Assembly: GCF_003459245.1 (NCBI RefSeq)
Contig: NZ_QRVG01000010.1
Location: 1-64,000 of the forward strand
Direction of reading: 5' to 3'
Length of the DNA: 64,000 nucleotides
Origin: Collinsella sp. AF23-2
Lineage (GTDB): Bacteria; Actinomycetota; Coriobacteriia; Coriobacteriales; Coriobacteriaceae
Under the pieces are notes generated by a model. It searched no databases. It was not told the origin of the DNA and saw nothing but the letters and a program-made list of their open reading frames with translations. The position numbers and the translations under genes were made by a program. This document shows, piece after piece, positions 1 to 64,000 of this stretch; position 1 is the first letter of the stretch; each line of letters starts with the position of its first letter.

Positions 1-45
1 ATTGAACGTCAGATTGCCGCTTAGGGGCGTTTGCAGCGTCGCGCC

Positions 46-73
46 GTTACGCGGTTTGGTAAAACCGCGTAAC
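46..73 (-). terminator. hairpin just after lacC
   Basis: A perfect 12-bp stem (46-57 with 62-73) and 4-nt loop begin directly beyond the lacC stop codon. There is no T-run on the minus strand, so it is either a weak terminator or a 3'-end stabilising hairpin. Bases 1-45 hold nothing I recognise. Confidence 0.45.
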
Positions 74-74
74 C

Positions 75-1010
75 CTACAGTTCAGTCACGACAACGCTGT
101 TGTAGATCTCGTCCCAGCGGTCCATGACCAGGTGGCCAGTCTTGGGATCCATGGCGTTGAGCTTGCCGCAGGTATTGGCGGTCTTGAGCACCGTGATGTC
201 GTCGGCACCAGCAGCAATGGCATGCGCAAAGCCGGCGATGGTCGAGTCGCCGGAACCCGTCGCGTTCACTGCCGCAATCGCGGGCGTCTTGGCGCGGAAC
301 GCGCGACCCTCATGGAAGCCCACCGAGCCGGCAGTGCCCATCGAAACGACAACCCAAGGGATACCGGCAAAGCGGCCATCGGCGGCAAGCGCCTCACGCA
401 AGGCATCGATATCATCGGTCGTAAAGGACGTACCTAGCAGGCCATTAATCTCGGTCAGGTTGGGCTTTACGAGCTCAGGCTTAGCGTCGGACTCCAGCGC
501 GGCCTCCAGCGATGCACCCGAGGTGTCGAGCAGCACCTTAGCGCCCGCCTCCTCGGCGATCTTGACGAGCTCGGCATAGTAGCCGGCATCGACGCCACGC
601 GGCAGCGAGCCCGAAAGCGTCACAACGTCCGCCTTCGCTGCAAGCTCGGCGAACTTGGCCGTAAAGGCCTCGAGCTCGGCCGGGGCGATCTGCGGGCCGC
701 TCTCCAGCAGCTCGGTCTGATTACCCTCGTGCAGAATATTCAGGCAAATGCGCGTCTCACCGGCGATGGGCACAAAGTCATTCTTGACGCCATCGGCATC
801 CATGAGCTCGGCCATATAGGCACCCATGTGGCCGCCAAGCAGGCCGGTCGCGAGCACGTCGTCACCCAGCTGCAACAGCACACGGCTCACGTTGAGGCCC
901 TTGCCACCAGCGGTCTTTTCGGGCATCACGCGGTTAACATCGTCGATGATCAGCTTGTCGAGCTGATAGCGCGTATCAATCGACGGGTTCATGGTAACGG
1001 TCAGAATCAT
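75..1010 (-). CDS. lacC: tagatose-6-phosphate kinase / 1-phosphofructokinase family (LacC), copy 1
   Basis: This 311-residue PfkB-family sugar kinase probably phosphorylates tagatose-6-phosphate to tagatose-1,6-bisphosphate in the cytoplasm. The N-terminus (ILTVTMNPSIDTRY), the GGKGLNVSRVL sugar-binding segment and the C-terminal NATGSGDSTIAGF segment with the catalytic Asp are typical of the LacC/FruK branch. I chose the ATG at 1010 because AGGAG lies just upstream and the second copy at 23067-24002 starts at the same residue; an upstream in-frame ATG would add 19 atypical residues. It is last in lacA-lacB-lacC, 197 bp after lacB. Context favours tagatose-6-P over fructose-1-P as substrate, but sequence alone does not settle it. 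Confidence 0.88.
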   Translation of the reverse strand: MILTVTMNPSIDTRYQLDKLIIDDVNRVMPEKTAGGKGLNVSRVLLQLGDDVLATGLLGGHMGAYMAELMDADGVKNDFVPIAGETRICLNILHEGNQTELLESGPQIAPAELEAFTAKFAELAAKADVVTLSGSLPRGVDAGYYAELVKIAEEAGAKVLLDTSGASLEAALESDAKPELVKPNLTEINGLLGTSFTTDDIDALREALAADGRFAGIPWVVVSMGTAGSVGFHEGRAFRAKTPAIAAVNATGSGDSTIAGFAHAIAAGADDITVLKTANTCGKLNAMDPKTGHLVMDRWDEIYNSVVVTEL

Positions 1011-1180
1011 GTTGGACTCCTGTTTAGAAAACCGGCCCGCGCCCCTCACAGAAACGCGAGCCGTCAATTAAAAAGCTGCAGAATGCCGGGTACCGCCAAA
1101 ACGACGCACACGAGCTCAGCAAGCAAAAGTTTTATCAGAGTAGCTCGCCCGCCAGATGGCTTCGCAGCGTCGACTGGTCT

Positions 1181-1198
1181 GGCGTTCGGTAGAACGCC
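1181..1198 (-). terminator. short hairpin in the lacB-lacC gap
   Basis: A 7-bp stem (1181-1187 with 1192-1198) lies 10 bp beyond the lacB stop and lacks a T-run. It may lower lacC expression relative to lacAB or stabilise the lacAB message. The rest of the 197-bp gap shows nothing clear. Confidence 0.3.
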
Positions 1199-1207
1199 GG
1201 AACCTCC

Positions 1208-1732
1208 TTAGTCGTGGTATTCGCCGCGGTCCCACTTCTCCAGGAACTCGTCAAAGAAGTGCGGGTCGGCCTGAGCCTCGGCGTCGGCCTTATTGCAGGC
1301 ATCGATCTTGGCGATCAAGGCATCGTGCTCGGGAGTCTTGTCGTAGGGCTCCTCCAGGAAGGCAAGCATGATGTCGGCCATCAGGAACTCGCCGGTGATC
1401 TTGCCGCCAAAGCCCACGATGTTGGCGTTGAGCTCGCGACGGGCATACAGGGCAGAGGTCATGTCGCGAACCAGGGCGCAGCGGGCGCCGGGAACCTTGT
1501 TGACGGCGTTGGTGATGCCGATGCCGGTGCCGCACAGGGCCACGCCAAAGTCAGCCTTGCCGCTGGCAACAGCCTCGCCCACGGCCTTGCCGTAGATGGG
1601 GTAGTGCGTACGGGTGTGGCTGTAGGTGCCGCAGTCGAGCACCTTGTAGCCAGCCTGCTCCAGGCGGTCGGCCAGATAGATCTTCTCGTCCGTAACGATA
1701 TGGTCGCAACCGATTGCGATGGTCTTCTTCAT
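1208..1732 (-). CDS. lacB: galactose-6-phosphate isomerase subunit LacB
   Basis: This 174-residue member of the RpiB/LacA/LacB sugar-phosphate isomerase family has close to the usual LacB length. With LacA it converts galactose-6-phosphate to tagatose-6-phosphate. It keeps the family GCDH segment near residue 9 and the ALCGTGIG loop with a Cys at residue 67, the position of the catalytic Cys in RpiB; LacA lacks this Cys, so LacB probably carries the main active site. It lies 63 bp after lacA on the same strand and is presumably co-transcribed with it. Confidence 0.93.
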
Positions 1733-1795
1733 CAGAACGTCCTTTCGTCTGAATTCACAAGTTGAGGTAGAAGTTCGAGTTCTCGGTGGCTCTCG

Positions 1796-2224
1796 TTAGG
1801 CCATCTTGTTGAGCATGTCGACACGGATCTGGTGACGGCCGCCAGCATACTGGGCGCGCAGGAACTCGCGGGCGATCTTCTTTGCGACCTCGGTGCCCAC
1901 AACGCCCGGGCCCATGGTGACCATGCGCGAGCCGTTGTGCTCGCGGGTCATGTAAGCGGAACGCTCGTCGGAAATGTTGGCGACGACCATGCCCTTGATC
2001 TTGACGGCGGCCATATAGGAGCCGACACCGTACTTATCGAATGCGAAGCCCTGGGAATCCTTGTGCTCCAGCAGGTCCTTGGCAACGGCGGTCGCGGAAT
2101 CGACAAAGTCCGCGGCAGGGGTCTCGGAATAGTCGACGACCTCGTGACCGTCGGCGATGAGCATCTCCTTGATGGACTCCTTCATCGACATACCGTCGGC
2201 ATCGGAAGCGATTACAACCCTCAT
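1796..2224 (-). CDS. lacA: galactose-6-phosphate isomerase subunit LacA
   Basis: This 142-residue RpiB/LacA/LacB family protein starts VVIASDADGMSMKE, and its loop reads KYGVGSYMA in place of the Cys-containing loop of LacB, as is normal for LacA. It works as the LacAB heteromer in galactose-6-phosphate isomerisation, downstream of PTS uptake and 6-phospho-beta-galactosidase. It is the first gene of lacABC. The 240-bp upstream region carries a putative DeoR box (2334-2348) and the 21-bp-period direct repeat (2397-2423). Confidence 0.93.
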   Translation of the reverse strand: MRVVIASDADGMSMKESIKEMLIADGHEVVDYSETPAADFVDSATAVAKDLLEHKDSQGFAFDKYGVGSYMAAVKIKGMVVANISDERSAYMTREHNGSRMVTMGPGVVGTEVAKKIAREFLRAQYAGGRHQIRVDMLNKMA

Positions 2225-2333
2225 GACATCCTCCTTGAGAGATACGCAGGTGCGTAGTTTCTGTTTGGAAGTGTTGAATCGCGTTCAGGTCCGGGCATCT
2301 GAATGTGCGGTTCTTCACTGTTCATGTTTATTT

Positions 2334-2348
2334 GAACACATTCGAACA
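2334..2348. promoter_or_regulatory. putative DeoR-family (LacR-like) box upstream of lacA
   Basis: GAACA-N5-GAACA, a direct repeat with a 10-bp period. The same layout occurs twice upstream of lacF and once upstream of the deoR gene at 19117. An inverted TGTTC/GAACA pair also overlaps it (2320-2338), and another lies at 2377-2392. It sits about 110-125 bp upstream of the lacA start. Confidence 0.45.
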
Positions 2349-2396
2349 TCAACTGCAAGAATTATTTGTTTATCTTTGTTCTTTTTTGAACAAATA

Positions 2397-2423
2397 CCGT
2401 TCACAGATGATTGCTGACCGTTT
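2397..2423 (+). promoter_or_regulatory. 21-bp-period direct repeat CCGYTY-N15-CCGYTY upstream of lacA
   Basis: CCGTTC at 2397 and CCGTTT at 2418 start exactly 21 bp apart. This is one of seven such pairs in PTS or lac promoter regions of the window. Here it reads opposite to lacABC and lies 173-199 bp upstream of lacA. The binding factor is unknown. Confidence 0.55.
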
Positions 2424-2464
2424 GGGCCGGGCGCGGACGTAGCGACCGTGTGTTCAACAAACAA

Positions 2465-2497
2465 AAGGGCGGCCGAGAACGTGTCTCGGCCGCCCTT
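2465..2497 (-). terminator. intrinsic terminator of the membrane protein gene
   Basis: A 13-bp GC-rich stem (2465-2477 with 2485-2497) is followed on the minus strand by TTTTGTTTG. It lies 35 bp past the stop codon of the gene at 2532-3563. Confidence 0.85.
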
Positions 2498-2531
2498 CGG
2501 CGATATTCCCCGGTATATACAGCTGTTTAAG

Positions 2532-3563
2532 CTACTCGGACTGCCCACCCTTTTTGGCGTGCTTGGACGGAGCACCCAGAAAGCGGCCCGTCAAATAGTT
2601 CGCCGGGCCGGAAATATCGATCCCCAGCAGCACGTGTCCTAGCCATAGGAACGCCACGAGCACCAGCAGCGGGATAACGCACGAAGTCACGATCATCACG
2701 ATGACGCCTTCAATCAGATCGGTCACCTGCCGCACAATCTCATCGGTCATCTGCTTGGCGCCGCTGGTCACCGACGTAACAAGGCTCGATGCTCCATCAG
2801 TCAACTGCTCGAGCACGTTTTTGGACTCCGTGGCCTCGGATTTTTTCTTGTTCGATTTTGAGCTGGTCTCGGCTGACTTGTCCGTGGTGTCGGCCGCGTC
2901 CGCAGCGTCCGCAGCCTTTTGCTCAGCTTGCTCAATACTTACGCGATACGTTTCATCGACCTTCTGCGACACCCATACGCTCGCGGGCACGAGCGCCATG
3001 CCGATCACGGCAACCACCAGCACGCGCGTCGCCACACGGCGCAGGACAGTGCTCGTGCTCCAGCGCCCGTGAATGCCGAGCGACACCGCAAAGAGCACCA
3101 ACGCAAACGGGATTAAGATGCCCAGGCCGACCGACCACAAAATGGTTAGCAGGTATTTCTCTAGGTAGAGCACGGCAAGCACGATACCAAGGTTGCCTGA
3201 AAGCTGCGCGAGCTGCTCGGCAACCGGCGTTCCCGTATCACCCGGCAGCGCGGTAATGCCCGCAGACAGCGCCACGCACGAGGTCGTGAGCGCCAGTACG
3301 TTACCCTTCTTTTGGTCGATGACCTCGATGGTGGAGTCCCAAGTTTTGGTATCGGCGAAATGCGGACGAGCCACAAAGCCCGACAGCAGCGCCAGGACCA
3401 CAAGCGCAACGATAAAGCCAATCTGCAGCTTTTTGTTTGCGCACACGACATCGGACAGGCTGGGCTGCAGCTCGGTTACCGTCGTGTGCTCGGTTATCTG
3501 GACAGGACGCCCATGAGCCATCTCGTGCGCGTCTCTTTTTTGTATTGACCCGTTATCCGGCAT
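2532..3563 (-). CDS. multi-pass membrane protein, unknown function
   Basis: I do not recognise a family for this 343-residue protein. Hydrophobic segments lie at about residues 47-65, 122-168 (probably two helices), 180-198 and 284-315. Between the last two is a charged, Ala/Lys/Ser-rich stretch (about 207-248) and a region with coiled-coil-like heptads, which would form a sizeable non-membrane loop. The start is supported by GAGGAGG 7 bp upstream of the ATG at 3563. It has its own terminator and lies between lacABC and lacF, but nothing in its sequence ties it to sugar transport. Confidence 0.75.
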   Translation of the reverse strand: MPDNGSIQKRDAHEMAHGRPVQITEHTTVTELQPSLSDVVCANKKLQIGFIVALVVLALLSGFVARPHFADTKTWDSTIEVIDQKKGNVLALTTSCVALSAGITALPGDTGTPVAEQLAQLSGNLGIVLAVLYLEKYLLTILWSVGLGILIPFALVLFAVSLGIHGRWSTSTVLRRVATRVLVVAVIGMALVPASVWVSQKVDETYRVSIEQAEQKAADAADAADTTDKSAETSSKSNKKKSEATESKNVLEQLTDGASSLVTSVTSGAKQMTDEIVRQVTDLIEGVIVMIVTSCVIPLLVLVAFLWLGHVLLGIDISGPANYLTGRFLGAPSKHAKKGGQSE

Positions 3564-3656
3564 TTGGATACCTCCTCAGTCCGGCGTTTAATGCGAAAGG
3601 AAGTATACCCACCGAGCAAAAATCGAACGGGAGGACGAACGGAGCGCACCAAGACT

Positions 3657-3697
3657 GTCCCCAATGACTAGTCGTTTAAGAACGTCCCCAATGACTA
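3657..3697. repeat. tandem 14-bp direct repeats
   Basis: GTCCCCAATGACTA occurs at 3657-3670 and again at 3684-3697, 27 bp apart. A variant, GTCCCCAATGGCTA, lies at 46682-46695, next to a large inverted repeat. These look like remnants of a dispersed intergenic repeat. Confidence 0.6.
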
Positions 3698-3729
3698 TCT
3701 CGGGATGAGCTGCGGGGAGGAGGACAGAA

Positions 3730-3760
3730 AAAGCCCTGCTGCGGGTAGCGGCAGGGCTTT
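3730..3760 (-). terminator. intrinsic terminator of lacF
   Basis: A 10-bp stem (3730-3739 with 3751-3760) is followed on the minus strand by a run of five T. It lies about 30 bp past the lacF stop codon. Confidence 0.85.
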
Positions 3761-3788
3761 TGGAAAGGGGCTTGGTTGTGAGGGCTCG

Positions 3789-4127
3789 TTAGGCGAGCTT
3801 GGCCTCGAGCTCGGCAATGCGTTTGTAGGCATCGATGGTAAAGCGGGCCTGCTTCTCCAGAATCATGGTAGTCATGAGGGTATCCTGAGCATGGGCCATG
3901 ATGAAGGTCATCTCCATCTCGCCGCCGCCGGCCTCCTGCGAAAGCAGCTTGGTCTGCGTGTCGTGGGCACCGATGAGTGCATCGCTGGCATCCTTGTGCA
4001 GCTGCTCGGCCTTCTCAAAGTCACCCTCGCGAGCAGCATCGAGCGCTGCGAGCAGATCGGTCTGGGCGTCACCTGCGTATGCGACAATCTCGAATCCAAC
4101 CATCGAGATTTCTTCTTTGGTTGCCAT
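3789..4127 (-). CDS. lacF: PTS lactose/cellobiose-type EIIA component
   Basis: This 112-residue cytoplasmic phosphocarrier of the LacF/CelC family takes phosphate from HPr and passes it to the Cys of a lactose-type EIIB. The phosphorylated His is probably residue 79, in IMAHAQDTLM. It is the only lactose-type EIIA in the window, while three EIICB genes (5704, 12265 and 15644) lack an EIIA domain, so it is likely shared by all three. It has its own terminator. Its upstream region has two DeoR-type boxes and a 21-bp-period repeat, suggesting control independent of the LacI regulators. Confidence 0.93.
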   Translation of the reverse strand: MATKEEISMVGFEIVAYAGDAQTDLLAALDAAREGDFEKAEQLHKDASDALIGAHDTQTKLLSQEAGGGEMEMTFIMAHAQDTLMTTMILEKQARFTIDAYKRIAELEAKLA

Positions 4128-4214
4128 GTTGCGTTCCTTTCACATATGAACCAATGGAGAGCATCGCGTCCGGGCATACGCGCTGCGTTGTGTATGTCAG
4201 AAACAATAACATTC

Positions 4215-4229
4215 AAACAAAAAAGAACA
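4215..4229. promoter_or_regulatory. putative DeoR box, proximal to lacF
   Basis: AAACA-N5-GAACA, 88-102 bp upstream of lacF. The surrounding ATTCAAACA...GAACA closely matches the sequence upstream of the deoR gene at 19914-19932. Confidence 0.45.
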
Positions 4230-4253
4230 GCGCAAAACGTAATTTCGAGCTAT

Positions 4254-4280
4254 GAACGGTCATTTTTCGCCCGTGAACGG
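4254..4280 (-). promoter_or_regulatory. 21-bp-period direct repeat upstream of lacF
   Basis: GAACGG at 4254 and at 4275; on the minus strand these read CCGTTC-N15-CCGTTC, in the same direction as lacF and 127-153 bp upstream of it. Same motif as at 2397, 5439, 10419, 15443, 32655 and 32878. Confidence 0.55.
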
Positions 4281-4295
4281 TTTTTAAACCAATCT

Positions 4296-4310
4296 GAACA
4301 ATATCGAACA
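4296..4310. promoter_or_regulatory. putative DeoR box, distal to lacF
   Basis: GAACA-ATATC-GAACA, a direct repeat with a 10-bp period, between the 21-bp-period repeat and the stop codon of the LacI gene at 4342. Confidence 0.4.
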
Positions 4311-4341
4311 CAATTAGCGGAAACCCAAACAGACCCGCGCT

Positions 4342-5346
4342 CTAGCGCCAATCGCGTACCGTATCGCCCTCGACGAGCACGCCCGGAAACAGCATGTGCT
4401 CCACACCGGGTTCAACGCCCTCGGCGCCGGCAATCTTGTCAACCGCCCACATGCCGACGCGCTTGTTGTCAAAGCGCACCGTGGTCAAGCGACAATCGGG
4501 CACGATATCGCCCAGGCTGTCATCAACACCCACCACGCTCACGTCCTGGGGCACGCACTTCCCGCGCGACTCGAGCCCACGGATGCAGCCATATGCCATG
4601 GCATCGTTGGAGGCATAAATGGCCGTGCAGGTCGGATCATCCGCAAGCGCCTGGCCGGCAGCATATCCACTCTGCGCCGTCCAGTCGCCACGCACGAGCT
4701 GCGGGGGCTCAATGCCATGCGCACGCAATGTCTCACGCCAGCCTTCCTCGCGCCGCATGCCCGAAAGCGAGCGCTCGGGACACGAGATAAAGTGCACAGT
4801 CTTGTGTCCCTGCCCCAGCAAATACTCGACCACCTGGCGCGAACAATCGAACTGGTCGTTATCGACCGTTGAACAGAGCGGGTGCTCCAACATCGTAACG
4901 AGCACCGTCTGCATGCCGGGCAGCGGCTCGAAGGTTCCAAAGTCCGCCGGCATGCGGTTCATAATCACAACCATGCCATCCACCGGCAGTGCGCTCATGC
5001 GCGACGATGCGCTCTCGAGGGTATACGGATGCCCGTCTACTTTAGTGAGGGTGATGGCATAGCCATGTTTGTCGGCCGCTGCGGCAAAGCCCTCCATACG
5101 GTCGAGATTGCCGGTGCCGGTAATGTTGAACATGGCGACGCCGACGGTCTTAAACTTGCCACGGCGCAACGATCGACCGGCAAAATTGGGGCGATACCCC
5201 AGCTCGCGCATGGCGGCACGCACGCGTTCCTTGGTCTCGGGGCGCACGCTGGGCGAATCGTGCACCGTACGCGAGACTGTCTGCTCCGAGACGCCCGCGA
5301 GGCGCGCTACGTCTTTGACGGATACCGATTTTTTAACAGCGGCCAT
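4342..5346 (-). CDS. LacI-family transcriptional regulator, cassette 1
   Basis: This 334-residue protein has an N-terminal LacI helix-turn-helix (VKDVARLAGVSEQTVSRTV, about residues 9-27), the hinge region, and a periplasmic-binding-protein-like effector domain. It is divergent from the EIICB/GH1 pair at 5704-8985 and probably represses it in response to a phosphorylated or free beta-galactoside. Two inverted copies of an 18-bp operator-like sequence lie in the shared 357-bp region (5505-5522 and 5625-5642). Similar regulators precede cassettes 2 and 3. Confidence 0.9.
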   Translation of the reverse strand: MAAVKKSVSVKDVARLAGVSEQTVSRTVHDSPSVRPETKERVRAAMRELGYRPNFAGRSLRRGKFKTVGVAMFNITGTGNLDRMEGFAAAADKHGYAITLTKVDGHPYTLESASSRMSALPVDGMVVIMNRMPADFGTFEPLPGMQTVLVTMLEHPLCSTVDNDQFDCSRQVVEYLLGQGHKTVHFISCPERSLSGMRREEGWRETLRAHGIEPPQLVRGDWTAQSGYAAGQALADDPTCTAIYASNDAMAYGCIRGLESRGKCVPQDVSVVGVDDSLGDIVPDCRLTTVRFDNKRVGMWAVDKIAGAEGVEPGVEHMLFPGVLVEGDTVRDWR

Positions 5347-5438
5347 AGGTCGATCTTTCTATGTCAACGATGCCATTGGTGGCACCTTGCGCAGTCAAAT
5401 GAAACGTCTTCAAGTATATCCAACGCCTCCCCCACCAT

Positions 5439-5465
5439 ACGCTCACCACCCAAAACCTACCGTTC
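5439..5465 (+). promoter_or_regulatory. 21-bp-period direct repeat, cassette 1
   Basis: ACGCTC at 5439 (one mismatch to CCGYTY) and CCGTTC at 5460, both followed by ACC, start 21 bp apart. It reads toward the EIICB gene and lies 239-265 bp upstream of its start. Confidence 0.45.
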
Positions 5466-5504
5466 ACCGACATTTTTGCTTCCCCGAACGGCTTTTGTCT
5501 ACCA

Positions 5505-5522
5505 AATGTTAACGTTGCCATT
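5505..5522. promoter_or_regulatory. putative LacI-type operator, cassette 1 distal
   Basis: AATGTTAACGTTGCCATT, a near-palindrome around ACGT. It recurs in inverted form at 5625-5642 and resembles the perfect palindrome of cassette 3 (15519-15542). Confidence 0.6.
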
Positions 5523-5624
5523 GTGCAAACACAGAGCCACCGGGCGGCTCAAACGTTTACGCGTAAGGAATCGACGGTTCGCAGGCACAGGAACCACCGG
5601 TTCGCGTCTTTTTTTGTGTCGCAA

Positions 5625-5642
5625 AATGGCAACGTCAACATT
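5625..5642. promoter_or_regulatory. putative LacI-type operator, cassette 1 proximal
   Basis: AATGGCAACGTCAACATT, the reverse complement of the 5505-5522 site with one change. It lies 62 bp upstream of the EIICB start codon, and the 120-bp spacing between the two sites would permit looping. Confidence 0.6.
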
Positions 5643-5703
5643 TTGGCAACCGGACGCCAAAAGCTACCATCGTTGCTAACCCACCGACTCTTAGGAGCAT
5701 TGC

Positions 5704-7479
5704 ATGGAGCAACTCATCGCCATCATCGAAAAGGGCCAGCCCTTTTTCAACGCGATCGCCCGCAACAAGTACCTCAAGGCGATCCGCGACGGCTTTATCT
5801 CCGTCATCCCCATCATCATCTTCTCGTCCATCTTCTGCCTGGTAGCCTCGGTCCCCAACATCTGGGGTTTCTACTGGCCCGATGACATCAACAACGCCCT
5901 GTGGAAGTGCTACAACTACTCCATGGGCATCCTGGCCATCGCCTGCGCCGCCACCACGGCCAAGCACTTCGCCGACGCTCAGAACCGCGATCTGCCCAAG
6001 AACAACCAGATCAACTTCATCTCGTGCATGTGCGCGGCCATCATCGGCTTCTTGCTCCTTTCGAGCGACACCATCGCCACGGACGCTGCCAGCGGTTTCA
6101 ACACCACCTACCTTGGTTCCAAGGGCCTGCTGACCGCTTTCATCGCTGCGTTTGTGACCGGCATCATCTACAAGTTCTTCATTAAGCGCAACATCACCGT
6201 CAAGATGCCCGAGCAGGTTCCGCCCAACATCTCGCAGACCTTTAAGGACATCATCCCCTTCTCCGTCTGCATCACCGTCTTTTGGGTTTTTGACATCGTC
6301 TTCCGCGCTGCTTTTGGCTTCTGCTTTGCCCAGGGTGTCATCCAGGTGTTCCAGCCCCTGTTCACCGCTGCCGATGGCTACATCGGCCTCGCTGTGATCT
6401 ACGGCGCCATGAGCCTCTTCTGGTTCGTGGGCGTCCACGGCCCCTCGATCGTCGAGCCCGCCATCGCCGCCGCTCTCGTTGCCAACATGACCGACAACCT
6501 GGCTGCGTTCCAGGCCGGCCAGCACGCTTCCGCTGTCCTGACCCAGGGTGCCCAGTACTTCGTCGTCTGCATGGGCGGCACCGGCGCCACGCTCGTCCTG
6601 GTCTTTATGTTCTGCTTCCTGGCCAAGTCTCAGGAGATGCGCGCCGTCGGTAAGGCCGCCATCGTCCCCGTCTGCTTTGCCGTCAACGAGCCGCTGCTGT
6701 TCGCCGCACCCATCGTGCTCAACCCCGTCTTCTTTGTCCCGTTTGTCTTTGCCCCGATCGCCAACATCTGGATCCTCAAGATCTTTATCGACTTCTTGGG
6801 CATGAACGGCTTTATGTACACCCTGCCTTGGACCGTCCCCGGCCCCATCGGCACCATCATGGGCCTGGGCTTCCAGCCGCTCGCCTTTGTGATGCTCGCC
6901 ATCATCCTGGTCGTCGACTTTGCCCTGTACTATCCGTTCTTCCGTGCCTATGACGCCCAGAAGTGCGCCGAGGAGGCCGAGATCTCCCAGGAGGAGCTCG
7001 CCGCCAAGAACGCCGAGAAAGCCGCCAAGCTCAACGATGCCTTCCAGGGCAAGGCTGACGCCAAGAGCGTTGCCGCCGGCGCTGCTGCCGAGGCCGTGAA
7101 GGCCGACTCCCCCGCCGCTTCCGCAGCACCCGCTGCCGAGACAACGACCGCCAGCGACCTCAACGGCAAGCGCGTGCTCGTGCTCTGCCAGGGCGGCGGA
7201 ACCTCGGGCCTGCTCGCCAACGCGCTGGCCAAGGCCGCCAAGGAGCGCGGCATTAACCTCGAGACCGCTGCCGAGGCCTATGGCAACCACGTGGACATGC
7301 TCCCCGACTTTGACCTGGTCGTCCTGGCCCCGCAGGCCGCAAGCTACCTGGCCGACCTGCAGAAGGACTGTGAGCGCGTGGGCAACAAGTGCGTCGCCTG
7401 CCGTGGCAAGCAGTACATCGAGCTCTCCCAGAACGGCGACAAGTCTCTCGCCTTCGTGAGTGAGCAACTTTCGAAGTAA
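5704..7479 (+). CDS. lacE: PTS lactose-type EIICB permease, cassette 1
   Basis: This 591-residue fused permease imports and phosphorylates a beta-galactoside such as lactose. The N-terminal EIIC domain (about residues 1-420, many membrane segments) has the family GVHGPSIVEP and FAVNEPLLFAAPIVLNP segments. An Ala/Glu-rich linker leads to the EIIB domain, whose VLVLCQGGGTSG motif carries the phosphorylated Cys at residue 495. AGGAG precedes the ATG. It needs an EIIA in trans, presumably LacF at 3789. It is the first gene of its operon, followed by an intercistronic hairpin and a GH1 gene. The substrate could be another beta-galactoside. Confidence 0.92.
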   Translation: MEQLIAIIEKGQPFFNAIARNKYLKAIRDGFISVIPIIIFSSIFCLVASVPNIWGFYWPDDINNALWKCYNYSMGILAIACAATTAKHFADAQNRDLPKNNQINFISCMCAAIIGFLLLSSDTIATDAASGFNTTYLGSKGLLTAFIAAFVTGIIYKFFIKRNITVKMPEQVPPNISQTFKDIIPFSVCITVFWVFDIVFRAAFGFCFAQGVIQVFQPLFTAADGYIGLAVIYGAMSLFWFVGVHGPSIVEPAIAAALVANMTDNLAAFQAGQHASAVLTQGAQYFVVCMGGTGATLVLVFMFCFLAKSQEMRAVGKAAIVPVCFAVNEPLLFAAPIVLNPVFFVPFVFAPIANIWILKIFIDFLGMNGFMYTLPWTVPGPIGTIMGLGFQPLAFVMLAIILVVDFALYYPFFRAYDAQKCAEEAEISQEELAAKNAEKAAKLNDAFQGKADAKSVAAGAAAEAVKADSPAASAAPAAETTTASDLNGKRVLVLCQGGGTSGLLANALAKAAKERGINLETAAEAYGNHVDMLPDFDLVVLAPQAASYLADLQKDCERVGNKCVACRGKQYIELSQNGDKSLAFVSEQLSK

Positions 7480-7488
7480 GTAACGCCC

Positions 7489-7522
7489 AGGGCCAGCCGA
7501 CCATCCAAGACCGGCTGGCCCT
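7489..7522 (+). other. intercistronic hairpin between EIICB and GH1, cassette 1
   Basis: A perfect 11-bp GC-rich stem (7489-7499 with 7512-7522) lacks a T-run. Equivalent hairpins lie between the two genes of cassette 2 (12115-12151) and cassette 3 (17438-17464). It could stabilise mRNA ends or attenuate the downstream gene. Confidence 0.65.
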
Positions 7523-7545
7523 TCGATTTAGACGATTGGATCATC

Positions 7546-8985
7546 ATGTCCGTTAACCCCGCTAGCGTCACCAACCCGCCTGCGCAGTTTCCCGAGGGCT
7601 TTGTCTTTGGCGGCGCCACTGCTGCTTACCAGGTAGAGGGCGAGACCCGCACCCACGGTAAGGGCAAAGTCGCCTGGGACGACTTCTTGGAGGCCCAGGG
7701 GCGCTTCTCCCCCGATCCCGCTTCCGACTTCTACAACCAGTACCCCGTCGATCTGGAACTGTGCGAGGAGTTCGGTATCAACGGCATCCGCCTCTCCATC
7801 GCCTGGAGCCGCATCTTCCCCAACGGTACCGGCGAAATCAACCCCGAGGGTGTCCAGTTCTACCACGACCTCTTCGCCGAGTGCCACAAGCACCACGTTG
7901 AGCCGTTTGTCACGCTGCATCACTTCGATACACCGCTGCCCCTCTTTGAGAAGGGCGACTTCCTCAACCGCGAGACCATCGATGCCTTTGTGGACTTTGC
8001 CACCTTCTGCTTTAAGGAGTACGCCGACCAGGTGACCTACTGGTTCACCTTTAACGAGATCTGGGCCGACGCCTCCAACACCTACATCGAGGGCACCTTC
8101 CCCGGTGGTGTTAAGGCGCATCTGGCCGAGGCCTTCCAGTGCGAGCACAACATGATGCTCGCCCACGCCAAGGCCGTGCTGGCCTTCCACAACGGCGGTT
8201 TTAAGGGCAAGATCGGCGTCATTCAGTCGCTGGAGTTTAAGTACCCGCTCAACGAGAACGACCCCGCCGACATCAAAGCTGCCAACAACGAGCACGTGCT
8301 GCAGAACCAGTTCTTGCTCGACGCCACCTTCCGCGGCGACTATGCCCCCGACACCCTCGAGTGCGCCAACCGCCTGGCTGCCGTCTCGGGCGGCACCATC
8401 GAGATCCTAGACGAGGATCTGGAAATCATGCGCGAGGCCGCGCTCTACAACGACTACCTGGGCGTTAACAACTACCAGTGCCGCTTCTTGAAGGCTTACG
8501 ACGGCGAGAACGACCTGCACCACAACGGTACGGGCGAGAAGGGCACTGGCCGCTGGCGCGTTAAGGGTATTGGCGAGCATGTGAACAAGCCTGGCATCCC
8601 CACCACCGACTGGGACTGGACCATCTATCCCGAGGGCCTGTTCGATCTGCTCGTCTACATTAAGCAGCGCTACCCCAACTACAAGCAGATTTTCATCACC
8701 GAGAACGGCATGGGCTACAAGGATCCCTACAAGGACGGTTTTGTGGACGACCAGCCGCGCATCGACTATATCGAGCAGCACCTGCGCTGGTTGCTCAAGG
8801 CCATGGAGGTGGGCGTCAACGTGGGCGGCTACTTCCTGTGGAGCCTGCAGGATCAGTTCTCCTGGACCAATGGCTACAACAAGCGTTACGGCTTCTTCTA
8901 CGTTGACTTTGAAACCCAGAAGCGCACGCCCAAGGCAAGCGCATACTGGTATAAGCACGTGGCGCAGACCCGTCGTCTGGACTAG
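7546..8985 (+). CDS. lacG: 6-phospho-beta-galactosidase (GH1), cassette 1
   Basis: This 479-residue cytoplasmic glycosidase cleaves PTS-imported 6-phospho-beta-galactosides, giving galactose-6-phosphate for LacAB. The acid/base Glu is residue 171 (FTFNEI) and the nucleophile Glu 386 (ITENGMG). The phosphate-binding Ser439, Lys446 and Tyr448 lie in FSWTNGYNKRYG and align, with an offset of 11, to S428, K435 and Y437 of the known Lactococcus LacG. The Trp after that Ser favours a galactosidase over a 6-phospho-beta-glucosidase. It follows the EIICB gene by 66 bp; the Shine-Dalgarno is weak. It ends at a strong terminator. Confidence 0.92.
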   Translation: MSVNPASVTNPPAQFPEGFVFGGATAAYQVEGETRTHGKGKVAWDDFLEAQGRFSPDPASDFYNQYPVDLELCEEFGINGIRLSIAWSRIFPNGTGEINPEGVQFYHDLFAECHKHHVEPFVTLHHFDTPLPLFEKGDFLNRETIDAFVDFATFCFKEYADQVTYWFTFNEIWADASNTYIEGTFPGGVKAHLAEAFQCEHNMMLAHAKAVLAFHNGGFKGKIGVIQSLEFKYPLNENDPADIKAANNEHVLQNQFLLDATFRGDYAPDTLECANRLAAVSGGTIEILDEDLEIMREAALYNDYLGVNNYQCRFLKAYDGENDLHHNGTGEKGTGRWRVKGIGEHVNKPGIPTTDWDWTIYPEGLFDLLVYIKQRYPNYKQIFITENGMGYKDPYKDGFVDDQPRIDYIEQHLRWLLKAMEVGVNVGGYFLWSLQDQFSWTNGYNKRYGFFYVDFETQKRTPKASAYWYKHVAQTRRLD

Positions 8986-9046
8986 CGGCTTTCAACTAGC
9001 GGTTGGCGGAATTGCCCCGCTCACATAACCTGTCCCCATTTCTCAG

Positions 9047-9094
9047 CCGGGGGCGGCACGTCACACGGCGCGCCGCCCCCGGTCTTTTGTTTTT
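9047..9094 (+). terminator. terminator of cassette 1
   Basis: A perfect 11-bp GC-rich stem (9047-9057 with 9072-9082) is followed by TCTTTTGTTTTTG. Confidence 0.88.
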
Positions 9095-9110
9095 GTTCGG
9101 CCTGGGGGCC

Positions 9111-9175
9111 GTTTGTCTCGATCTGTAACATCTAGCCGAGATTTTGGGTCCTAACTGTTACAGATTGAGACGAAC
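9111..9175. repeat. 65-bp palindromic repeat, type A, copy 1
   Basis: Twenty-base arms (GTTTGTCTCGATCTGTAACA on the left, nearly perfect complement on the right) flank a 25-bp core containing TAGCCGAGATTTTGGGTCC. Related 65-bp copies are at 14120-14184 and 19010-19074, with a shorter one at 14283-14343. All lie where a plus-strand operon meets a minus-strand regulator. Confidence 0.85.
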
Positions 9176-9196
9176 AGGATTGCTCTTTCCGAAGAA

Positions 9197-9255
9197 TCTA
9201 AATCTGTAACACGTAGCCCGCTTTTGACCGTCTACCTGTTACAAATCGAGACAAA
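9197..9255. repeat. palindromic repeat, type B, copy 1
   Basis: It has the same CTGTAACA/TGTTACA arms as type A but a different core (GTAGCCCGCTTTTGACCG), 21 bp after the type A copy. The other type B copy is at 14202-14260. Its end lies 11 bp from the stop codon of the LacI gene. Confidence 0.8.
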
Positions 9256-9266
9256 CGGAGTAGGAC

Positions 9267-10295
9267 CTAACCCCGTATGTCCCTAACAGTCGAGCGTTCG
9301 ACCAGCGTACTCGGCACATGAATCGCCTCGATAGACGAGCTCTCTCCAATCGCCGCCTCAAACGCAAGCTTACCGACACCGCGCAAATCAAATCGCAGCG
9401 TCGTCAGCCGATTGTGAGGAACAAGTCCCTCGAGTGCGTCGTCGATACCAACCACGCTCACGTCGTCGGGCACGGACAGGCCCGCGTTCTCGAGCGCGGC
9501 GATAACGCCCAGCGCCATCTGGTCATTTGCCGCAAGCACGGCAGTCGGCGCCTGCGACCCGCCGGCAAGCACCTCGGCCGCAATCCGCTCGCCCATGGCG
9601 TACCCACTGTCCGCACTCCAATCGCCACGCAGCATCGGAGCGGCATCGACATGAGCACGACCCAGCGTATCGCGCCAACCGGCCTCACGAAAACGCGAGG
9701 AAATCGAGTTTTCCGGACCCGCCACAAACCGCATATTCGAGTGACCATGTTCCAGCAGATAATTGGTCAACAGCTCGCACGAACCATACTGGTCGGAGTC
9801 GATCGTCGTGCAGCGCGGATGCGCATACATGGACAGGATGACCGTTCGCACTCCCGGCTGGGGAACAAACTCCTCAAAATCGGGAGCCATGCGGTTCATG
9901 TTGAGAATCATGCCGTCGACGGGTCGCTCGACCATGCGGCGCGAGGCATCGGCAAGTGCATAGGGCTTGTCGCCGCCCATCTCGATCATAGTGACGGCAA
10001 AATCGTGCTCGCGCGCCGCTTGCATGATACCCTCGAGCGTCGCCAGGTTACCGACACGTGTGATGTTGTACATGCACAGGCCAATAGAACGATACGACCC
10101 GCCGCGCAACGCCGCTCCAGCAAAATTGGGGCGAAAGCCCAGCTCTTCCATGGCGGCCAGCACACGCTTGCGCGTCTTTTCCGTCACGTTGGGCATACCG
10201 TTGACCACGCGAGACACAGTCTGGCGGCTCACGCCAGCGAGCGCCGCAACCTCTGCCGCGCTCGCCGAACGACCATTCCTTGTCTGCTGATCCAT
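9267..10295 (-). CDS. LacI-family transcriptional regulator, cassette 2
   Basis: This 342-residue LacI-type regulator has its helix-turn-helix (AAEVAALAGVSRQTVSRVV) near the N-terminus, followed by the effector-binding domain. It diverges from the GH1/EIICB pair at 10640-14025 and probably represses it. Start choice is uncertain: I used the ATG at 10295 (MDQQTRN), but an in-frame GTG 15 bp upstream has a better-placed GGAAGCAGG, and the open frame reaches 10352. Three operator-like sites lie at 10355-10372, 10487-10504 and 10509-10526; the first partly covers the start region of the regulator itself, suggesting autoregulation. Confidence 0.88.
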   Translation of the reverse strand: MDQQTRNGRSASAAEVAALAGVSRQTVSRVVNGMPNVTEKTRKRVLAAMEELGFRPNFAGAALRGGSYRSIGLCMYNITRVGNLATLEGIMQAAREHDFAVTMIEMGGDKPYALADASRRMVERPVDGMILNMNRMAPDFEEFVPQPGVRTVILSMYAHPRCTTIDSDQYGSCELLTNYLLEHGHSNMRFVAGPENSISSRFREAGWRDTLGRAHVDAAPMLRGDWSADSGYAMGERIAAEVLAGGSQAPTAVLAANDQMALGVIAALENAGLSVPDDVSVVGIDDALEGLVPHNRLTTLRFDLRGVGKLAFEAAIGESSSIEAIHVPSTLVERSTVRDIRG

Positions 10296-10354
10296 GCCTT
10301 CCACGCTAACCTGCTTCCCAACTATTCCCCGCGCCCATGGCGCATCGTACATAC

Positions 10355-10372
10355 ATTGATAACGTGCTCATG
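10355..10372. promoter_or_regulatory. putative LacI operator near the regulator start, cassette 2
   Basis: It contains GATAACGTGCTCAT, shared with the two operator-like sites near 10487-10526. Confidence 0.45.
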
Positions 10373-10418
10373 ATACCCGAGCCATATACCACAACATGAA
10401 AACTTCTGTCAATCAAAA

Positions 10419-10445
10419 CCGCTTACCGAACAAATACAACCGTTC
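10419..10445 (+). promoter_or_regulatory. 21-bp-period direct repeat, cassette 2
   Basis: CCGCTT at 10419 and CCGTTC at 10440 start 21 bp apart, reading toward GH1 and lying 195-221 bp upstream of its start. Confidence 0.55.
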
Positions 10446-10486
10446 GCGGCTGTTTGAAGTTGTTTTGTTTCTATACATCCCAGCCG

Positions 10487-10526
10487 GATGTTAACGTGCT
10501 CATTGTCAAATGTTCACATGCTCATT
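10487..10526. promoter_or_regulatory. two tandem LacI-type operators, cassette 2
   Basis: GATGTTAACGTGCTCATT (10487-10504) and AATGTTCACATGCTCATT (10509-10526) share the ATGTTNACNTGCTCATT pattern. They are repeated 22 bp apart, on the same face of the helix. Confidence 0.55.
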
Positions 10527-10639
10527 TTGGTTCTAATCATTTTAAGATAGTGTTTATCGGGCTTTTTCACCGCTGAACGCTAACCAGGGAGCCTCCTGAG
10601 CGCAAACGCACAATATCGAACAGCGAGACGAGAGGGTGT

Positions 10640-12088
10640 ATGCATATGTCTTTGCTAAACCGCGTACAGCAGCTGCCGAAGGGCTTTGTTTGGGGCGCCG
10701 CAACCGCCGCGTACCAAACGGAAGGTTCCACGAAGGTGGCAGGCAAGGGTAAGACCATGTGGGACGATTACCTTGTCGCCCAGGGTCGCTTTTTGCCCGA
10801 CCCGGCCAGTGATTTCTACAACCGCTACGAGGAGGATATCCGCCTTTCTGCCGAGCATGGACTCAACGCCATTCGTGTGTCCATCGCCTGGACCCGCATC
10901 TTCCCCAACGGCGACGATGCCGAACCCCTCGCCGAGGGCGTTAAGCACTACCACGAGCTGTTCGCCTGCTGCAAAAAGTATGGCGTCGAGCCCTATGTGT
11001 CCCTGCATCACTTTGACTCCCCCGCCGCCCTGTTCAACCAGGGCGACTGGCTCAACCGCAAGACCGTCGACGCCTATGTGCGCTATGCCGAGTTCTGCTT
11101 CCGCGAGTTCCGCGAGGTCAAGAATTGGTTCACCATCAACGAGCTCATCAGCCTCTCGCACTCCCAATACATCCAAGGCAACTTCCCGCCCAACCATCAC
11201 TTTGATGTGACGAGCGGCATCCAGAGCCAGCACAACGAGCTCGTTGCCCACGCCCGCGCCGTCAACCTGTATAAGGATCTTGACGAGACCGAGCACCTGG
11301 GCGGACGCATTGGCATGGTCAACGTCCTGACGCCGGCATATCCTGCCACCGACTCGCCCGCCGACCAGCACGCCGCCGACCTGTACAACGCCTTCTACAC
11401 CGACTTCATCATGGACGGCGCCTTCCTGGGTCACTACTCCGCGCGCACCCTCTCACTCATCAACGAGATTCTGCGTGCCAACAACGCCACACTTACGGTT
11501 GAGGACAGCGACATGGAGGAGCTCGCCAAGGCGGCGCCCCGCAACGATATGTTCGGCCTCAACTACTATCAGTCGGCGTTTATCGCCGCCTACGATGGCG
11601 AGTCAACCAACAGCTTTAACGGCACCGGAGACAAGGGCACCTCGTGCTTTAAGTTTAAGGGCGTCGGGCAGCAGGTCGATATGCCGGGTATCCCCACCAC
11701 CGACTGGGATTGGCTCATCTACCCGCAAGGCCTCTACGACACGCTCAAGCACATCAGCGCCACCTATCCCAACCTCCCCGTCATCTATATCACCGAAAAC
11801 GGCCTGGGCCACAAGGACCCCGAGCCCGACGCAAACGGCATCGTCGCCGATCCCGAGCGCATCGACTTTGTCGACCAGCACATGGAGAAGGTGCTCCAGG
11901 CGCGCGCCGAGGGCGTCGACGTCCAGGGCTACTTTATCTGGAGCCTGCAGGACCAGTTCTCGTGGGCCAATGGCTATAACAAGCGCTACGGCCTGTTCTA
12001 CATCGACTTCGACACGCAAAAACGCTACATCAAGCAGTCGGCACTCTGGTACAAGGAGCTCGCCGACACTATGGCGGACGCGCAGTAG
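10640..12088 (+). CDS. 6-phospho-beta-galactosidase (GH1), cassette 2
   Basis: This 482-residue GH1 enzyme probably hydrolyses 6-phospho-beta-galactosides. Catalytic Glu168 (FTINEL) and Glu386 (ITENGLG) are present, as is the phosphate-binding motif FSWANGYNKRYG with Ser441, Lys448 and Tyr450. It diverges more from the GH1 enzymes of cassettes 1 and 3 than they do from each other, including a different segment after the acid/base residue (ELISLSHSQYIQGNF), so its preferred aglycone probably differs. Unlike cassettes 1 and 3, GH1 precedes EIICB here. The start is 10640 or the ATG at 10646. Confidence 0.9.
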   Translation: MHMSLLNRVQQLPKGFVWGAATAAYQTEGSTKVAGKGKTMWDDYLVAQGRFLPDPASDFYNRYEEDIRLSAEHGLNAIRVSIAWTRIFPNGDDAEPLAEGVKHYHELFACCKKYGVEPYVSLHHFDSPAALFNQGDWLNRKTVDAYVRYAEFCFREFREVKNWFTINELISLSHSQYIQGNFPPNHHFDVTSGIQSQHNELVAHARAVNLYKDLDETEHLGGRIGMVNVLTPAYPATDSPADQHAADLYNAFYTDFIMDGAFLGHYSARTLSLINEILRANNATLTVEDSDMEELAKAAPRNDMFGLNYYQSAFIAAYDGESTNSFNGTGDKGTSCFKFKGVGQQVDMPGIPTTDWDWLIYPQGLYDTLKHISATYPNLPVIYITENGLGHKDPEPDANGIVADPERIDFVDQHMEKVLQARAEGVDVQGYFIWSLQDQFSWANGYNKRYGLFYIDFDTQKRYIKQSALWYKELADTMADAQ

Positions 12089-12114
12089 CGCATCGCCTCG
12101 CTTTCCCCCGAGAA

Positions 12115-12151
12115 GGGAGCGGCCCTATGCGATACAAACCCAGCCGCTCCC
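12115..12151 (+). other. intercistronic hairpin between GH1 and EIICB, cassette 2
   Basis: A 9-bp stem, GGGAGCGGC (12115-12123) with its complement (12143-12151), lacks a T-run. It occupies the same operon position as the hairpins of cassettes 1 and 3 although gene order is reversed. Confidence 0.55.
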
Positions 12152-12264
12152 CTCTCTCCCCCTGGGACCGGCCCCGCCTGCACCCGGGCTTTTAGCAAGC
12201 GGGAGACCATATAGGTTTTCAACGTCCATGCCATTAAGATTTCATGCAAAGAGGAGCGTGAACT

Positions 12265-14025
12265 ATGGAATCGATCGTTAAGTTCTTGGAGAAAGGTCAG
12301 CCGTACTTCGACAAGGTCTCTAAGAACATCTACCTTCAGGCCATTAAAGACGGCTTTTTGGCAGCAATGCCCATTATCCTGTCTTCTTCTGTCTTCCTGC
12401 TTATTTCGACCCTGCCGGGCGTTGTCGCCACGGTCGGCGGCTTTACGCTGCCCGACTGGTGGAACGTCGACGTCGTGAACTTCTGCAACAAGGTTTACAA
12501 CTTCACGATGGGCGTCGTGGGCATCATGGTCGCCGGCACCACCGCAAGCGCGCTGACCGGCTCCAAGAACCGCCGCATGCCTGCCGGCAAGGCCATCAAC
12601 GCCACGAGCACCATGGTCGCCGCCATGTGCGCTATGCTCATCTTGGCCGTTACCCAGACGAGTGCCAAGATCGACGGCGCCGATGTCTCGGTGTTCTTTA
12701 CCGACAACATGGGCACCAAGGGCCTGCTGAGCTCCTTTGTCGCCGCATTTGCCACGGTCAACATCTATGCCTTCTGCATTAAGCGAGACATCACCATCAA
12801 GCTGCCCAAAGAAGTCCCCGGCGCCATCGCCCAGAACTTCCGCGACATCTTCGCCTTCAGCTTCTCCATCCTGTTTGTCGCCGTCATCGACGTTATCTGC
12901 CGCACCTGCTTGGCCGTCCCGTTTGCCAACGTCATCTCCACGCTGGTGAGCCCGCTGTTCGCCGCTGCCGATTCCTACGCCGGCCTCGCCCTCATCTGGT
13001 TCATGATCCCGCTGTTCTGGTTCATGGGCATCCACGGCCCCTCGGTCGTTAAGCCTGCCCTCAACGCCGCGCTGTTTGGCAACATCACCACCAACCTCGC
13101 CACGCTGCAGGCCGGCGGTCACCCCGCCCTCGCCCTGACCGAAAACTTCGGTAACTACATCGGCGAACTCGGCGGCACCGGCGCCACGTTCATTGTCCCG
13201 ATCATCTTCCTGCTCTTTATGCGCTCCAAGCAGCTCAAGGCCGTCGGCAAAGCCTCTGTCGTGCCCGTGATGTTCGCCGTCAACGAGCCGCTGCTGTTCG
13301 CCGCGCCCATCATCCTCAACCCGTACTTCCTGATCCCGTTCCTGTTTGCCCCCGTGGCCAACGTCCTCATTGGTAAGTTCTTCATCGACTTTTTGGGCAT
13401 GAACGGCTTTATCTATGCCATGCCGTGGGCACTCCCCGGACCGATCGGCACCTTCATCGACACCAACTTCCAGCCGATCTCTCTGGTCCTGGTTGTCGTC
13501 CTGCTGGTCGTTGACTTCTTAATCTACTACCCGTTCTGCAAGGCCTACGACAACGTCCTGTGCAAGCAGGAGGCCGAGACCCTGGCCGAAGAAGAGGCCG
13601 AGGAGACCAAGGCCGTCAAGACCGCTGCCGCCCCCGCCGTTGAGGCTCCTGTTGTCGAGACCGCTTCTGCCACTGAGGCCTCCGCAGCTCCGTCCGCCCT
13701 TAAGGGCAAGGATCTGAGGGTTCTGGTTCTGTGCGCTGGCGCCGGCACCTCTGCACTGCTCGCCAACGCGCTTAAGGAAGGCGCCGACGAGCTGGGCATC
13801 GACATTACCGCCAACGCCGGTGCCTACGGCAGCCACTACGCCATCATGGACCAGTACAACGTCATCGTCCTGGCTCCGCAGGTTCGCACCTATTACAACG
13901 AGATGAAGGCCGACACCGACCGCCTGGGCATCACGCTGCTGTCGCCCAAGGGCAAACAGTACATCGACCTCACTAAGGATCCCAAGGGTGCCGTCGCCTG
14001 GATCGAGGAAAACCTCGAGGCATAA
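12265..14025 (+). CDS. PTS lactose-type EIICB permease, cassette 2
   Basis: This 586-residue EIICB fusion has a multi-pass EIIC domain with GIHGPSVVKP and FAVNEPLLFAAPIILNP. An Ala/Glu/Thr-rich linker (about residues 430-480) joins the EIIB domain, whose VLVLCAGAGTSA loop carries phosphocysteine Cys490. A GAGGAG ribosome-binding site precedes the ATG. There is no EIIA domain; phosphate would come from LacF. Its EIIB loop matches cassette 3 (CAGAGTSA) rather than cassette 1 (CQGGGTSG), so permeases 2 and 3 appear the closer pair. Confidence 0.92.
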   Translation: MESIVKFLEKGQPYFDKVSKNIYLQAIKDGFLAAMPIILSSSVFLLISTLPGVVATVGGFTLPDWWNVDVVNFCNKVYNFTMGVVGIMVAGTTASALTGSKNRRMPAGKAINATSTMVAAMCAMLILAVTQTSAKIDGADVSVFFTDNMGTKGLLSSFVAAFATVNIYAFCIKRDITIKLPKEVPGAIAQNFRDIFAFSFSILFVAVIDVICRTCLAVPFANVISTLVSPLFAAADSYAGLALIWFMIPLFWFMGIHGPSVVKPALNAALFGNITTNLATLQAGGHPALALTENFGNYIGELGGTGATFIVPIIFLLFMRSKQLKAVGKASVVPVMFAVNEPLLFAAPIILNPYFLIPFLFAPVANVLIGKFFIDFLGMNGFIYAMPWALPGPIGTFIDTNFQPISLVLVVVLLVVDFLIYYPFCKAYDNVLCKQEAETLAEEEAEETKAVKTAAAPAVEAPVVETASATEASAAPSALKGKDLRVLVLCAGAGTSALLANALKEGADELGIDITANAGAYGSHYAIMDQYNVIVLAPQVRTYYNEMKADTDRLGITLLSPKGKQYIDLTKDPKGAVAWIEENLEA

Positions 14026-14055
14026 AACGCTGACGCCACCTGCCGCTCGCAGAAA

Positions 14056-14096
14056 AAAATGGCCCGTGCATCGATGCGTGATGCGCGGGCCATTTT
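14056..14096. terminator. bidirectional terminator after cassette 2
   Basis: A 17-bp stem with one G-U pair (14056-14072 with 14080-14096) has A/T tracts on both sides, so it can stop transcription from either direction. Confidence 0.85.
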
Positions 14097-14119
14097 GTTT
14101 AGACCGCACCCGTCCTCCT

Positions 14120-14184
14120 GTTCATCTTAATCTGTAACATCTAGCCGAGTTTTTGGGTCCCAGCTGTTACAGATCGAGGTGAAC
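14120..14184. repeat. 65-bp palindromic repeat, type A, copy 2
   Basis: Arms GTTCATCTTAATCTGTAACA and TGTTACAGATCGAGGTGAAC, with core TAGCCGAGTTTTTGGGTCC almost identical to the copy at 9111-9175. It is the first of three tandem copies here. Confidence 0.85.
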
Positions 14185-14201
14185 GCACAGGCCAAGCCGA
14201 A

Positions 14202-14260
14202 AATCTCAATCTGTAACATGTAGACCGCTTTTGACCGCTTAGATGTTACAGATCGAGACA
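14202..14260. repeat. palindromic repeat, type B, copy 2
   Basis: The same arms flank core GTAGACCGCTTTTGACCG, matching the copy at 9197-9255. Confidence 0.8.
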
Positions 14261-14282
14261 AAGATGATGGCTGGGTAGACAA

Positions 14283-14343
14283 AATCTCAATCTATAACAC
14301 CTAGTCGAGTTTTCGGGTCCCACCTGTTACAGATTGAGACAAA
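14283..14343. repeat. palindromic repeat, type A, copy 3
   Basis: Left arm CTCAATCTATAACA has one change from the consensus, right arm is TGTTACAGATTGAGAC, and the core is TAGTCGAGTTTTCGGGTCC. It ends 14 bp from the stop codon of the LacI gene at 14358. Confidence 0.8.
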
Positions 14344-14357
14344 CAGGCCGAGCACGT

Positions 14358-15359
14358 CTACGCCCGCAAGTCCTTTACGCTGGAACGCTCGACCAACACG
14401 CCCGAGACGAGCGTACGGCTTCTGGAGCTCGGAGTTTCTATGCCCGCAACGACCTCGTTAAGCGCACGGACGCCCAGCTCGCGGTGGCGGAACTTCACCG
14501 ACGTCAGAATCGAGTTGGGAATCGTCTTGTAGAGCTCATCGTCGAAGCCGATCACGGACACGTCGTCGGGCACACTGAGCCCTTTGTCACGTAAAGCCAT
14601 CATCACGCCGTTTGCCATGCAGTCGTTAGCCGCGAGGACCGCCGTGCAATCGGGTTTATCGGCAAGCACAAGGCCCGCAGCATAGCCACTATCCGCATTC
14701 CAATCGCCTTGCAGAGGCTCGGGCGGCTCAATGCCACGCGTCTCGAGTGCCGCACGCCAACCTTTCATACGGCACTGGCTCGACAGCGACTCTTTCTTAC
14801 CAGAGACGAAGTACACATTCTTGTGTCCGCGATTCAAGAAGTACTCGCATGCCATGCGCGCGCCGCCCTCTTGGTCGTCACTGACGGTAGAGCAGGTAGG
14901 ATGTTCCATCGACGTGATAATCACCGTCTTGAGGTCTTTCGGCGCCTCAAAGGTATCAAAGTCATCGACCATCTGGCGCAGGTTGAAAATCATGCCGTCG
15001 ACGGGAAGCTGCGACATCCTACGTGCCGCTTCGGCAAGGGTCATCTTCTCCCCCGCCCGCTTTTTAATCATCGTGAGCGCAAAGCCTCGCTCTGCGGCGG
15101 CATCGGCGATACCGTCAATCATGTCCACGTTGCCGCCCGACAAGTGGAACAGCACCACGCCGATGCACCCGTAACGGCCCAACTTGAGTGAACGCGCGGC
15201 AAAGTTCGCCCGGAACTCAAGCGCTTCCATGGCAGCATGGACCCTATCGCGCGTCGACTCACGCACGCTATCGGGCTCGTTGATCACGCGCGACACCGTC
15301 TTGAGAGAAACGCCCGCGGCAACTGCCACATCGTTCATTGAGACATTTTTCTTGTCCAT
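14358..15359 (-). CDS. LacI-family transcriptional regulator, cassette 3
   Basis: This 333-residue LacI-type regulator has its helix-turn-helix (MNDVAVAAGVSLKTVSRVI) at about residues 8-26, followed by the effector domain. It is divergent from the EIICB/GH1 pair at 15644-18920. I used the ATG at 15359 (MDKKNVS); a GTG 9 bp upstream has better GGAG spacing, and the open frame extends to 15437. The presumed operator is a 24-bp perfect palindrome (15519-15542) plus an adjacent imperfect copy (15498-15516), both between the regulator and the operon it faces. Confidence 0.88.
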   Translation of the reverse strand: MDKKNVSMNDVAVAAGVSLKTVSRVINEPDSVRESTRDRVHAAMEALEFRANFAARSLKLGRYGCIGVVLFHLSGGNVDMIDGIADAAAERGFALTMIKKRAGEKMTLAEAARRMSQLPVDGMIFNLRQMVDDFDTFEAPKDLKTVIITSMEHPTCSTVSDDQEGGARMACEYFLNRGHKNVYFVSGKKESLSSQCRMKGWRAALETRGIEPPEPLQGDWNADSGYAAGLVLADKPDCTAVLAANDCMANGVMMALRDKGLSVPDDVSVIGFDDELYKTIPNSILTSVKFRHRELGVRALNEVVAGIETPSSRSRTLVSGVLVERSSVKDLRA

Positions 15360-15442
15360 CGTTGCCACTACTTCTCCAGTCGGTTTTGCATCGCTTGTTT
15401 TTTGCGTTCTAGCATACACTACCTGCCCGACTGACAAATCAA

Positions 15443-15469
15443 CCGTTTACCGGACAATATCGACCGCTC
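15443..15469 (+). promoter_or_regulatory. 21-bp-period direct repeat, cassette 3
   Basis: CCGTTT at 15443 and CCGCTC at 15464, both followed by AC, start 21 bp apart. It reads toward the EIICB gene, 175-201 bp upstream of its start. Confidence 0.55.
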
Positions 15470-15497
15470 ACCCGTAAATCCTTGTTGCTCTTCCAAA

Positions 15498-15516
15498 AAT
15501 GTCTTACGTTGTCATT
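15498..15516. promoter_or_regulatory. imperfect LacI-type operator, cassette 3
   Basis: AATGTCTTACGTTGTCATT. Its right half is identical to the right half of the neighbouring perfect palindrome. Confidence 0.5.
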
Positions 15517-15518
15517 AA

Positions 15519-15542
15519 CGAAATGACAACGTTGTCATTTCG
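15519..15542. promoter_or_regulatory. 24-bp perfect palindrome, probable LacI operator of cassette 3
   Basis: The half-site is CGAAATGACAAC followed by its exact complement, centred on ACGT as LacI-family operators usually are. It lies 102 bp upstream of the EIICB start codon. Confidence 0.7.
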
Positions 15543-15643
15543 CAATGCCTTCCTTAAGCAGGAAGGTTTCCGGGCAGTCCTGACCATCCATCGACGACCA
15601 GTTCCATCCACATGCATCGCGCATCAAGTAGCAAAGGAGCTCT

Positions 15644-17422
15644 ATGGACGCCATCGTAAAGATGCTCGAAAAGCATCAACCGTTCTTCGAGAAGATCTCG
15701 AGAAACATCTACCTCCAGGCCATCAAAGACGGATTCCTTGGGTGCATGCCCATCGTCCTTACCTCTTCGATCTTTCTGCTGATCGCCACCCTTCCCGGCG
15801 TAGTTGGAATCACGTTGCCCCAGCCGCTCATCGACTGGTGCAACAAGCTGTACAACTTCACCATGGGCGTCATGGGCATCATGGTTGCCGGCACCACCGC
15901 CAAGAACTTCACGGCTTCCATGAACCGTCGCATGCCCGCCGGCAAGGTGCTCAACGACGGCTCCACCATGGTTGCCGCCCAGTGCAGCATGCTGCTGCTC
16001 GCTGTTACGCAGTTCACCACCAAGTTCAACGGCTCCGAGCTTTCGGTCTTCGATTGCACCAGCATGGGTACACGCGGTCTGTTCTCGGCCTATATCGCAG
16101 CGTTCATTACCGTTTGGGTTTATAAGTTCTGCGTCTCGCGCGATCTGACCATTAAGCTGCCCAAGGAGGTTCCGGGCGCCATCGCTCAGAACTTCCGCGA
16201 CATCATCCCCTTCGGTGGCGCTGTCATCATCTGCGGCATCATCGATGTCGTCGTGCGCAACCTCATGGGCGTTCCGTTCTCCGAGCTGCTTATCAAACTG
16301 CTCTCCCCGCTCTTCACTGCGGCAGAGACCTACCCCGGACTCATCCTTATTCAGGCGGCCACCGCGTTCTTCTGGTTCATCGGCGTCCACGGCCCTTCGA
16401 TTGTCCAGCCGGGCATCGACCCCATCCGTCTTGCCAACCAGGCCGAGAACCTGCAGGTTCTGCTGGCCGGTGGCCACCCCGCCCACTCCCTCACCTTTAA
16501 CATGTCGCTCGTGGGTGAGTTCGGCGGCACCGGCGCCACGTTCATCGTGCCGCTTCTGCTGATTCTCTTTATGAAGTCCAAACAGCTCAAAGCCGTCGGC
16601 AAGGCCTCGATTGTTCCTGTTGCCTTCGCCGTCAACGAACCGCTGCTCTTTGGCGCGCCGATGATCCTTAACCCCTACATGCTCATCCCCTTTGTTGCCG
16701 CCGGCTGCGTCAACGTGAGTGTTGCCAAGTTCTTTATCGACAACGTGGGCATGAACGGCTTCTCCTTCGTGGTGCCTTGGGCTACCCCTGCCCCCATCGG
16801 CATCTTCATCACTACAAACTTCCAGCTTATCGCCCTGGTATTTGTCGCGATCATCATCTTGCTGGACGCCATCATCTACCTGCCGTTCTTGAAGGCATAC
16901 GATAAGCTGCTCTGCGACCAGGAAGCCGAGCGCGCCGCCGAGCTGGGTCTCGAGTCCGATGGTACTGCCACCATCGCCGCCAGCACCTCTGCGCCCGCTG
17001 TCGAGCAGGCCACCGCTGCCGTCGAGCCGACCGCCGCTGCCGCTGACAGCAAGCCTGTCGCCGATCAGCCCGAGCCCGCTGCCGATGCATCCGCTAAGAA
17101 GGATGTCGACGGTCTGAAGGTCCTCGTCCTGTGCGCCGGCGCCGGCACCTCTGCCATGCTTGCCAACGCCATCAAGGAAGGTGCCGCGCAGACCGGAGAG
17201 AACATCGCTTCCTCCGCAGGCGCCTATGGCCAGCACACTGCCATCATGGATCAGTACGACGTTATCGTGCTTGCCCCGCAGGTCCGTAGCTACTACAACG
17301 ACATGAAGGCCGACACCGATCGCCTGGGCATTAAGCTGCTCGCCCCGCGCGGTAAGGAATATATCGACCTTACTCGCGACCCCGCTGGCGCCATCAAGTG
17401 GCTCCGCGAGAACCTCGACTAG
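15644..17422 (+). CDS. PTS lactose-type EIICB permease, cassette 3
   Basis: This 592-residue EIICB fusion has a multi-pass EIIC domain with GVHGPSIVQP and FAVNEPLLFGAPMILNP. A long Ala/Pro/Glu-rich linker (about residues 430-485) leads to the EIIB domain with phosphocysteine Cys497 in VLVLCAGAGTSA. AAGGAG precedes the ATG. It resembles the cassette 2 permease over its full length. It is first in an EIICB-GH1 operon controlled from the divergent region at 15360-15643 and relies on an EIIA encoded elsewhere, probably lacF. Confidence 0.92.
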   Translation: MDAIVKMLEKHQPFFEKISRNIYLQAIKDGFLGCMPIVLTSSIFLLIATLPGVVGITLPQPLIDWCNKLYNFTMGVMGIMVAGTTAKNFTASMNRRMPAGKVLNDGSTMVAAQCSMLLLAVTQFTTKFNGSELSVFDCTSMGTRGLFSAYIAAFITVWVYKFCVSRDLTIKLPKEVPGAIAQNFRDIIPFGGAVIICGIIDVVVRNLMGVPFSELLIKLLSPLFTAAETYPGLILIQAATAFFWFIGVHGPSIVQPGIDPIRLANQAENLQVLLAGGHPAHSLTFNMSLVGEFGGTGATFIVPLLLILFMKSKQLKAVGKASIVPVAFAVNEPLLFGAPMILNPYMLIPFVAAGCVNVSVAKFFIDNVGMNGFSFVVPWATPAPIGIFITTNFQLIALVFVAIIILLDAIIYLPFLKAYDKLLCDQEAERAAELGLESDGTATIAASTSAPAVEQATAAVEPTAAAADSKPVADQPEPAADASAKKDVDGLKVLVLCAGAGTSAMLANAIKEGAAQTGENIASSAGAYGQHTAIMDQYDVIVLAPQVRSYYNDMKADTDRLGIKLLAPRGKEYIDLTRDPAGAIKWLRENLD

Positions 17423-17437
17423 GTTCCTCCCTCTGTT

Positions 17438-17464
17438 GGTGCCCGGATCCCCAGTTCGGGCACC
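17438..17464 (+). other. intercistronic hairpin between EIICB and GH1, cassette 3
   Basis: An 8-bp stem, GGTGCCCG (17438-17445) with CGGGCACC (17457-17464), lacks a T-run. Same position as in cassettes 1 and 2. Confidence 0.55.
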
Positions 17465-17498
17465 TCTCCCTATTCGAATCCCACAGAAAGGATGACTC

Positions 17499-18920
17499 AT
17501 GACCAACCCCATGCAGTTCCCCGACGGCTTTGTGTTTGGCGGCGCCACCGCCGCTTACCAGGTTGAAGGCGAGACCCGCACGCACGGCAAGGGCAAAGTG
17601 CCCTGGGACGATTTCCTGGCAGCTCAGGGTCGCTTCTCCCCCGATCCCGCAAGCGATTTCTACAACAAGTACCCGGTCGATATCGACCTGTGCCAGCGCT
17701 TCGGCATCAACGGTATCCGCGTCTCCATCGCTTGGAGCCGCATCTTCCCCAACGGCACTGGCGAGATCAACCACGAGGGTGTCGCCTTCTATCATGAGCT
17801 TTTCGCCACCTGCAACAAAGCCGGCGTTATCCCCTATGTCACGCTCGATCACTTTGATACGCCCGAGGCCTTTTACCAGGACGGCGGCGAGGGCTTCCTG
17901 ACGCGCACGACGATCGACGCCTTTGTCGAGTACGCCAAGTTCTGCTTTGCCGAGTTCACCGAGGTCAAGCACTGGTTCACGTTTAACGAGATTCCCGCAA
18001 CCGCCGAGGGCAGCTTTATCGTCGGCAACTGGCCGCACGGCGAGAAGTATCGCCTGGACAAGGCCTTCCAGCTCATGCACAACATGATGGTGGCCCACGC
18101 CAAGGCCGTCGTCGCCTTCCATGAGAGCGGCTTTGAGGGTGAGATCGGCATTGTCCAGAACCTGGAGCCCAAGTATCCCCTCGATCCCAACAACGCCGCC
18201 GACTGCGAGGCAGCTCGCATGGCCGACGTCATCAACAACCGCTGGGTACTCGACGCCACCTTCCGCGGCCACTATGCAGCCGACACCATGGAGGCTGCGA
18301 CCAAGCTGGCCCATATCGCCGGCGGCGAGCTCGACGTCCGCGACGAGGACATCGCCGCGCTGACCGCCGCGCTCCCCTACAACGATTGCCTGGGCGTCAA
18401 CACCTACAAGTGCCAGTTCCTGCGTGCCGCCGAGGGCGAAAACGACATCAACCACAATGGCACCGGCGACAAGGGCTCCTCGCGCTGGTTCCTCAAGGGC
18501 GTGGGCGAGTCATGCGTGCGCGAAGGCGTACCCACCACCGATTGGGACTGGATTATCTATCCCGAGGGTCTCTACGACCTGCTGCTCCGCATTAAGAACG
18601 ATTACCCCAACTACAAGAAGATCTACATCACCGAGAACGGCATGGGCTATAAGGACGACTTCGAGGACGGCTTTATCGACGACGCCCCTCGCATCGACTA
18701 CATGCGCCAGCATCTCGCATGGATCCTCAAGGCAATCGACGGCGGCGTAAACGTCGACGGTTACTTTGTGTGGTCGCTGCAGGACCAGTTCTCCTGGACC
18801 AACGGCTACAACAAGCGCTACGGCCTGTTCTACATCGACTTCGAGACCCAGAAGCGCTATCCCAAGGCGAGCGCGTACTGGTACAAGAACGTCGCGGAGA
18901 CCGGCCTGCTCATGGCCTAA
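17499..18920 (+). CDS. 6-phospho-beta-galactosidase (GH1), cassette 3
   Basis: This 473-residue GH1 enzyme has acid/base Glu164 (FTFNEI), nucleophile Glu379 (ITENGMG) and phosphate-binding Ser432, Lys439 and Tyr441 in FSWTNGYNKRYG. It resembles the cassette 1 enzyme closely over most of its length. One visible difference is TLDHFDTP where the other two have LHHFD: the first His of that active-site strand is Asp, next to the conserved His, which might alter subsite binding. GAAAGG precedes the ATG, and a strong terminator follows. Confidence 0.91.
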   Translation: MTNPMQFPDGFVFGGATAAYQVEGETRTHGKGKVPWDDFLAAQGRFSPDPASDFYNKYPVDIDLCQRFGINGIRVSIAWSRIFPNGTGEINHEGVAFYHELFATCNKAGVIPYVTLDHFDTPEAFYQDGGEGFLTRTTIDAFVEYAKFCFAEFTEVKHWFTFNEIPATAEGSFIVGNWPHGEKYRLDKAFQLMHNMMVAHAKAVVAFHESGFEGEIGIVQNLEPKYPLDPNNAADCEAARMADVINNRWVLDATFRGHYAADTMEAATKLAHIAGGELDVRDEDIAALTAALPYNDCLGVNTYKCQFLRAAEGENDINHNGTGDKGSSRWFLKGVGESCVREGVPTTDWDWIIYPEGLYDLLLRIKNDYPNYKKIYITENGMGYKDDFEDGFIDDAPRIDYMRQHLAWILKAIDGGVNVDGYFVWSLQDQFSWTNGYNKRYGLFYIDFETQKRYPKASAYWYKNVAETGLLMA

Positions 18921-18943
18921 TTCAAGCCGCATACCCCCTGTCG

Positions 18944-18985
18944 GCCGCATGCGAATCCCTCCACGGGTTCGCATGCGGCTTTTTT
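18944..18985 (+). terminator. terminator of cassette 3
   Basis: A perfect 12-bp stem (18944-18955 with 18968-18979) is followed by six T. Confidence 0.9.
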
Positions 18986-19009
18986 GTTTTGGCTCGACCC
19001 GAGCAGGCC

Positions 19010-19074
19010 GTTTGTCTCGATTTGTAACATCTAGCAGGGATTTTCGGCCCCAATTGTTACAGATTGAGATGAAC
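19010..19074. repeat. 65-bp palindromic repeat, type A, copy 4
   Basis: Arms GTTTGTCTCGATTTGTAACA and TGTTACAGATTGAGATGAAC flank a type A-like core. It lies between GH1 and the convergent deoR gene. Confidence 0.82.
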
Positions 19075-19090
19075 GGGGGCACCCGGTTCG

Positions 19091-19116
19091 AAATATCTAG
19101 ATCTGTAATACCTAAG
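19091..19116. repeat. truncated palindromic repeat
   Basis: A left arm only (ATCTAGATCTGTAATACCTA) runs straight into the 3' end of deoR. It looks like a partner repeat cut by, or overlapped with, the gene. Confidence 0.5.
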
Positions 19117-19881
19117 CTAGCAGATGACCTGCGTGTGTTCCTCGATGGCGGCGCGATTCTCGGCGGCGATGCCCGGCTCGCACACCACGGCGTCCAAGCT
19201 GTCCAGGCGGCAGAAGGTGTAGAAGTCGCGCTTGCCGATCTTGCTTGAATCGGCGATCAAGTAGCGCGAGTCTGCCTTGCTAAAGGCGAGCTGCTGGATA
19301 CGGCCCTCGTCCATATTGGACGTAGACACATCGCCATCCAGAATGCCGTTGGCGCCGATAAACGCCGCGTCGATGCCCAACGCACGCAGGGTATCCTCGG
19401 CCGTTGGTCCCACAAAAGCGGCGGTGCGGCGACGGTACATGCCGCCCACGAGGCACAGGTCGCAGTCTTCGCGCGCCTCAAGCAAGTTAAACACCGAAAG
19501 CGAATTGGTCACGATGCGCAGGCGAAACGCCGGCAGCATCGAGGCCATCTGCTCAACCGTGGTGCCCGTACCCAAAAAGATGGTCGAGCCCTCCTCGATG
19601 AGCTCAACGGCGCGGCGCGCGATCTGCAGCTTTTCCTCGGCATGCTTGGTACGCTTTTCGCTGTGCGAATACTCGTGGCGCAACATAGCATGTGGACGGC
19701 CCTGCGCGCTACGGGCTCCACCGTGCACGCGCTCAATCTCACCTAGGCTCGCAAGCTCCTCAAGATCGCGGCGGATCGTCATATCCGAGACGCCCAGTGC
19801 GTCCGAGATCTCCTTGACCGAGACCGTGCCCTGTTCCTCGAGCAGCTGACGAACCTTATCCTGTCGCTCCGCCTTAATCAC
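19117..19881 (-). CDS. DeoR-family sugar repressor, LacR-like
   Basis: This 254-residue DeoR/GlpR-type repressor has an N-terminal winged helix-turn-helix (VKEISDALGVSDMTIRRDLEEL) and a C-terminal sugar-phosphate sensor domain with the family GTGTT and IVTNS segments. I chose the GTG at 19881 because GAGG lies 8 bp upstream; an earlier in-frame GTG at 19908 would add 9 residues. By analogy with Lactococcus LacR, tagatose-6-phosphate could be the inducer. Boxes of the form (A/G)AACA-N5-GAACA occur upstream of this gene, lacF and lacA, suggesting that it controls the functions shared by the cassettes. Confidence 0.86.
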   Translation of the reverse strand: MIKAERQDKVRQLLEEQGTVSVKEISDALGVSDMTIRRDLEELASLGEIERVHGGARSAQGRPHAMLRHEYSHSEKRTKHAEEKLQIARRAVELIEEGSTIFLGTGTTVEQMASMLPAFRLRIVTNSLSVFNLLEAREDCDLCLVGGMYRRRTAAFVGPTAEDTLRALGIDAAFIGANGILDGDVSTSNMDEGRIQQLAFSKADSRYLIADSSKIGKRDFYTFCRLDSLDAVVCEPGIAAENRAAIEEHTQVIC

Positions 19882-19917
19882 GATGAATCCTCGCCGTTCT
19901 TTGCGCACATATCATTC

Positions 19918-19932
19918 AAACAGTAACGAACA
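19918..19932. promoter_or_regulatory. putative autoregulatory DeoR box
   Basis: AAACA-GTAAC-GAACA, 37-51 bp upstream of the deoR start. Same layout as at 2334, 4215 and 4296. Confidence 0.45.
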
Positions 19933-20087
19933 AATTGTATCAGACTCGTGCGCGTCAAAAATCAACGCCAGCACAGCTCCAATCATCACTTTTTTGAGAA
20001 AAATACCCCCTGCTTTAGTGGGGTGTAGTGATAATCTCACCTGTTCGCGCTACAGTTTGTCGGAAATACCTCGATGTTAGGAACCAA

Positions 20088-21140
20088 ATGATCACTTCCG
20101 AGCTTTTCGGCACCGCGCCGTGCGGTACCCCCGTTCATCGTTACACCCTCAACGGGCCCGAGATCTGCGTTCGCATTATGGACTATGGCGCCACCGTGCT
20201 GGGTATCGATGTGCCCGACATTCCCGGCAACGTGCGCGATGTGGTGCTGGGCTTCGATAAGCTCGAGGATTACTTTGACAACCCCGCCTGCTTTGGCGCG
20301 ACCATCGGCCCCGTGGCAAACCGCACCGCGGGCGCCACGATCACCATCGACGGCACGGACTGGCATATGCCGGCCAACGAAGGCGTCAACAACCTGCACA
20401 GCGATCTTGAGCATGGTCTGCACAAGCGCGTATGGGACGTTGAGCTCGACGAGACTCACAACGCCGTGCGCATGACCACCTCGCTTAAGGATGGCGAGCT
20501 GGGCCTGCCCGGCAACCGAATCTTTACGGCTGTGTTTACCGTTACGCGCACCGGAGTCTTCCGCATCGAGTATGGTTGCGAGAGCGACCGCGCCACCTAC
20601 GTGTCCATGACCAACCACACGTACTTTAACCTTGCCGGCCATAACGCCGGCATGGACTGTGAGCACTTCTTTATCGCCAACGCTGCCCACTACTTGCCCA
20701 TTAACGAGCAGAACATCCCCACCGGCGAAATCGCTCCGGTCGAGGGAACACCGTTTGACTTTCGCGAGCTGCGCCCCGTCGCACCCGGCATGGAGGCCGA
20801 CGACCCGCAGATTAAGCAGGCCCGTGGCTACGATCACTGCCTGTGCATCGATGGCTATCAGTACGGCCGCAACCTGCGTCGCGCCCTACATGTCGAGGAG
20901 ATGTGGACCGGTCGTGAGCTGGACTACTACACCACCGCCCCGGGCGTGCAACTCTACACCGGCAACTGGCTGGGCGACGAGCACGCCAAGGACGATGCCA
21001 ACTATGGCTGGGGCGCCGGCTTTGCCCTCGAGGCCGAGATGTACCCCGACACGCCGCACCAGCCGCTGTTCCCGCAGGGCATTGTGGGTCCGGGTCACCC
21101 CTACAGCAATATGATCGAATACCACTTTATGAGGCACTAG
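20088..21140 (+). CDS. galM: aldose 1-epimerase (mutarotase)
   Basis: This 350-residue cytoplasmic enzyme interconverts alpha and beta anomers of galactose or glucose. Family features include GPVANRTAGA, NLHS near residue 100, the catalytic His in NHTYFNLAGH and a C-terminal LEAEMYPD with the likely catalytic Glu. The ATG at 20088 was chosen because AGGA lies 6 bp upstream; an in-frame ATG at 20028 has no such site. It is divergent from deoR and fits beta-galactoside use, supplying anomers of free sugar released outside the PTS route. Confidence 0.92.
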   Translation: MITSELFGTAPCGTPVHRYTLNGPEICVRIMDYGATVLGIDVPDIPGNVRDVVLGFDKLEDYFDNPACFGATIGPVANRTAGATITIDGTDWHMPANEGVNNLHSDLEHGLHKRVWDVELDETHNAVRMTTSLKDGELGLPGNRIFTAVFTVTRTGVFRIEYGCESDRATYVSMTNHTYFNLAGHNAGMDCEHFFIANAAHYLPINEQNIPTGEIAPVEGTPFDFRELRPVAPGMEADDPQIKQARGYDHCLCIDGYQYGRNLRRALHVEEMWTGRELDYYTTAPGVQLYTGNWLGDEHAKDDANYGWGAGFALEAEMYPDTPHQPLFPQGIVGPGHPYSNMIEYHFMRH

Positions 21141-21163
21141 GCCCACAACGCGACATCTCGCAC

Positions 21164-21203
21164 AGCAACGCCCGCCGGCACCACCGCCGACGGGCGCTGC
21201 TTC
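21164..21203 (+). terminator. possible weak terminator of galM
   Basis: An imperfect GC-rich hairpin (AACGCCCG near 21168 with CGGGCGCTGC near 21191) lies downstream of galM, with no T-run. Confidence 0.35.
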
Positions 21204-21248
21204 ATGCCTAAATCCTTCTTTTCGATGCCACCGAATTGGTGACATAAC

Positions 21249-21400
21249 AAAACTATGCCGAATTACTACGATGAACCCACTATGTCCGACCACGCGCTGG
21301 TTTATAAAAAATTAGCAACTCGTCTACCTGCGGTTTTATTCTCTGCAAATTTGGCATGCTCGGCGATAAGCAATTCATCGTAGTAAACCGGCATAGTTTT
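21249..21400. repeat. 152-bp inverted-repeat element
   Basis: Twenty-seven-base arms (21249-21275 and 21374-21400) match at 24 positions. They begin AAAACTATGCCG on the left and end CGGCATAGTTTT on the right, around a 98-bp AT-rich centre. It lies between convergent galM and the EIIB-like gene. There is no open frame of note inside. Confidence 0.75.
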
Positions 21401-21466
21401 GGCGGACAGCGCCACACAGATCCCCTACGAAGGCAAAATGATCCGTTTTCCTCCGTCCCCAAGGGA

Positions 21467-21949
21467 TCAGTTGAACAGATTGCCAATGGGGTCGGGGGCG
21501 GAACTGGGGAGATAACGGATTTCTAGCTCTATGCCGAGCTTTTGCAACTCTTTGAAGGCGGCGATGTCCATATCGTCTACGGCAATGGCAGGCGTTGCAG
21601 AGCGCTTGCCCTCCCTCGCCCGCATATGGCCGATGCTGATCTTGGTTATTGGCACACCGCCCTTAACCAGCGCGAGTGCATCCGTGGGCGACGCCACCAT
21701 GATGAGAATCCATTGGCGCGGCGTTGCGGTATAAATGATGTCGATGGTCCTTTGCACCGAGAAAAACCGCGTCCAAACGCCTTCTGGCGCCGCCACCCTC
21801 ATGGGTGCCCATTGGCACGAATCCGCCGCGATCTCATCGTTGACGATTAAGACAAGGTTGGAACCCACGGCCTCGTTCCACAGCTCAACGTCTTGCCCGT
21901 AAATGAAACGGTCGTCGATGCGTGCGAGAAGAATCTTGGGTTGAGTCAT
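21467..21949 (-). CDS. PTS mannose/sorbose-family EIIB-like protein, active-site His replaced by Tyr
   Basis: This 160-residue protein is homologous end to end with the EIIB at 31208-31690. In that family a His in the N-terminal motif (RLVHGQV, His17 there) carries the phosphate. Here the same position is Tyr17, in RIDDRFIYGQD, so ordinary PTS phosphotransfer should be lost. No EIIA, EIIC or EIID gene adjoins it; it stands alone between an inverted-repeat element and tRNA-Thr. It could be a decaying paralogue, or a repurposed sensor or regulator of the mannose-type PTS. The frame is open and full length, which argues against simple decay. I used the ATG at 21949. Confidence 0.85.
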   Translation of the reverse strand: MTQPKILLARIDDRFIYGQDVELWNEAVGSNLVLIVNDEIAADSCQWAPMRVAAPEGVWTRFFSVQRTIDIIYTATPRQWILIMVASPTDALALVKGGVPITKISIGHMRAREGKRSATPAIAVDDMDIAAFKELQKLGIELEIRYLPSSAPDPIGNLFN

Positions 21950-22106
21950 CGCTGCCCCATTCTGTTTGAGACCCGTAAGAGCAAGACATCGCGTCTCCAA
22001 TATTAGTGCATTTAAAGTGAGAAAAGCCGTCAGAACACTTGCGCGGATTTGCGATGTCCCGTATCATAGACAGCCGTTGACGCCTCAGTTGCGCCATCAC
22101 ATGGCC

Positions 22107-22182
22107 GCCAGCGTAGCTCAGTTGGTAGAGCACCGCTCTCGTAAAGCGGGGGTCACCGGTTCGAGCCCGGTCGCTGGCTCCA
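22107..22182 (+). tRNA. tRNA-Thr (anticodon CGT)
   Basis: A complete cloverleaf: acceptor GCCAGCG pairs with CGCTGGC, D arm GCTC/GAGC, anticodon stem CCGCT/AGCGG with loop CTCGTAA, T arm ACCGG TTCGAGC CCGGT, and encoded CCA. The anticodon CGT reads ACG codons. A short terminator follows. Confidence 0.96.
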
Positions 22183-22193
22183 TTGCACAAGAC

Positions 22194-22217
22194 AGCCGCC
22201 TTAGGGCGGCTTTTTTG
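22194..22217 (+). terminator. terminator of tRNA-Thr
   Basis: A short stem AGCCGCC/GGGCGGCT (22194-22200 with 22204-22211) is followed by TTTTTTG. Confidence 0.85.
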
Positions 22218-22395
22218 TTGCCGATTTCGGGCGCACATCCGCCAATCCAAGCACAACGCCGTCGACAACTCCCCTACTCAACAAAAAGCCCCGCCAACCG
22301 CGGCCTCCCAAACGGGGAACCGCGATTAACGGAGCTCAAGCGCGCTCCTCAAGGGAGATCACGCCATCAGACGAACAGCTCAGCCGAGCAGCCCG

Positions 22396-22869
22396 TTACT
22401 CCTGCCAGTAGGCGTCGGCAAGCAGCTTAAAGCAAATCTTCTTGACCGGCTGTGCGCCATCGCCCGGGAACTCGAGCGTGGGCATGTGGGGCTCGCCGGC
22501 AACGAACAGCGCGAATTTGTCGTCGGCAAGATCGCCGGCGATCGAGGCGTCGGAATCGACCAGATCATAGTCGTCCTTCTCGTCAAACTCCTGGACCAGT
22601 GTCAGGCTGCCCGTAGCGACCTTGAAGGCCTCGCGACCCTCGACGTCGATCTGCAGGTCGTGATAGCGCTGATGCGTCTCATAGTGAGCCTCAGCCTCGG
22701 GACGCGTCGTGGGAGACATGACGTTCGCAAAGACCTTCTCACCCAAAATCGGATGGCTGCCGACCTCGAGCTGTGCCGGGTCGTTCTCCTCGAGCCAGTC
22801 GATCAGCACGTCGAGGCCCTTGAGCATTCCGCGGTATTCCTCGATATCGCCCAATGCACCGTAAATCAT
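22396..22869 (-). CDS. YhcH/YjgK/YiaL family protein (DUF386)
   Basis: This 157-residue cupin-like protein is of the YhcH family, which includes EbgC-like proteins linked to beta-galactosidase and sialic-acid use. Visible family features are HPILGEKVFANV, the H..HYETHQRYHDLQI segment whose His and Glu residues bind metal, and a C-terminal KKICFKL. It is the last gene in the minus-strand group lacX-lacC2-(nagA remnant)-yhcH. The biochemical role of most members is unclear; anomerase or sugar-acid roles have been suggested. Confidence 0.85.
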   Translation of the reverse strand: MIYGALGDIEEYRGMLKGLDVLIDWLEENDPAQLEVGSHPILGEKVFANVMSPTTRPEAEAHYETHQRYHDLQIDVEGREAFKVATGSLTLVQEFDEKDDYDLVDSDASIAGDLADDKFALFVAGEPHMPTLEFPGDGAQPVKKICFKLLADAYWQE

Positions 22870-22901
22870 CTAAATCCCCTCTCGGATCGTTTATTTGGCA
22901 G

Positions 22902-23035
22902 CTACTCGGTAAATGCATTACCGACGCTGTTGCCACCCACATACGTCTCGACCAGGGTAAGGTCGGGATTGAACACGACAAACTCGGCGTCGCGCCCCAG
23001 CATAATGCTACCGCACTTGTCGTCGACATGAGCTA
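22902..23035 (-). pseudogene. remnant of a nagA paralogue (3' end only)
   Basis: The minus-strand frame ending in TAG at 22902-22904 encodes about 44 residues aligned with the extreme C-terminus of NagA (25759-26928). They match at roughly 35 of 44 positions (for example DKCGSIM, LTLVETYVGG, SVGNAFTE). No start codon or upstream part of the gene is present. It lies between yhcH and the second lacC, a scar of a deleted or recombined nagA copy. Confidence 0.82.
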
Positions 23036-23066
23036 GCAAGCAATGCCGGGGCCGACGCCCAGGCTT

Positions 23067-24002
23067 TTACAGCTCGGTCACGACAACGCCGTTGTAGACC
23101 TCGTCCCAACGGTCCATGACCAGATGGCCGGTCATGGGATCCATGGCATTGAGCTTGCCGCAGGTGTTGGCGGTACGCAGCACCGTCTCGTCATCCGCGC
23201 CAGCAGCAATCGCATGCGCGAAGCCGGCAATGGTCGAATCGCCAGAGCCCGTAGCGTTAACGGCGGGGATATCGGGGGTCTTGGCGCGGAATGCACGGCC
23301 ATTATGGAAGCCCACGGAGCCGGCAGCGCCCATGGACACGACGACCCAGGGGATATCGGAGAAGCGGGCATCAGAGGCGAGCGCGGCGCGGAGCTCGTCC
23401 ACATCGTCGGTGGTAAAGCTCGTGCCCAGAAGGCCGTTAATCTCGGTCAGGTTAGGCTTGACCAGCTCGGGCTTAATTTCGGACTTAAGGGCGGCCTCGA
23501 GCGAAGCACCCGAGGTATCGAGCAGCACCTTGGCGCCGGCGTTCTCGGCAATACCCGTGATCTTGGCGTAGTAGCCCGCCTCGACACCACGGGGCAGCGA
23601 ACCCGAGATGGTAACGACAGCGGCCTTGCTCGCAAGCTCGGCGAACTTGGCGGTAAAGGCATCGAGCTCCTCGGGGGCAATCGTCGGGCCGCTCTCGAGT
23701 AGCTCGGTCTGGTTGCCGGCGTGGAGGATGTTAAGGCAAATGCGAGTCTCGCCCTTGATGGGTACAAAATCATTCTTAATGCCGTTGGCATCCATGAGCT
23801 CGGCCATGTAGGCGCCCATGTGGCCGCCGAGTAGACCGGTTGCCACAACGTCGTCGCCCAGCTGACCCAGTACACGGGCCACGTTGAGACCCTTGCCGCC
23901 GGCGGTCTTTTCGGGCGTCACACGGTTAACGTCGTCGATAATGAGCTCATCGAGCTGATAGCGTGTATCGACGGACGGGTTCATCGTAACGGTGAGGATC
24001 AT
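23067..24002 (-). CDS. lacC: tagatose-6-phosphate kinase / 1-phosphofructokinase family (LacC), copy 2
   Basis: This 311-residue PfkB-family kinase is a near-duplicate of the gene at 75-1010; the two proteins differ at scattered positions and share identical termini (ILTVTMNPS and VVVTEL). The GGKGLNVARVL and NATGSGDSTIAGF segments are intact. It probably phosphorylates tagatose-6-phosphate. It follows lacX on the same strand with 59 bp between, and the nagA remnant lies just downstream. Its neighbours suggest this copy serves GalNAc/galactosamine-derived tagatose-6-P, while copy 1 serves the lac pathway. Confidence 0.88.
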   Translation of the reverse strand: MILTVTMNPSVDTRYQLDELIIDDVNRVTPEKTAGGKGLNVARVLGQLGDDVVATGLLGGHMGAYMAELMDANGIKNDFVPIKGETRICLNILHAGNQTELLESGPTIAPEELDAFTAKFAELASKAAVVTISGSLPRGVEAGYYAKITGIAENAGAKVLLDTSGASLEAALKSEIKPELVKPNLTEINGLLGTSFTTDDVDELRAALASDARFSDIPWVVVSMGAAGSVGFHNGRAFRAKTPDIPAVNATGSGDSTIAGFAHAIAAGADDETVLRTANTCGKLNAMDPMTGHLVMDRWDEVYNGVVVTEL

Positions 24003-24061
24003 TTTTAGCTCCTTATCTCGCAGGCTCCTTGTGCCTCGCGATACGAGTCGACAAAACGGAA

Positions 24062-24943
24062 TTACAGAATCTCAATCGTGAACGAGCGAACGACGGTCTC
24101 CTTGGGCTTGGCGACAAGGCAGCCACGCTTATGCTCAAGCACGTCGTCCTCATCGGAGCAGGTCGAAAGGCCGCCCCAAGGCTCAACTGCCACAAAATCA
24201 CCCTCGGGCTTGCTCCACACAATGAGATATGGGAAGCCCTCAAAGCTCAGGCGAACGCCCTTGTCCTCGCCCTTTTTGGAAAGCGTGACCTGGCGGCTCT
24301 CGAGCACGTCAAAGATGGTCTCCGCAAAATCGAAGAGCTCGTGCGACAGGGGCAGCGTCTTTCCCACCATGGGGTTCTTGGAGCGCTTGTCCACGTCAAT
24401 CAAGCCAGTCGAAGGGACAGCGGTACAAAGCTCCGCAGCCTCGTCTTTCTCAAAACGCAACTCGTAGTCCGTATAGGCCTCACCCTCGTCGAGCGGACAC
24501 CTAAAGCCGGGATGACCGCCGATAAAGAACGGCATGTCCTCGGTACCCTCGTTGGTGACCTCATAGGCGACACGCACGGTGGCGTCCTCAAGCGTATAAC
24601 GAGCAACAAGCTTAAACGGGTAGGGATAATCGCTCAGCAGCGCGGCGTTATCCTCGGATGCCAGGCACATAGCCAGCTCGTTTGCGCTTTGGCTCAACAG
24701 CTTCCACTCCTGCTTGCGCGCAAACCCGTGGCGGGCAAGCTTCACATGATGCCCGGCGAACGTCATGGCACTGCCATCGCGCAGACCTCCACAAATCGGG
24801 AAGCAGACCGGCGCCTGACCGGACCACACCGCGGGATCACCCTGCCACAGATACTCGCGACCGTCAGCCTCAATCGAGGTAAACGAGCCACCGGCCGTGG
24901 AAACCTTAATAGATATCGAATCGTTGGAAAGAGCGTATTCCAT
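24062..24943 (-). CDS. lacX: aldose 1-epimerase-like protein (LacX-like)
   Basis: This 293-residue protein of the mutarotase superfamily belongs to the branch found at the end of Lactococcus lac operons as LacX. It shows GGSFTSIEA near the N-terminus, CFPICGGLRDG, FIGGHPGFRCPL with the likely catalytic His, and VAVEPWGG near the C-terminus with the likely catalytic Glu. It is distinct in sequence from GalM at 20088. As first gene of the group with lacC2 and yhcH it probably handles hexose or hexose-6-phosphate anomers; the substrate is not proven for this branch. Confidence 0.84.
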   Translation of the reverse strand: MEYALSNDSISIKVSTAGGSFTSIEADGREYLWQGDPAVWSGQAPVCFPICGGLRDGSAMTFAGHHVKLARHGFARKQEWKLLSQSANELAMCLASEDNAALLSDYPYPFKLVARYTLEDATVRVAYEVTNEGTEDMPFFIGGHPGFRCPLDEGEAYTDYELRFEKDEAAELCTAVPSTGLIDVDKRSKNPMVGKTLPLSHELFDFAETIFDVLESRQVTLSKKGEDKGVRLSFEGFPYLIVWSKPEGDFVAVEPWGGLSTCSDEDDVLEHKRGCLVAKPKETVVRSFTIEIL

Positions 24944-25098
24944 TACCCATCCTTTCGGACGACTGCTTTTTCACGTAAGCGCCCGCCTCAACCCTAGCCA
25001 GAGATCAAACACGTGCGCTCGTCGATGCGTCCGGTATCCCGACCATACAACGGGGTACCATAGAAACATTGACGTCATTACAGCTGAAAGGCCTTCTT

Positions 25099-25683
25099 AT
25101 GCGAACCATCATCCTGTACGCCTCACGCCACCACGGCAATACCAAAAAGCTCGTGGACGCCATCGTCGAGGCGCACCCCGAAATCGATACCCTCGACGTG
25201 AAGTCACTCGGTAAAAACGAGTACCCCGACCTGCACGAATACCATCTGATCGGCGTCGCCACGGGCATTTATTACTCCGAGATCGACAAAGATATGGCGC
25301 GCGTGCTCACTAACGTGCTGCAGCCGCAGGACAAGGTATTTGGCCTTATGACCTACGGTGGCAAAAACAAGTGGTACGGCAAGGATATCGATGGCATCTG
25401 CCGCATGAGGCAGGCCATCTTTATGGGTGTCTACGGCTGCCCCGGCTTTGATACGTGGGGCCCGTTCAAACTCGCCGGCGGTGTCCAAAAGGGACACCCG
25501 ACCGCTGAAGAAATTAAGGGCGCCGTCGACTTCTTCGACAAGATCGAAGACGAGTATGGCGACATCATCGTCGAAGAGTACGCCAAGCGCGAGAAGCGCC
25601 TAGCATACGAAAAGGAGCATCCTGCAGGAGGCCTTGTGACCGGCATTAAGCGCACGGCAAAGAAGATCGCTAACAAGCTGTAA
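25099..25683 (+). CDS. flavodoxin-family protein
   Basis: This 194-residue protein starts with the FMN phosphate-binding segment ILYASRHHGNTKKLVDAI. Other flavodoxin-fold features are LIGVATGIYYSEID and VFGLMTYGGK. A basic C-terminal tail (about residues 160-194) goes beyond the flavodoxin core. GAAAGG precedes the ATG at 25099; the in-frame ATG at 25069 is less likely. It is alone on the plus strand with its own terminator. A redox role is expected; its partner is not evident. Confidence 0.82.
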   Translation: MRTIILYASRHHGNTKKLVDAIVEAHPEIDTLDVKSLGKNEYPDLHEYHLIGVATGIYYSEIDKDMARVLTNVLQPQDKVFGLMTYGGKNKWYGKDIDGICRMRQAIFMGVYGCPGFDTWGPFKLAGGVQKGHPTAEEIKGAVDFFDKIEDEYGDIIVEEYAKREKRLAYEKEHPAGGLVTGIKRTAKKIANKL

Positions 25684-25714
25684 CTGTTAAGGTGCTTTTG
25701 AGCGTTTAACCCAT

Positions 25715-25752
25715 ACGGCGGGTCCGAGCAGATTCGGGCCCGCCGTCTTTTT
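25715..25752 (+). terminator. terminator of the flavodoxin gene
   Basis: A 13-bp stem with one G-U pair (25715-25727 with 25734-25746) is followed by CTTTTTC. Confidence 0.85.
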
Positions 25753-25758
25753 CTATCG

Positions 25759-26928
25759 TTACTCGGTAAAGGCGTTGCCGACGCTCTGGCCGCCAACATA
25801 CGTCTCGACGAGGGTGAGCTCGTGGTCGAACACGACAAAGTCGGCGTCGCGACCCGGCATGATGCTGCCGCACTTATCCTCGATGTGCGCGGAGCGTGCC
25901 GGCACCTCGGTTGCCATGCGAATGGCGATATCGGCGCTGGCGATGCCCCAGTCGACGATGTTCTTGACGCCCTGGGCAAGCGTGAGCACCGAGCCGGCAA
26001 TGCTCTTGCCGTCGGCGAGCCAGCACAGGTTGTCCTTCATGATGACGTCCATGCCACCACTGGTATAGCTGCCCTCGGGCATGCCGCCGCAACCCAGGCA
26101 GTCGGTGATGAGTACCGTATGCTGCCAGCCCTTTGCCTGCAGCAGCGCCTTGATGGCGGCAGGGTTCACGTGCTTGCCGTCACAGATGATCTCGGCGTAG
26201 GTCTCGGGCGTGGACATGGCAGCGCCCACGACACCGGGCTCACGGTGATGCAGTCCGCGCTGGCCGTTATAGGTATGCGTAAAGCAGCTGGCACCGGCGT
26301 TGATGGCGGCGATGCACTCATCGTAGGTGGCGTCGGAGTGACCGATACTGGTCACCACACCCTTGGCGTTCAAAGCAGCCGCATAAGCAGCGGCGCCATC
26401 GCGCTCGGCCGCCATGGCGCTCTTAACGATGCGACCGCCCGCAGCCTCCTGCCACTGATCGAAGACCTCCTCGGAGGGATCGATAAGATAAGCGGGGTTC
26501 TGCGCGCCCACGTGCTTCATGGTAAAGAAGGGGCCCTCCAGGTAGATGCCCTGGATACGGGCACCGCAGAAGTCAGGGCCGCGGCCCTCGTCCGCCTGAG
26601 CGATGGCGGTGCAGGCATCCTTGATCTGCTCGACGCCATCAGTGAACGTCGTGGGCAACCAGCTGGTGGTACCGCGACGAGCGAGCTCGGTCGAGCTGAT
26701 ATCGATACCCTCGGGATCGTTATCGGTAGTCGAGTGGTTATAGAAGCCGTGGATGTGGGTGTCGACCATACCCGGTGCGATCCACGACCCCGTGTAGTCC
26801 TTGATCTCGCAAGAGGGCTCGTCGGCCTGCCAGGCGCCAAAGACGCCATCCTCGACCATGAGATAACCGCCCAGCTGCGGGCCCGCCGGCAAGAAGAACT
26901 TGTCAGCCTTAATTGCGTACGTGCTCAT
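25759..26928 (-). CDS. nagA: N-acetylglucosamine/galactosamine-6-phosphate deacetylase
   Basis: This 389-residue amidohydrolase-fold enzyme removes acetate from GlcNAc-6-P or GalNAc-6-P. It has the metal-site motif VDTHIHGFYNHS, LEGPFF with the metal-binding Glu, and GHSDATYDE. The ATG at 26928 has AGGAG 5 bp upstream; a GTG two codons earlier is possible. It lies downstream of agaS, so GalNAc-6-P is a likely substrate (AgaA role). A terminator separates it from agaS, so it may rely on read-through or its own promoter. A nagA fragment lies at 22902. Confidence 0.9.
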   Translation of the reverse strand: MSTYAIKADKFFLPAGPQLGGYLMVEDGVFGAWQADEPSCEIKDYTGSWIAPGMVDTHIHGFYNHSTTDNDPEGIDISSTELARRGTTSWLPTTFTDGVEQIKDACTAIAQADEGRGPDFCGARIQGIYLEGPFFTMKHVGAQNPAYLIDPSEEVFDQWQEAAGGRIVKSAMAAERDGAAAYAAALNAKGVVTSIGHSDATYDECIAAINAGASCFTHTYNGQRGLHHREPGVVGAAMSTPETYAEIICDGKHVNPAAIKALLQAKGWQHTVLITDCLGCGGMPEGSYTSGGMDVIMKDNLCWLADGKSIAGSVLTLAQGVKNIVDWGIASADIAIRMATEVPARSAHIEDKCGSIMPGRDADFVVFDHELTLVETYVGGQSVGNAFTE

Positions 26929-26991
26929 ATGCACTCCTTGCTTCTAAAGCAGTTGACTGTGGTGATGCTTATACCCGATCCAATCGAAAAC

Positions 26992-27028
26992 AAAAAGCGC
27001 CCGCCCGCCGTTATGAGCGGACGGGCGC
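26992..27028 (-). terminator. terminator after agaS
   Basis: A 12-bp stem with one mismatch (26997-27008 with 27017-27028) is followed on the minus strand by CTTTTTG. Confidence 0.8.
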
Positions 27029-27046
27029 CCTTACAGGGGGACGCGA

Positions 27047-28213
27047 TTAAGCGGTGAAGGGGTGAATCGTCACGCCCTTGACCACGCGGTTGACCGTGCC
27101 GGTGGGGCTCGGCGTATCGGGCGTGTTGCCCACGCGCACGGAGTTGAGCAGGCTGATTGCCTGGGCAAACATCACGAACGGCAGAGCAAGGTAACCCTCG
27201 GGGAGTGCCTCATAGCCCTTAAAGGTGAAGGACTCACCCTCGTAGACAGTAGCGCCATCCTGCTGAACGGCAACGGTGCGCTGAGCAATATCGTCGCCAC
27301 CGATCTCGTTGAGGATGTCGATGTCGTACTGACGGGTGTAGGCGTCGTTGTTGACGAATACGAAGACGAGCGTCTTATCGTCGACGAAGGACTTAGGTCC
27401 GTGACGATAGCCCATGGAGGTGTCGTAGGAAGTGGCAACCAGGCCATGAGCAAGCTCGAGGATCTTGAGCTGGCTCTCCTGAGCAAGGCCGCCAAAGGAG
27501 CCGGAGCCAAGGTAGGTCACGCGGTTGAAGTCGCCAGCGAGGTAGTCGGCAACCTCAGACTCGCGAGCGATGACCTCCTCGCCCATCTTGGCGATGGTCT
27601 CGACCCACTCGGCCTTCTGCTCGTCGGAAGCCTCGTCAAAGATGAGAGTAGAGAGCAGGGTCATGCAGGTGTAGGAGCCGGTCATGGCGAAGCCCTTGTC
27701 GTTGGCGCGCGGGATGAGCAGCGTCAGCGCATTGGGATCATCGGCGGACTCGACGGCGAGCTTGCCCTCGGGCGCGCAGGTGATGTTGAGGAACTTGACG
27801 TTGTGGACGAGCTCCTTGGCAACGGCAACGGCGGCAAGGCTCTCGGGGCTGTTGCCAGAGCGGGCAAAGGAAACCACGAGCGTGGGATCCTCAGCGCGCA
27901 GGAAGTCGCGCGGGGCGCTCACGATGTCGGTCGTGGCGATGGGCTTAAAGTCGTAGAGATCAGTGTTGCCGGCGTGACGCAGATACGGGGCGCAGGTATC
28001 GCCAACATAGTCGGACGTACCGGCACCGGTGAAGACAACGGACAGACGGCCCTCGCCCATAGCGCGAGCCTCGGCCAGAAAGGCCTCGATGGCCTCCTTG
28101 TTCTCGCGATAGATGTTGAGCGTATCACGCCAAAGCTCGGGCTGCTGAGCAATCTCGGCCGTGGTGATCTGGGCGCCGAGCTCGGTGAGCTCCTCGACAC
28201 TCTTCTCGAACAT
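27047..28213 (-). CDS. agaS: SIS-domain sugar-phosphate isomerase/deaminase (AgaS)
   Basis: This 388-residue protein has two SIS domains (GAGTSDYVGD and SFARSGNSPESLAAV in the first; GSGSFGGLAQESQLKILE and GYRHGPKSFVD in the second). This is the AgaS layout, known to deaminate and isomerise galactosamine-6-phosphate to tagatose-6-phosphate. It would link GalNAc use to the LacC kinases. The promoter region has a GntR-type palindrome at 28275-28288. GAGAGAGG precedes the ATG. Confidence 0.88.
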   Translation of the reverse strand: MFEKSVEELTELGAQITTAEIAQQPELWRDTLNIYRENKEAIEAFLAEARAMGEGRLSVVFTGAGTSDYVGDTCAPYLRHAGNTDLYDFKPIATTDIVSAPRDFLRAEDPTLVVSFARSGNSPESLAAVAVAKELVHNVKFLNITCAPEGKLAVESADDPNALTLLIPRANDKGFAMTGSYTCMTLLSTLIFDEASDEQKAEWVETIAKMGEEVIARESEVADYLAGDFNRVTYLGSGSFGGLAQESQLKILELAHGLVATSYDTSMGYRHGPKSFVDDKTLVFVFVNNDAYTRQYDIDILNEIGGDDIAQRTVAVQQDGATVYEGESFTFKGYEALPEGYLALPFVMFAQAISLLNSVRVGNTPDTPSPTGTVNRVVKGVTIHPFTA

Positions 28214-28274
28214 TTCTAATACCTCTCTCTAGAAGTAATCCTCTGACGTGCAATTATACACTTCGGTTGGTTAT

Positions 28275-28288
28275 CTGGTAGTAACCAG
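28275..28288. promoter_or_regulatory. putative GntR/UTRA operator upstream of agaS
   Basis: CTGGTAGTAACCAG, an inverted repeat CTGGT/ACCAG resembling known NagR/DasR-type sites (TGGT...ACCA). The same 13 bases occur upstream of the PTS operon at 32567-32579. Confidence 0.6.
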
Positions 28289-28327
28289 TTAAATGCAAAG
28301 AATCACCATATGGAAACGATGCGGACA

Positions 28328-29059
28328 CTAGTTGCTACGCTGGTGGTAAACCTTGTATTTAAACTGATCGGCACGAGCAACCGAGAGTGTATACTCCACA
28401 ACCTCGTTTGACTCGTTATACGTAGTCCTGACCAAATCGAGCACAGGCGAGCCCTCGACAATTCCCAAAAGGTGGGCGTCGGTGGGACGGGCTATGCTCG
28501 CATAGAACTCCTCTTCGGCCACGCGTATCTTTTGCTGAAAGTCTTGCTCAATCACATCGTAAAGCGGCTTGCGCTCCAGCAGCGGTCGCTTTAGGGACAG
28601 AAATTGACGAACCGGTAGATAGCTGCGTTCGACCATCATGGGCATGTTGTCGGCAGAACGAAGGCGCTTGAGCTTAAAAATGCGATCACCGATACGTAAT
28701 CCCATATGCTCGGCCAGATTCTTATCGGCCTCCATCTCGCAAAAATCGAGAATCGTGGTCTCGGGGTCGCGACCCATCGCGCGCATCTGCTCGGTAAAGC
28801 TGTAGGACTGCATAAGATTGGTTGCCTTTGCCGAACGGTCGGTCACAAAGGTACCGCGACCGTGCTGCCGAACCACCAGTCCTAAACGCTCCAGTTCCTG
28901 CAGAGCCAGGCGTACCGTAGTGCGCGAGAGACCATAGCGCTCCGAAAGTTCGCGCTCGGAAGGAATCATGTCACCGGCGCGATATTCATGGTCAATCTTT
29001 TCGGTCAGAATATCGACCAGCTGATCGTACAGCGGTTGCTTACGCGCTCCGATCGCCAT
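28328..29059 (-). CDS. GntR-family regulator (HutC/NagR type, UTRA domain)
   Basis: This 243-residue regulator has an N-terminal winged helix-turn-helix (ELSERYGLSRTTVRLALQELERLGLV) and a C-terminal UTRA effector domain. It lies between agaS and the mannose-type PTS operon, both of which carry a CTGGTAGTAACCA site, so it very likely represses both. By family precedent the inducer would be an amino-sugar phosphate. GGGAGGATAGG precedes the ATG. It appears to have its own promoter after the PTS terminator. Confidence 0.9.
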   Translation of the reverse strand: MAIGARKQPLYDQLVDILTEKIDHEYRAGDMIPSERELSERYGLSRTTVRLALQELERLGLVVRQHGRGTFVTDRSAKATNLMQSYSFTEQMRAMGRDPETTILDFCEMEADKNLAEHMGLRIGDRIFKLKRLRSADNMPMMVERSYLPVRQFLSLKRPLLERKPLYDVIEQDFQQKIRVAEEEFYASIARPTDAHLLGIVEGSPVLDLVRTTYNESNEVVEYTLSVARADQFKYKVYHQRSN

Positions 29060-29144
29060 CCTATCCTCCCTTTTGCTCGAATTCGGCTAACTACCTAGGG
29101 TGTTAAGCATTATCAGTCCGCAACACCCGAATCATCAAGAAAAC

Positions 29145-29178
29145 AAAAGCCGCGCGCTCTTTCGAGCACGCGGCTTTT
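29145..29178 (-). terminator. terminator of the mannose-type PTS operon
   Basis: A 15-bp stem with one G-U pair (29145-29159 with 29164-29178) is followed on the minus strand by TGTTTTCTTG. Confidence 0.85.
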
Positions 29179-29244
29179 AACATACACATGGCTTAAGGGG
29201 TCGGGGTGTGAGCCGCGTAGGGACACACCCCTCAAGCTAGAGCC

Positions 29245-30327
29245 TTACCAGATGCTCGGCCAGAGACCAAGCGGGCCAGCGCCCAGGATGCCCAGGACGA
29301 AGAGCAGCAGAATGCCCTTGGTCGGGGTCCAGCTGTGCTTAGCGAACATGTAGTAAAGCAGCAGCGTAAGCATAAGCGGGACGAGCTTCGGGACGATGGT
29401 GTTGAGGGTGTCGGCAACGGAGAAGTTGACCGGATCCTCGGTGACGGTGCCGTAGGTAACGGACTCCATGCCGTTGCCCAGATCGGTGACGCCGCACTCG
29501 ACAGCGTTGCCGTCGGCATCGGAAGCGGTGAGGGCGTTGCCGTCCTCATCGGTCATGGCGATGGTACCGGCCTCAGCGGTCTCGGTATCGATGCCCTCCA
29601 TACCGGTGAAGTTCTCGGCCTCCTTCTCGGAGACGATCACGGTAGTAGCGGAGAGGCCACGGGTGGTGCCGTTGGGGATCTGGAGGTTGATCTGGGTGCC
29701 ACCCATGGTGACGACCAGGCAACCGACGACGAAGACGCCCATGATGGAAGCGGCACGCGTGAAGGCCTGCATGTTGGCAGTCAGAGCGTCAATAGCGCTG
29801 GTGCCAAGCTTGTAGGACCAGTTCATGAGCCAGAAGCGCAGAGCGAACTGGACGACGTTGAAGATCACCAGGAAGATGATCGGCGCAGCGGCGTTGCCGT
29901 TGATGGCCATGTTGGAGGTGATGCCGGCCGTGATAGGCACGAGCGTCAGCCAGAACAGGGCGTCACCGATACCACCGAGCGGGCCCATTGCGGCGACGCG
30001 GACGGCGCGGATCGTGGGGATGTCAACCTTGTTCTGCTCGAGCGAAAGCACGATACCCATAACAAAGGTGACGAGGAACGGGTGGGTGTTGAAGAACTCC
30101 AGGTTGTGGCTCATGGAAGCCGCGAGGTCGTTCTTGTTGGTGTGGATCTTCTCCAGACCGGGGATGATGGAGTAGAGCCAGCCAGCGGCCTGCATACGCT
30201 CGTAGTTGAACGAGGCCTGCAGGAAGCAGGAGCGCCAAGCCATCTTGTTGAGGGTCTTCTGGTCGAGCTGCGGAGCAGGAGTGAGATCCTCGTAGTGCTC
30301 CGGGATCACATACTCATTAGATGCCAT
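29245..30327 (-). CDS. agaD: PTS mannose-family EIID component, with a large insertion
   Basis: This 360-residue membrane component of the EIIC-EIID translocator shows family segments WRSCFLQASFNYERMQ, AAMGPLGGIGDALFW and a C-terminal hydrophobic hairpin. It is longer than the usual 270-300 residues: about 80 hydrophilic, Asp/Glu/Gly/Thr-rich residues (about 218-300) are inserted between the transmembrane part and the final helices. The ATG at 30327 follows GGAGGTGA and overlaps the end of EIIC by 11 bp, implying translational coupling. Confidence 0.9.
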   Translation of the reverse strand: MASNEYVIPEHYEDLTPAPQLDQKTLNKMAWRSCFLQASFNYERMQAAGWLYSIIPGLEKIHTNKNDLAASMSHNLEFFNTHPFLVTFVMGIVLSLEQNKVDIPTIRAVRVAAMGPLGGIGDALFWLTLVPITAGITSNMAINGNAAAPIIFLVIFNVVQFALRFWLMNWSYKLGTSAIDALTANMQAFTRAASIMGVFVVGCLVVTMGGTQINLQIPNGTTRGLSATTVIVSEKEAENFTGMEGIDTETAEAGTIAMTDEDGNALTASDADGNAVECGVTDLGNGMESVTYGTVTEDPVNFSVADTLNTIVPKLVPLMLTLLLYYMFAKHSWTPTKGILLLFVLGILGAGPLGLWPSIW

Positions 30328-31117
30328 CTTCGAAGTCACCTCCGTCAGAAACAGCTGCACCCTTCAGCTCGGTCTGCTGCTGGAAGTCCCAGAAGGCGAT
30401 GCCGAAGCCGATGAGAGCGAGGATGAGCAGAGCAGGGGTTGCCAGAGAATCGTTGGCAACGGTGATGAGCGCGAGGCCAAAGCCCATGAGGAAGAAGCCC
30501 CACATATCGCGGTTCATCATAACCTTGAGCAGGACGGCGAAGCCGACGAAGCGCATCATGCCGCCTGCAGCGGAGAGACCGGTCTGCAGCCAAGTCGGGA
30601 TGGCGGAAGCGATGGTCTGACCGATGGTAGCGCCAGCGATGAAGAACAGGGTGACGACGACAGCGAAGATCAGGCCGAGCAGAGCCATGGCGAAGTAGTT
30701 CAGACGCTCGATACCCTTGGTGTCGGCGTTGTGAGCCATGTTGTCCGCGGAGGACATGAGCGGCGACATAAGCGTGAAGACCAGGGTAACGCCGAGCTGA
30801 CCAAGCAGAGCGAACGGAATGGCAAGGCCGACTGCCGCGTTGGGCTCGAGGCCCGTAGCGATAGCGAGAATGGCTGCCATGATGCCGCCGATGACGGCGT
30901 TAGGCGGCTGAGCACCTCCGATCGGCATGTTGCCGATCGTCATGAGCTGATAAGTACCACCCACGAGAAGACCGGTGTTGAGGTCGCCAAGGATAAGACC
31001 AATGACGGCGCCGGTGACGATGGGCTGATAGAGAGACTCGAGGAAGTTAAACTGGTCGATTGCCGCGACGAACGTGACGATGAAGACCAGAGCGACCTGG
31101 AAGATCGTGTATTCCAT
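30317..31117 (-). CDS. agaC: PTS mannose-family EIIC component
   Basis: This 266-residue multi-pass membrane protein of the AgaC/ManY family forms the sugar channel together with EIID. It shows the N-terminal AAIDQFNFLESLYQPIVTG and LVGGTYQLMTIGNMPIGGAQPPN segments typical of the family. AAAGGAGGAGC precedes the ATG. It is the fourth gene of the operon EIIA-yajC-EIIB-EIIC-EIID, 90 bp after EIIB. Confidence 0.92.
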   Translation of the reverse strand: MEYTIFQVALVFIVTFVAAIDQFNFLESLYQPIVTGAVIGLILGDLNTGLLVGGTYQLMTIGNMPIGGAQPPNAVIGGIMAAILAIATGLEPNAAVGLAIPFALLGQLGVTLVFTLMSPLMSSADNMAHNADTKGIERLNYFAMALLGLIFAVVVTLFFIAGATIGQTIASAIPTWLQTGLSAAGGMMRFVGFAVLLKVMMNRDMWGFFLMGFGLALITVANDSLATPALLILALIGFGIAFWDFQQQTELKGAAVSDGGDFEDGI

Positions 31118-31207
31118 CTTGCTCCTCCTTTCAAAATGTATGTACGCACTTTGGATTTCACGTACAGAATGTCAGGGTTTCACTCCTGACAACGTGGATC
31201 ACGAAGA

Positions 31208-31690
31208 CTACGAGAAGAGCTTGCTCGTGTCCTCAACAGGCGTGCTCGGAACGCGCCTGATCTCCAACTCCACCCCCAATTCCTGCAGCTCTTTAAACGC
31301 AGCGACATCCTCGTCGTTAACTGCGACGGAGGTGGCGACTTGGCGCTTTCCTTCCGACATGTGCATGTTGCCGATGTTTACCTTCTTTATAGGCACACCG
31401 CCCTTGACGAGCGTAAGCACGTCTTCCGGTGTTTCGGCCACGATGAAGATCTTCTGGCGCGGGCTCGCCTTGCCAATGACGTCGATGGTCTTCTGCAGAG
31501 AGAAGAAACGCGTAGCGACGCCGGCGGGAGCGGCCATCTTCATGAGGTTCTGGCGCATGGTGTTGGTCGCCACGTCGTCGTTGGCGACGAGGATGAGGTT
31601 GGAGCCCAGGGTGGAGTTCCACTGGGTGGCAACCTGACCATGAACCAGTCGGTTATCGATGCGGGTAAGAAGAATGTTGGGTTCTGCCAT
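31208..31690 (-). CDS. agaB: PTS mannose-family EIIB component
   Basis: This 160-residue cytoplasmic EIIB has the active motif TRIDNRLVHGQVATQW with phosphorylated His17. It receives phosphate from the EIIA at 32008 and passes it to the sugar entering through EIIC/EIID. It is a paralogue of the His-to-Tyr protein at 21467-21949. Context (nagA, agaS) points to GalNAc, galactosamine or a mucin-derived disaccharide as substrate. Confidence 0.92.
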   Translation of the reverse strand: MAEPNILLTRIDNRLVHGQVATQWNSTLGSNLILVANDDVATNTMRQNLMKMAAPAGVATRFFSLQKTIDVIGKASPRQKIFIVAETPEDVLTLVKGGVPIKKVNIGNMHMSEGKRQVATSVAVNDEDVAAFKELQELGVELEIRRVPSTPVEDTSKLFS

Positions 31691-31726
31691 GTTGATCAGC
31701 TTCCTTTCGTTATTTGCTGACGACAG

Positions 31727-32008
31727 TTACTTGATCTCCTGAATCGCGTAACGCGAAACATCTACGACGGCACCGGATCGGACTTTGATCTGGACCTTTT
31801 CGCCTTCGATGCCCTTGACGGTTCCGTAGATACCGCCGGCGAAAAGAACCTCCTGACCCGGCTTGAGCTCGGTGTGCAGCTCCTTGAAGTACTTCTGCTT
31901 CTTCTTCATGTTGATTTGCGACCAGATGGTGTAAATCAAGCCCATGACGACAAGCAGGCCTAAAAGAGCGACCGAGGAGCTCAGGACGCTGGCTCCGAAA
32001 TCGGCCAT
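31727..32008 (-). CDS. YajC-like small membrane protein in the PTS operon
   Basis: This 93-residue protein has one N-terminal membrane helix (about residues 10-28), a basic stretch (MKKKQKYFKELHTELKPG) and a small beta domain (VLFAGGIYGTVKGIEGEKV), all as in YajC of the Sec accessory complex. It overlaps the end of the EIIA gene by one base and precedes EIIB, so it is made with the PTS. YajC-like genes are known inside mannose-type PTS operons of some Firmicutes. Its role there is unknown; it may aid EIIC/EIID assembly. Confidence 0.83.
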   Translation of the reverse strand: MADFGASVLSSSVALLGLLVVMGLIYTIWSQINMKKKQKYFKELHTELKPGQEVLFAGGIYGTVKGIEGEKVQIKVRSGAVVDVSRYAIQEIK

Positions 32009-32451
32009 TAGATGCCGTCCTCGTCACCGAAGATATCCTCTTCCTCGGCACCAGCGACGGAGGCAACCGTCTGGGCGGTGATGCCCGTCTGGCCAACGGT
32101 CACGGCCTGCTCGCCAAGCTCGGCGAGCGTAGCGTTGCCGCGGAGGAACAGAAGCTCAATAACCATGGGAAGGTTCGTGCCAGTCAGAATCTCGACGTTG
32201 TCGACATCCTGGGCAATCATCATTGCCTGGTTGAACGGGGTACCACCAAGCAGGTCGGTAAAGACGAGCACGCCATCGCACTCCTCGCGCATGGCGGTGA
32301 TAGCGGCGCGGAGATCCTCACCGTAGGAAGCAGCCTGGTCGCCCTCGAAAGGAACGACGGTAAAAGCGGGCTGATCACCGGCGACCATAGCGATAGCGCT
32401 TGCGAGGCCGGGTGCGAACTGTCCATGACCGGTAAGAATAAAGCCAACCAT
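32008..32451 (-). CDS. agaF: PTS mannose-family EIIA component
   Basis: This 147-residue cytoplasmic EIIA starts GFILTGHGQFAPG, with His9 as the HPr-dependent phosphorylation site, and has the FTDLLGGTPFNQA segment. The acidic C-terminus (AEEEDIFGDEDGI) replaces a linker to EIIB, as in stand-alone EIIA proteins. It is the first gene of the operon; GAAGGG precedes the ATG. The long upstream region carries a GntR-type site and two 21-bp-period repeats. Confidence 0.92.
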   Translation of the reverse strand: MVGFILTGHGQFAPGLASAIAMVAGDQPAFTVVPFEGDQAASYGEDLRAAITAMREECDGVLVFTDLLGGTPFNQAMMIAQDVDNVEILTGTNLPMVIELLFLRGNATLAELGEQAVTVGQTGITAQTVASVAGAEEEDIFGDEDGI

Positions 32452-32566
32452 TCAAATTTCCCTTCCGAAGGTGTGTACGATCTGAGTCCGATGTTTTCGG
32501 AAGCCAGCGGGCGGACGCCCTTAAAGCTTCTTGGAAAGCGTTCTTTGAAGACCAGTGGTCTCTCAA

Positions 32567-32579
32567 CTGGTAGTAACCA
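32567..32579. promoter_or_regulatory. putative GntR/UTRA operator upstream of the PTS operon
   Basis: CTGGTAGTAACCA, identical to 13 of the 14 bases of the agaS site. An additional ACCAGTGGTC lies just before it at 32551-32560. Confidence 0.6.
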
Positions 32580-32654
32580 CGTGACGTGTTGTTGTCACTA
32601 TATCATCACAGAAGAGGTCGCTTTCGCTGATTCACGCAATAAAACGTTTTTGCA

Positions 32655-32681
32655 CCGCTCACGGCGATAAATCGACCGTTT
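32655..32681 (+). promoter_or_regulatory. 21-bp-period direct repeat, PTS operon site 1
   Basis: CCGCTC at 32655 and CCGTTT at 32676, each followed by AC, start 21 bp apart. It reads away from the PTS operon and lies 204-230 bp upstream of it. Confidence 0.55.
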
Positions 32682-32877
32682 ACCGCTCGTTAACACTTCT
32701 ACCTGCGGTTTTGAAACCGTTTCGAAATACTTTGACGAAAGATCGGAACCTTTTCTGTGTCTAAACAACGCAGGGTGGCCAAAAAAGGCATGTAGAAAAA
32801 ATGCAGGTCATTGTGAAGATTTGTGAATTGGTCTTTTTGACTTAATACCAGTTAGAACCAGTTTAGAAATTATCGGT

Positions 32878-32904
32878 GAACGGTAGTTTTCGACCGCTCA
32901 GCGG
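32878..32904 (-). promoter_or_regulatory. 21-bp-period direct repeat, PTS operon site 2
   Basis: On the minus strand CCGCTG (32899-32904, one mismatch) and CCGTTC (32878-32883) start 21 bp apart. It reads toward the PTS operon, about 430 bp upstream. Confidence 0.45.
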
Positions 32905-33106
32905 TTATTTCCAATCGTTTGCAGCTCCTTTTCCATATGAATTAGGGAGACCCGATGAAGCACTTGCGTGGTTGCGGGAAATTTCGATACTCGTCCATCC
33001 CCCACGTGCCAAACTCTCACTCCCTAAATATGCCATAAGCTCTCGCTATTCGTCTTACAAACATAACTTACTCTAATCTGTAATTGTTTATCGTTTATCA
33101 TTAAGT

Positions 33107-33115
33107 ATGTTATAA
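33107..33115 (+). promoter_or_regulatory. possible extended -10 promoter of the DUF2975 gene
   Basis: TGTTATAAG in a very AT-rich tract, 38 bp upstream of the start codon. No well-spaced -35 is visible (TTGTTT at 33083 is 21 bp away). Confidence 0.35.
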
Positions 33116-33152
33116 GATTTAAATATCATCCTAGACATTGGTTGGAGGAGCT

Positions 33153-33791
33153 ATGATCCGCTGGAACGTATCCAAATCGAATGAACCCATCAACCGCGAA
33201 CAGGCAATAGCCGATCTGAGGAAGCTCGCTCACATCTGCAAATGGGCCACAATCTGCACCGCCGTAGCGCTCGCTCTGGGACTCCTCGCAGTCATTGCAA
33301 TCGAGCTTCTACTCATATTGCCTAGCCTCTCCCAAGGGTTCTGCCTCCAATCCGTAGAGCTTAATGCCGGCGAAGGGCCATCTCTCGCTCTCGTCGGCGC
33401 CAATGAACAGACCCCTCTTATGCTTGTCGCGCACGACGGTCATACTGCCATAGGGAGCGCCATGATGACATGCCTTGCGCTTGCCATTGTGCTAAGCGCA
33501 TACAGGTTTTTCTCCACCATTGAAAAGGCAGGCAGGCCCTTTGACCTCGAATGCATCCGCATACTACGTCAAGTAGGACATTTGTTCCTTATTGGCGGCG
33601 TTGCTGTGAAGCTTCTTGGTGCCATAGTCACGGGGCTGATACTCTCAGGATTTGGCGGCAACTTTACGGATGCGCTTGGCGGCCAGCATCTCGACCTCTC
33701 TATGCTCTTTGCAGGCCTGATTATTAGCCTGATTGCCAGCGTCTTCCAGTACGGGTGTATCCTGCAAATACAAGATGACGAGTTGCTCTAG
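33153..33791 (+). CDS. DUF2975-type membrane protein
   Basis: This 212-residue protein has four hydrophobic segments (about residues 31-56, 108-125, 145-168 and 183-207). The layout and the immediate downstream XRE-family regulator are typical of DUF2975 proteins, whose function is unknown. GGAGGAG lies just before the ATG at 33153; an ATG 15 bp earlier is less likely. The two genes are 9 bp apart and must be co-transcribed. Confidence 0.8.
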   Translation: MIRWNVSKSNEPINREQAIADLRKLAHICKWATICTAVALALGLLAVIAIELLLILPSLSQGFCLQSVELNAGEGPSLALVGANEQTPLMLVAHDGHTAIGSAMMTCLALAIVLSAYRFFSTIEKAGRPFDLECIRILRQVGHLFLIGGVAVKLLGAIVTGLILSGFGGNFTDALGGQHLDLSMLFAGLIISLIASVFQYGCILQIQDDELL

Positions 33792-33800
33792 GGGGAATCC

Positions 33801-34037
33801 ATGATTATTCTGCGGCTCGACCGCATGCTTGCCGAACGCAAGATCTCATCCAAAGAGCTTGCGGAACGCGTGGGTATCTCCCAGGTCAATATGTCGCGTA
33901 TCAAGACGGGCAAGGTTTCTGCCGTGCGCTTTTCAACTCTTGACGCGATATGCCGGGCACTCGACTGCCAACCGGGCGATGTGCTGGAATATATGCCTGA
34001 CGATGAAGCCGATAACCTCTTTGGACTTAAAGATTAA
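33801..34037 (+). CDS. small XRE/Cro-family helix-turn-helix regulator
   Basis: This 78-residue protein consists almost entirely of one helix-turn-helix domain (LAERKISSKELAERVGISQVNMSRIK, then LDAICRALDCQPGDVLEY), like YozG-type regulators. A GGGGGAATCC ribosome site precedes the ATG. Its position after the DUF2975 gene suggests the two work as a regulator/membrane-sensor pair, as is common for this combination. Confidence 0.88.
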   Translation: MIILRLDRMLAERKISSKELAERVGISQVNMSRIKTGKVSAVRFSTLDAICRALDCQPGDVLEYMPDDEADNLFGLKD

Positions 34038-34073
34038 TAGGCATAATGTAGCCACCAGCGCCCAAACGCAAAT

Positions 34074-34106
34074 AGCCCGCTAGAACGGATATCGTTCTAG
34101 CGGGCT
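34074..34106. terminator. bidirectional hairpin terminator
   Basis: A perfect 14-bp stem (34074-34087 with 34093-34106) lies between the convergent XRE gene and the SurA_N-like gene. T-rich tails are modest on both sides. Confidence 0.75.
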
Positions 34107-34150
34107 TATTCAGATAGTTCGGCTACGCGATCGATAAGCTCAGGCAAACC

Positions 34151-35239
34151 TTACGCGAACAGGCCGTAGATGCTGATGTTGGCCTTGGCGTACAGGCCGT
34201 TAGCGTACTCGGTCCACTTGGAGCTGGCGCTCGAAGCCTGCGAGGAGTACTGCTGGTAGGCGGTGTAATAGGCGGTCATGGCCTGCTTGTAGGTGGCACT
34301 ATCGGCGGTAAAGGCATCGTCGGCGAAGGCCTTAGCGTAGGTGCTGTTCTCGTCCTTCCAGGTTCCCTTCGAGCTATCCCACTCGTCACCGGCAAGGTTG
34401 ATGATGTAGTCGGCGTAATCCTTGCTCGCGGTCTCCTCGTTGCCGTCAGCAGGCTCAGTCGGAGCAGTCGGCATGCTTGCGGAGCCATCGCCCACCTTCT
34501 CCTTGTAGAGCTTCTGCAGCGTTGCGGACTGACGGACGATCTGCTTGGCCTGATCCTTGGACACGCCGTACTGTTTTGCCATGGTCTTGTAGTCGGAGGT
34601 GCCGATGGAATCCTCGGCGTACTTCTTCATCTCCTTAGAAGAGACGGTAATGCCCTCGTCCTCGGCAGCATCGAGCAGAATCTTGTTGCGCACGTAGGAC
34701 AGGATGACATCGGCAGAAGGAGCGGTGTAGTTGCCATCGCTATCCTTGACGGTATCGAGGCTGTACTGGCTCTCGATGGCCTCGCGCGCGGTGATGTCGC
34801 TCTTCTTGCCGTTATAACTATAGCTTGCCACGGTCGAATCGAGCTGGTCCTCGGTGAGGATCGCCGAGCCGACGCCCTTGCCGCCAAAGCCGCCGTTGCC
34901 GATAAAAAAGCCGACCACAGCAGCGATCACGACAGCGACCACAAAGGCGGCAATCATCGTCTTCTTGTGCTTGGATGCATGGTCGTCCGCGTCGGCGTCA
35001 GTTTCGTCCTCATCCTGCTCCTCGGGCATGAGGTTCTCGTCGGCGGCGTCCGCGGCGATCTTTGCCTCCAGGCGAGCGTCCTCCTCCTCGGCGGTCGTGC
35101 CGGCGGCAATATGTTCGGCAGACGTACCGGCGACCAGGTCGATCTTCTCGTCCTCATCACCGTCGGGGCCTTCGCCGCGCTCGATGATCTGGATGCCGTC
35201 GATCTCGTCCTTCTCGTCCTTCTTTTGAATCAGACCCAT
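34151..35239 (-). CDS. membrane-anchored SurA_N-like protein
   Basis: This 362-residue protein has an acidic cytoplasmic N-terminus (about 1-90), one membrane helix (about 95-115) and an extracytoplasmic part. The latter resembles the SurA N-terminal chaperone domain (LTEDQLDSTVASY; ILSYVRNKILLDAAEDEGITVSSKE; YGVSKDQAKQIVRQSATLQKLYKEKV). No PPIase domain is visible, so a chaperone or substrate-holding role fits better than prolyl isomerase activity. The C-terminal tail is Ser/Ala/Tyr-rich. Family assignment is tentative. Confidence 0.7.
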   Translation of the reverse strand: MGLIQKKDEKDEIDGIQIIERGEGPDGDEDEKIDLVAGTSAEHIAAGTTAEEEDARLEAKIAADAADENLMPEEQDEDETDADADDHASKHKKTMIAAFVVAVVIAAVVGFFIGNGGFGGKGVGSAILTEDQLDSTVASYSYNGKKSDITAREAIESQYSLDTVKDSDGNYTAPSADVILSYVRNKILLDAAEDEGITVSSKEMKKYAEDSIGTSDYKTMAKQYGVSKDQAKQIVRQSATLQKLYKEKVGDGSASMPTAPTEPADGNEETASKDYADYIINLAGDEWDSSKGTWKDENSTYAKAFADDAFTADSATYKQAMTAYYTAYQQYSSQASSASSKWTEYANGLYAKANISIYGLFA

Positions 35240-35277
35240 ATCAGTTACTCCTTGTTAGGAAACATAGTCCTCAATAG

Positions 35278-35306
35278 AATACGCCCGACGGAGCGCCGGG
35301 CGTATT
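35278..35306 (-). terminator. hairpin downstream of isocitrate dehydrogenase
   Basis: A 10-bp stem AATACGCCCG/CGGGCGTATT (35278-35287 with 35297-35306); the minus-strand tail is only weakly T-rich. Confidence 0.55.
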
Positions 35307-35365
35307 GATTCTTAGGTTATACGCAAACACTTAAGTACTATTTAGGCGTTTGCAGCGTGCATGTC

Positions 35366-36451
35366 TTAGGCCAGGTGCGCGATAACGGCATCGGCAAAGG
35401 TCTGCGTGCCCACAGCGCCCTCAACGGAGCCGGTCTGGGCACGACGCACGTCACCGGTAACCTGCTCGCCCTCGTCGAGCGTGGCAGATACGGCGGCACG
35501 GATACGATTGGCCGCATCGTTCTCGCCCAGGTGATCAAGCATCATCGCAGCAGAGAGGATCTCGGCCGTGGGGTTGGCGATATCCTGGCCAGCGATATCG
35601 GGCGCAGAGCCGTGCGTTGCCTCAAAGATGGCGCAGTCGGCACCGATGTTGGAGCCGGGGGCCATCCCTAAGCCGCCCACCAGGCCGGCGCACAGGTCGC
35701 TCACGATGTCGCCGTACAGGTTGGGCAGCACCAGGACATCGAAGTCATTGGGGTTCTGGACCAGGCCCATGCAGGTGGCGTCGACGATCTTGTCGTTGAA
35801 CTCGATATCGGGATAGTTAGCGGCCACCTCGCGCGCAACGCGCAGGAACAGGCCGTCAGTCGCCTTCATGATGTTGGCCTTGTGCACGGCCGTCACCTTT
35901 TTGCGGCCGCAGCGGCGGGCATACTCAAAGGCATACTCCACAATGCGGCGGCTCTTGGCGATGGAGATCGGCTTGATCGAGATCGCGGAATCGGCGGCGA
36001 AGGTCTTTTGGCCCGAACGCTCGACGAGCTGCGAGAGCTCCTCGACCTCGGCAGCGCCCTCATCGAACTCGATGCCGGCGTAGAGGTCCTCGGTGTTCTC
36101 GCGCACGATGACCAGGTCGACATCGCGGAAACGCGAGCCGTCACCCGGCTGCGACAGACAGGGGCGCACGCAGGCGTACAGGTCGAAATGCTTGCGCAGG
36201 GCCACGTTGACGCTGCGGAAACCCGTGCCAACCGGCGTGGTAATGGGGCCCTTGATGGCAACCTTGGTCTCGGCGACCGCATCGAGGACGTGCTGGGGCA
36301 GCGGCGTGCCAAACTCGTCCATGACGCCGGCACCGGCCTCCTGGACGTTCCAGTTGATCTGGACACCGGTGGCCTCGACCACGCGGCGCATGGCCTGCGT
36401 AATCTCGGGACCGATACCGTCACCGGGAATCAGGACTACATCGTGCGCCAT
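35366..36451 (-). CDS. NAD-type isocitrate dehydrogenase (isocitrate/isopropylmalate dehydrogenase family)
   Basis: This 361-residue dehydrogenase starts [14 protein letters not shown]. It carries the substrate-binding [12 protein letters not shown], the catalytic Lys segment [12 protein letters not shown], the metal-binding [12 protein letters not shown] and the cofactor loop [13 protein letters not shown]. The Glu-Asp-Leu after RENT favours isocitrate over isopropylmalate, and the adenosine-binding region looks NAD-like. GAGGAG overlaps the end of the preceding HEAT-repeat gene, 6 bp upstream. It would supply 2-oxoglutarate for biosynthesis. Confidence 0.88.
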
Positions 36452-36457
36452 AATCTG

Positions 36458-37156
36458 TTACTCCTCGTCTTCGGCGTCGTCAGATTTTTTAACGCTAGCA
36501 CGCTTCTTCTTTTTGGAGAGATCCAGGCCAAAACGTTTAACAAGCATTTCGCAAATCTCGCTCGAACGGGCCTTGAGATAGCTGCCCTTACCGTTCTCGG
36601 CATCGAACTTAAGGCGCAGCGCAAGCTTCTCGGCAACCTCGGCGTCAATCTCGCCCTGGCAAAACTCGTACAGGCAACCGAGCATGTCGCGATACTCAAG
36701 GTCGCCGTGGTAGCACTGGATGGCCTCGTCCAGGATGGGCCAAGCCTCGCGCGAACGCTCGACGCCCGTGGCACCCCACACGCACAGCAGGCGGAAGGCG
36801 GCATAGCGCAGCGTGGAGGAGATCTCGTCGAACAGTGCAGTCTCGGCGCCCTCAAAGGCATCGCCCAGCTGCTCGGGGCAGGTGGTAGCGAGCGCCGTCA
36901 GGGCATCAAGGGCCTCCCAGCGGGTCTGCGCCTCGGGGCGGTTGAGTGCCTCGATCAACGCGGGCACGCAGGGCTCGACGCGCTGCGGATCGCGCTCGGC
37001 AAGCAGGTGCAGCACGCGGGCGGCAAACTGGCGGATGCGGCGCGTGGGGCAGCCGAGCTCCTGGACCAGGCGATCGACGGCGTTCTCGTTCTCCTCTGCC
37101 AGCTGGAGCTGTGCCAGCTCCTCGTCGGTGAGCTGTTCGTCTTTATTTTCTGCCAT
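36458..37156 (-). CDS. HEAT-repeat protein, unknown function
   Basis: This 232-residue protein is made largely of helical HEAT-like repeats (TRRIRQFAARVLHLLAERDP; CVPALIEALNRPEAQTRWEALDAL; TLRYAAFRLLCVWG). It has an acidic N-terminus and a basic-then-acidic C-terminal tail (KKKKRASVKKSDDAEDEE). Such repeats usually mediate protein-protein contact. It sits between a membrane protein and isocitrate dehydrogenase with gaps of 15 and 6 bp, so these genes form an operon. I cannot name a specific function. Confidence 0.8.
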   Translation of the reverse strand: MAENKDEQLTDEELAQLQLAEENENAVDRLVQELGCPTRRIRQFAARVLHLLAERDPQRVEPCVPALIEALNRPEAQTRWEALDALTALATTCPEQLGDAFEGAETALFDEISSTLRYAAFRLLCVWGATGVERSREAWPILDEAIQCYHGDLEYRDMLGCLYEFCQGEIDAEVAEKLALRLKFDAENGKGSYLKARSSEICEMLVKRFGLDLSKKKKRASVKKSDDAEDEE

Positions 37157-37171
37157 AGTTACCTCTTCTTA

Positions 37172-37600
37172 CTATTTCTTAGCGTGCTTGCCAGCACCCT
37201 TGCTGTCATCGGTGACCGAGATGAGCTGTCGGTCGGCCGCGCCATTGCGACGTGCGCGGCGGCGTTCCTCGGCATCGCCCGCGTCGGCGGCGGCGCGGTG
37301 AGCCTTGTTGACGTTAAAGACCTCGTCGTGCTTGCGCCACGGGCCGACGGACTCGCCAAAGCTCATCTTAAGGCCGGCGATAAAGCCGCCGAGCCAACCG
37401 ATCGGCGCAAACTGCACCAGCGGGAACAGCGAAAACACCCAGGTCAGTAGGACGACTGCCGCCGCTCCCGCAAAGTTGGCAATCCAGTAGTCGCGCTTGG
37501 TGATGACGCGCTTTTCGCACGCCCACTGGCCGCACAGAAAGCCGATGTAGATCGCAAAGAGAAAGAGCGCCAGCGCAAGCACCACGAACGTCCAGCTCAT
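37172..37600 (-). CDS. small membrane protein, unknown function
   Basis: This 142-residue protein has two hydrophobic segments (about residues 2-24 and 38-64) and a charged C-terminal tail ending KGAGKHAKK. The ATG at 37600 lies 5 bp after the stop codon of the dehydrogenase gene, with GGGGAG upstream; an ATG at 37636 inside that gene is less likely. I do not recognise a family. Confidence 0.7.
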   Translation of the reverse strand: MSWTFVVLALALFLFAIYIGFLCGQWACEKRVITKRDYWIANFAGAAAVVLLTWVFSLFPLVQFAPIGWLGGFIAGLKMSFGESVGPWRKHDEVFNVNKAHRAAADAGDAEERRRARRNGAADRQLISVTDDSKGAGKHAKK

Positions 37601-37605
37601 GGGCG

Positions 37606-38685
37606 CTACTCCCCGTGATGGTGGCCACAGCAGCACTCGTGGCCGTCGTCATGGCCGTGGCCGCCGCAGCACTCGTGGTCCTCGCCGTGGTGATGGCCAC
37701 AACCGCACTCATGGTCCTCGCCGTGCTCGCCGCAACCGCAACCTTCCTCGTGAGCGCCATGCTCCTCGGGACGATACTGCGACCAGTCCAGACCGGCGGC
37801 GATGGCATCGGCCTCCTCCTTATAGAGGACCGTGATGGCCTGGGTGCCCAGCTTGGCGCCACCGATAGCGTCGAGCATGTCGTAGAGCGTAAAGGCCACG
37901 TCGGCGCCGGGCAGCGCGAGCTCGCGGTCATCGGCGTAGGCGAGCGCCAGACGCAGGTCCTTAATGAAGTGCTCGACCATAAAGCCGGGCTTGTAGTCGC
38001 CGTCGAGCGCCTTGGGCGCCAGGCTCTCCATGGCGCCGGACTTGCCGGTGCCGCCCAGGATCATCTGACGGGTCTTCTCCAGGTCAAGGCCGCTCAGCTC
38101 GGCAAATGCCATGGCGTCTGCCATGCCGACCATGCAGGCGCCCAGCGACACCTGATTGGCGAGCTTGGCGGCCTGGCCCTTGCCGGCACCGTCGAAGCAG
38201 CAGATGTTTGCCGCAAAGGTGGAAAGGATATCGCGGACCGGAGCAATGTCGTTCTCGGTGGCGCCCACGATAGCCGTGAGCGTGCCTGCGATAGCTCCCG
38301 ACTCGCCGCCGGTGACGGGGCAGTCAAACGCCATGCGGCCGGAGACTTGAGCGGCCTCGGCAATGTCACGAGCGAGCTCGGGCGAGCTCGTGGTGAGGTC
38401 GATCAGCACCGCGCCGGGCTTGGTGCACGCGAGCAGGCCGTCGCCCGCCAGGTAGAGCTCCTCGACCTCGGAGGGATAGCCCACCATGGTAAAGACGACA
38501 TCGGCGTTCGCCGCGGCATCGGCCGGCGTATCGGCCCAGACGGCGCCGCGCTCAACGAGCGCTGCGGCCTTGGACTTGGTGCGGTTGTTGACCGTGACGG
38601 GATAGCCGGCGTCCAGGATGTGGCCGGCGATGGGGGCACCCATGATTCCGGTGCCGATAAATGCGACGGAGAGCTTGTTTGCCAT
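37606..38685 (-). CDS. beta-hydroxyacid dehydrogenase (GarR/3-hydroxyisobutyrate type) with a His/Cys-rich C-terminal tail
   Basis: Residues 1-300 form a standard beta-hydroxyacid dehydrogenase: NAD(P)-binding GTGIMG at 11-16, DCPVTGGESGA substrate loop, and GKGQAAKLANQ with catalytic Lys174. The last 51 residues (309-359) are foreign to the family, with 14 His and 9 Cys in repeats such as GCGCGEHG, ECGCGHHHG, ECCGGHGH and ECCCGHHHG. This tail should bind metal ions. The enzyme probably reduces tartronate semialdehyde or a related 2-hydroxy acid partner. It lies upstream of a membrane protein and isocitrate dehydrogenase. Confidence 0.88.
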   Translation of the reverse strand: MANKLSVAFIGTGIMGAPIAGHILDAGYPVTVNNRTKSKAAALVERGAVWADTPADAAANADVVFTMVGYPSEVEELYLAGDGLLACTKPGAVLIDLTTSSPELARDIAEAAQVSGRMAFDCPVTGGESGAIAGTLTAIVGATENDIAPVRDILSTFAANICCFDGAGKGQAAKLANQVSLGACMVGMADAMAFAELSGLDLEKTRQMILGGTGKSGAMESLAPKALDGDYKPGFMVEHFIKDLRLALAYADDRELALPGADVAFTLYDMLDAIGGAKLGTQAITVLYKEEADAIAAGLDWSQYRPEEHGAHEEGCGCGEHGEDHECGCGHHHGEDHECCGGHGHDDGHECCCGHHHGE

Positions 38686-38783
38686 GAAACCTTTCCTTTT
38701 GGGTTGGATGTTGTTACCAGGTTAAATACTCGGTGCCAGCGTTTCGGCCGTGACTTGAGGGCGCTTGCAGCCGCAGCGCCTGT

Positions 38784-39737
38784 CTACTCGCCACGCACGC
38801 GGCGCGCGATGCGGTCGGAAAGCGAGGCTTTCTCGGCACGGTTCTTGCCCCAAAACGCGCAGGCCACCATGCCGGGGCCCACGTGCGAGCCAATGGTGGG
38901 ACCCACGGAGCTGCGAACGATCGTGACGTCGGCGCAGCCCTCCTCCTTGCGGATGGCGGCTTCGAGCCAGTCGCCGTCCTTTTCGGCATCGGCCGTCATG
39001 ATGGCGATGGGCATGGTGCGATCGGGCACGTAGTTCTCGCGGAACGACTTGAGGATGGACTTGAGCGCCTTCTTGCGGCCGCGGTTGACGCCGATCAGCG
39101 ACAGCGAGCCGGCAAGGTCGTAGGAGAGCTCGGGCTTGACATCGAGCTTTGCCGTGAGCTGCGCCGCCGCGGGCGGAATGCGGCCGCCGGCAGCCAGTGC
39201 ATCGAAGCTCTCGAGCGTAAAGTAGCCATGGACGTAGGTCTTTGCCTCGTTTGCCCAATCGACCAGTTGCTTGGCGGTCAGCCCCGCCGAACGCTGACGC
39301 ACGGCCTCGAGCGCCAGGAGCGCGCCGGTCGCACAGGGTAGAGCGTTGTCGACCACGTAGAGCTCAAAGTTGGGATACTCGGCGCGCACGGCGTCCGCCG
39401 CCTGGCACGCGGAGTTGTAGCTCGACGACAGCGCCGAGGTAAAGCACAGGTAGACCGTTGGTGTGCCCTCTTTGGCGCACTCGGTAAAGAACTCGATATA
39501 GCGACCGAGCGACACAGCCGAGGTGGACACGCGGGCGCCGGCGCGCATGCGGTCGTAGAACTCCTTGGGGCTCATGCTCGACCAGATGTCGTCCGTGCGC
39601 TCCTCGCCATCGATAATGAAGGGGAAACCCAAGATATCGACATCGAGGTTCGCAGCGACCTCGGGGCTAAAGTCGCAGCAGGTATCGACGACGATGCGGC
39701 AACGGTCAGAATGGCCGGTAGATGCAGCCTTGTCCAT
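38784..39737 (-). CDS. DegV-family fatty-acid-binding protein
   Basis: This 317-residue DegV protein starts RIVVDTCCDFSPEVA and has the family STSAVS loop, the CFTSALSSSYNSA segment and a C-terminal HVGPG. By family, such proteins bind fatty acids and can deliver them to a fatty-acid kinase (FakB role); no FakA is in the window. The ATG at 39737 has AAGGAG 8 bp upstream; a TTG one codon earlier is possible. Confidence 0.88.
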   Translation of the reverse strand: MDKAASTGHSDRCRIVVDTCCDFSPEVAANLDVDILGFPFIIDGEERTDDIWSSMSPKEFYDRMRAGARVSTSAVSLGRYIEFFTECAKEGTPTVYLCFTSALSSSYNSACQAADAVRAEYPNFELYVVDNALPCATGALLALEAVRQRSAGLTAKQLVDWANEAKTYVHGYFTLESFDALAAGGRIPPAAAQLTAKLDVKPELSYDLAGSLSLIGVNRGRKKALKSILKSFRENYVPDRTMPIAIMTADAEKDGDWLEAAIRKEEGCADVTIVRSSVGPTIGSHVGPGMVACAFWGKNRAEKASLSDRIARRVRGE

Positions 39738-39755
39738 CAAAGCGACTCCTTACGT

Positions 39756-39787
39756 AAAAAGGCGGCCACCCGCATGGGATGGCCGCC
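39756..39787 (-). terminator. terminator of hpf
   Basis: An 8-bp GC-rich stem (39761-39768 with 39780-39787) is followed on the minus strand by five T. Confidence 0.8.
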
Positions 39788-39816
39788 AGCCGTTAACTCA
39801 TGCAAGTTAACGTATT

Positions 39817-40401
39817 TTACTCGTCAAGCGTTTCGATACGGGGCTTGATGATGCCATATCCACCATTCTTACGGTGATACACCACATTGATGAGGCCAGT
39901 CGTCGCGTTCTCGAACACGTAGAAGTCGTGACCGAGCAGATCGGTCTGCACCAGCGCCTGCTCCTCAGTCATCGGGGTGACATCGATGACCTTCTCGCGG
40001 ACGAGCAGGTCGTCGTCCTCCTCGGGCAGCAGCAGGTCGGCCAGATCCTCGACACGCTCGACCGGTGCAACATCCGCTGCGCTGGCACCGCCCTGGCGGT
40101 TGTCCACAACCTTGGTCTTGAACTTGCGCAGCTGGCGGGTGACCTTATCGGCGGAGAGGTCGATGGCGGCGTACATATCTGCACCGTGCTCGGCAACGCG
40201 AATCACCGAACCGCGGGCGCGAACCGTAACCTCGACGATTGCCGGGTTGGGGTTCGAGGGGTTCTTCTCATAGCGAAGTACAACGTCGACCGTCATGGGC
40301 TCGATATCGAAAACCTTGAGCGCCTCGCCGATCTTCTCATCCACATGCGCACGCAGAGCATCGGTTACCGTCGTCTTGCGTCCAGAAACCTTGATATCCA
40401 T
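39817..40401 (-). CDS. hpf: ribosome hibernation-promoting factor, long form
   Basis: This 194-residue protein has an N-terminal HPF/RaiA domain (about 1-100; MDIKVSGRKTTVTDALRAHV) that binds in the 30S decoding region. A linker leads to the C-terminal dimerisation domain (DLLGHDFYVFENATTGLINVVYHRKNGGYGII in shorter segments), which makes 100S ribosomes. I used the ATG at 40401, which has GGAG 6 bp upstream, rather than the one at 40461. It has its own terminator. Confidence 0.93.
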   Translation of the reverse strand: MDIKVSGRKTTVTDALRAHVDEKIGEALKVFDIEPMTVDVVLRYEKNPSNPNPAIVEVTVRARGSVIRVAEHGADMYAAIDLSADKVTRQLRKFKTKVVDNRQGGASAADVAPVERVEDLADLLLPEEDDDLLVREKVIDVTPMTEEQALVQTDLLGHDFYVFENATTGLINVVYHRKNGGYGIIKPRIETLDE

Positions 40402-40618
40402 ACGTGGCTCCAATCTGCCTCGGGGACTTACTGTACTGGCTATGTACCCATTGCCGTGCATTTAATCACGCGGATTCCCAAAGACCCGAATAACGATTGC
40501 TTGATACCGCATACCGAAGTCTCGCACTTTTCTGTGGCAAAGTGCGCTATAGGAGGGAGCCGGCGACTTTGTATTTGGTCCCGAAAATTGGCTTTGACCT
40601 GCTGGTTTTATAGAGATG
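40402..40618. other. hpf upstream region
   Basis: About 200 bp with no gene. It contains the hpf promoter region and leads to the terminator of the gene at 40719. No specific site is recognised. Confidence 0.4.
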
Positions 40619-40652
40619 AAAAAGCCGGGCTCCCCTATTGGGGAAGCCCGGC
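40619..40652 (-). terminator. terminator of the binding-protein gene
   Basis: A 12-bp GC-rich stem with one bulge (40624-40635 with 40640-40652) is followed on the minus strand by TTTTTCATC. Confidence 0.88.
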
Positions 40653-40718
40653 AGTGCGTGTTGAAACCGTGAAGGGGCATCTCTCCTAGCGCATAGGAGA
40701 CACCACCCCTAGCAATAA

Positions 40719-41744
40719 CTAGCTATTAAGCTTGTTAATGTCGTCGTCGGTGATGGTGTCTTCCTGGCTGGACGATTTGTCTTCGGAGGATGCGGTCTCA
40801 TTGTTGGAATCGGAGGACTCGCTGCCGGAGGATGTGGTCTCGCTGGACTCAGAGTCGCCCGGCTGCACGTTAGCGCCCGAAACCGTCTTAGTGGTGAGGT
40901 CGTAGGGCATCGTGCCGTACCAGACGCAGTGGACCGCCTCGAGCGTGCCGTCGGCCGTAATACCGTCGAGGGCATCGCTCACGGCACGACACAGTTCGTC
41001 ATTGGACGAAAGGCCTGCAACACCAAGCGTCGAGGGCGCCTCGAGCGCACCGACATAGGAGATCTCGCTCATCAGTCGCGCAAGGTAACCGCCAGCCGTG
41101 GAGTCGCAGATCACATAGTCGACCTCGCCGGACTCGAGCGCCTCAAAGCACTCGTTGATGTTGGAGTAAGTCTTTTGGTTGGAGGTGATGCTCTGCTTAG
41201 CAAGCGCCTCCTGCGAGGCCGAGGACATCTGGATACCCAGAGTAGACGTGTTAAGGGTATCGGTGGAAACGCTCAGCGACCCACCATCGCTGGTTTTACC
41301 GAACACGGAAGCGGCATCGTACAGGCACGTGCCGAGCGAGCTAACGTCCCCATCCGTGGAGTTGATCTCGCCGATAAAGATATCAGCCTTTTTGTCACCG
41401 AGCGCGGAACCCGCCGAGGACGCATCGACAAAGGCGACCTTAAGGCCCATGCGGCTTGCGAGGGCGCGGGCAGCGTCGACTGCATACCCCGTGAGCTCGC
41501 CGTCAGCGCCCTGCATGGCCTGCGGCGCATCGGAGGTATCGAGGGCAACCGTCAGGGTACCGGGGGTGACCAGGGCATCATCCGACACCGCGGGCGTGAC
41601 GGTCTCGTACTCGATCTGGTCGATCGTGGGAGTCGTGAACGTAGACAGCGGGTTGAACGCGCATCCGCTCAGGCCCAAAACGGCGATGACCGCTGCGGTC
41701 CCAGCACCTAACCGAGCCGCGTGCATCAAGCTGCCCCTCACCAT
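40719..41744 (-). CDS. lipoprotein, amino-acid-type solute-binding protein
   Basis: This 341-residue lipoprotein has a signal peptide ending in lipobox LSGC near residue 28. It continues with a family-3 solute-binding domain (LTVALDTSDAPQAMQ; LTGYAVDAARALASRMGLKVAFV; ADIFIGEINST; YVICDSTAGGYLARL). A Ser/Glu/Thr-rich low-complexity tail of about 50 residues ends the protein. No ABC permease or ATPase gene adjoins it. I used the ATG at 41744; the ATG at 41726 has a closer GAGGGG and is an equal candidate. The frame stays open to 42125, but that extension would precede a signal peptide and is unlikely. Confidence 0.82.
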   Translation of the reverse strand: MVRGSLMHAARLGAGTAAVIAVLGLSGCAFNPLSTFTTPTIDQIEYETVTPAVSDDALVTPGTLTVALDTSDAPQAMQGADGELTGYAVDAARALASRMGLKVAFVDASSAGSALGDKKADIFIGEINSTDGDVSSLGTCLYDAASVFGKTSDGGSLSVSTDTLNTSTLGIQMSSASQEALAKQSITSNQKTYSNINECFEALESGEVDYVICDSTAGGYLARLMSEISYVGALEAPSTLGVAGLSSNDELCRAVSDALDGITADGTLEAVHCVWYGTMPYDLTTKTVSGANVQPGDSESSETTSSGSESSDSNNETASSEDKSSSQEDTITDDDINKLNS

Positions 41745-42191
41745 GTCCACTACCCTGCCTTCTGTGTCGTATACGATCCGTGCGTTGCGCGGAATATCAG
41801 ATTGTTCCCACCAGCTGACCTGGTATTTGACCCCACACTTGCGCACCGGGGTGTTTGCTCGGGAGGCCGCAGCCACCTTCACGACTGGCCCGCTCGCCCG
41901 CGAGGCGGTATTGCCCCAAAGAAAGTAGAACGGACGGTGCGGCTTACATCTAGGACGCGCCATGATCGCGCCGCGCGCACGCGGTCGCTTACGTGGATCC
42001 CTTTGACCGCGTCTGTCTTGGACTAGGACGGGCATTTCGTCCGTCCGCAACCACAGCCTGGTAGGAACGTAGCGCATTATAGCTAAGTTCAAGCTAAAGT
42101 TTAAGGTTAGGGGCGTCATTCGCATCGCGAGTACAGATTTCGCAGGTCAGGACGGGCCGCACGCGCCATCTTCACTGCCACAAAACCACCC
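41745..42191. other. gap between the binding-protein gene and comF
   Basis: About 450 bp holding the upstream, probably untranslated in-frame extension of the binding-protein gene and its promoter region. An Arg-rich in-frame segment at 41745-41964 (ARPRCKPHRPFYFLWGNTA at its start) shows no recognisable domain. Confidence 0.4.
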
Positions 42192-42998
42192 CTACCAAAC
42201 ACGTGCGATAGCAAGGCCATCGACTGCCGCAGCGCCGGCACGCTTGAGCTCCGCCGAGGCTGCTGCCATGGTCGCGCCCGTGGTGATAACGTCATCGATA
42301 AGCAGTAAGCGGCGGCCGTGCACGTCCTCAACCGTCTCGTACATGCCTTGGGCACGCTCGCGACGCTCCTCACGACCGAGTTCGCGCTGGTCGCCATGCC
42401 CGTACTTGACGAGGGCATCGAGCAGGGGAACACCCGACAGCTCGCAAAATGGGCGCGCAATGGCCTCCATATGATCAAAGCCACGCCGCCGAAACGCTGC
42501 CGCCGTCGCAGGCACAAACACCACCGCATCCGCACCGGACAGCACACCTCCGTAGCGATCGGGCGCTACGACCTGGGCATGCAGGGCGGTGTCGTAGAGC
42601 AGCTCCGCCAGATACGGCGCCAGGCGTCGCTCGCCCGCGTCCTTGTACGCTTTAATGATGCGCGGCAGCGGATGCGCATAGACGGAGCACGCCAGGCAGC
42701 GGTCGAGCGCCTCCGCCATTGCCGAGGACGTGCCCTCGACCGAACACTCAGTGCACAGCAAATCCCCAAACGGGGCGCCGCATCGGGTACAGCTATGACG
42801 TGGGTCGATGAGCGTGAGCGCAGCCAGGCAGTCTTGGCAAATAAGCGTACCGGCGCGCTCGCAGCCGGCACATCGTGTTGGCGACAACGCCTCAAGCGCC
42901 TCGTGCGCCGCCTGCTCGGCAAACGATAGCGATTCGTCCGCAAACGGTAGGATGCCGGCACCTTGCAGACGGCTCAATATGTTCAGATGGCTCTTCAA
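42192..42998 (-). CDS. comF: ComF-family phosphoribosyltransferase-like protein
   Basis: This 268-residue protein has an N-terminal zinc-ribbon (Cys43, Cys46, Cys54, Cys57, then SCTRCGAPFGDLLCTEC) and a C-terminal type I PRTase domain with the PRPP loop LLLIDDVITTGATM. ComFC proteins are needed for natural DNA uptake in known competent bacteria. It follows ricT in the tmk-holB-ricT series. The start is TTG at 42998. The GGGAGGG ribosome site lies inside the second arm of an 11-bp hairpin (43003-43036), which could limit translation. Confidence 0.87.
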   Translation of the reverse strand: MKSHLNILSRLQGAGILPFADESLSFAEQAAHEALEALSPTRCAGCERAGTLICQDCLAALTLIDPRHSCTRCGAPFGDLLCTECSVEGTSSAMAEALDRCLACSVYAHPLPRIIKAYKDAGERRLAPYLAELLYDTALHAQVVAPDRYGGVLSGADAVVFVPATAAAFRRRGFDHMEAIARPFCELSGVPLLDALVKYGHGDQRELGREERRERAQGMYETVEDVHGRRLLLIDDVITTGATMAAASAELKRAGAAAVDGLAIARVW

Positions 42999-43002
42999 GA
43001 CA

Positions 43003-43036
43003 CAACCCTCCCTACGTTCGGTCGCAGGGAGGGTTG
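43003..43036 (-). promoter_or_regulatory. hairpin covering the comF ribosome-binding site
   Basis: A perfect 11-bp stem (43003-43013 with 43026-43036). On the minus strand its second arm is AGGGAGGGTTG, ending 5 bp before the TTG start codon. It may also help end ricT transcription, though no T-run follows. Confidence 0.55.
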
Positions 43037-43100
43037 TTGATTCAGCGCTATGATACCCCGATGCGCTCGGGGCAAGGCGAGCAAAATCCGCTCGCGGGCG

Positions 43101-44801
43101 TTATTCGCCGGCGGGCGGTTGTGGTGCAGACGAAGACGGGGTCGAGCCCTCGCCACCATCCTGGCGCGGCTTGCGGGAACGGCGACGGCGACGGCGCTTT
43201 TGGCCCTGGTCGGCCGAGCCCTCGCCACCGCGATCCTCGCGCGGCTCGCGCTCGTCGCGAGCGGCGCCACGCGAAGCCTTAGCAGCCGCTCCCCCGCCAT
43301 CTCCGGGACGACGGCGCGTGACCTTGACCTCGCCATCCGAGACCTGATCGGCCACGGAGGGCACTGAAGGCTTCTGCTGCGCGCCCGAGGAATGGCGACG
43401 GCGCGGACGCGGCGCGCGCTCATCCTCGCCACGTGACTTGCCGCCCTTGTCGGCAGACGCATCGGAGGCCGAGGCGCCCTTGGAAGCGGCACCAGCCTCG
43501 CGAGCAGCTGCGGCGCGGAAGGCGTCCTCGCGCTCCTCGCTCGACAGATGACGGCGGCGGCGACGTGTGGGGTTCATGCCACCGCCGCGATTCTGCTGCT
43601 GGGGTTGCTGAACCTCGCGCTCGCGAGAGGCGTTCTTGCCCGCGGCTGCAGCCTCGGCAGCATCGCCCGAGCCTGCGCGCTTGCGACGACGACGGCCACC
43701 GGCGGCCTCCTCGGCCTCAGGCGTTGCGGCATTGCCACGGCCCTTTCCGCGGCCACGACCCTCGCCCTGCCCCTGACCGGCGCGAGCATCGGATTCAGCA
43801 TCGCGACGACGGCGCTTGGGCATCGACGTACCGGCCAGACGGTCGGCGCTCGACAGGCCATCGCCCACGTCGACGCCGTTCTCGCGGTCGAGCTCCATAA
43901 GCGCCAGACGCATCTCGGGCGACTCGATGCGCTCGAGCACGTCGCGCGTCACGCAGTCGGGGCGGCAGTTGCAGCCCTGCTCGGCGGCCTTCTTTTTGCA
44001 GCCCTCCGAGCAGGTCATATCGGCCAGGTTGACCTTAAAGACCTTGCCGTTCTCCAGGCGCAGCACCAGCTGCTCACGCGGCGTGTCATATTCCTGAATA
44101 CGCGCCTTGCCGAGCGGCGTATCGATGAGCGTCTTCTTTTTGGGCGCACGGCTCTTAAAGTCCTTGTACGCTTCGAACTCATAGCGCAGGCAGCACATCA
44201 GGCGGCCGCAAACGCCGCTGATCTTGGAGGAATTGAGCGGCAGGTCCTGCTCTTTTGCCATGCGGATCGAGACGGGCTCAAACTGTCCGCCAAAGCGCGT
44301 GCAACAGAGCTCCTGGCCGCACTGGGCATAGCCGCCCACCAGGCGAGTCTCGTCGCGCACGCCGATCTGGCGCATGTCGACGCGAATGTGCAGCGTCGAG
44401 GACAGATCCTTGACGAGCTGGCGAAAATCGACGCGCTCCTCGGCCGCAAAGTAGAACACGGCCTTCTCGCCGCCAAACAGGTACTCGACGCCCACCGGCT
44501 TCATCTCGAGGTCGAGTTCTTTGACCAGACGGCGGAAATCGACCATGGCCTCGTCGCCCTGGATGGCAAGATCGTCGGCAAGCTGCAGGTCGATGTCGCT
44601 CGCCACGCGCAGCACGGGCTTGAGCGGCTGACCGATCTCGTCTTGCGGCACCTCGAAGGGATCGGCCGTAACCAAGCCGATCTCGGTTCCGCGCTCGGTG
44701 GAGCAAATGGCATAATCGGCCTCGAGGATATCCAGGTCCTGCGGGTCAAACCACAGGTCGCGCGAGGCGTAGGTAAACTTAACGGGTACGACTAACGGCA
44801 T
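43101..44801 (-). CDS. ricT: PSP1-domain protein (RicT-like) with a long disordered tail
   Basis: This 566-residue protein has a PSP1 core in its first ~290 residues (VVPVKFTYASRDLWFDP; YAQCGQELCCTRFGG; KISGVCGRLMCCLRYE), as in B. subtilis RicT, which acts in an RNA-processing and phosphorelay-tuning complex. The Cys clusters fit Fe-S or metal binding. About 230 residues follow that are Arg/Ala/Gly/Glu-rich and disordered (RRRRR blocks), unusual for RicT and likely nucleic-acid-binding. It overlaps holB by 10 bp, preserving the tmk-holB-ricT order. I used the ATG at 44801. Confidence 0.88.
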   Translation of the reverse strand: MPLVVPVKFTYASRDLWFDPQDLDILEADYAICSTERGTEIGLVTADPFEVPQDEIGQPLKPVLRVASDIDLQLADDLAIQGDEAMVDFRRLVKELDLEMKPVGVEYLFGGEKAVFYFAAEERVDFRQLVKDLSSTLHIRVDMRQIGVRDETRLVGGYAQCGQELCCTRFGGQFEPVSIRMAKEQDLPLNSSKISGVCGRLMCCLRYEFEAYKDFKSRAPKKKTLIDTPLGKARIQEYDTPREQLVLRLENGKVFKVNLADMTCSEGCKKKAAEQGCNCRPDCVTRDVLERIESPEMRLALMELDRENGVDVGDGLSSADRLAGTSMPKRRRRDAESDARAGQGQGEGRGRGKGRGNAATPEAEEAAGGRRRRKRAGSGDAAEAAAAGKNASREREVQQPQQQNRGGGMNPTRRRRRHLSSEEREDAFRAAAAREAGAASKGASASDASADKGGKSRGEDERAPRPRRRHSSGAQQKPSVPSVADQVSDGEVKVTRRRPGDGGGAAAKASRGAARDEREPREDRGGEGSADQGQKRRRRRRSRKPRQDGGEGSTPSSSAPQPPAGE

Positions 44802-45919
44802 TTCAGTGCCTTCCTGATATCGAACAGCATGACCTCGATGGCCAGCTGGGGAGTAACGTTTCTGGCGATGTTGCGCTCGGCGGTCGCGACTGCCTCGAGC
44901 GCCCGTGTGGCACCCGCAACATTGGTCGCGGCGGCAAGCCGCCCGATCGTGTCGCACGCGTCTTCGTTCACCACGTCGGCTGCCTCGTCCTGAAGCGTCA
45001 GCAGCACGTCGCGCATGAGCGTCCGCGCGCTCGCCAGCGCTTCCATGATACCCGAACGCTCGCGCGCGTTGAGTTCGCGCTTGTTGCGGTCCTCAAGCTG
45101 CTTCAATGCTCCACGCGACAGGTAATCGGCGTTTTGCTCGAGCACCTTTTCCTGCGTGGACTTGACCTCGGCGAGCGGCGCCTTAACGGCGACGATGAGT
45201 GACTTGGCGCGGCTGAGCACGTCGGCCTCGTCGGCGGCGATAAGCGAATCGATGGCGCGAACCATCTGACGGCGGGCGTCCTGGCGCTCGGCGCTCTTGA
45301 GGAACTCGATGCCACGCGTGGGGCTTCCCGCTACGGCGACGGCCATGCGGCAACGCGCAGGGTCCTGACCGGTGGCGCGGCTCACGGCCTGCGCGGCGAC
45401 GGCGGGCGACACCAGCCGAAACGGCACGCACTGGCAGCGGCTCACGATGGTGGGCAACATCACGTCTGCCGAGGTGCCCAGCAAGATAAACATAACGCCC
45501 TCGGGCGGCTCCTCGAGTGTTTTGAGCAGTGCGTTGGCGGTGTTGGCGCGCAGCTGCTCGGCACGGTCAATGATGTAGACCTTGGCCTTGGCACGGATGG
45601 GCGCCAGAGGCACGTCATCGAGCAGCTCGCGGGTCTGGGCGATGAGGTAGCCCGTGGCGCTCTCGGGCGTGTAATAGTGCACGTCGGGGTGCGTATGGCG
45701 GGCGACGCGCACGCAGCTATCGCATGAGCCGCAGCCATCCTGCTCGCACAGGAAGGCTTGGGCGAGCGCCCACGCGGCGTCGAGCTTGCCCGCGCCGGGC
45801 GCGCCCAAAAACAGGTAGGCGTGCGATGCGCGACCGCTGGCGACGGCATTGGTCAAAAAGTCGCGCACGCGCTCTTGGGTGTCGAGCTTGGCCAGCAGGC
45901 TTGCCTGAGCGGGGGCCAT
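44792..45919 (-). CDS. holB: DNA polymerase III subunit delta'
   Basis: This 375-residue clamp-loader subunit has GAPGAGKLDAAWALAQAFLC near the N-terminus. The Zn-binding Cys cluster (CEQDGCGSCDSC), the AEQLRANTANALLKTLEEPP segment and an SRCQ motif follow, all as in the DnaX/HolB AAA+ group. The P-loop ends GKLD rather than GKT/S, as in delta' proteins that do not hydrolyse ATP. The ATG at 45919 lies one base past the tmk stop codon, with AGGAGG upstream. Confidence 0.9.
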   Translation of the reverse strand: MAPAQASLLAKLDTQERVRDFLTNAVASGRASHAYLFLGAPGAGKLDAAWALAQAFLCEQDGCGSCDSCVRVARHTHPDVHYYTPESATGYLIAQTRELLDDVPLAPIRAKAKVYIIDRAEQLRANTANALLKTLEEPPEGVMFILLGTSADVMLPTIVSRCQCVPFRLVSPAVAAQAVSRATGQDPARCRMAVAVAGSPTRGIEFLKSAERQDARRQMVRAIDSLIAADEADVLSRAKSLIVAVKAPLAEVKSTQEKVLEQNADYLSRGALKQLEDRNKRELNARERSGIMEALASARTLMRDVLLTLQDEAADVVNEDACDTIGRLAAATNVAGATRALEAVATAERNIARNVTPQLAIEVMLFDIRKALKCR

Positions 45920-45920
45920 G

Positions 45921-46604
45921 TTACTCGGCCTCCTGGGCAAGCGCGGCGGTGACGGCGTCTTGCGGAATGTCGAGACCGTATGCGCGAATCTGCTCGACCG
46001 TCTTCTCGAAGACTTCCTCGACGGTCGCAGTGGCGTCGATGAGTTTTACGCGGTTTGGTTCCTCGGCGGCAATGGCGCAAAATCCCTGGTAGACACGCTC
46101 TTGGAAGGCCATGCCTTTTGCCTCCATGCGATCTGCCGCGCCACGGGCTGCCATGCGTAGCGCCGCCTGCTCGGGCGTGATGTGGTAGACGAGCGTGAGC
46201 GCCGGATGCGTACCGGCGACAGCCAGGTTGTTGGCATCGCGTACCATCTGACGGTCGAGGCCATCGGCAAACGCCTGGTAGCAGGTCGTGGAATCGTAGA
46301 AGCGATCGCACAGGACCACCTTGCCGGCAGCGAGGGCGGGCGCGATGACCTCGTGCACCAGCTGGGCACGGGCGGCCTCATACAGCAGCAGCTCGCAAGT
46401 GTCGCCCATCGCCGTATTGGCGGGGTCGAGCAGCAGAGCACGGATCTTTTCGCTGATGGCGGTACCGCCCGGCTCGCGCAGGCTCACAACCTGGTAGCCA
46501 GCGAGTTCGAGCGCGCGGGCAAGCAGGCGCGCCTGCGTGGACTTGCCGGCGCCATCGACGCCCTCGAGCGTGATAAAGCTATGTTGAGCGGGCTCAAAAG
46601 CCAT
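45921..46604 (-). CDS. tmk: thymidylate kinase
   Basis: This 227-residue kinase converts dTMP to dTDP. It has the P-loop EGVDGAGKSTQA (about 14-25), the DR motif in LCDRFYDSTTCYQ and a lid region. It is the first gene in tmk-holB-ricT-comF, the standard order in many Gram-positive bacteria. The 240-bp region upstream, shared with the divergent zinc-ribbon gene, contains a 69-bp inverted repeat. Confidence 0.94.
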   Translation of the reverse strand: MAFEPAQHSFITLEGVDGAGKSTQARLLARALELAGYQVVSLREPGGTAISEKIRALLLDPANTAMGDTCELLLYEAARAQLVHEVIAPALAAGKVVLCDRFYDSTTCYQAFADGLDRQMVRDANNLAVAGTHPALTLVYHITPEQAALRMAARGAADRMEAKGMAFQERVYQGFCAIAAEEPNRVKLIDATATVEEVFEKTVEQIRAYGLDIPQDAVTAALAQEAE

Positions 46605-46708
46605 GGGCGCAGCCCCTTCCTACAAGGCGCGTAAATGCAGATATATATCAACCAAGCCATGATACCCCAGTGCTCGGTGCGTCCCCAATGGCTAAAGGCG
46701 CCTTTCCA

Positions 46709-46777
46709 AAGTTGCGGTGAAATAGGGACTGATTGAAGCTCTGAGACCGCCAAACAGTCCCTATTTCACCGCAACTT
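46709..46777. repeat. 69-bp inverted repeat with perfect 23-bp arms
   Basis: Arms 46709-46731 and 46755-46777 are exact complements (the left starts AAGTTGCGGTGAAATAGGG) around a 23-bp loop. A GTCCCCAATGGCTA box lies just upstream (46682-46695). It is in the divergent promoter region of tmk and the zinc-ribbon gene. Confidence 0.88.
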
Positions 46778-46845
46778 ATGATGGGGAATTTTGGATGCTG
46801 GGTATAATCGTCGTATTGCATTGAAATGTGGCGAAAGGAGTGGCA

Positions 46846-47829
46846 ATGTCTCGGTATTGTGCCTCGTGCGGCAAGCTTCTTGCAGATGATGCCAAGTTCT
46901 GCACCTCGTGCGGTGCACCCGTTGAGCAAACAGCCGCGAGCGATAGCCAGCCCGCTTTTGAGCAGACCGGCTCCCTTGATACGCCGCAAGCCAAGGCGGA
47001 CGACTCCCTCGCCTATAGCCCCGACCCCGCCGCAAGGACCGAGGCCGTCGAGACCACGCAGCGCATACCCGTCGCGAGCGGCTCGCCCCAACAGCAGCCG
47101 GCTCCCGCATACGCGCCCGCTTCGCCACAGACCCCCGCTTCCAAAAAGAGCGGCACCGGGCCGCTTATCGCCGTTATCGTTGTGCTGGTGGCGATCATCA
47201 TCGCCCTGGTCATCTTCTTTGCAATCAGACCGTTCGACAACGCCGCCACGCAGACGACTGCCGAGGTAGCTAAGCTGCACCATGACGTCGACGACGATGA
47301 CCTAAAGCCTCTCGGCGATCCCAACAGCCTGTACGACGATGATGACGATGACGACGAGGATGGCGGCGAAGCGACCCTCTCCGAGCAAAACCTCTACCGT
47401 CGCCTGAGCGAGTACTACGACCTGCTCGAAGACCTCGACAACTACGTCCGTGGCTGCGCGCAGAACTTCAACGGCAACTATCTGGAAGAGGATCGAACCA
47501 CCCGTCAAAATCTCGCCGACGTCGCCGAGCGCACGGAGGACACCATCGAGCAGTATTACGACATCGTCGAGGACCTGGACGTCCCGACGAGCTCCAAAAA
47601 CTACAGCTCCTGGAAGGACATCATCGCCCTGTACGACGACCTGGATCACCGCATTGACGCAATCTGTGATGCCTGGGAGATCAGCCTGAAATACGCCAAG
47701 CCTGCGGACCACAAGAATGAGATCGTGGCGCCGCTGTCGCGCGACAACGTGGCGGGCACCAATGACAATAAGTACCGCCTAGACTTTGAGGAGCGCTATC
47801 CCGGCGCCAAACCCGTCGAAGTGAACTAA
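46846..47829 (+). CDS. zinc-ribbon membrane protein, unknown function
   Basis: This 327-residue protein starts with a zinc ribbon (YCASCGKLLADDAKFCTSCG), then has a Pro/Gln/Ser-rich linker (about 35-110), one membrane helix (about 113-138) and an extracytoplasmic domain. That domain opens with a very acidic run (DDDDDDDEDGG) and continues as a helical bundle rich in Tyr and Asp. AAAGGAG precedes the ATG. Such single-pass zinc-ribbon proteins are common in Actinobacteria with unknown roles. Confidence 0.82.
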   Translation: MSRYCASCGKLLADDAKFCTSCGAPVEQTAASDSQPAFEQTGSLDTPQAKADDSLAYSPDPAARTEAVETTQRIPVASGSPQQQPAPAYAPASPQTPASKKSGTGPLIAVIVVLVAIIIALVIFFAIRPFDNAATQTTAEVAKLHHDVDDDDLKPLGDPNSLYDDDDDDDEDGGEATLSEQNLYRRLSEYYDLLEDLDNYVRGCAQNFNGNYLEEDRTTRQNLADVAERTEDTIEQYYDIVEDLDVPTSSKNYSSWKDIIALYDDLDHRIDAICDAWEISLKYAKPADHKNEIVAPLSRDNVAGTNDNKYRLDFEERYPGAKPVEVN

Positions 47830-47847
47830 CGCTTTGTCGTTCCCGAG

Positions 47848-47905
47848 CCGGCAGTTAGGGACGTTCCTAAACTGCCGGCAGAAAAAGAACGTCCCTAACT
47901 GCCGG
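47848..47905. repeat. 58-bp inverted repeat with perfect 19-bp arms
   Basis: CCGGCAGTTAGGGACGTTC (47848-47866) and its exact complement (47887-47905) flank 20 bp that repeat part of the arm (CTAAACTGCCGG). It lies between convergent genes just before their shared terminator. The AGGGAC element recurs in the repeats at 46709 and 59381. Confidence 0.85.
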
Positions 47906-47910
47906 TCAAA

Positions 47911-47948
47911 AAAACGAGCGAGGATCGCGGGGTCCTCGCTCGTTTTTT
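47911..47948. terminator. bidirectional terminator
   Basis: A stem CGAGCGAGGA/TCCTCGCTCG (47915-47924 with 47933-47942) with A-run and T-run flanks serves the convergent zinc-ribbon and topA genes. Confidence 0.9.
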
Positions 47949-47970
47949 GGGCAATGTTTCGACTGCGCCG

Positions 47971-50565
47971 TTACTTGTCGGCGGTTGTTTTCTTGGCAGT
48001 CGACTTCTTCGCGGTCGTCTTCTTGGCGGCAGTGGCTTTCTTAGCCGTGGTCTTCTTGGCCGCCGTCGTCTTCTTTGCCGAGCTCGCCTTAGTCGCGGTC
48101 TTGCGGCCGCGGGCGGGCTTCTTCTCCTTGGTCGGGCAGTCCATGTTCACGCAGATGCGCCACGGGCCGCGCGCCGTGTTGACCACCACGATGGGAGCGC
48201 CGCACTCGGGGCAGGTCTCACCCGTCGCCTCGAGCTTACCGCGCGCCGGTAGAGGATAGCTCACGCCACAGTCATCGTAGTTGGTGCAGCGGATAAAGCG
48301 CTTGCCGCTCTTCTCGCTCTTGTGCGCGATCAGGTCGCCATGGCGTCCGGCCTCGGCGCACACCTTGCACTCGCCCACCTTAAGGTCAGGCTCGTAGTTG
48401 GTGGGGCACCTCGGGTTCACGCAGATCTCGAAAGCCTTCTGGCGGAACGGCTGACACTTGATGCGCGGCGCACCGCACTCGGGGCACACGGCGGCCTCGC
48501 CCTCGAGCGGGCTCACCTTGACGCCGCTCGGCACCGGATAGGTCACGTCGCAGTCGGGCCAGCCCATGCAGCCAATGAAGCTGCCGCGGGTCTTGGCGCT
48601 CGTCTTCATAACCAGGTCCTTGCCGCACTTGGGGCAGGCGCCCACGCGCGCATCGGCCGTGACGGCGTCGCTGATGGCGTCGCCGAGCTCCTGCGTATGC
48701 TTGAGCAGCTCGTCGAGCACGCCGGCCAGCAGCGCACGCGAGTGCGTCACGACATGCTCTTCGGTGTCCTCGCCGCGCTCGACGCGAGTCATGTCGCCGT
48801 CGAGCTCGCTGGTCATATCGGGGCTCGTGATGCGCGGGGCAAATTGCGTCAGCGCATCGATGATGGCGATGCCCAGCTGGCTCGGCTCAACGGGATCATT
48901 TTTGAGATAGCGCACGGCATACAGGCGCTCGATGATGCTCGCACGCGTGGACTTGGTACCCAGGCCGCGCTTTTCCATCTCCTGCACGAGCTTGCCCTGG
49001 CTGTAGCGCGCGGGCGGCTCGGTCTGCTTGGCCTCGAGTTTAATGTCGAAAACGTCGACCGTATCGCCCTGCATCAGCGGCGGCATCTGCTCGTCGCGCT
49101 TAAGTCCATACGGATACGCCTCGCGGAAGCCCGGAGTCACGAGCACATCGCCCGAAGCCACGAACGGCTCACCGTTCACGTCGAGCTCGAGCTTGGTGTT
49201 CTCGATGGTCGCGGGACCCATAAGCGTCGCCAGGAAGCGACGGGCGATGAGGTCGTAGAGCTTGCGCTGGCCGCCGTCGAGCGTGGACGGATCGCCCTCG
49301 CCCGTGGGGTAGATAGGCGGGTGGTCGGTGGTCTCGACTTTACCGCGCGTGGGCTTCATGGGACCAGCGAGTACCTTTTTGCACACGGGCGCCAGCGCCG
49401 GGTTGATCTTTGCCAGGTCACTCACCACGGCGCCCAAATCGAGCGTCGCGGGATACACGGTGTTGTCGACACGCGGGTAGCTGATGAGGCCCGCCATGTA
49501 GAGGGACTCGGCGATGCGCATGGTACGTGCAGGTGAGATGCCCTCGGCCGCGGCGGCAGCCTGCAGCGAGGTCGTCGCAAACGGCGTGGGCGGCTGCTGC
49601 TTGCGGGAGCGCTTGGTCACCGCGGCGACGGTTGCCGTCGTAGCGCCGTCGACGTGGCCGTACGCCGTCTCGGCAGCATCTTTGTCGGTAAAACGTGTCG
49701 TCTTGTGCGCAATCTTAAAGCGGTCATCCTCGGCAGCACCCTGAGCGGCACCCATGCCGCGAATCTGCCAATAGTCCTCGGGCACAAACGCCATGCGTTC
49801 GCGTTCGCGCTCGACCACCAGGGCGAGCGTCGGAGTCTGCACGCGGCCGGCGGAGCGCACGTTGCCAAAGCCGCCAAACTTGGCGAGCGTCAGGTAGCGC
49901 GTGAGCACCGCGCCCCAAATGAGGTCGATGTGCTGGCGGCTCTCGCCGGCGTCGGCCAGATTCTGGTCGAGCGAGACAAGATTATCGAAGGCCTGCGTAA
50001 TCTCGGCCTTGGTAAACGAAGAATACTGGGCGCGGGCGACCGGCAAGTCGGGCGCAACCTCGCGCACCTTGTTGAGGGCGTCCGAACCGATCAGTTCGCC
50101 CTCGCGGTCGAAGTCCGTGGCGATAATGACGCTGTCGGACTTCTTGGCAAGGTTCTTGAGCGAGCGGATGAGCTCCTTTTCGGCCGGCAGCTTAATGACG
50201 GGCGCCCAGGTGAGGTAAGGCAGGCTCTCGAGCTTCCAGCCCTTGATGGAGATACCATCGGCAAGGAACGGCTTGCGCTTGGTATCGTACGGCGGGCGAG
50301 CCAGGCCATCGGGCATATCGGCCGGCAGCATCTCGCCGTCCTCGGTAACCGAATACCAGCCCAGCTTTTTATCGAACAGCACGCTGTCGCAAAAATCGGG
50401 CGCAAGGATGTGACCGGCAAGGCCGATGGTCACGCACTCCTCGCCCTTCCACTCAAAACGGTAGATGGCGGTGTTGTACACCTTGTCCTTTTTGGGTTTG
50501 CCCGTGGACAGACGCTCGGCAATCTGACGCGCGGCGTCGTTTTTCTCTGCGATGATGAGCTTCAA
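47971..50565 (-). CDS. topA: DNA topoisomerase I (type IA)
   Basis: This 864-residue type IA topoisomerase relaxes negative supercoils. It has an N-terminal TOPRIM domain (LIIAEKNDAARQIA; IIATDFDREGELIG), the active-site Tyr in MAGLISYPRVDN, and several C-terminal four-Cys zinc ribbons (CPKCGKDLVMK; CPECGAPRIKC; CKVCAEAGRHG; CPECGAPIVVV). The last ~45 residues are Lys/Ala/Thr repeats (KKTTAAKKTTAKKAT), a DNA-binding tail also known in mycobacterial enzymes. The start codon is TTG at 50565, with AGGAG 6 bp upstream. Confidence 0.93.
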   Translation of the reverse strand: MKLIIAEKNDAARQIAERLSTGKPKKDKVYNTAIYRFEWKGEECVTIGLAGHILAPDFCDSVLFDKKLGWYSVTEDGEMLPADMPDGLARPPYDTKRKPFLADGISIKGWKLESLPYLTWAPVIKLPAEKELIRSLKNLAKKSDSVIIATDFDREGELIGSDALNKVREVAPDLPVARAQYSSFTKAEITQAFDNLVSLDQNLADAGESRQHIDLIWGAVLTRYLTLAKFGGFGNVRSAGRVQTPTLALVVERERERMAFVPEDYWQIRGMGAAQGAAEDDRFKIAHKTTRFTDKDAAETAYGHVDGATTATVAAVTKRSRKQQPPTPFATTSLQAAAAAEGISPARTMRIAESLYMAGLISYPRVDNTVYPATLDLGAVVSDLAKINPALAPVCKKVLAGPMKPTRGKVETTDHPPIYPTGEGDPSTLDGGQRKLYDLIARRFLATLMGPATIENTKLELDVNGEPFVASGDVLVTPGFREAYPYGLKRDEQMPPLMQGDTVDVFDIKLEAKQTEPPARYSQGKLVQEMEKRGLGTKSTRASIIERLYAVRYLKNDPVEPSQLGIAIIDALTQFAPRITSPDMTSELDGDMTRVERGEDTEEHVVTHSRALLAGVLDELLKHTQELGDAISDAVTADARVGACPKCGKDLVMKTSAKTRGSFIGCMGWPDCDVTYPVPSGVKVSPLEGEAAVCPECGAPRIKCQPFRQKAFEICVNPRCPTNYEPDLKVGECKVCAEAGRHGDLIAHKSEKSGKRFIRCTNYDDCGVSYPLPARGKLEATGETCPECGAPIVVVNTARGPWRICVNMDCPTKEKKPARGRKTATKASSAKKTTAAKKTTAKKATAAKKTTAKKSTAKKTTADK

Positions 50566-50619
50566 AAGAGGCTCCTATCTCGTGTCTCTGCGGCTACGCC
50601 CGCCCGTATGGCGGCCGAC

Positions 50620-51303
50620 TTACGCCCTTGCTTGCTCAATCTGCCCGATGAGCCAATCGCACCAGGCATCCATGCCCTCGCCCTTGCGCGCGCTCACGGC
50701 AAACCGCGGCGCCTGCGGATTGAGGTCATCGAGTGTCTTAGTATACCTATCCATGTCAAAATCGAAAGCCGGAGCCACGTCGACCTTGTTGAGCAGCTGC
50801 GCGCCGGCGTGTTGGAAGATGCCCGGGTACTTGATGGGCTTGTCGTCGCCCTCGGGCACCGAGAGAATCATGATGGACAGGTTCTCGCCCAGGTCAAAGT
50901 CGACCGGGCAGACCAGGTTGCCCACGTTTTCGATAAAGATGACGTCGATGTTCTCCAGACCGACGGCCTGGTCGAAGGCATCGACGGCCTCCATGATCAT
51001 GTTGCCCTCGAGGTGGCACAGGCCGCCCGTGTTGATCTGAATGGCGGACATGCCGGCTTCCTTCATGGTGATGGCGTCGACGTCCGAGGCGATATCGCCC
51101 TCGATGACAGCACAGCGCAGGCCGGCTTTGTCACGCAGGCGCTCGTTGGTGCCCAGAATCGTGGTGGTCTTGCCCGAGCCGGGGCTCGACAGCACATTGA
51201 TCACGTAGGTGTTTGTCTCATTAAATCGCTGACGCAGCTGATCTGCCAGGCGCTCGTTGCGCGACAGAATCGGCGATGCAATATCAATCGTTTTCTCGGC
51301 CAT
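50620..51303 (-). CDS. hypB: hydrogenase nickel-incorporation GTPase HypB
   Basis: This 227-residue GTPase helps insert nickel into [NiFe]-hydrogenase. It has the P-loop LSSPGSGKTT (about 38-47), the metal-binding GLCHLEGNMI segment and the IENVGNLVCPVDFDLGE switch region. The His-rich or CxxCGC nickel-storage N-terminus of many HypB proteins is absent. It follows hypA by 55 bp; GGAG precedes the ATG. The rest of the hyp set and the hydrogenase lie outside the window. Confidence 0.93.
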   Translation of the reverse strand: MAEKTIDIASPILSRNERLADQLRQRFNETNTYVINVLSSPGSGKTTTILGTNERLRDKAGLRCAVIEGDIASDVDAITMKEAGMSAIQINTGGLCHLEGNMIMEAVDAFDQAVGLENIDVIFIENVGNLVCPVDFDLGENLSIMILSVPEGDDKPIKYPGIFQHAGAQLLNKVDVAPAFDFDMDRYTKTLDDLNPQAPRFAVSARKGEGMDAWCDWLIGQIEQARA

Positions 51304-51358
51304 ACTTAGCGCTCCTTACTTTGGCCCCTTTATACCCCATCACCAGATGGCTAGCGGG

Positions 51359-51715
51359 CTAATCGTCGGGGGTTTCGATTTCGATACTTGCGATATCGAG
51401 CTCGCGGCCGTGCAGTAGGCGCACGTTGGCACCACCACACTGAGGACAGCGACAGTGGAAGCGATCGTGGTCGAAAACCTCGCCGCAGTCCAGACACTCG
51501 CTTTGTGGATGGACCTCCTCCACGGCAAGCTCGCAGCCGCGCGTGAGCGGGTCCTCGTCGCGAAACGTCTCCCACGCAAAGTCGAGCGCCTCGCGCACGA
51601 CCTCGGTCATATCCCCGATACGCAGCGTTACCAAAACGGCGCGCGAGGCCCCCGCCCCACGCGCCGCGCGAATCACTGTATCGAGTATGCCGTTGACAAT
51701 GCCAACCTCGTGCAT
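51359..51715 (-). CDS. hypA: hydrogenase nickel-incorporation protein HypA
   Basis: This 118-residue metallochaperone begins MHE, the nickel-binding N-terminus of the family with His2. It has the zinc site Cys74-x2-Cys77 and Cys90-x2-Cys93. It partners HypB in delivering nickel to hydrogenase large subunits. Its start is 6 bp past the tatC stop, so tatB-tatC-hypA-hypB reads as one operon. Confidence 0.93.
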   Translation of the reverse strand: MHEVGIVNGILDTVIRAARGAGASRAVLVTLRIGDMTEVVREALDFAWETFRDEDPLTRGCELAVEEVHPQSECLDCGEVFDHDRFHCRCPQCGGANVRLLHGRELDIASIEIETPDD

Positions 51716-51721
51716 ACCGAT

Positions 51722-52513
51722 TTACTCCTCGTCGTCCTCGTCGTCCGAGAACAGGTCCAGACGGCTCACGAACAGGCCCTCCTTACCCTCGCGCGCGGTA
51801 ATGACCACGCGAGCGATGGCGAGCGAAATCTCGTAGAGCGAGAGCAGGGCGCCATACATGAGACCCAGCGTAACGGGCGAGCCGTCGGGCGTGATCACAG
51901 CCGAACCCACGAGCAGGCCTACGTACACGTAGCGCCAGGCGCTGCGGAAGGCCGCATAGGACACGATGTGGAAAACGGACAGGTAGAAGATGATGAGCGG
52001 CAGCTCAAACGCCACACCAAAGCCGATCATAAAGAGCAGCTCCATGTTGACGTAGTTCTCCAGATCGGGCAACGCCGTAGCGACAGCCGAGGTCTCGCCG
52101 ATGAGCCACTCAAAGCCCGCCGGGATAATGATGAAGTAGCAGAAGATGGCGCCCAGGAAGAACAGCACCGTCGAGGCGAGCACCGTGGGTACGACCCATT
52201 TGCGCTCGTTGGGGCGCAGTGCCGGCAGGAAAAATGCCAGAATCTGCCAGATGATCATGGGCGTGCACATGACCACGGCCATCTTGATGGCCAGCGAGAA
52301 GCGCAGGCCAAAACCGCCGAGCGTGGTGGTGATGTAGAACTTACCGTCCGGCACAAACGAGCGGATGGGATCCTCGAGGATATCGAGCACCACGGGCGTG
52401 GCAAAGTACAGCACGATGGCGGCGGCAAACACCGACACGACCACGATGGTCAGGCGGCGACGGAGCTCTCCCAGGTGATCGAAGAGCGGCATACGCGCAG
52501 GTCCGATTGGCAT
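51722..52513 (-). CDS. tatC: twin-arginine translocase subunit TatC
   Basis: This 263-residue six-helix membrane protein has the N-terminal MPLFDHLGELRRRL signature, FALPALRPNERK and the conserved GFGVAFELPLIIFYL segment. It forms the twin-arginine signal receptor of the Tat pathway. It overlaps tatB by one base (TAATG), indicating translational coupling. The C-terminus is unusually acidic (FSDDEDDEE). Confidence 0.94.
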   Translation of the reverse strand: MPIGPARMPLFDHLGELRRRLTIVVVSVFAAAIVLYFATPVVLDILEDPIRSFVPDGKFYITTTLGGFGLRFSLAIKMAVVMCTPMIIWQILAFFLPALRPNERKWVVPTVLASTVLFFLGAIFCYFIIIPAGFEWLIGETSAVATALPDLENYVNMELLFMIGFGVAFELPLIIFYLSVFHIVSYAAFRSAWRYVYVGLLVGSAVITPDGSPVTLGLMYGALLSLYEISLAIARVVITAREGKEGLFVSRLDLFSDDEDDEE

Positions 52514-53085
52514 TACTCATCGCCTCCCTTCGGAGCATCGGCGGCAGCAGTCTCGGCAGCGTCCTCGGCCTCGAGCTCGCGAGCGAGCTGGTCGACGACA
52601 GCCTTGCGCTTGCGGGGACGGCGGGCGTAGAGGTCAGCCGTCGTGGGCTCTGCCGGCTCGGGCTCGGGCTCTGCAGCAGGCTCGGGCTCGACGGCAGTAG
52701 CAGGCTCTGTACCCTCGGCCTCATCAACAGCGCCTTCGCCCTCAGCAGCACCCTCGCTTGCGGCCTTCTCGGCAGCAAGACGGGCGCGACGCTCGGCAAA
52801 GGTCTCCTTCTTGGCGGGCGCTGCCGTCTCGGCGGCATCCTCGTCCGCATCGGAATCGTCGTCGGTCGCAGCAGTCTTCTTGGGCTTGACCGGGGCCGAC
52901 GCGGCCTCGCTCACCGGATCGATAATCTCGGACTGAACAACGGCCGTCATCTTTTCCTGCGTCTCGCGGAACTGACGGATGGCACGGCCGATCGTGCGGC
53001 CCATCTGCGGGAGCTTATCCGGGCCAAACAGCAAAAAGCCGAAGACCACGATGATCGCGAGCTCACCCTCTCCAATACCAAACAC
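52513..53085 (-). CDS. tatB: Tat translocase TatA/TatB-type subunit
   Basis: This 190-residue protein has one N-terminal membrane helix, the FGPDKLPQMGR hinge and an amphipathic helix, as in TatA/B. A long Ala/Glu/Pro-rich tail follows. The start is the GTG at 53085, five bases after GGAGG; the frame stays open upstream to 53130. TatA and TatB cannot be told apart safely, but the length and the direct link to tatC favour TatB. Confidence 0.88.
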   Translation of the reverse strand: MFGIGEGELAIIVVFGFLLFGPDKLPQMGRTIGRAIRQFRETQEKMTAVVQSEIIDPVSEAASAPVKPKKTAATDDDSDADEDAAETAAPAKKETFAERRARLAAEKAASEGAAEGEGAVDEAEGTEPATAVEPEPAAEPEPEPAEPTTADLYARRPRKRKAVVDQLARELEAEDAAETAAADAPKGGDE

Positions 53086-53238
53086 ACATACCTCCAAGGC
53101 TCGATGTGAGTCGAGCCCGCACCGCGCCATTCGGCCGGAACTCGTCTATTCATTCGGTCAAGTATAGCGCCCGGACGCCAAAACGTCCGAGCGCATCACA
53201 AACATATGCCAAACGGCACGCCCTTTTGGGGGCAAAGA

Positions 53239-53553
53239 TTATGCAGCGGTGATCGAAATCTCCTGGTCGACACCCAACAGCTGAACCACGCGCATCACCG
53301 GGGGCTGCATATTCGTGCAGCTAAAGCGCTTGCCGTGGTCAACCGCGTGGTGTGCGGCGCCCACAAGCACGCCAATGCCCGTCGAATCGATGTAGCTCAC
53401 CTGGGCAAAATCGAGCTCAACGGCCTCAGTGGGCTGCTCGAGCGCCAGGTCGATGGCATTGCGCAGGCTATCGGCGTTAGAGATATCGATCTCACCGGTC
53501 ACCTTAATGGTGTAGAGCTCTGGCGTGGGGTTGGTTGAAATACCCAAATCCAT
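53239..53553 (-). CDS. STAS-domain protein (anti-sigma factor antagonist type)
   Basis: This 104-residue single STAS domain has VTGEIDISNADSLRNAI and the phosphorylatable Ser in VSYIDSTGIGVLVGA, as in SpoIIAA/RsbV proteins. In those systems the unphosphorylated form releases a sigma factor by binding its anti-sigma kinase. No anti-sigma or sigma gene is next to it here. AAAGGAG precedes the ATG. Confidence 0.9.
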   Translation of the reverse strand: MDLGISTNPTPELYTIKVTGEIDISNADSLRNAIDLALEQPTEAVELDFAQVSYIDSTGIGVLVGAAHHAVDHGKRFSCTNMQPPVMRVVQLLGVDQEISITAA

Positions 53554-53619
53554 GTATACGCTCCTTTACGTATCGAAAGTGCGGATAGTACTAGGCGCGG
53601 ACTTGCGGGGTCCTACGCG

Positions 53620-54924
53620 TTAGGCGCGCTCGGAACGCGCAAGCTCGGCAGCGACGAGCTTGACGGCCAGCACCAGCACATCGAGCGCGGCCTCCAGGTC
53701 CTCGACCGTGGGATAGCTCGGCGCGATGCGGATGTTGGTGTCGCGCGGATCCTTGCCATAAGGCCAGGTGGCACCAGCCGGCGTGAGCTTGACGCCCAGG
53801 TCGGCACAAAGCGCGGCGACCTTCTGGGCCGAGCCCTCGGGGCCATCGAAACTCACAAAGTAGCCGCCATGGGGATGAGTCCAAGTGGCGCAACCCGTGT
53901 TGCCCAAGCCCTCGGTGAGTTTACGCTCAACGGCCTCAAAGCGCGGGCGCAGGAACTCGGCATGCTTTTTCATGTGCTCCTTGACCGCCTCGATGGTGGG
54001 AAGGAAACGCACGTGACGCAGCTGGTTGAGCTTGTCGGCGCTAATAAGACCGGCCTTCAGGCGCTTGGAGAACTCGGCGATGACCGCGGGGCTCGCACCG
54101 ATAAAGCCGATGCCGGCACCCGGGAAGGTGATCTTGGACGTCGAGGCAAAGGCCACCACGCGGTCCTCGGTGCCCGCCGCGCGGGCAAGATCGAAGATGT
54201 TGGCGAGCTCGTCGGTCTCGTCGTACAGGTCGTGCACGCAGTAGGCGTTGTCCCAGAAGATGCGGAAATCGGGCGCGGCCGTGGGCATCTCGACCAGGCG
54301 ACGCACAGTGTCCTCGCTAAAGGTGATGCCCGTGGGGTTGGAATACTTGGGCACGCACCAGATGCCCTTGATGGAGTCGTCGGTGGCAACCAGGCGCTCA
54401 ACCTCGTCCATGTCGGGGCCGTTGTCGGTCATCGCGACGGGGACGTTCTCGATGCCCAAGTCGGCGGTGATGCCAAAGTGGCGATCGTAGCCGGGAACGG
54501 GGCACAGGAACTTGACCTTCTTGCCGTCGTGCGCTGCCTCGTAAGCCTCCCAAGGGTCGCTGCCGCACGAGCCGCAACGCCAGAACATACCGGCGATATC
54601 GTGCTCGATCAGCAGGCTCGATGAGCCCAGTACGAGCGTCTGCTCGGCAGGACAACCCAGGAACTCCCCCGCCAGCTTGCGTGCCGAGGGAATGCCCTCG
54701 AAGCAACCGTAGTTGGAGCAGTCGACATTGCCGTCGTGCAGATCGGCATCGGCATTGAGGATATCGAGCATGGGGCGAGAAATGTTCACCTGGGAGGGCG
54801 ACGGCTTGCCGCGCGCCATGTCGAGCGCCAGGCCCTTGGCCTTGACCTCGGCAACCTCGGCTTTAAGCGCCTCGATGGCGGCATCGAGTTCGGTGGTTTC
54901 CATCTTCTGGTAGATCGTCTGCAT
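53620..54924 (-). CDS. PLP-dependent aminotransferase (aspartate-type, class I-like)
   Basis: This 434-residue aminotransferase has MARGKPSPSQVN near the N-terminus. The NPTG motif in PKYSNPTGITFS, the DNAYCVHDL Asp and the PLP Lys in FASTSKITFPGAG are present, and PHGGYF precedes the C-terminal RIAPSYP with the substrate-binding Arg. The pattern fits the aspartate-aminotransferase branch found in Actinobacteria (Pfam Aminotran_MocR / AAT-like). Substrate is not certain. Confidence 0.88.
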   Translation of the reverse strand: MQTIYQKMETTELDAAIEALKAEVAEVKAKGLALDMARGKPSPSQVNISRPMLDILNADADLHDGNVDCSNYGCFEGIPSARKLAGEFLGCPAEQTLVLGSSSLLIEHDIAGMFWRCGSCGSDPWEAYEAAHDGKKVKFLCPVPGYDRHFGITADLGIENVPVAMTDNGPDMDEVERLVATDDSIKGIWCVPKYSNPTGITFSEDTVRRLVEMPTAAPDFRIFWDNAYCVHDLYDETDELANIFDLARAAGTEDRVVAFASTSKITFPGAGIGFIGASPAVIAEFSKRLKAGLISADKLNQLRHVRFLPTIEAVKEHMKKHAEFLRPRFEAVERKLTEGLGNTGCATWTHPHGGYFVSFDGPEGSAQKVAALCADLGVKLTPAGATWPYGKDPRDTNIRIAPSYPTVEDLEAALDVLVLAVKLVAAELARSERA

Positions 54925-55074
54925 GGGGTGCGACCTTTCGCGAAGCGGTACGTTGCAGTTCGTCTAAGTATAGACCGCCATCGTCGCAACGTTATGAAGC
55001 CGTGATAGATTAAGTTCATCGCAATCAATTACGAATCGCCGCGCATGCCGGCGTGGGGCGCCCAAGGAGGCACT

Positions 55075-55329
55075 ATGGAGTACGGATCGTTTCAGGCCGA
55101 GGAATTCGGCGACTTGCAGCGCCTGGTCGACGGACTGTTTTACGACCGCCACGCCATCGACCGCCTGGATCTGATCGTACAGGCCGAAATCTTGGACCTG
55201 GCGCCCGACCTCATGGAGATCGTGAATCTTTTGCCGCCCGGCTACTACGACCGCCAGTCACTTTGCGACCAGCTCAACTCCGCCTTGGCCGCCCACGGCT
55301 GGGGCGCCGTCTACGGCACCGTGGAATAA
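55075..55329 (+). CDS. small hypothetical protein
   Basis: This 84-residue acidic protein has AAGGAGG placed 4 bp before the ATG, which strongly supports translation from 55075. It contains LVDGLFYDRHAIDRLDLIVQ and LLPPGYYDRQSLCDQLNSAL; no membrane segment and no family I recognise. It stands alone on the plus strand between the aminotransferase and nhaA genes. Confidence 0.75.
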   Translation: MEYGSFQAEEFGDLQRLVDGLFYDRHAIDRLDLIVQAEILDLAPDLMEIVNLLPPGYYDRQSLCDQLNSALAAHGWGAVYGTVE

Positions 55330-55387
55330 GCCTCGAGGCCGGCATTTGGCCCGTTTCCCGACCCTGGCGAGGCTTGTTTTAGGGCTT

Positions 55388-55617
55388 GTGGCCAAAAAAG
55401 GGCAAATATGAGTACTGTCACCTTTTTAGTAGCAGCGTTTCTTGGTCGAAATCGGCAAAACTCGACTTGAAACTCCCTAATCACCGTCAGCTAGCGCCAA
55501 ATTGGAAGTCGATGGTCACTCATTAACGTACAGTTCTTATAACTTTGTTCATTATTTTCCGCACCTAAAATGATACGCCGTTTGTGACAGTACTCACAAA
55601 CGGCGTTTTTTGACCAC
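55388..55617. repeat. 230-bp element with 34-bp imperfect terminal inverted repeats
   Basis: Ends 55388-55421 and 55584-55617 match as inverted repeats at 27 of 34 positions, including a perfect inner 13-mer, TGAGTACTGTCAC. The 162-bp centre is AT-rich and has no gene. The right end contains a strong terminator hairpin. It could be a miniature mobile element or a small RNA locus. Confidence 0.65.
55576..55611 (+). terminator. strong intrinsic terminator inside the 230-bp element
   Basis: A perfect 12-bp stem (55576-55587 with 55594-55605) is followed by six T. It lies about 245 bp beyond the small gene at 55075, so it may end an independent transcript. Confidence 0.85.
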
Positions 55618-55701
55618 TGGCGTGTCTGGCAGGCGGCAAGCACCGCCCGAATCCGCATTTTGAACGCGCCCGAATCGGTTCTGGAGCCGGTTTTCGCGCT
55701 C

Positions 55702-57060
55702 TTACTCGTCTTTGGGCGAGGGATGCTTGCAGACCACGCTCATGTAGATCATGCCGAGCACGGCTGCGGTGACCGAACCGGCGAGAATAGCGGCCTTGGC
55801 TGCAAGAACCTCAAACTGGGCCGTCGGGAAGGCAAGGCCGCTGATGAGAATCGACATGGTAAAGCCGATACCGCCCAGAATGCCCACGCCGGCAATCATG
55901 TGCCAGTTGACATTGTGCGGCAGCTCGCAGGCCTTAAGCTTAACCAGGGCAAACGTCATGCCAAAGATTCCGATCGGCTTGCCCAGCAGCATGCCAAAGT
56001 ACACGCCGAGCGTCACCGGGTCGGTGAGCAGCGTGCTCATGTCCACGCCCACTAGGCGAACCTGCGCGTTCACGAACGCAAAGATCGGCAGAATCACAAA
56101 GTTGACCGGCGTGGAGATCAGACGCTCCATGCGGATGAGCGGCGGGGTCACGCGGTGCATGACGCGCTCGACCTTGGTGGTCGAGACGGTAAAGTCATGC
56201 TGACCCAGGATGTGCGCCTCGTCATCGTAGCGGTCATCGAGCAGCGGCAGGCACTCCCCCAACCAATCGGTGAGGCTATCGAGCTTGACGCCGCACTTGG
56301 CCGGGATGGTGAAGGCCAGGATGACGCCGGCAAGCGTAGCGTGCACGCCGCTCTTGAACATGCAGAACCACAGCAGCAGGCCCAGCACCGAGTACGGGGC
56401 AAGGCGGTAATGCTGCGTCCTGTTGAGCCACACGAGCGCGCAGGTCACAAGCGCGGCGGCGCCCAACCAAAACGGATTGGGGCTCTGACCGTAGAAGATG
56501 GCGATGGCGGCGATGGAGATGAGGTCGTCGGCGATGGCGAGCGTCGAGAAGAACACACGCACGCCGTTGGGCACGCGATTGCCCAAAAGCGACAGCACGC
56601 CCAGCGCAAAGGCAATATCGGTTGCCATGGGAATGGCCCAGCCGTTGTGCGCGCCGGCATGGTTAAAGATCAGATAGATGCAGGCGGGAACGACGACGCC
56701 GCCCACGGCCGCCAGCATGGGAAGCATAGCCTGGCGCGGGTTTTTGAGCTCGCCGACCGTCATTTCATACTTGAGCTCAATGCCCACCAGCAAAAAGAAA
56801 ATCGCCATGAGGAAGTCGTTGACGAAAAGCTCAACGGTGAGACCGGCCGTAAGGTTGCCCAGACCCACATACAGCGGGGTCTCCAAAAAGTGATGGATGG
56901 CCTCGTAGGCATCGGTATTGGCGCAAATGACGGCGGCGATGGCGGCGAAGACCATGACGGCGGCGGAAATCGTGCCGTTCTCGGCGATGCGCTCCCAGAT
57001 GTCGTGGCGCTCAAAACGCTTGCGCTCACGAACGTTGAACAGCTGCTCAGTTGCTGCCAT
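55702..57060 (-). CDS. nhaA: Na+/H+ antiporter NhaA
   Basis: This 452-residue multi-pass antiporter expels Na+ in exchange for H+. It has the family ATDIAFALGVLSLLG segment with the two Asp of the transport site region (the second in LAIADDLISIAAIAIFY), TVGELKNPRQAMLPMLAAVGG and LLGKPIGIFG. It is longer than E. coli NhaA (about 390), with an extended hydrophilic loop near residues 275-320. GAAAGGAG precedes the ATG. Confidence 0.93.
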   Translation of the reverse strand: MAATEQLFNVRERKRFERHDIWERIAENGTISAAVMVFAAIAAVICANTDAYEAIHHFLETPLYVGLGNLTAGLTVELFVNDFLMAIFFLLVGIELKYEMTVGELKNPRQAMLPMLAAVGGVVVPACIYLIFNHAGAHNGWAIPMATDIAFALGVLSLLGNRVPNGVRVFFSTLAIADDLISIAAIAIFYGQSPNPFWLGAAALVTCALVWLNRTQHYRLAPYSVLGLLLWFCMFKSGVHATLAGVILAFTIPAKCGVKLDSLTDWLGECLPLLDDRYDDEAHILGQHDFTVSTTKVERVMHRVTPPLIRMERLISTPVNFVILPIFAFVNAQVRLVGVDMSTLLTDPVTLGVYFGMLLGKPIGIFGMTFALVKLKACELPHNVNWHMIAGVGILGGIGFTMSILISGLAFPTAQFEVLAAKAAILAGSVTAAVLGMIYMSVVCKHPSPKDE

Positions 57061-57270
57061 GGGCGGCTCCTTTCACGGGAAAGCTCCCGTCTTAAAAAAG
57101 CACGGCCCGCCCAAGTGGCGGCGCCGCGCTCTAACGTATTACGCTTGCATCTAGCCTACCCTGCACGACAAGCACGCAGGCGTGACCGAAAAGCGGAACC
57201 ACAGGTTGAACATTATTTGCTCAACGGCACGGGCACGCCTGTCCAAGAGACAACGCGGCGCCGCGCACAA

Positions 57271-57307
57271 AAAACGACCGGAGCGCGGGGCGTCCGCGAT
57301 CCGGTCG
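57271..57307 (-). terminator. terminator of ppaC
   Basis: An 8-bp stem CGACCGGA/TCCGGTCG (57275-57282 with 57300-57307) is followed on the minus strand by TTTTTTGTG. Confidence 0.85.
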
Positions 57308-57327
57308 TGGCGTTTGGTCAACTAAAC

Positions 57328-58251
57328 CTAGCAGGCGGCCATGATGGGGGCAGCGACCTGCTTCTTACGGGAGAGGACGCCCGGCATCCAGACGCCGTCG
57401 TGCTCGTCGGCAATGCCCAGACCCTTCTGAGCAGCCTCGGTCTCGCCCTCGAGCAGGACCTGCGAGCCCTCCTCCATGATGTCGGTAATGCACAGGACAA
57501 TGCCGTCGGCACCCTTCTCGGCGGCGTAGGCGCGCATGGCCTCGCGGATCTCGTCAATCATGCCAAGCGCACGGCTCTTGTCGACGGTCTCGTACTGGCC
57601 GATGAGCAGCTTCTTGCCGGCGGGCTCGAACATCTTGATGTCGTTGCCGACCATCTCGGCTGCAGTGAAGGAGCCGGACGGACGGGTGAGGAAGACCTCC
57701 ATGCCAAACTTGACCGGATCGACGCCCACCTGCTCGCCGAGCTTGGCGGCGACGGCGCGGTCGACATCGGTGGTGGTGGGGCTCTTGAGCATGAGCGTGT
57801 CGGTCATCATGGCCGAGAGCAGCAGCTTGGCCTGGACGTCGGAAAGCTCAACGCCGAGCACGCCGGCAAGCTTGGTGACGATGGTGCAGCTGGAGCCCCA
57901 GGGCAGGCAGATGTAGTGCAGCGGACCGGCGGTCTCGAAGTCGCCGATGCGGTGATGGTCGATGACGCCAAAGACCGTGGCGTCCTTAAGGCCGGCGACG
58001 GACTGGGCAGACTCGTTGTGGTCGGTGAGGACGACGAGCTGACCGGCCTCGACGGAATCAATCACGCGGGGCTCGGCAATGCCAGCGTCGGCGAGCAGCT
58101 TGGCGGACTCGGCCGGAAGCTGACCAAGGGCGCAGGCCTCGTAGGTGTTGCCGGCATACTCAACCTGGTTGAGCAACTGGGACAGGACGAGTGCGCTCAT
58201 GATGGCGTCGTTATCGGGGTTCTGGTGACCAAAGACAAGAACGTTTGCCAT
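57328..58251 (-). CDS. ppaC: manganese-dependent inorganic pyrophosphatase (family II)
   Basis: This 307-residue DHH-superfamily pyrophosphatase has the metal-site motifs FGHQNPDNDA, LTDHNE and VIDHHRIGDF, plus the C-terminal SRKKQ substrate-binding motif. It hydrolyses pyrophosphate from biosynthetic reactions in the cytoplasm. GGAGGATATCC precedes the ATG, and a terminator follows. Confidence 0.94.
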   Translation of the reverse strand: MANVLVFGHQNPDNDAIMSALVLSQLLNQVEYAGNTYEACALGQLPAESAKLLADAGIAEPRVIDSVEAGQLVVLTDHNESAQSVAGLKDATVFGVIDHHRIGDFETAGPLHYICLPWGSSCTIVTKLAGVLGVELSDVQAKLLLSAMMTDTLMLKSPTTTDVDRAVAAKLGEQVGVDPVKFGMEVFLTRPSGSFTAAEMVGNDIKMFEPAGKKLLIGQYETVDKSRALGMIDEIREAMRAYAAEKGADGIVLCITDIMEEGSQVLLEGETEAAQKGLGIADEHDGVWMPGVLSRKKQVAAPIMAAC

Positions 58252-58372
58252 GGATATCCTCCACTTGATATGTGTACTTGGACGTAGCTATGGTAGCACG
58301 CCGATGCCGAGCCTTCGCAGACGGAAGGGCCACGGCATATTTTGGGGCGCAGCCTTGGCCTCCTTGCACCAG

Positions 58373-59326
58373 CTATTTGCCGGCGGCGCGCAGGGCTACG
58401 TAGGCGGCACCGATGATGCCGGCGTCGTTTCCGAGCGAAGCGACCTTAATGGGCGTCTCGCGCGAGGCGGAAAGCGCGTACTGCTTAAAGTGCTCGCGAA
58501 CCTTGTCGAGGTAGACATCGGCCGAGGCAGAGGCGCCGCCGCCGATGAGGAACATCTCGGGATCAACCACGTTGGCAATAAGCGCCAGTGCGCGACCGAG
58601 ATAGTCGGCCATGGTATCGGCCGCGGCCAGCGCAAGCTTGTCGCCCTCGCGGCAGGCCTGGAACACGTCCTTGGAATCGGAGGGGCCGGTGAGCTCGATG
58701 GGGTCGACGCCCGCCTTCTTGCACTCGGCAAGGTAGTTGCTCACCACGCCGGTGGCGCTGGAATACTGCTCCAGGTGGCCATGGCCGCCGCAGCCGCAGG
58801 TGCGCTCCTCAGCCGGGTTCAGGCACATGTGGCCGATCTCGCCGCCAGCACCCACAACGCCCGATACCACATCGCCGTTAACGATAACGCCGCCGCCCAC
58901 GCCGGTACCGATGGTGACCATAACTACGTTCTGCACGCCCTTGGCAGAACCGAGCCAGGCCTCGCCCATGGCAGCGGCGTTGGCATCGTTCTCATACTTA
59001 ACGACCGCATCGGGGCAGTGCTCCTGAATGGCGACCCTCAGCTCGGGCAGGTTAATGGCAATGTTGGCCTTGACCTTGGCATCGCCCGACGCCGGGATGG
59101 GACACGGAACGGCCAGGCCAATGCCCGCCACAAAGGCACGCGGAATCTGTGCCTTGGCGACCACCTGGTCGATAGCCTCGGTCACCGCGGCAAAGCCCGC
59201 AGCGTCAACGATAGGAGGCGTGGGCACGCTGGCCTTGGCAAGCAGGTTGCCGTCCTCGTCGAACAGGCCCTCCTTAACCGAAGTGCCGCCGACGTCGATG
59301 CCGATGTAGTACTGCTTAGGTTCCAT
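58373..59326 (-). CDS. glk: ROK-family glucokinase
   Basis: This 317-residue ROK sugar kinase has the ATP-binding IGIDVGGTSVKEGLF and the catalytic Asp in YENDANAAAMGEA. The zinc site follows (GEIGHMCLNP then TCGCGGHGHLEQ), where a His stands at the position of the third Cys of the usual CxCGxxGC motif. Glucose is the likely substrate, for example glucose released from lactose-6-phosphate. I used the ATG at 59326, which follows GAAAGGCGGG. Confidence 0.87.
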   Translation of the reverse strand: MEPKQYYIGIDVGGTSVKEGLFDEDGNLLAKASVPTPPIVDAAGFAAVTEAIDQVVAKAQIPRAFVAGIGLAVPCPIPASGDAKVKANIAINLPELRVAIQEHCPDAVVKYENDANAAAMGEAWLGSAKGVQNVVMVTIGTGVGGGVIVNGDVVSGVVGAGGEIGHMCLNPAEERTCGCGGHGHLEQYSSATGVVSNYLAECKKAGVDPIELTGPSDSKDVFQACREGDKLALAAADTMADYLGRALALIANVVDPEMFLIGGGASASADVYLDKVREHFKQYALSASRETPIKVASLGNDAGIIGAAYVALRAAGK

Positions 59327-59380
59327 GGGAGCCCGCCTTTCTCGTTTAAACATTGCCTGTATGGTACCGCTCCCAAGGCA

Positions 59381-59421
59381 AAAACCTACCAAAAAGGGAC
59401 AGGTTTGTTTTGGCAGGTTTT
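59381..59421. repeat. 41-bp inverted repeat with GGGACAGG centre
   Basis: AAAACCTACCAAAA (59381-59394) and TTTTGGCAGGTTTT (59408-59421) are inverted with one mismatch. The GGGACAGG centre resembles the GTCCC-type elements at 3657, 46709 and 47848. Confidence 0.6.
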
Positions 59422-59476
59422 ATCTGGGAAAACGCGAATGGCCGCTTAACACGACATTACTCAGATGTTTATCTAT

Positions 59477-59490
59477 TTAGAGCGCTCTAA
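59477..59490. promoter_or_regulatory. 14-bp perfect palindrome, possible GntR operator
   Basis: TTAGAGCGCTCTAA, in the AT-rich region upstream of the GntR-family gene at 59609. It could be its autoregulatory site. Confidence 0.35.
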
Positions 59491-59540
59491 TTTATATGCA
59501 AAGCGACTTTTAATTATATCTTTCTCGAACTTTTTAAATA

Positions 59541-59546
59541 TATAAT
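59541..59546 (+). promoter_or_regulatory. possible -10 element of the GntR gene
   Basis: TATAAT in a strongly AT-rich stretch, 63 bp before the GntR start codon. No clear -35 is visible. Confidence 0.35.
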
Positions 59547-59608
59547 AGGGATGCTTAGGTGTTAACTATACTTTCTTTTATACTCAACCAAGTTGGAAAG
59601 GAGGTTCC

Positions 59609-60328
59609 ATGATTCCCAAATACGAGGCGATAGCTGCAGATATTCGTCGCACTATCGAGGATGGCGCTCTTAAACCGGGCGACAAGCTTCCTACCGTCGT
59701 TGAGTTCTGCAAGCTCTATAACGTTTCCAAAATCACCGTCAAACGAGCTATTGAACAAATCACCGAAGAAGGTCTTATTACCAGCCGGCGTGGATCGGGT
59801 ACCTACGTTAAGGACACGGCGGGGCTTCCCGGCCAGGCGTTTTTCCAGGGCAAAAACGACCGTGCCCAGGGTTTTTCGTATGAGCACCGCGGGGAGAAGG
59901 TGACCTCGGTGGTCTACGATTTCTCGATCGTTAATCCACCGGCGGACATCGCAGCCCAGCTGGGAATTGCCGAGGATGACTTTGCCTATCACGTTGTGCG
60001 CGTGCGCCAGGCCGATGAGAAGCCCATCGTTATCGAGTACACCTACATGCCCCTCGAGCTGATTCCGGGGCTGAAAAAGAAGGACCTGTACGGATCGGTC
60101 TACCGCTTCATCCGCGAGCAATGTGGGCTGAAGATTTCGAGCTTCCACCGTACCATTCGCGCCGTGGCAGCAACCGAGGAAGAAGCCGAGCGTCTGGACA
60201 CCAAACTTGGCTCTCCCCTGCTCGAGCTCACCCAAATTGGCTTTTTGGACAGCGGCGCCGCCTTTGAGTATTCGATCTCGCGCAACGTTGGCGACCGCTT
60301 TGAGTTGCACAACGTAACGTTGGCATAG
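59609..60328 (+). CDS. GntR-family regulator (HutC type, UTRA domain)
   Basis: This 239-residue regulator has an N-terminal winged helix-turn-helix (KLPTVVEFCKLYNVSKITVK and RRGSGTYV) and a UTRA effector domain. GGAAAGGAGG precedes the ATG. It lies 74 bp upstream of manA on the same strand, so it may control mannose-6-phosphate isomerase and itself. It differs from the GntR at 28328. Confidence 0.88.
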   Translation: MIPKYEAIAADIRRTIEDGALKPGDKLPTVVEFCKLYNVSKITVKRAIEQITEEGLITSRRGSGTYVKDTAGLPGQAFFQGKNDRAQGFSYEHRGEKVTSVVYDFSIVNPPADIAAQLGIAEDDFAYHVVRVRQADEKPIVIEYTYMPLELIPGLKKKDLYGSVYRFIREQCGLKISSFHRTIRAVAATEEEAERLDTKLGSPLLELTQIGFLDSGAAFEYSISRNVGDRFELHNVTLA

Positions 60329-60402
60329 GTTTTTGTAGTCACGCGGGCGCTCGTTTTGAGCTGTTTTGTGCAACGCCCGCGCAACATAATGGGGGTATGA
60401 AT

Positions 60403-61335
60403 ATGTCCGATTTGATTAAACTGACGCCGATCTTCCACGAGAAGATCTGGGGTGGCCGCCAGCTCGAAACCGTATTTGGTTACGACATTCCCGAAGGTCC
60501 CATCGGTGAGTGCTGGGCCATCTCGGCCCATCCCAACGGTGACTGCCAGATTGCGGAGGGACCGTACGCCGGCCACACGCTGTCGTGGCTGTGGGCCGAG
60601 CACCGCGAGCTCTTTGGCAACTGCGAGGGCAAGGAGTTCCCGCTGCTCATCAAGATTCTGGACGCCAAGGACGACCTTTCGATCCAGATTCATCCCAACG
60701 ACGAGTACGCCGCCGAGCACGAGAACGGCAGCCTGGGTAAAACCGAGTGCTGGTACGTGCTGGATTGCGAGCCCGGCGCCACGATCATCGTCGGCCAGCG
60801 TGCTAAAGACCGCACTGAGGCCGCACAGATGATCAAGGACGGCCGCTGGGACGACATGCTCAACGTACTACCGATCCACAAGGGCGACTTTTTCCAGATT
60901 GATTCCGGTACCGTTCACGCCATCAAGGCCGGCACGCTCATTTTGGAAACGCAGCAGTCGAGCGACGTGACGTATCGTCTGTACGACTATGATCGCCCGG
61001 GCACCGACGGCAAACTGCGCCCGCTGCACATTAAGCAGAGCCTCGACTGCATCGACTTTGACGTCCAGGCCCCGGTCGATGGTACCGTGACCGCGCCCGA
61101 GGTGGACGGCGTGACCGAGCTCGAGTCTAACCCCTGCTACACCGTCGATCGCGTGCGTGTCGACGGCAGCAAGATCCTCGACCAGCGCTGGCCCTTCATG
61201 TGCCTGTCGGTCATCGACGGCGAAGGCACCGTCTGCGGCGACCCCGTCCACAAGGGAAGCCACCTGCTGGCCCCGAACACCGTCAGCTCCATCGACCTCG
61301 AAGGCAAGATGGAACTGATCATCAGCCACCTCTAG
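60403..61335 (+). CDS. manA: mannose-6-phosphate isomerase, class I
   Basis: This 310-residue cupin-fold enzyme interconverts mannose-6-P and fructose-6-P. It has the metal-site segments IQIHPNDEYAAEHE and GTVHAIKAGTLILETQQSSDVTYRLYDYDR, here cited in parts, and starts TPIFHEKIWGGRQL as in short Gram-positive ManA proteins. The ATG at 60403 is 7 bp after GGGGG; the ATG at 60397 is too close. A terminator follows. Confidence 0.92.
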   Translation: MSDLIKLTPIFHEKIWGGRQLETVFGYDIPEGPIGECWAISAHPNGDCQIAEGPYAGHTLSWLWAEHRELFGNCEGKEFPLLIKILDAKDDLSIQIHPNDEYAAEHENGSLGKTECWYVLDCEPGATIIVGQRAKDRTEAAQMIKDGRWDDMLNVLPIHKGDFFQIDSGTVHAIKAGTLILETQQSSDVTYRLYDYDRPGTDGKLRPLHIKQSLDCIDFDVQAPVDGTVTAPEVDGVTELESNPCYTVDRVRVDGSKILDQRWPFMCLSVIDGEGTVCGDPVHKGSHLLAPNTVSSIDLEGKMELIISHL

Positions 61336-61360
61336 GTCGCAGCAACAACCAAAACGCAAC

Positions 61361-61396
61361 AAGGGGCTCCCCCGTCCACCAACGGAGGAGCCCCTT
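61361..61396 (+). terminator. terminator of manA
   Basis: A stem AAGGGGCTCC/GGAGCCCCTT (61361-61370 with 61387-61396); the downstream tail is short. Confidence 0.7.
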
Positions 61397-61477
61397 ATCC
61401 ATATATATCAGCCCACCCGGCTCTCCAGATCAAAAAAGCGGACGAGCAGAGCGACGTTCGCAAGCAACGTTATCTAA

Positions 61478-61606
61478 GGACCTGGGCGGGCGTATGGGGC
61501 AACATCGATCGCGAGTTCCGCACGAGCCGGAGAGCACTTAATGTGCTCTCCGTGCGAGCAGGACTGCCCGAGCAGGCGATGTTGCCCCATACGCCCGCCC
61601 AGGTCC
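61478..61606. repeat. 129-bp nested palindrome with perfect 30-bp arms
   Basis: Arms 61478-61507 and 61577-61606 are exact complements (the left starts GGACCTGGGCGGGCGTATGG). Inside lies a second hairpin, GGAGAGCAC/GTGCTCTCC, extended by CGCACG/CGTGCG. It lies between convergent manA and pcrA, 8 bp from the pcrA stop codon. Confidence 0.88.
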
Positions 61607-61613
61607 GCCGGGA

Positions 61614-64000
61614 TCACGACAGCTTGACGATCGGAGCAAAGCCCTTCATAAGCTTTTTGGTCTGGCCGGTCTTTTCGAATTGGACCTCGATCATGTCTCC
61701 GACGACCGAGAGCACGGTACCCGTGCCAAAAGTCTTGTGGCTCACGGTATCGCCCGCGGCAAAGTCCTGCGATGCGCTGGCACGATCGACCTTGCGCTCC
61801 ACCGTCGGGGACACCTTGGACGACGGCTTTTTGGCTCGCGGCGCACCCGAACCAAAGGTCGAGGCAACACGGCCGGCATCGGGCGAAACCCCACGATGGC
61901 GCTCGGTCCCGTAGCTGCTGCCGCCAAAGAAATCGTCAAAGCTCGATCCACCACGTGAACCAGAACCGCCGGTCGAGCGCGTATGCGAACCAAACACCTT
62001 GCCGCCATACATGTCCGAGCCCATACCCGATCCAAAGGTGCCGTGTCGGTCGCCGCGTTTCTCCCAGCCCGTGCCCTCAAAACCGGCAGAACCGATGCCG
62101 CTAAACTCGATATCCTCAAACGGAATCTCGTTGAGGAAGCGCGAGCGCGGGTTGGCAGAGGTCGAGCCGTAGGTGCGACGCGTGGCCGCATAGGTCAGGA
62201 ACAGGCGCTTGCGAGCACGCGTGATGGCGACGTAGGCCAAGCGACGCTCCTCCTCGAGCTTGCCCGGATCGTCACTACCGCCAAAGTCGTGCACGTGCGG
62301 GAAGATACCCTCCTCCATGCCGGCCACGAACACCGCCGGGAACTCCAGGCCCTTGGCGGAGTGGATGGTCATCATGGTAATGGCATGCGTCTCGCCGGCC
62401 AGGGAATCCAAGTCGGAGCGCAGGGCCAGCCACTCCATGAGCGCCGGCAGCGCCTTACAGGTGAGCGGACCGTAGGTGCGCTCGATCTCGTCGGCATGCA
62501 CGGCACCCGCCGGCATCTCCGTCGGCGCGGCATACGCGTTGCCCGCGATGGCGGCGGCCAGGGCATCCTGCGGAGACAGCGCCGGAGCGGCCAAGCTATC
62601 GAGCGGATTGGAGCCCGCGGCGTCACGCGCGCCAACGAGCGCCTCAAACGAGGATACCGGGGCAGATGGCCCCGGTTCGGGCGCAGGCGCGCTCACCACG
62701 ACAGGCTCGGGCTCGGCGCTAGCAGGCACATCGGCAACACCGGCAGCGCGCAGCTCTTCCAAGCTCTCGAGCGTACCTTCGATATCCTCGTGCGTCTCCT
62801 CAAATTCGGCGGCGACGCCCAGGAATTCCTGGATGTTCTCGGCGCGGCTCTCGGACTCCATGGTGCCCTCGGCGCGGAAAGCCTGCAGTAGGCCCGTCTT
62901 ATCGACAATCATCTCGACAACGTCCTTGAGCTCGCCGTCCATGCGGCGACCCTCGCGCACCAGCGACACAAAGCTCGACAGGCCATTGCGCACCTTGGCG
63001 CTAAACATACCGGTCTCGGCGCACGCGATCTCGCAGGCCTGGAAGAACGAGCAGCGGTTGTCGCGCGCCAGCTGCTCGATCTTTTGGATCGAGGTGGAGC
63101 CGATACCACGGCGAGGTGTGTTGATGACGCGCTTGACGCTCATCTCGTCGGCCGGGTTCACGATCATCTTGAGGTAGGCCATGACGTCGCGGATCTCGGC
63201 ACGGTCGAAGAATCGCGTGCCGCCCACAATCTTGTAGGGCACGCCCGCGCGCAGGAACATATCTTCGAGAATACGCGACTGGGCGTTGGTACGGTAGAAC
63301 ACGGCGATGTCGTCGTAGCTCGTGCCCTTGGAGTGCAGCTTCTCGATCTCACCGGCAATCCAGCGGCCCTCGTCGCGCTCATCGCTCGCCTGGAAGGCCT
63401 GGATCTTCTCGCCATCGCCCTCGGCCGTAAACAGGCGCTTGTCCTTGCGCTGCGAGTTGTGGCGCACCACGGCGTTGGCGGCGCTCAGGATGTGACCCGT
63501 GGAACGATAGTTCTGCTCCAGCTTGACGGTCTTGCAGTTTTTAAAGTCCTTCTCAAAGTCCAAGATGTTGGTGATGTCGGCGCCACGCCAGCTATAAATG
63601 GACTGGTCATCGTCGCCTACGACCATGAGGTTTTGGTACTTGGCGGCCAGCAGGTTGGCGATCTCGTACTGGACGTGGTTGGTGTCCTGATACTCGTCGA
63701 CGCTAATGTAGCGGAAGCGCTCTTGGTACTTATCGAGCACCTCGGGACGGGTGCGCAGCAGCTCGAGCGCGCGCACGAGCAGGTCGTCGAAGTCCATCGC
63801 ATTGGCGGCGCGCAGGCGGCGCTCCAGCTCTAGGTAGACCTGCGCGGCCTTTTTGTCGTTGGGGCTATCGGCGCTCTTGAGCATGTCCTCGGGGCCGATC
63901 ATGGCGTTTTTGGCCGAGCTGATCTTGCTGCGGATCATGTTGATGGGGAACTGCTTTTGCTCGATGCCGAGCGCCTGCATAATGTCACGCACCATGCGCT
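61614..64000 (-). CDS. pcrA: UvrD/PcrA-type ATP-dependent DNA helicase, 5' part outside the window
   Basis: The visible ~795 residues hold superfamily 1 helicase motifs II (VDEYQDTNHVQYE), III (VVGDDDQSIYSWRGAD), IV (LEQNYRST), V (MTIHSAKGLEFPAVFV) and VI (YVAITRARKRLFLTYA). Motif I lies beyond position 64000, so the gene is partial and the ATG at 63995 is not its start. The C-terminus carries a GTVLSVVGDMIEVQF-type small domain, as in PcrA. Between motifs IV and V is a ~100-residue Ala/Pro-rich insertion (about 408-510 counted from 63995), absent from typical PcrA proteins. Confidence 0.92.
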   Translation of the reverse strand, partial: RMVRDIMQALGIEQKQFPINMIRSKISSAKNAMIGPEDMLKSADSPNDKKAAQVYLELERRLRAANAMDFDDLLVRALELLRTRPEVLDKYQERFRYISVDEYQDTNHVQYEIANLLAAKYQNLMVVGDDDQSIYSWRGADITNILDFEKDFKNCKTVKLEQNYRSTGHILSAANAVVRHNSQRKDKRLFTAEGDGEKIQAFQASDERDEGRWIAGEIEKLHSKGTSYDDIAVFYRTNAQSRILEDMFLRAGVPYKIVGGTRFFDRAEIRDVMAYLKMIVNPADEMSVKRVINTPRRGIGSTSIQKIEQLARDNRCSFFQACEIACAETGMFSAKVRNGLSSFVSLVREGRRMDGELKDVVEMIVDKTGLLQAFRAEGTMESESRAENIQEFLGVAAEFEETHEDIEGTLESLEELRAAGVADVPASAEPEPVVVSAPAPEPGPSAPVSSFEALVGARDAAGSNPLDSLAAPALSPQDALAAAIAGNAYAAPTEMPAGAVHADEIERTYGPLTCKALPALMEWLALRSDLDSLAGETHAITMMTIHSAKGLEFPAVFVAGMEEGIFPHVHDFGGSDDPGKLEEERRLAYVAITRARKRLFLTYAATRRTYGSTSANPRSRFLNEIPFEDIEFSGIGSAGFEGTGWEKRGDRHGTFGSGMGSDMYGGKVFGSHTRSTGGSGSRGGSSFDDFFGGSSYGTERHRGVSPDAGRVASTFGSGAPRAKKPSSKVSPTVERKVDRASASQDFAAGDTVSHKTFGTGTVLSVVGDMIEVQFEKTGQTKKLMKGFAPIVKLS

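Follow-up and report, generated by a model that had tools for sequence, protein, structure and literature searches.

The repeat in the window

The window, i.e., the whole 64-kb stretch of Collinsella DNA analysed here, carries a LacA/RpiB-type isomerase gene, an EIIA-lac gene, three EIIBC/GH1 cassettes and a mannose-type EIIA-B-C-D operon, all lying behind pairs of short direct repeats. A pattern scan finds five exact CCGYTY-N15-CCGYTY pairs, at 2397 (+), 4254 (-), 10419 (+), 15443 (+) and 32655 (+), for 0.30 expected, and none of 100 dinucleotide shuffles reaches five. Two further pairs, at 5439 (+) and 32878 (-), have one mismatch. The seven pairs listed in a preliminary description of this DNA are all present, five exact and two with one mismatch, each scoring at least 19.0 with the matrix described below, and the repeat is confirmed as real. 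The CCGYTY half-site given there holds as a core only, the half-site being longer (ACCGYTYRY). The fuller motif, referred to as the strict pattern, is ACCGYTYRY-N12-ACCGYTY, with a period of 21 and a spacer that is A/T-rich at positions 15-18, position 11 being a G in 46 of 57 sites.

The scoring matrix was built from 25 sites of five other genomes, window sites being left out of the training, and gives the seven pairs 19.0 to 32.9. The nine best matches in the window, all scoring at least 19, are these seven plus a site at 32893 and an intragenic one at 42921; the next best reaches 12.0, and the maximum in the reversed window, used as control, is 13.0. With up to three mismatches allowed, the window yields 23 matches versus 17.6 expected, which is not above chance, and therefore only close matches count. 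Sites stand 126-238 bp from the called gene starts, with an extra copy at 426 bp.

Predicted operators one by one

The predicted LytTR/BtsR-like operator at 2396..2423 (+), an exact strict match (matrix score 26.6), is located 171 bp upstream of the start of lacA (1796-2224, -) and points opposite to the gene. The predicted operator at 4254..4281 (-), also exact (32.2), lies 126 bp upstream of the EIIA-lac gene lacF (3789-4127, -), in the orientation of the gene. A degenerate predicted operator at 5438..5465 (+), with two mismatches to the strict pattern and the lowest score of the nine (19.0), is found between a LacI gene (4342-5346, -) and an EIIBC gene (5704-7479, +), 238 bp from the latter. 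The exact predicted operator at 10418..10445 (+; 31.2) is flanked by a LacI gene (9267-10352, -) and a GH1 gene (10640-12088, +), and the one at 15442..15469 (+), exact and scoring 32.9, by a LacI gene (14358-15437, -) and an EIIBC gene (15644-17422, +) situated 174 bp away. This 15442 site is conserved in 18 of 18 orthologous Collinsella promoters and also occurs, in weaker or strong form, at four other Coriobacteriia loci. Downstream of it, the palindrome AAATGACAACGTTGTCATTT (15521..15540), conserved together with the site in orthologous promoters, is probably the operator of the adjoining LacI protein.

The mannose-type PTS operon, entirely on the minus strand (EIIA 32008-32451, EIIB 31208-31690, EIIC 30317-31117, EIID 29245-30327), is preceded at 202 bp by an exact predicted operator (32654..32681, +; 30.5) and at 426 bp by a second one (32878..32905, -; two mismatches, 22.2). 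Likewise, two sites precede this EIIA in genome G001, 210 and 448 bp from the EIIA domain match. An operator-like site at 32893..32920 (+; two mismatches, 22.1) overlaps the 32878 site on the opposite strand. A half-site stretch is common to both, so that these predicted sites could not be fully occupied simultaneously. The last operator-like match, 42921..42948 (-; one mismatch, 25.2), falls within a comF-like frame (42192-42998, -) that is open and conserved with respect to G001, and it may therefore be a coding coincidence; its status as an operator is doubtful. The overlapping 32893 site and the 42921 match were both missing from the earlier inventory.

Distribution across genomes

The RY positions were added to the motif after sites had been inspected. 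In its final form, the pattern was applied first to five other genomes, where it finds 26 sites versus 0 controls, and then more widely. It gives 90 sites versus 7 reversed-pattern controls in the 13 genomes of family f1 and 18 versus 1 in the 8 genomes of family f5, two related families that are the only ones showing enrichment. The spacing is conserved in relatives, as the earlier interpretation implied: among 31 spacings tested in 7 genomes, a period of 21 accounts for 79 of 149 pairs, the next best spacing for 9. Nearly all distinct sites of the loci examined are intergenic (57 of 58). The three cassettes of the window look paralogous, which could point to copies from duplicated cassettes, if not to chance; such an origin is hardly credible in view of the shuffles and the counts in the five other genomes, and because site flanks differ and the target genes are unrelated.

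Broader patterns behave otherwise. The loose CCGYTY-N15-CCGYTY has 35 matches versus 64 reversed-pattern controls in G001 (23 intergenic and 7 within genes among the 30 examined) and was rejected as too noisy for whole-genome counts. The intermediate ACCGYTY-N14-ACCGYTY gives 109 versus 35 in f1, 18 versus 12 in f5, 14 versus 22 in f2 and 46 versus 49 in the others. Sites of the f11 genomes (L067-L071), read in context, displayed no evident common target type.

Target genes and promoter architecture

Of 30 EIIA-man genes, 14 have a site in the 450 bp preceding them, versus 1 of 138 background genes. Thus, a strong PTS link of the global regulator first postulated is upheld, whereas its PTS specificity is not. 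Behind the sites also stand genes for ABC binding proteins, arginine deiminase, a DcuC/YfcC-type carrier, a xanthine-type permease, glycosidases and others, so that target classes comprise PTS operons together with ABC, amino-acid, purine and arginine genes. Because of these non-PTS targets, a PTS-only regulon was rejected despite the EIIA-man enrichment. The preliminary description had noticed no pair before non-PTS genes, which fails genome-wide and already in the window, lacA itself being non-PTS. Nor does a pair head every PTS promoter, as had been proposed: among 19 EIIA-lac genes, only 3 are preceded by one, and no site scoring at least 19 stands before any of the six EIIA-man genes with the best scores (open frames of 331-373 aa), one of which has a site of 17.0. 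The idea of one regulator distinct from the local LacI, DeoR and GntR proteins, reading promoter-located direct half-sites that are separated by two helical turns, is well supported, and the earlier interpretation as a whole is partly supported.

Hexamers resembling a -10 element are found 50-80 bp from the site start in 20 cases versus 10.4 (sd 3.3), in a bin chosen after the site data had been viewed, whereas a test for -35/-10 pairs gave no enrichment. Among the 32 sites with one facing gene, orientation is weakly biased (21 versus 11, p 0.055). The reverse orientation of about one third of these sites (11 of 32) and the widely varying upstream positions would suit a repressor or a dual-acting regulator rather than an activator. 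This alternative is unlikely, while keeping some weight: a -10-like element lies downstream of sites, and at the 15442 promoter, as in the orthologous ones, a separate palindrome already occupies the place of a repressor site.

Match to LytTR and BtsR operators

In PMC4064291, a LytTR operator is described as a direct repeat whose copies match imperfectly and are spaced about 12 bp apart, the AlgR core being CCGTTCGTC. The motif ACCGYTYRY-N12-ACCGYTY has this arrangement, its two repeat units of about 9 bp being separated by about 12 bp. Within this family, BtsR is the pyruvate-response regulator of E. coli. Its site was derived from the BtsR probe listed in PMC4847170 (Table 1), which contains ACCGCTTAC-N12-ACCACTCAG. 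This probe maps upstream of btsT, and the Collinsella-trained matrix scores 19.0 on it (p ~2.4e-5 within the probe from the analytic score distribution), whereas for the sister regulator YpdB the yhjX probe gives -10.0. By chance alone, an E. coli genome should contain 1.7 matches with a score of 19, and therefore the btsT match is telling only within the probe. Several Collinsella strains have ACCACTC as second half, the same as in E. coli. On sequence grounds, the motif is a predicted LytTR-type, specifically BtsR-like, operator, and the protein left unnamed in the preliminary description can be named as a putative member of this class.

Candidate regulators

The most likely binder is predicted to be RR A, a BtsR-like response regulator of 238 aa with a receiver and a LytTR domain, whose gene lies outside the window, beside that of a LytS-family kinase. 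Both domains score above the Pfam cut-offs (PF00072, 89.8 bits for a cut-off of 30.2; PF04397, 79.9 for 22.6), whereas the 173.4 bits obtained against the NCBIfam BtsR equivalog stay below its cut-off of 246. A search of solved structures returned only receiver-domain relatives among the 60 matches listed, and the LytTR part taken by itself gave weak matches (3d6w, E 0.0016; AgrA 3bs1, E 0.04). The kinase has Pfam His_kinase, HATPase_c and GAF_3 domains, a weak SpoVT_C match and a single hydrophobic stretch, a membrane hairpin at residues 9-69; the multi-TM LYT receptor domain of BtsS was not found (Pfam, E 0.001).

Three genomes (G001, G084 and G096), all with sites, encode no LytTR protein other than RR A. 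In G045 and G051, the only strict site is on the strand of the RR A gene and precedes it by 134 and 153 bp, respectively, an observation made after inspection of about 30 sites and in two distant genomes of one genus. No strict site was seen before the RR A operon in the f1 loci holding it. RR A occurs throughout the class, being found in 77 of the 79 genomes at a threshold of E 1e-20, whereas motif enrichment is confined to f1 and f5, and the presence of RR A therefore fails as a regulon marker.

The site might instead belong to RR B, another BtsR-like regulator, whose gene is accompanied by those of an amino-acid permease, an amidohydrolase and a kinase of its own, or RR B might read a set overlapping that of RR A. 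It also resembles BtsR (167.6 bits, below the cut-off of 246), and a variant site heads the permease operon containing RR B in G008 and G012. Nevertheless, only 8 of 13 f1 genomes encode another BtsR-like protein besides RR A, with 44-52% identity to it; the five lacking this second protein have 41 sites versus 3 controls, the remaining ones 49 versus 4, and G001, devoid of RR B, keeps its sites, the variant one included. Such site-bearing genomes rule out RR B as sole regulator, and a share in the regulon is quite improbable. AraC-type activators also use direct repeats about two turns apart, and the motif by itself names no protein. A binder from outside the LytTR family is nonetheless very unlikely, since half-site, 12-bp spacing and A/T-rich spacer all fit LytTR operators and, in G045 and G051, a site precedes the gene for RR A.

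Proposed mechanism and significance

Each pair would thus be, with a probability of roughly 70%, the operator of a LytTR response regulator with BtsR-like specificity, most likely RR A, acting as an activator. The motif with its spacing, its location at promoters, its target classes, its conservation and its match to the BtsR operator are computed results; the following course may be proposed. The two ACCGYTYRY half-sites, 21 bp apart on one DNA face around the A/T-rich spacer, would be read by RR A once phosphorylated by the active LytS-family kinase, control by phosphorylation being presumed. Phosphorylated RR A would bind just upstream of a promoter with a recognisable -10 and little -35 and would recruit RNA polymerase, presumably activating rather than repressing, while local LacI, DeoR, GntR or PRD regulators would restrict firing to the operon whose substrate is present. 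The best reading is that of a LytTR two-component system working as global nutrient-uptake activator, to which local LacI, DeoR and GntR regulators add specificity.

Collinsella is a common human gut genus, and no paper on the coordination of its nutrient uptake was found in the open-licence literature. If true, this reading would provide Collinsella with a master nutrient switch whose operators and target operons are named and whose regulator can be tested, and the signal sensed by GAF-type LytS kinases would become directly testable. A BtsR-type operator, for which a single target gene is reported in E. coli, would here be used across a genome-wide regulon.

Comparison with known systems

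The global catabolite regulators CRP and CcpA work in a similar way, with one global site per nutrient operon and a local repressor operator near the promoter. They differ in protein family, the Collinsella site is a direct repeat and not a palindrome, and its signal is presumably two-component. It is somewhat probable that a single BtsR-like two-component system fills, in Coriobacteriia that ferment sugars (Collinsella and Atopobium-like relatives), the role held by CRP or CcpA elsewhere. It would activate PTS, ABC, amino-acid and purine uptake globally through the 21-bp direct repeat, in combination with local repressors, and a cytosolic GAF domain would be its likely signal input.

AlgR of Pseudomonas aeruginosa, another LytTR protein, is comparable through its core (CCGTTCGTC, against CCGTTCRY in Collinsella) and its multiple targets, whereas its sites need not be paired 12 bp apart (PMC4064291). 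AlgR targets also differ, being alginate, pili and virulence genes. A close likeness exists with BtsS/BtsR (YehU/YehT): the btsT (yjiY) operator is the same direct repeat, ACCGCTTAC-N12-ACCACTC, with a period of 21 and an A/T-rich spacer, located in gene orientation about 136 bp before btsT. RR A has BtsR as best NCBIfam model and a LytS-family kinase gene at its side, whereas it stays under the equivalog cut-off and its kinase is without the multi-TM LYT receptor domain. In E. coli, yjiY is the sole BtsR target according to PMC5431176, whereas many operons bear sites in Collinsella. This points to a type of regulator that, known from a single target in E. coli, may have become a broad nutrient switch here.

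Putative operator sites in the window and their spacing

The window contains lac-type isomerases with an EIIA gene, three EIIBC/GH1 cassettes accompanied by LacI genes, and a PTS operon of the mannose type alongside a GntR gene. The seven direct repeats (starts 2397, 4254, 5439, 10419, 15443, 32655, and 32878) reported in a preliminary description as CCGYTY-N15-CCGYTY pairs are all found at these positions, and the five exact pairs, versus 0.30 expected, are far from chance. Neighbouring positions lengthen the half-site to ACCGYTYRY, giving the strict pattern ACCGYTYRY-N12-ACCGYTY with a period of 21. A scoring matrix trained on 25 intergenic sites, taken from five other genomes, gives nine window positions a score of at least 19, the next position reaching 12.0 and the reversed window up to 13.0. 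These nine comprise the seven reported sites, an overlapping partner at 32893, and 42921. This last match (42921-42948, minus strand, one mismatch) stands within the frame of a comF-like gene and, as this frame is open and conserved in the related genome G001, may be a coding coincidence. At 32878-32920, a pair of operator-like sites overlap, one on each strand, 426-441 bp upstream of the mannose-type PTS operon. G001 likewise has two sites ahead of the same mannose-type PTS gene. The stretch 33138-33820 holds a small membrane-protein-like frame without Pfam match, followed by the apparent start of a helix-turn-helix gene.

The pair spacing is conserved in relatives. Indeed, in seven related genomes, 79 of the 149 ACCGYTY pairs with periods of 9 to 39 have period 21, the next best periods being 20 and 34 with 9 pairs each and the mean of the other periods 2.3. 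Periods 20 (9 pairs) and 22 (6 pairs) display a slight excess over this mean in these seven genomes, which belong to f1, the family that includes the nearest genome, and are perhaps functional spacing variants.

Distribution across the class

Strict sites were counted in 79 genomes of the class, each count being set against the reversed pattern as control. The 13 f1 genomes include 90 sites versus 7 controls and the eight genomes of family f5 include 18 versus 1, whereas the counts are 8 versus 7 in the 12 f2 genomes and 22 versus 17 in the remaining 46. We infer that f1, f5, and f2 correspond to Coriobacteriaceae, Atopobiaceae, and Eggerthellaceae, respectively. The sites favour non-coding DNA: 57 of the 58 distinct strict sites lie between genes, a count taking in the window, 30 fetched of 35 loose G001 matches, 26 loci from five divergent genomes of f1, and 14 f5 loci. 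This includes all 13 strict G001 sites and 25 of the 26 sites of the five divergent genomes, in which the controls give none.

Target genes and the link to PTS genes

In G001, for which loose and strict sites are merged, the PTS-related facing genes encode EIIBC-glc, EIIA-glc, EIIA-lac (lacF), EIIA-man, and a LacI/EIIC divergon, and a PRD antiterminator and lacA are also faced (both by position or by eye where unscanned). Transport is further represented by an ABC solute-binding protein, an MFS_2 symporter, a xanthine/uracil-type permease, a DcuC-family carrier, and an amino-acid permease; enzymes by GH88, arginine deiminase, an iron alcohol dehydrogenase, a HAD hydrolase, and a phosphoribosyltransferase-like protein; and regulators by SIS/RpiR-type and OmpR-type proteins. 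Two facing genes have no family, and 3 of 23 intergenic loose matches lack a facing gene within 520 bp. In the five divergent f1 genomes, where some facing genes are without family or unscanned, the PTS-side targets are EIIA-man (four), EIIA-lac, EIIA-2, and two PRD/CAT antiterminators. The others are GH2, GH95, glucuronate isomerase, a flavoprotein oxidoreductase, a cyclase, a PALP enzyme, polyphosphate kinase (with arginine deiminase on the opposite side, by eye), a YheO-like regulator, a DeoR regulator, and a weak binding-protein match. Judged by eye from sequence starts, f5 targets are GH1, GntR genes, ABC transport, EIIBC, a fructose-type PTS, and peptide-binding proteins. In each of two f2 genomes, the sole strict site (L105:1679-1706 and L106:1677-1704) precedes a gene resembling that of a peptidase, with a YfcC-like carrier gene coming next (by eye), possibly a minimal regulon.

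Ten f1 genomes gave 39 EIIA-man and 19 EIIA-lac matches, of which 30 and 19 were fetched. Of the 30 EIIA-man genes, 14 have a site scoring at least 19 in the 450 bp upstream, versus 1 of 138 background genes (Fisher p 2e-11), the background being drawn from 13 f1 loci around LytTR genes, with orthologous genes repeated. The proposed upstream PTS enrichment is thus upheld for EIIA-man; within 1.5 kb, 16 of 30 have such a site upstream and none downstream. For EIIA-lac, the 450-bp count is 3 of 19, with one downstream. The matrix training set included 3 of the 14 EIIA-man sites and 1 of the 3 EIIA-lac sites, and their removal leaves 11/27 and 2/18. At these frequencies, far from all PTS genes are preceded by a site, contrary to the initial view of one at every PTS promoter, and the regulon is therefore PTS-rich yet general.

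Candidate regulator

The candidate binder is RR A, a BtsR-like LytTR response regulator encoded next to genes for a glycosyltransferase-like protein and a GAF/His_kinase kinase (kinase A; Pfam) and, by eye, one for a YfcE-like protein. Identity of RR A is 86-100% among the 13 genomes of f1 and 66-69% among the eight of f5, and RR A is the sole LytTR protein in G001, G084, and G096. A second BtsR-like protein occurs in eight of the 13 f1 genomes; in the five lacking it, 41 sites stand against 3 controls. G001 lacks the second BtsR-like regulator, RR B, and its kinase, while keeping amino-acid permease and amidohydrolase genes with a variant site in front (L056, L051).

Two distant genomes of a single f13 genus, G045 (90% complete) and G051 (77% complete), have one strict site each (L102:3279-3306 and L103:2536-2563). 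It stands 134 bp (G045) and 153 bp (G051) upstream of the RR A match on the same strand and is followed by a shared promoter-like stretch, suggesting autoregulation. The chance of such a placement is about 1e-4 per site, of the order of 0.003 when all 30 sites from families other than f1 and f5 are considered. G033, the third genome of f13 (86% complete), displays neither LytTR match nor site. Two observations count against RR A as the binder: it is class-wide whereas the regulon is not, and no strict site was seen before RR A in f1. LytTR proteins occur in 78 of the 79 genomes.

Promoter architecture

Over its best segment, the third-cassette EIIBC, preceded by the site at 15442-15469 (plus strand), shares 96-99% identity with 18 Collinsella loci of the 29 found, and the best upstream site scores 24.9-32.9 in all 18. 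Three Tractidigestivibacter/Atopobium-type loci reach 17.6, under the cut-off of 19, a fourth Coriobacteriia locus outside Collinsella reaches 27.2, and seven Staphylococcus, Mammaliicoccus, and Lacticaseibacillus loci do not exceed 6.7. In an alignment of nine of these loci, the stretch from the site to the ribosome-binding region contains one other strongly conserved block, the palindrome AATGACAACGTTGTCATT. In the window, the palindrome AAATGACAACGTTGTCATTT at 15521-15540, downstream of the 15442 site and kept in the Tractidigestivibacter and Atopobium-type orthologues, is a probable LacI operator because a LacI gene is adjacent.

For the 41 sites that have a gene in the same orientation no more than 400 bp away, 20 -10-like hexamers lie 50-80 bp from the site start versus 10.4 (sd 3.3) in shuffles (4 of 500 as high), in distance bins chosen after inspecting site positions. 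Elsewhere, the counts are 2 (shuffles 7.4) at 28-50 bp, 9 (10.7) at 80-110 bp, and 7 (12.1) at 110-145 bp, and -35/-10 pairs are not enriched. This fits an activator that binds immediately upstream of promoters whose -35 is weak. Site orientation is weakly biased relative to facing genes (21 same-only, 11 opposite-only, 20 both, 5 none). The -10 placement and the downstream palindrome suggest that each promoter takes two inputs, one a global nutrient signal via RR A and the other a local substrate signal.

Comparison with LytTR and BtsR operators

In the open-licence literature, nothing was found on LytTR regulation, or on nutrient/PTS regulons with a binding motif, in Collinsella or Coriobacteriia, on a LytTR global PTS regulator with direct repeats, or on transcriptional control of carbohydrate utilization in C. 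aerofaciens. The operator class is known; that it serves a broad nutrient regulon in this bacterial class appears not to have been described in the literature searched.

LytTR operators are described as imperfect direct repeats of 8-13 bp each, about 12 bp apart, the AlgR core being given as CCGTTCGTC (PMC4064291). The BtsR (YehT) probe printed in a study of YpdB holds ACCGCTTAC-N12-ACCACTCAG (PMC4847170), a repeat standing upstream of btsT in the same orientation in the E. coli record. The Collinsella-trained matrix picks exactly this repeat (19.0, p ~2.4e-5 within the probe), a score that is not unique at genome scale, with 1.7 chance matches expected per E. coli genome; the YpdB probe gives no match. 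ACCACTC occurs as second half at several Collinsella loci. In E. coli, yjiY (btsT) is reported as the sole BtsR target (PMC5431176) and BtsS as a 7-TM receptor reading pyruvate (PMC10653868). Kinase A differs from BtsS in showing no 7-TM receptor domain, and its signal is perhaps cytosolic, perceived through GAF.
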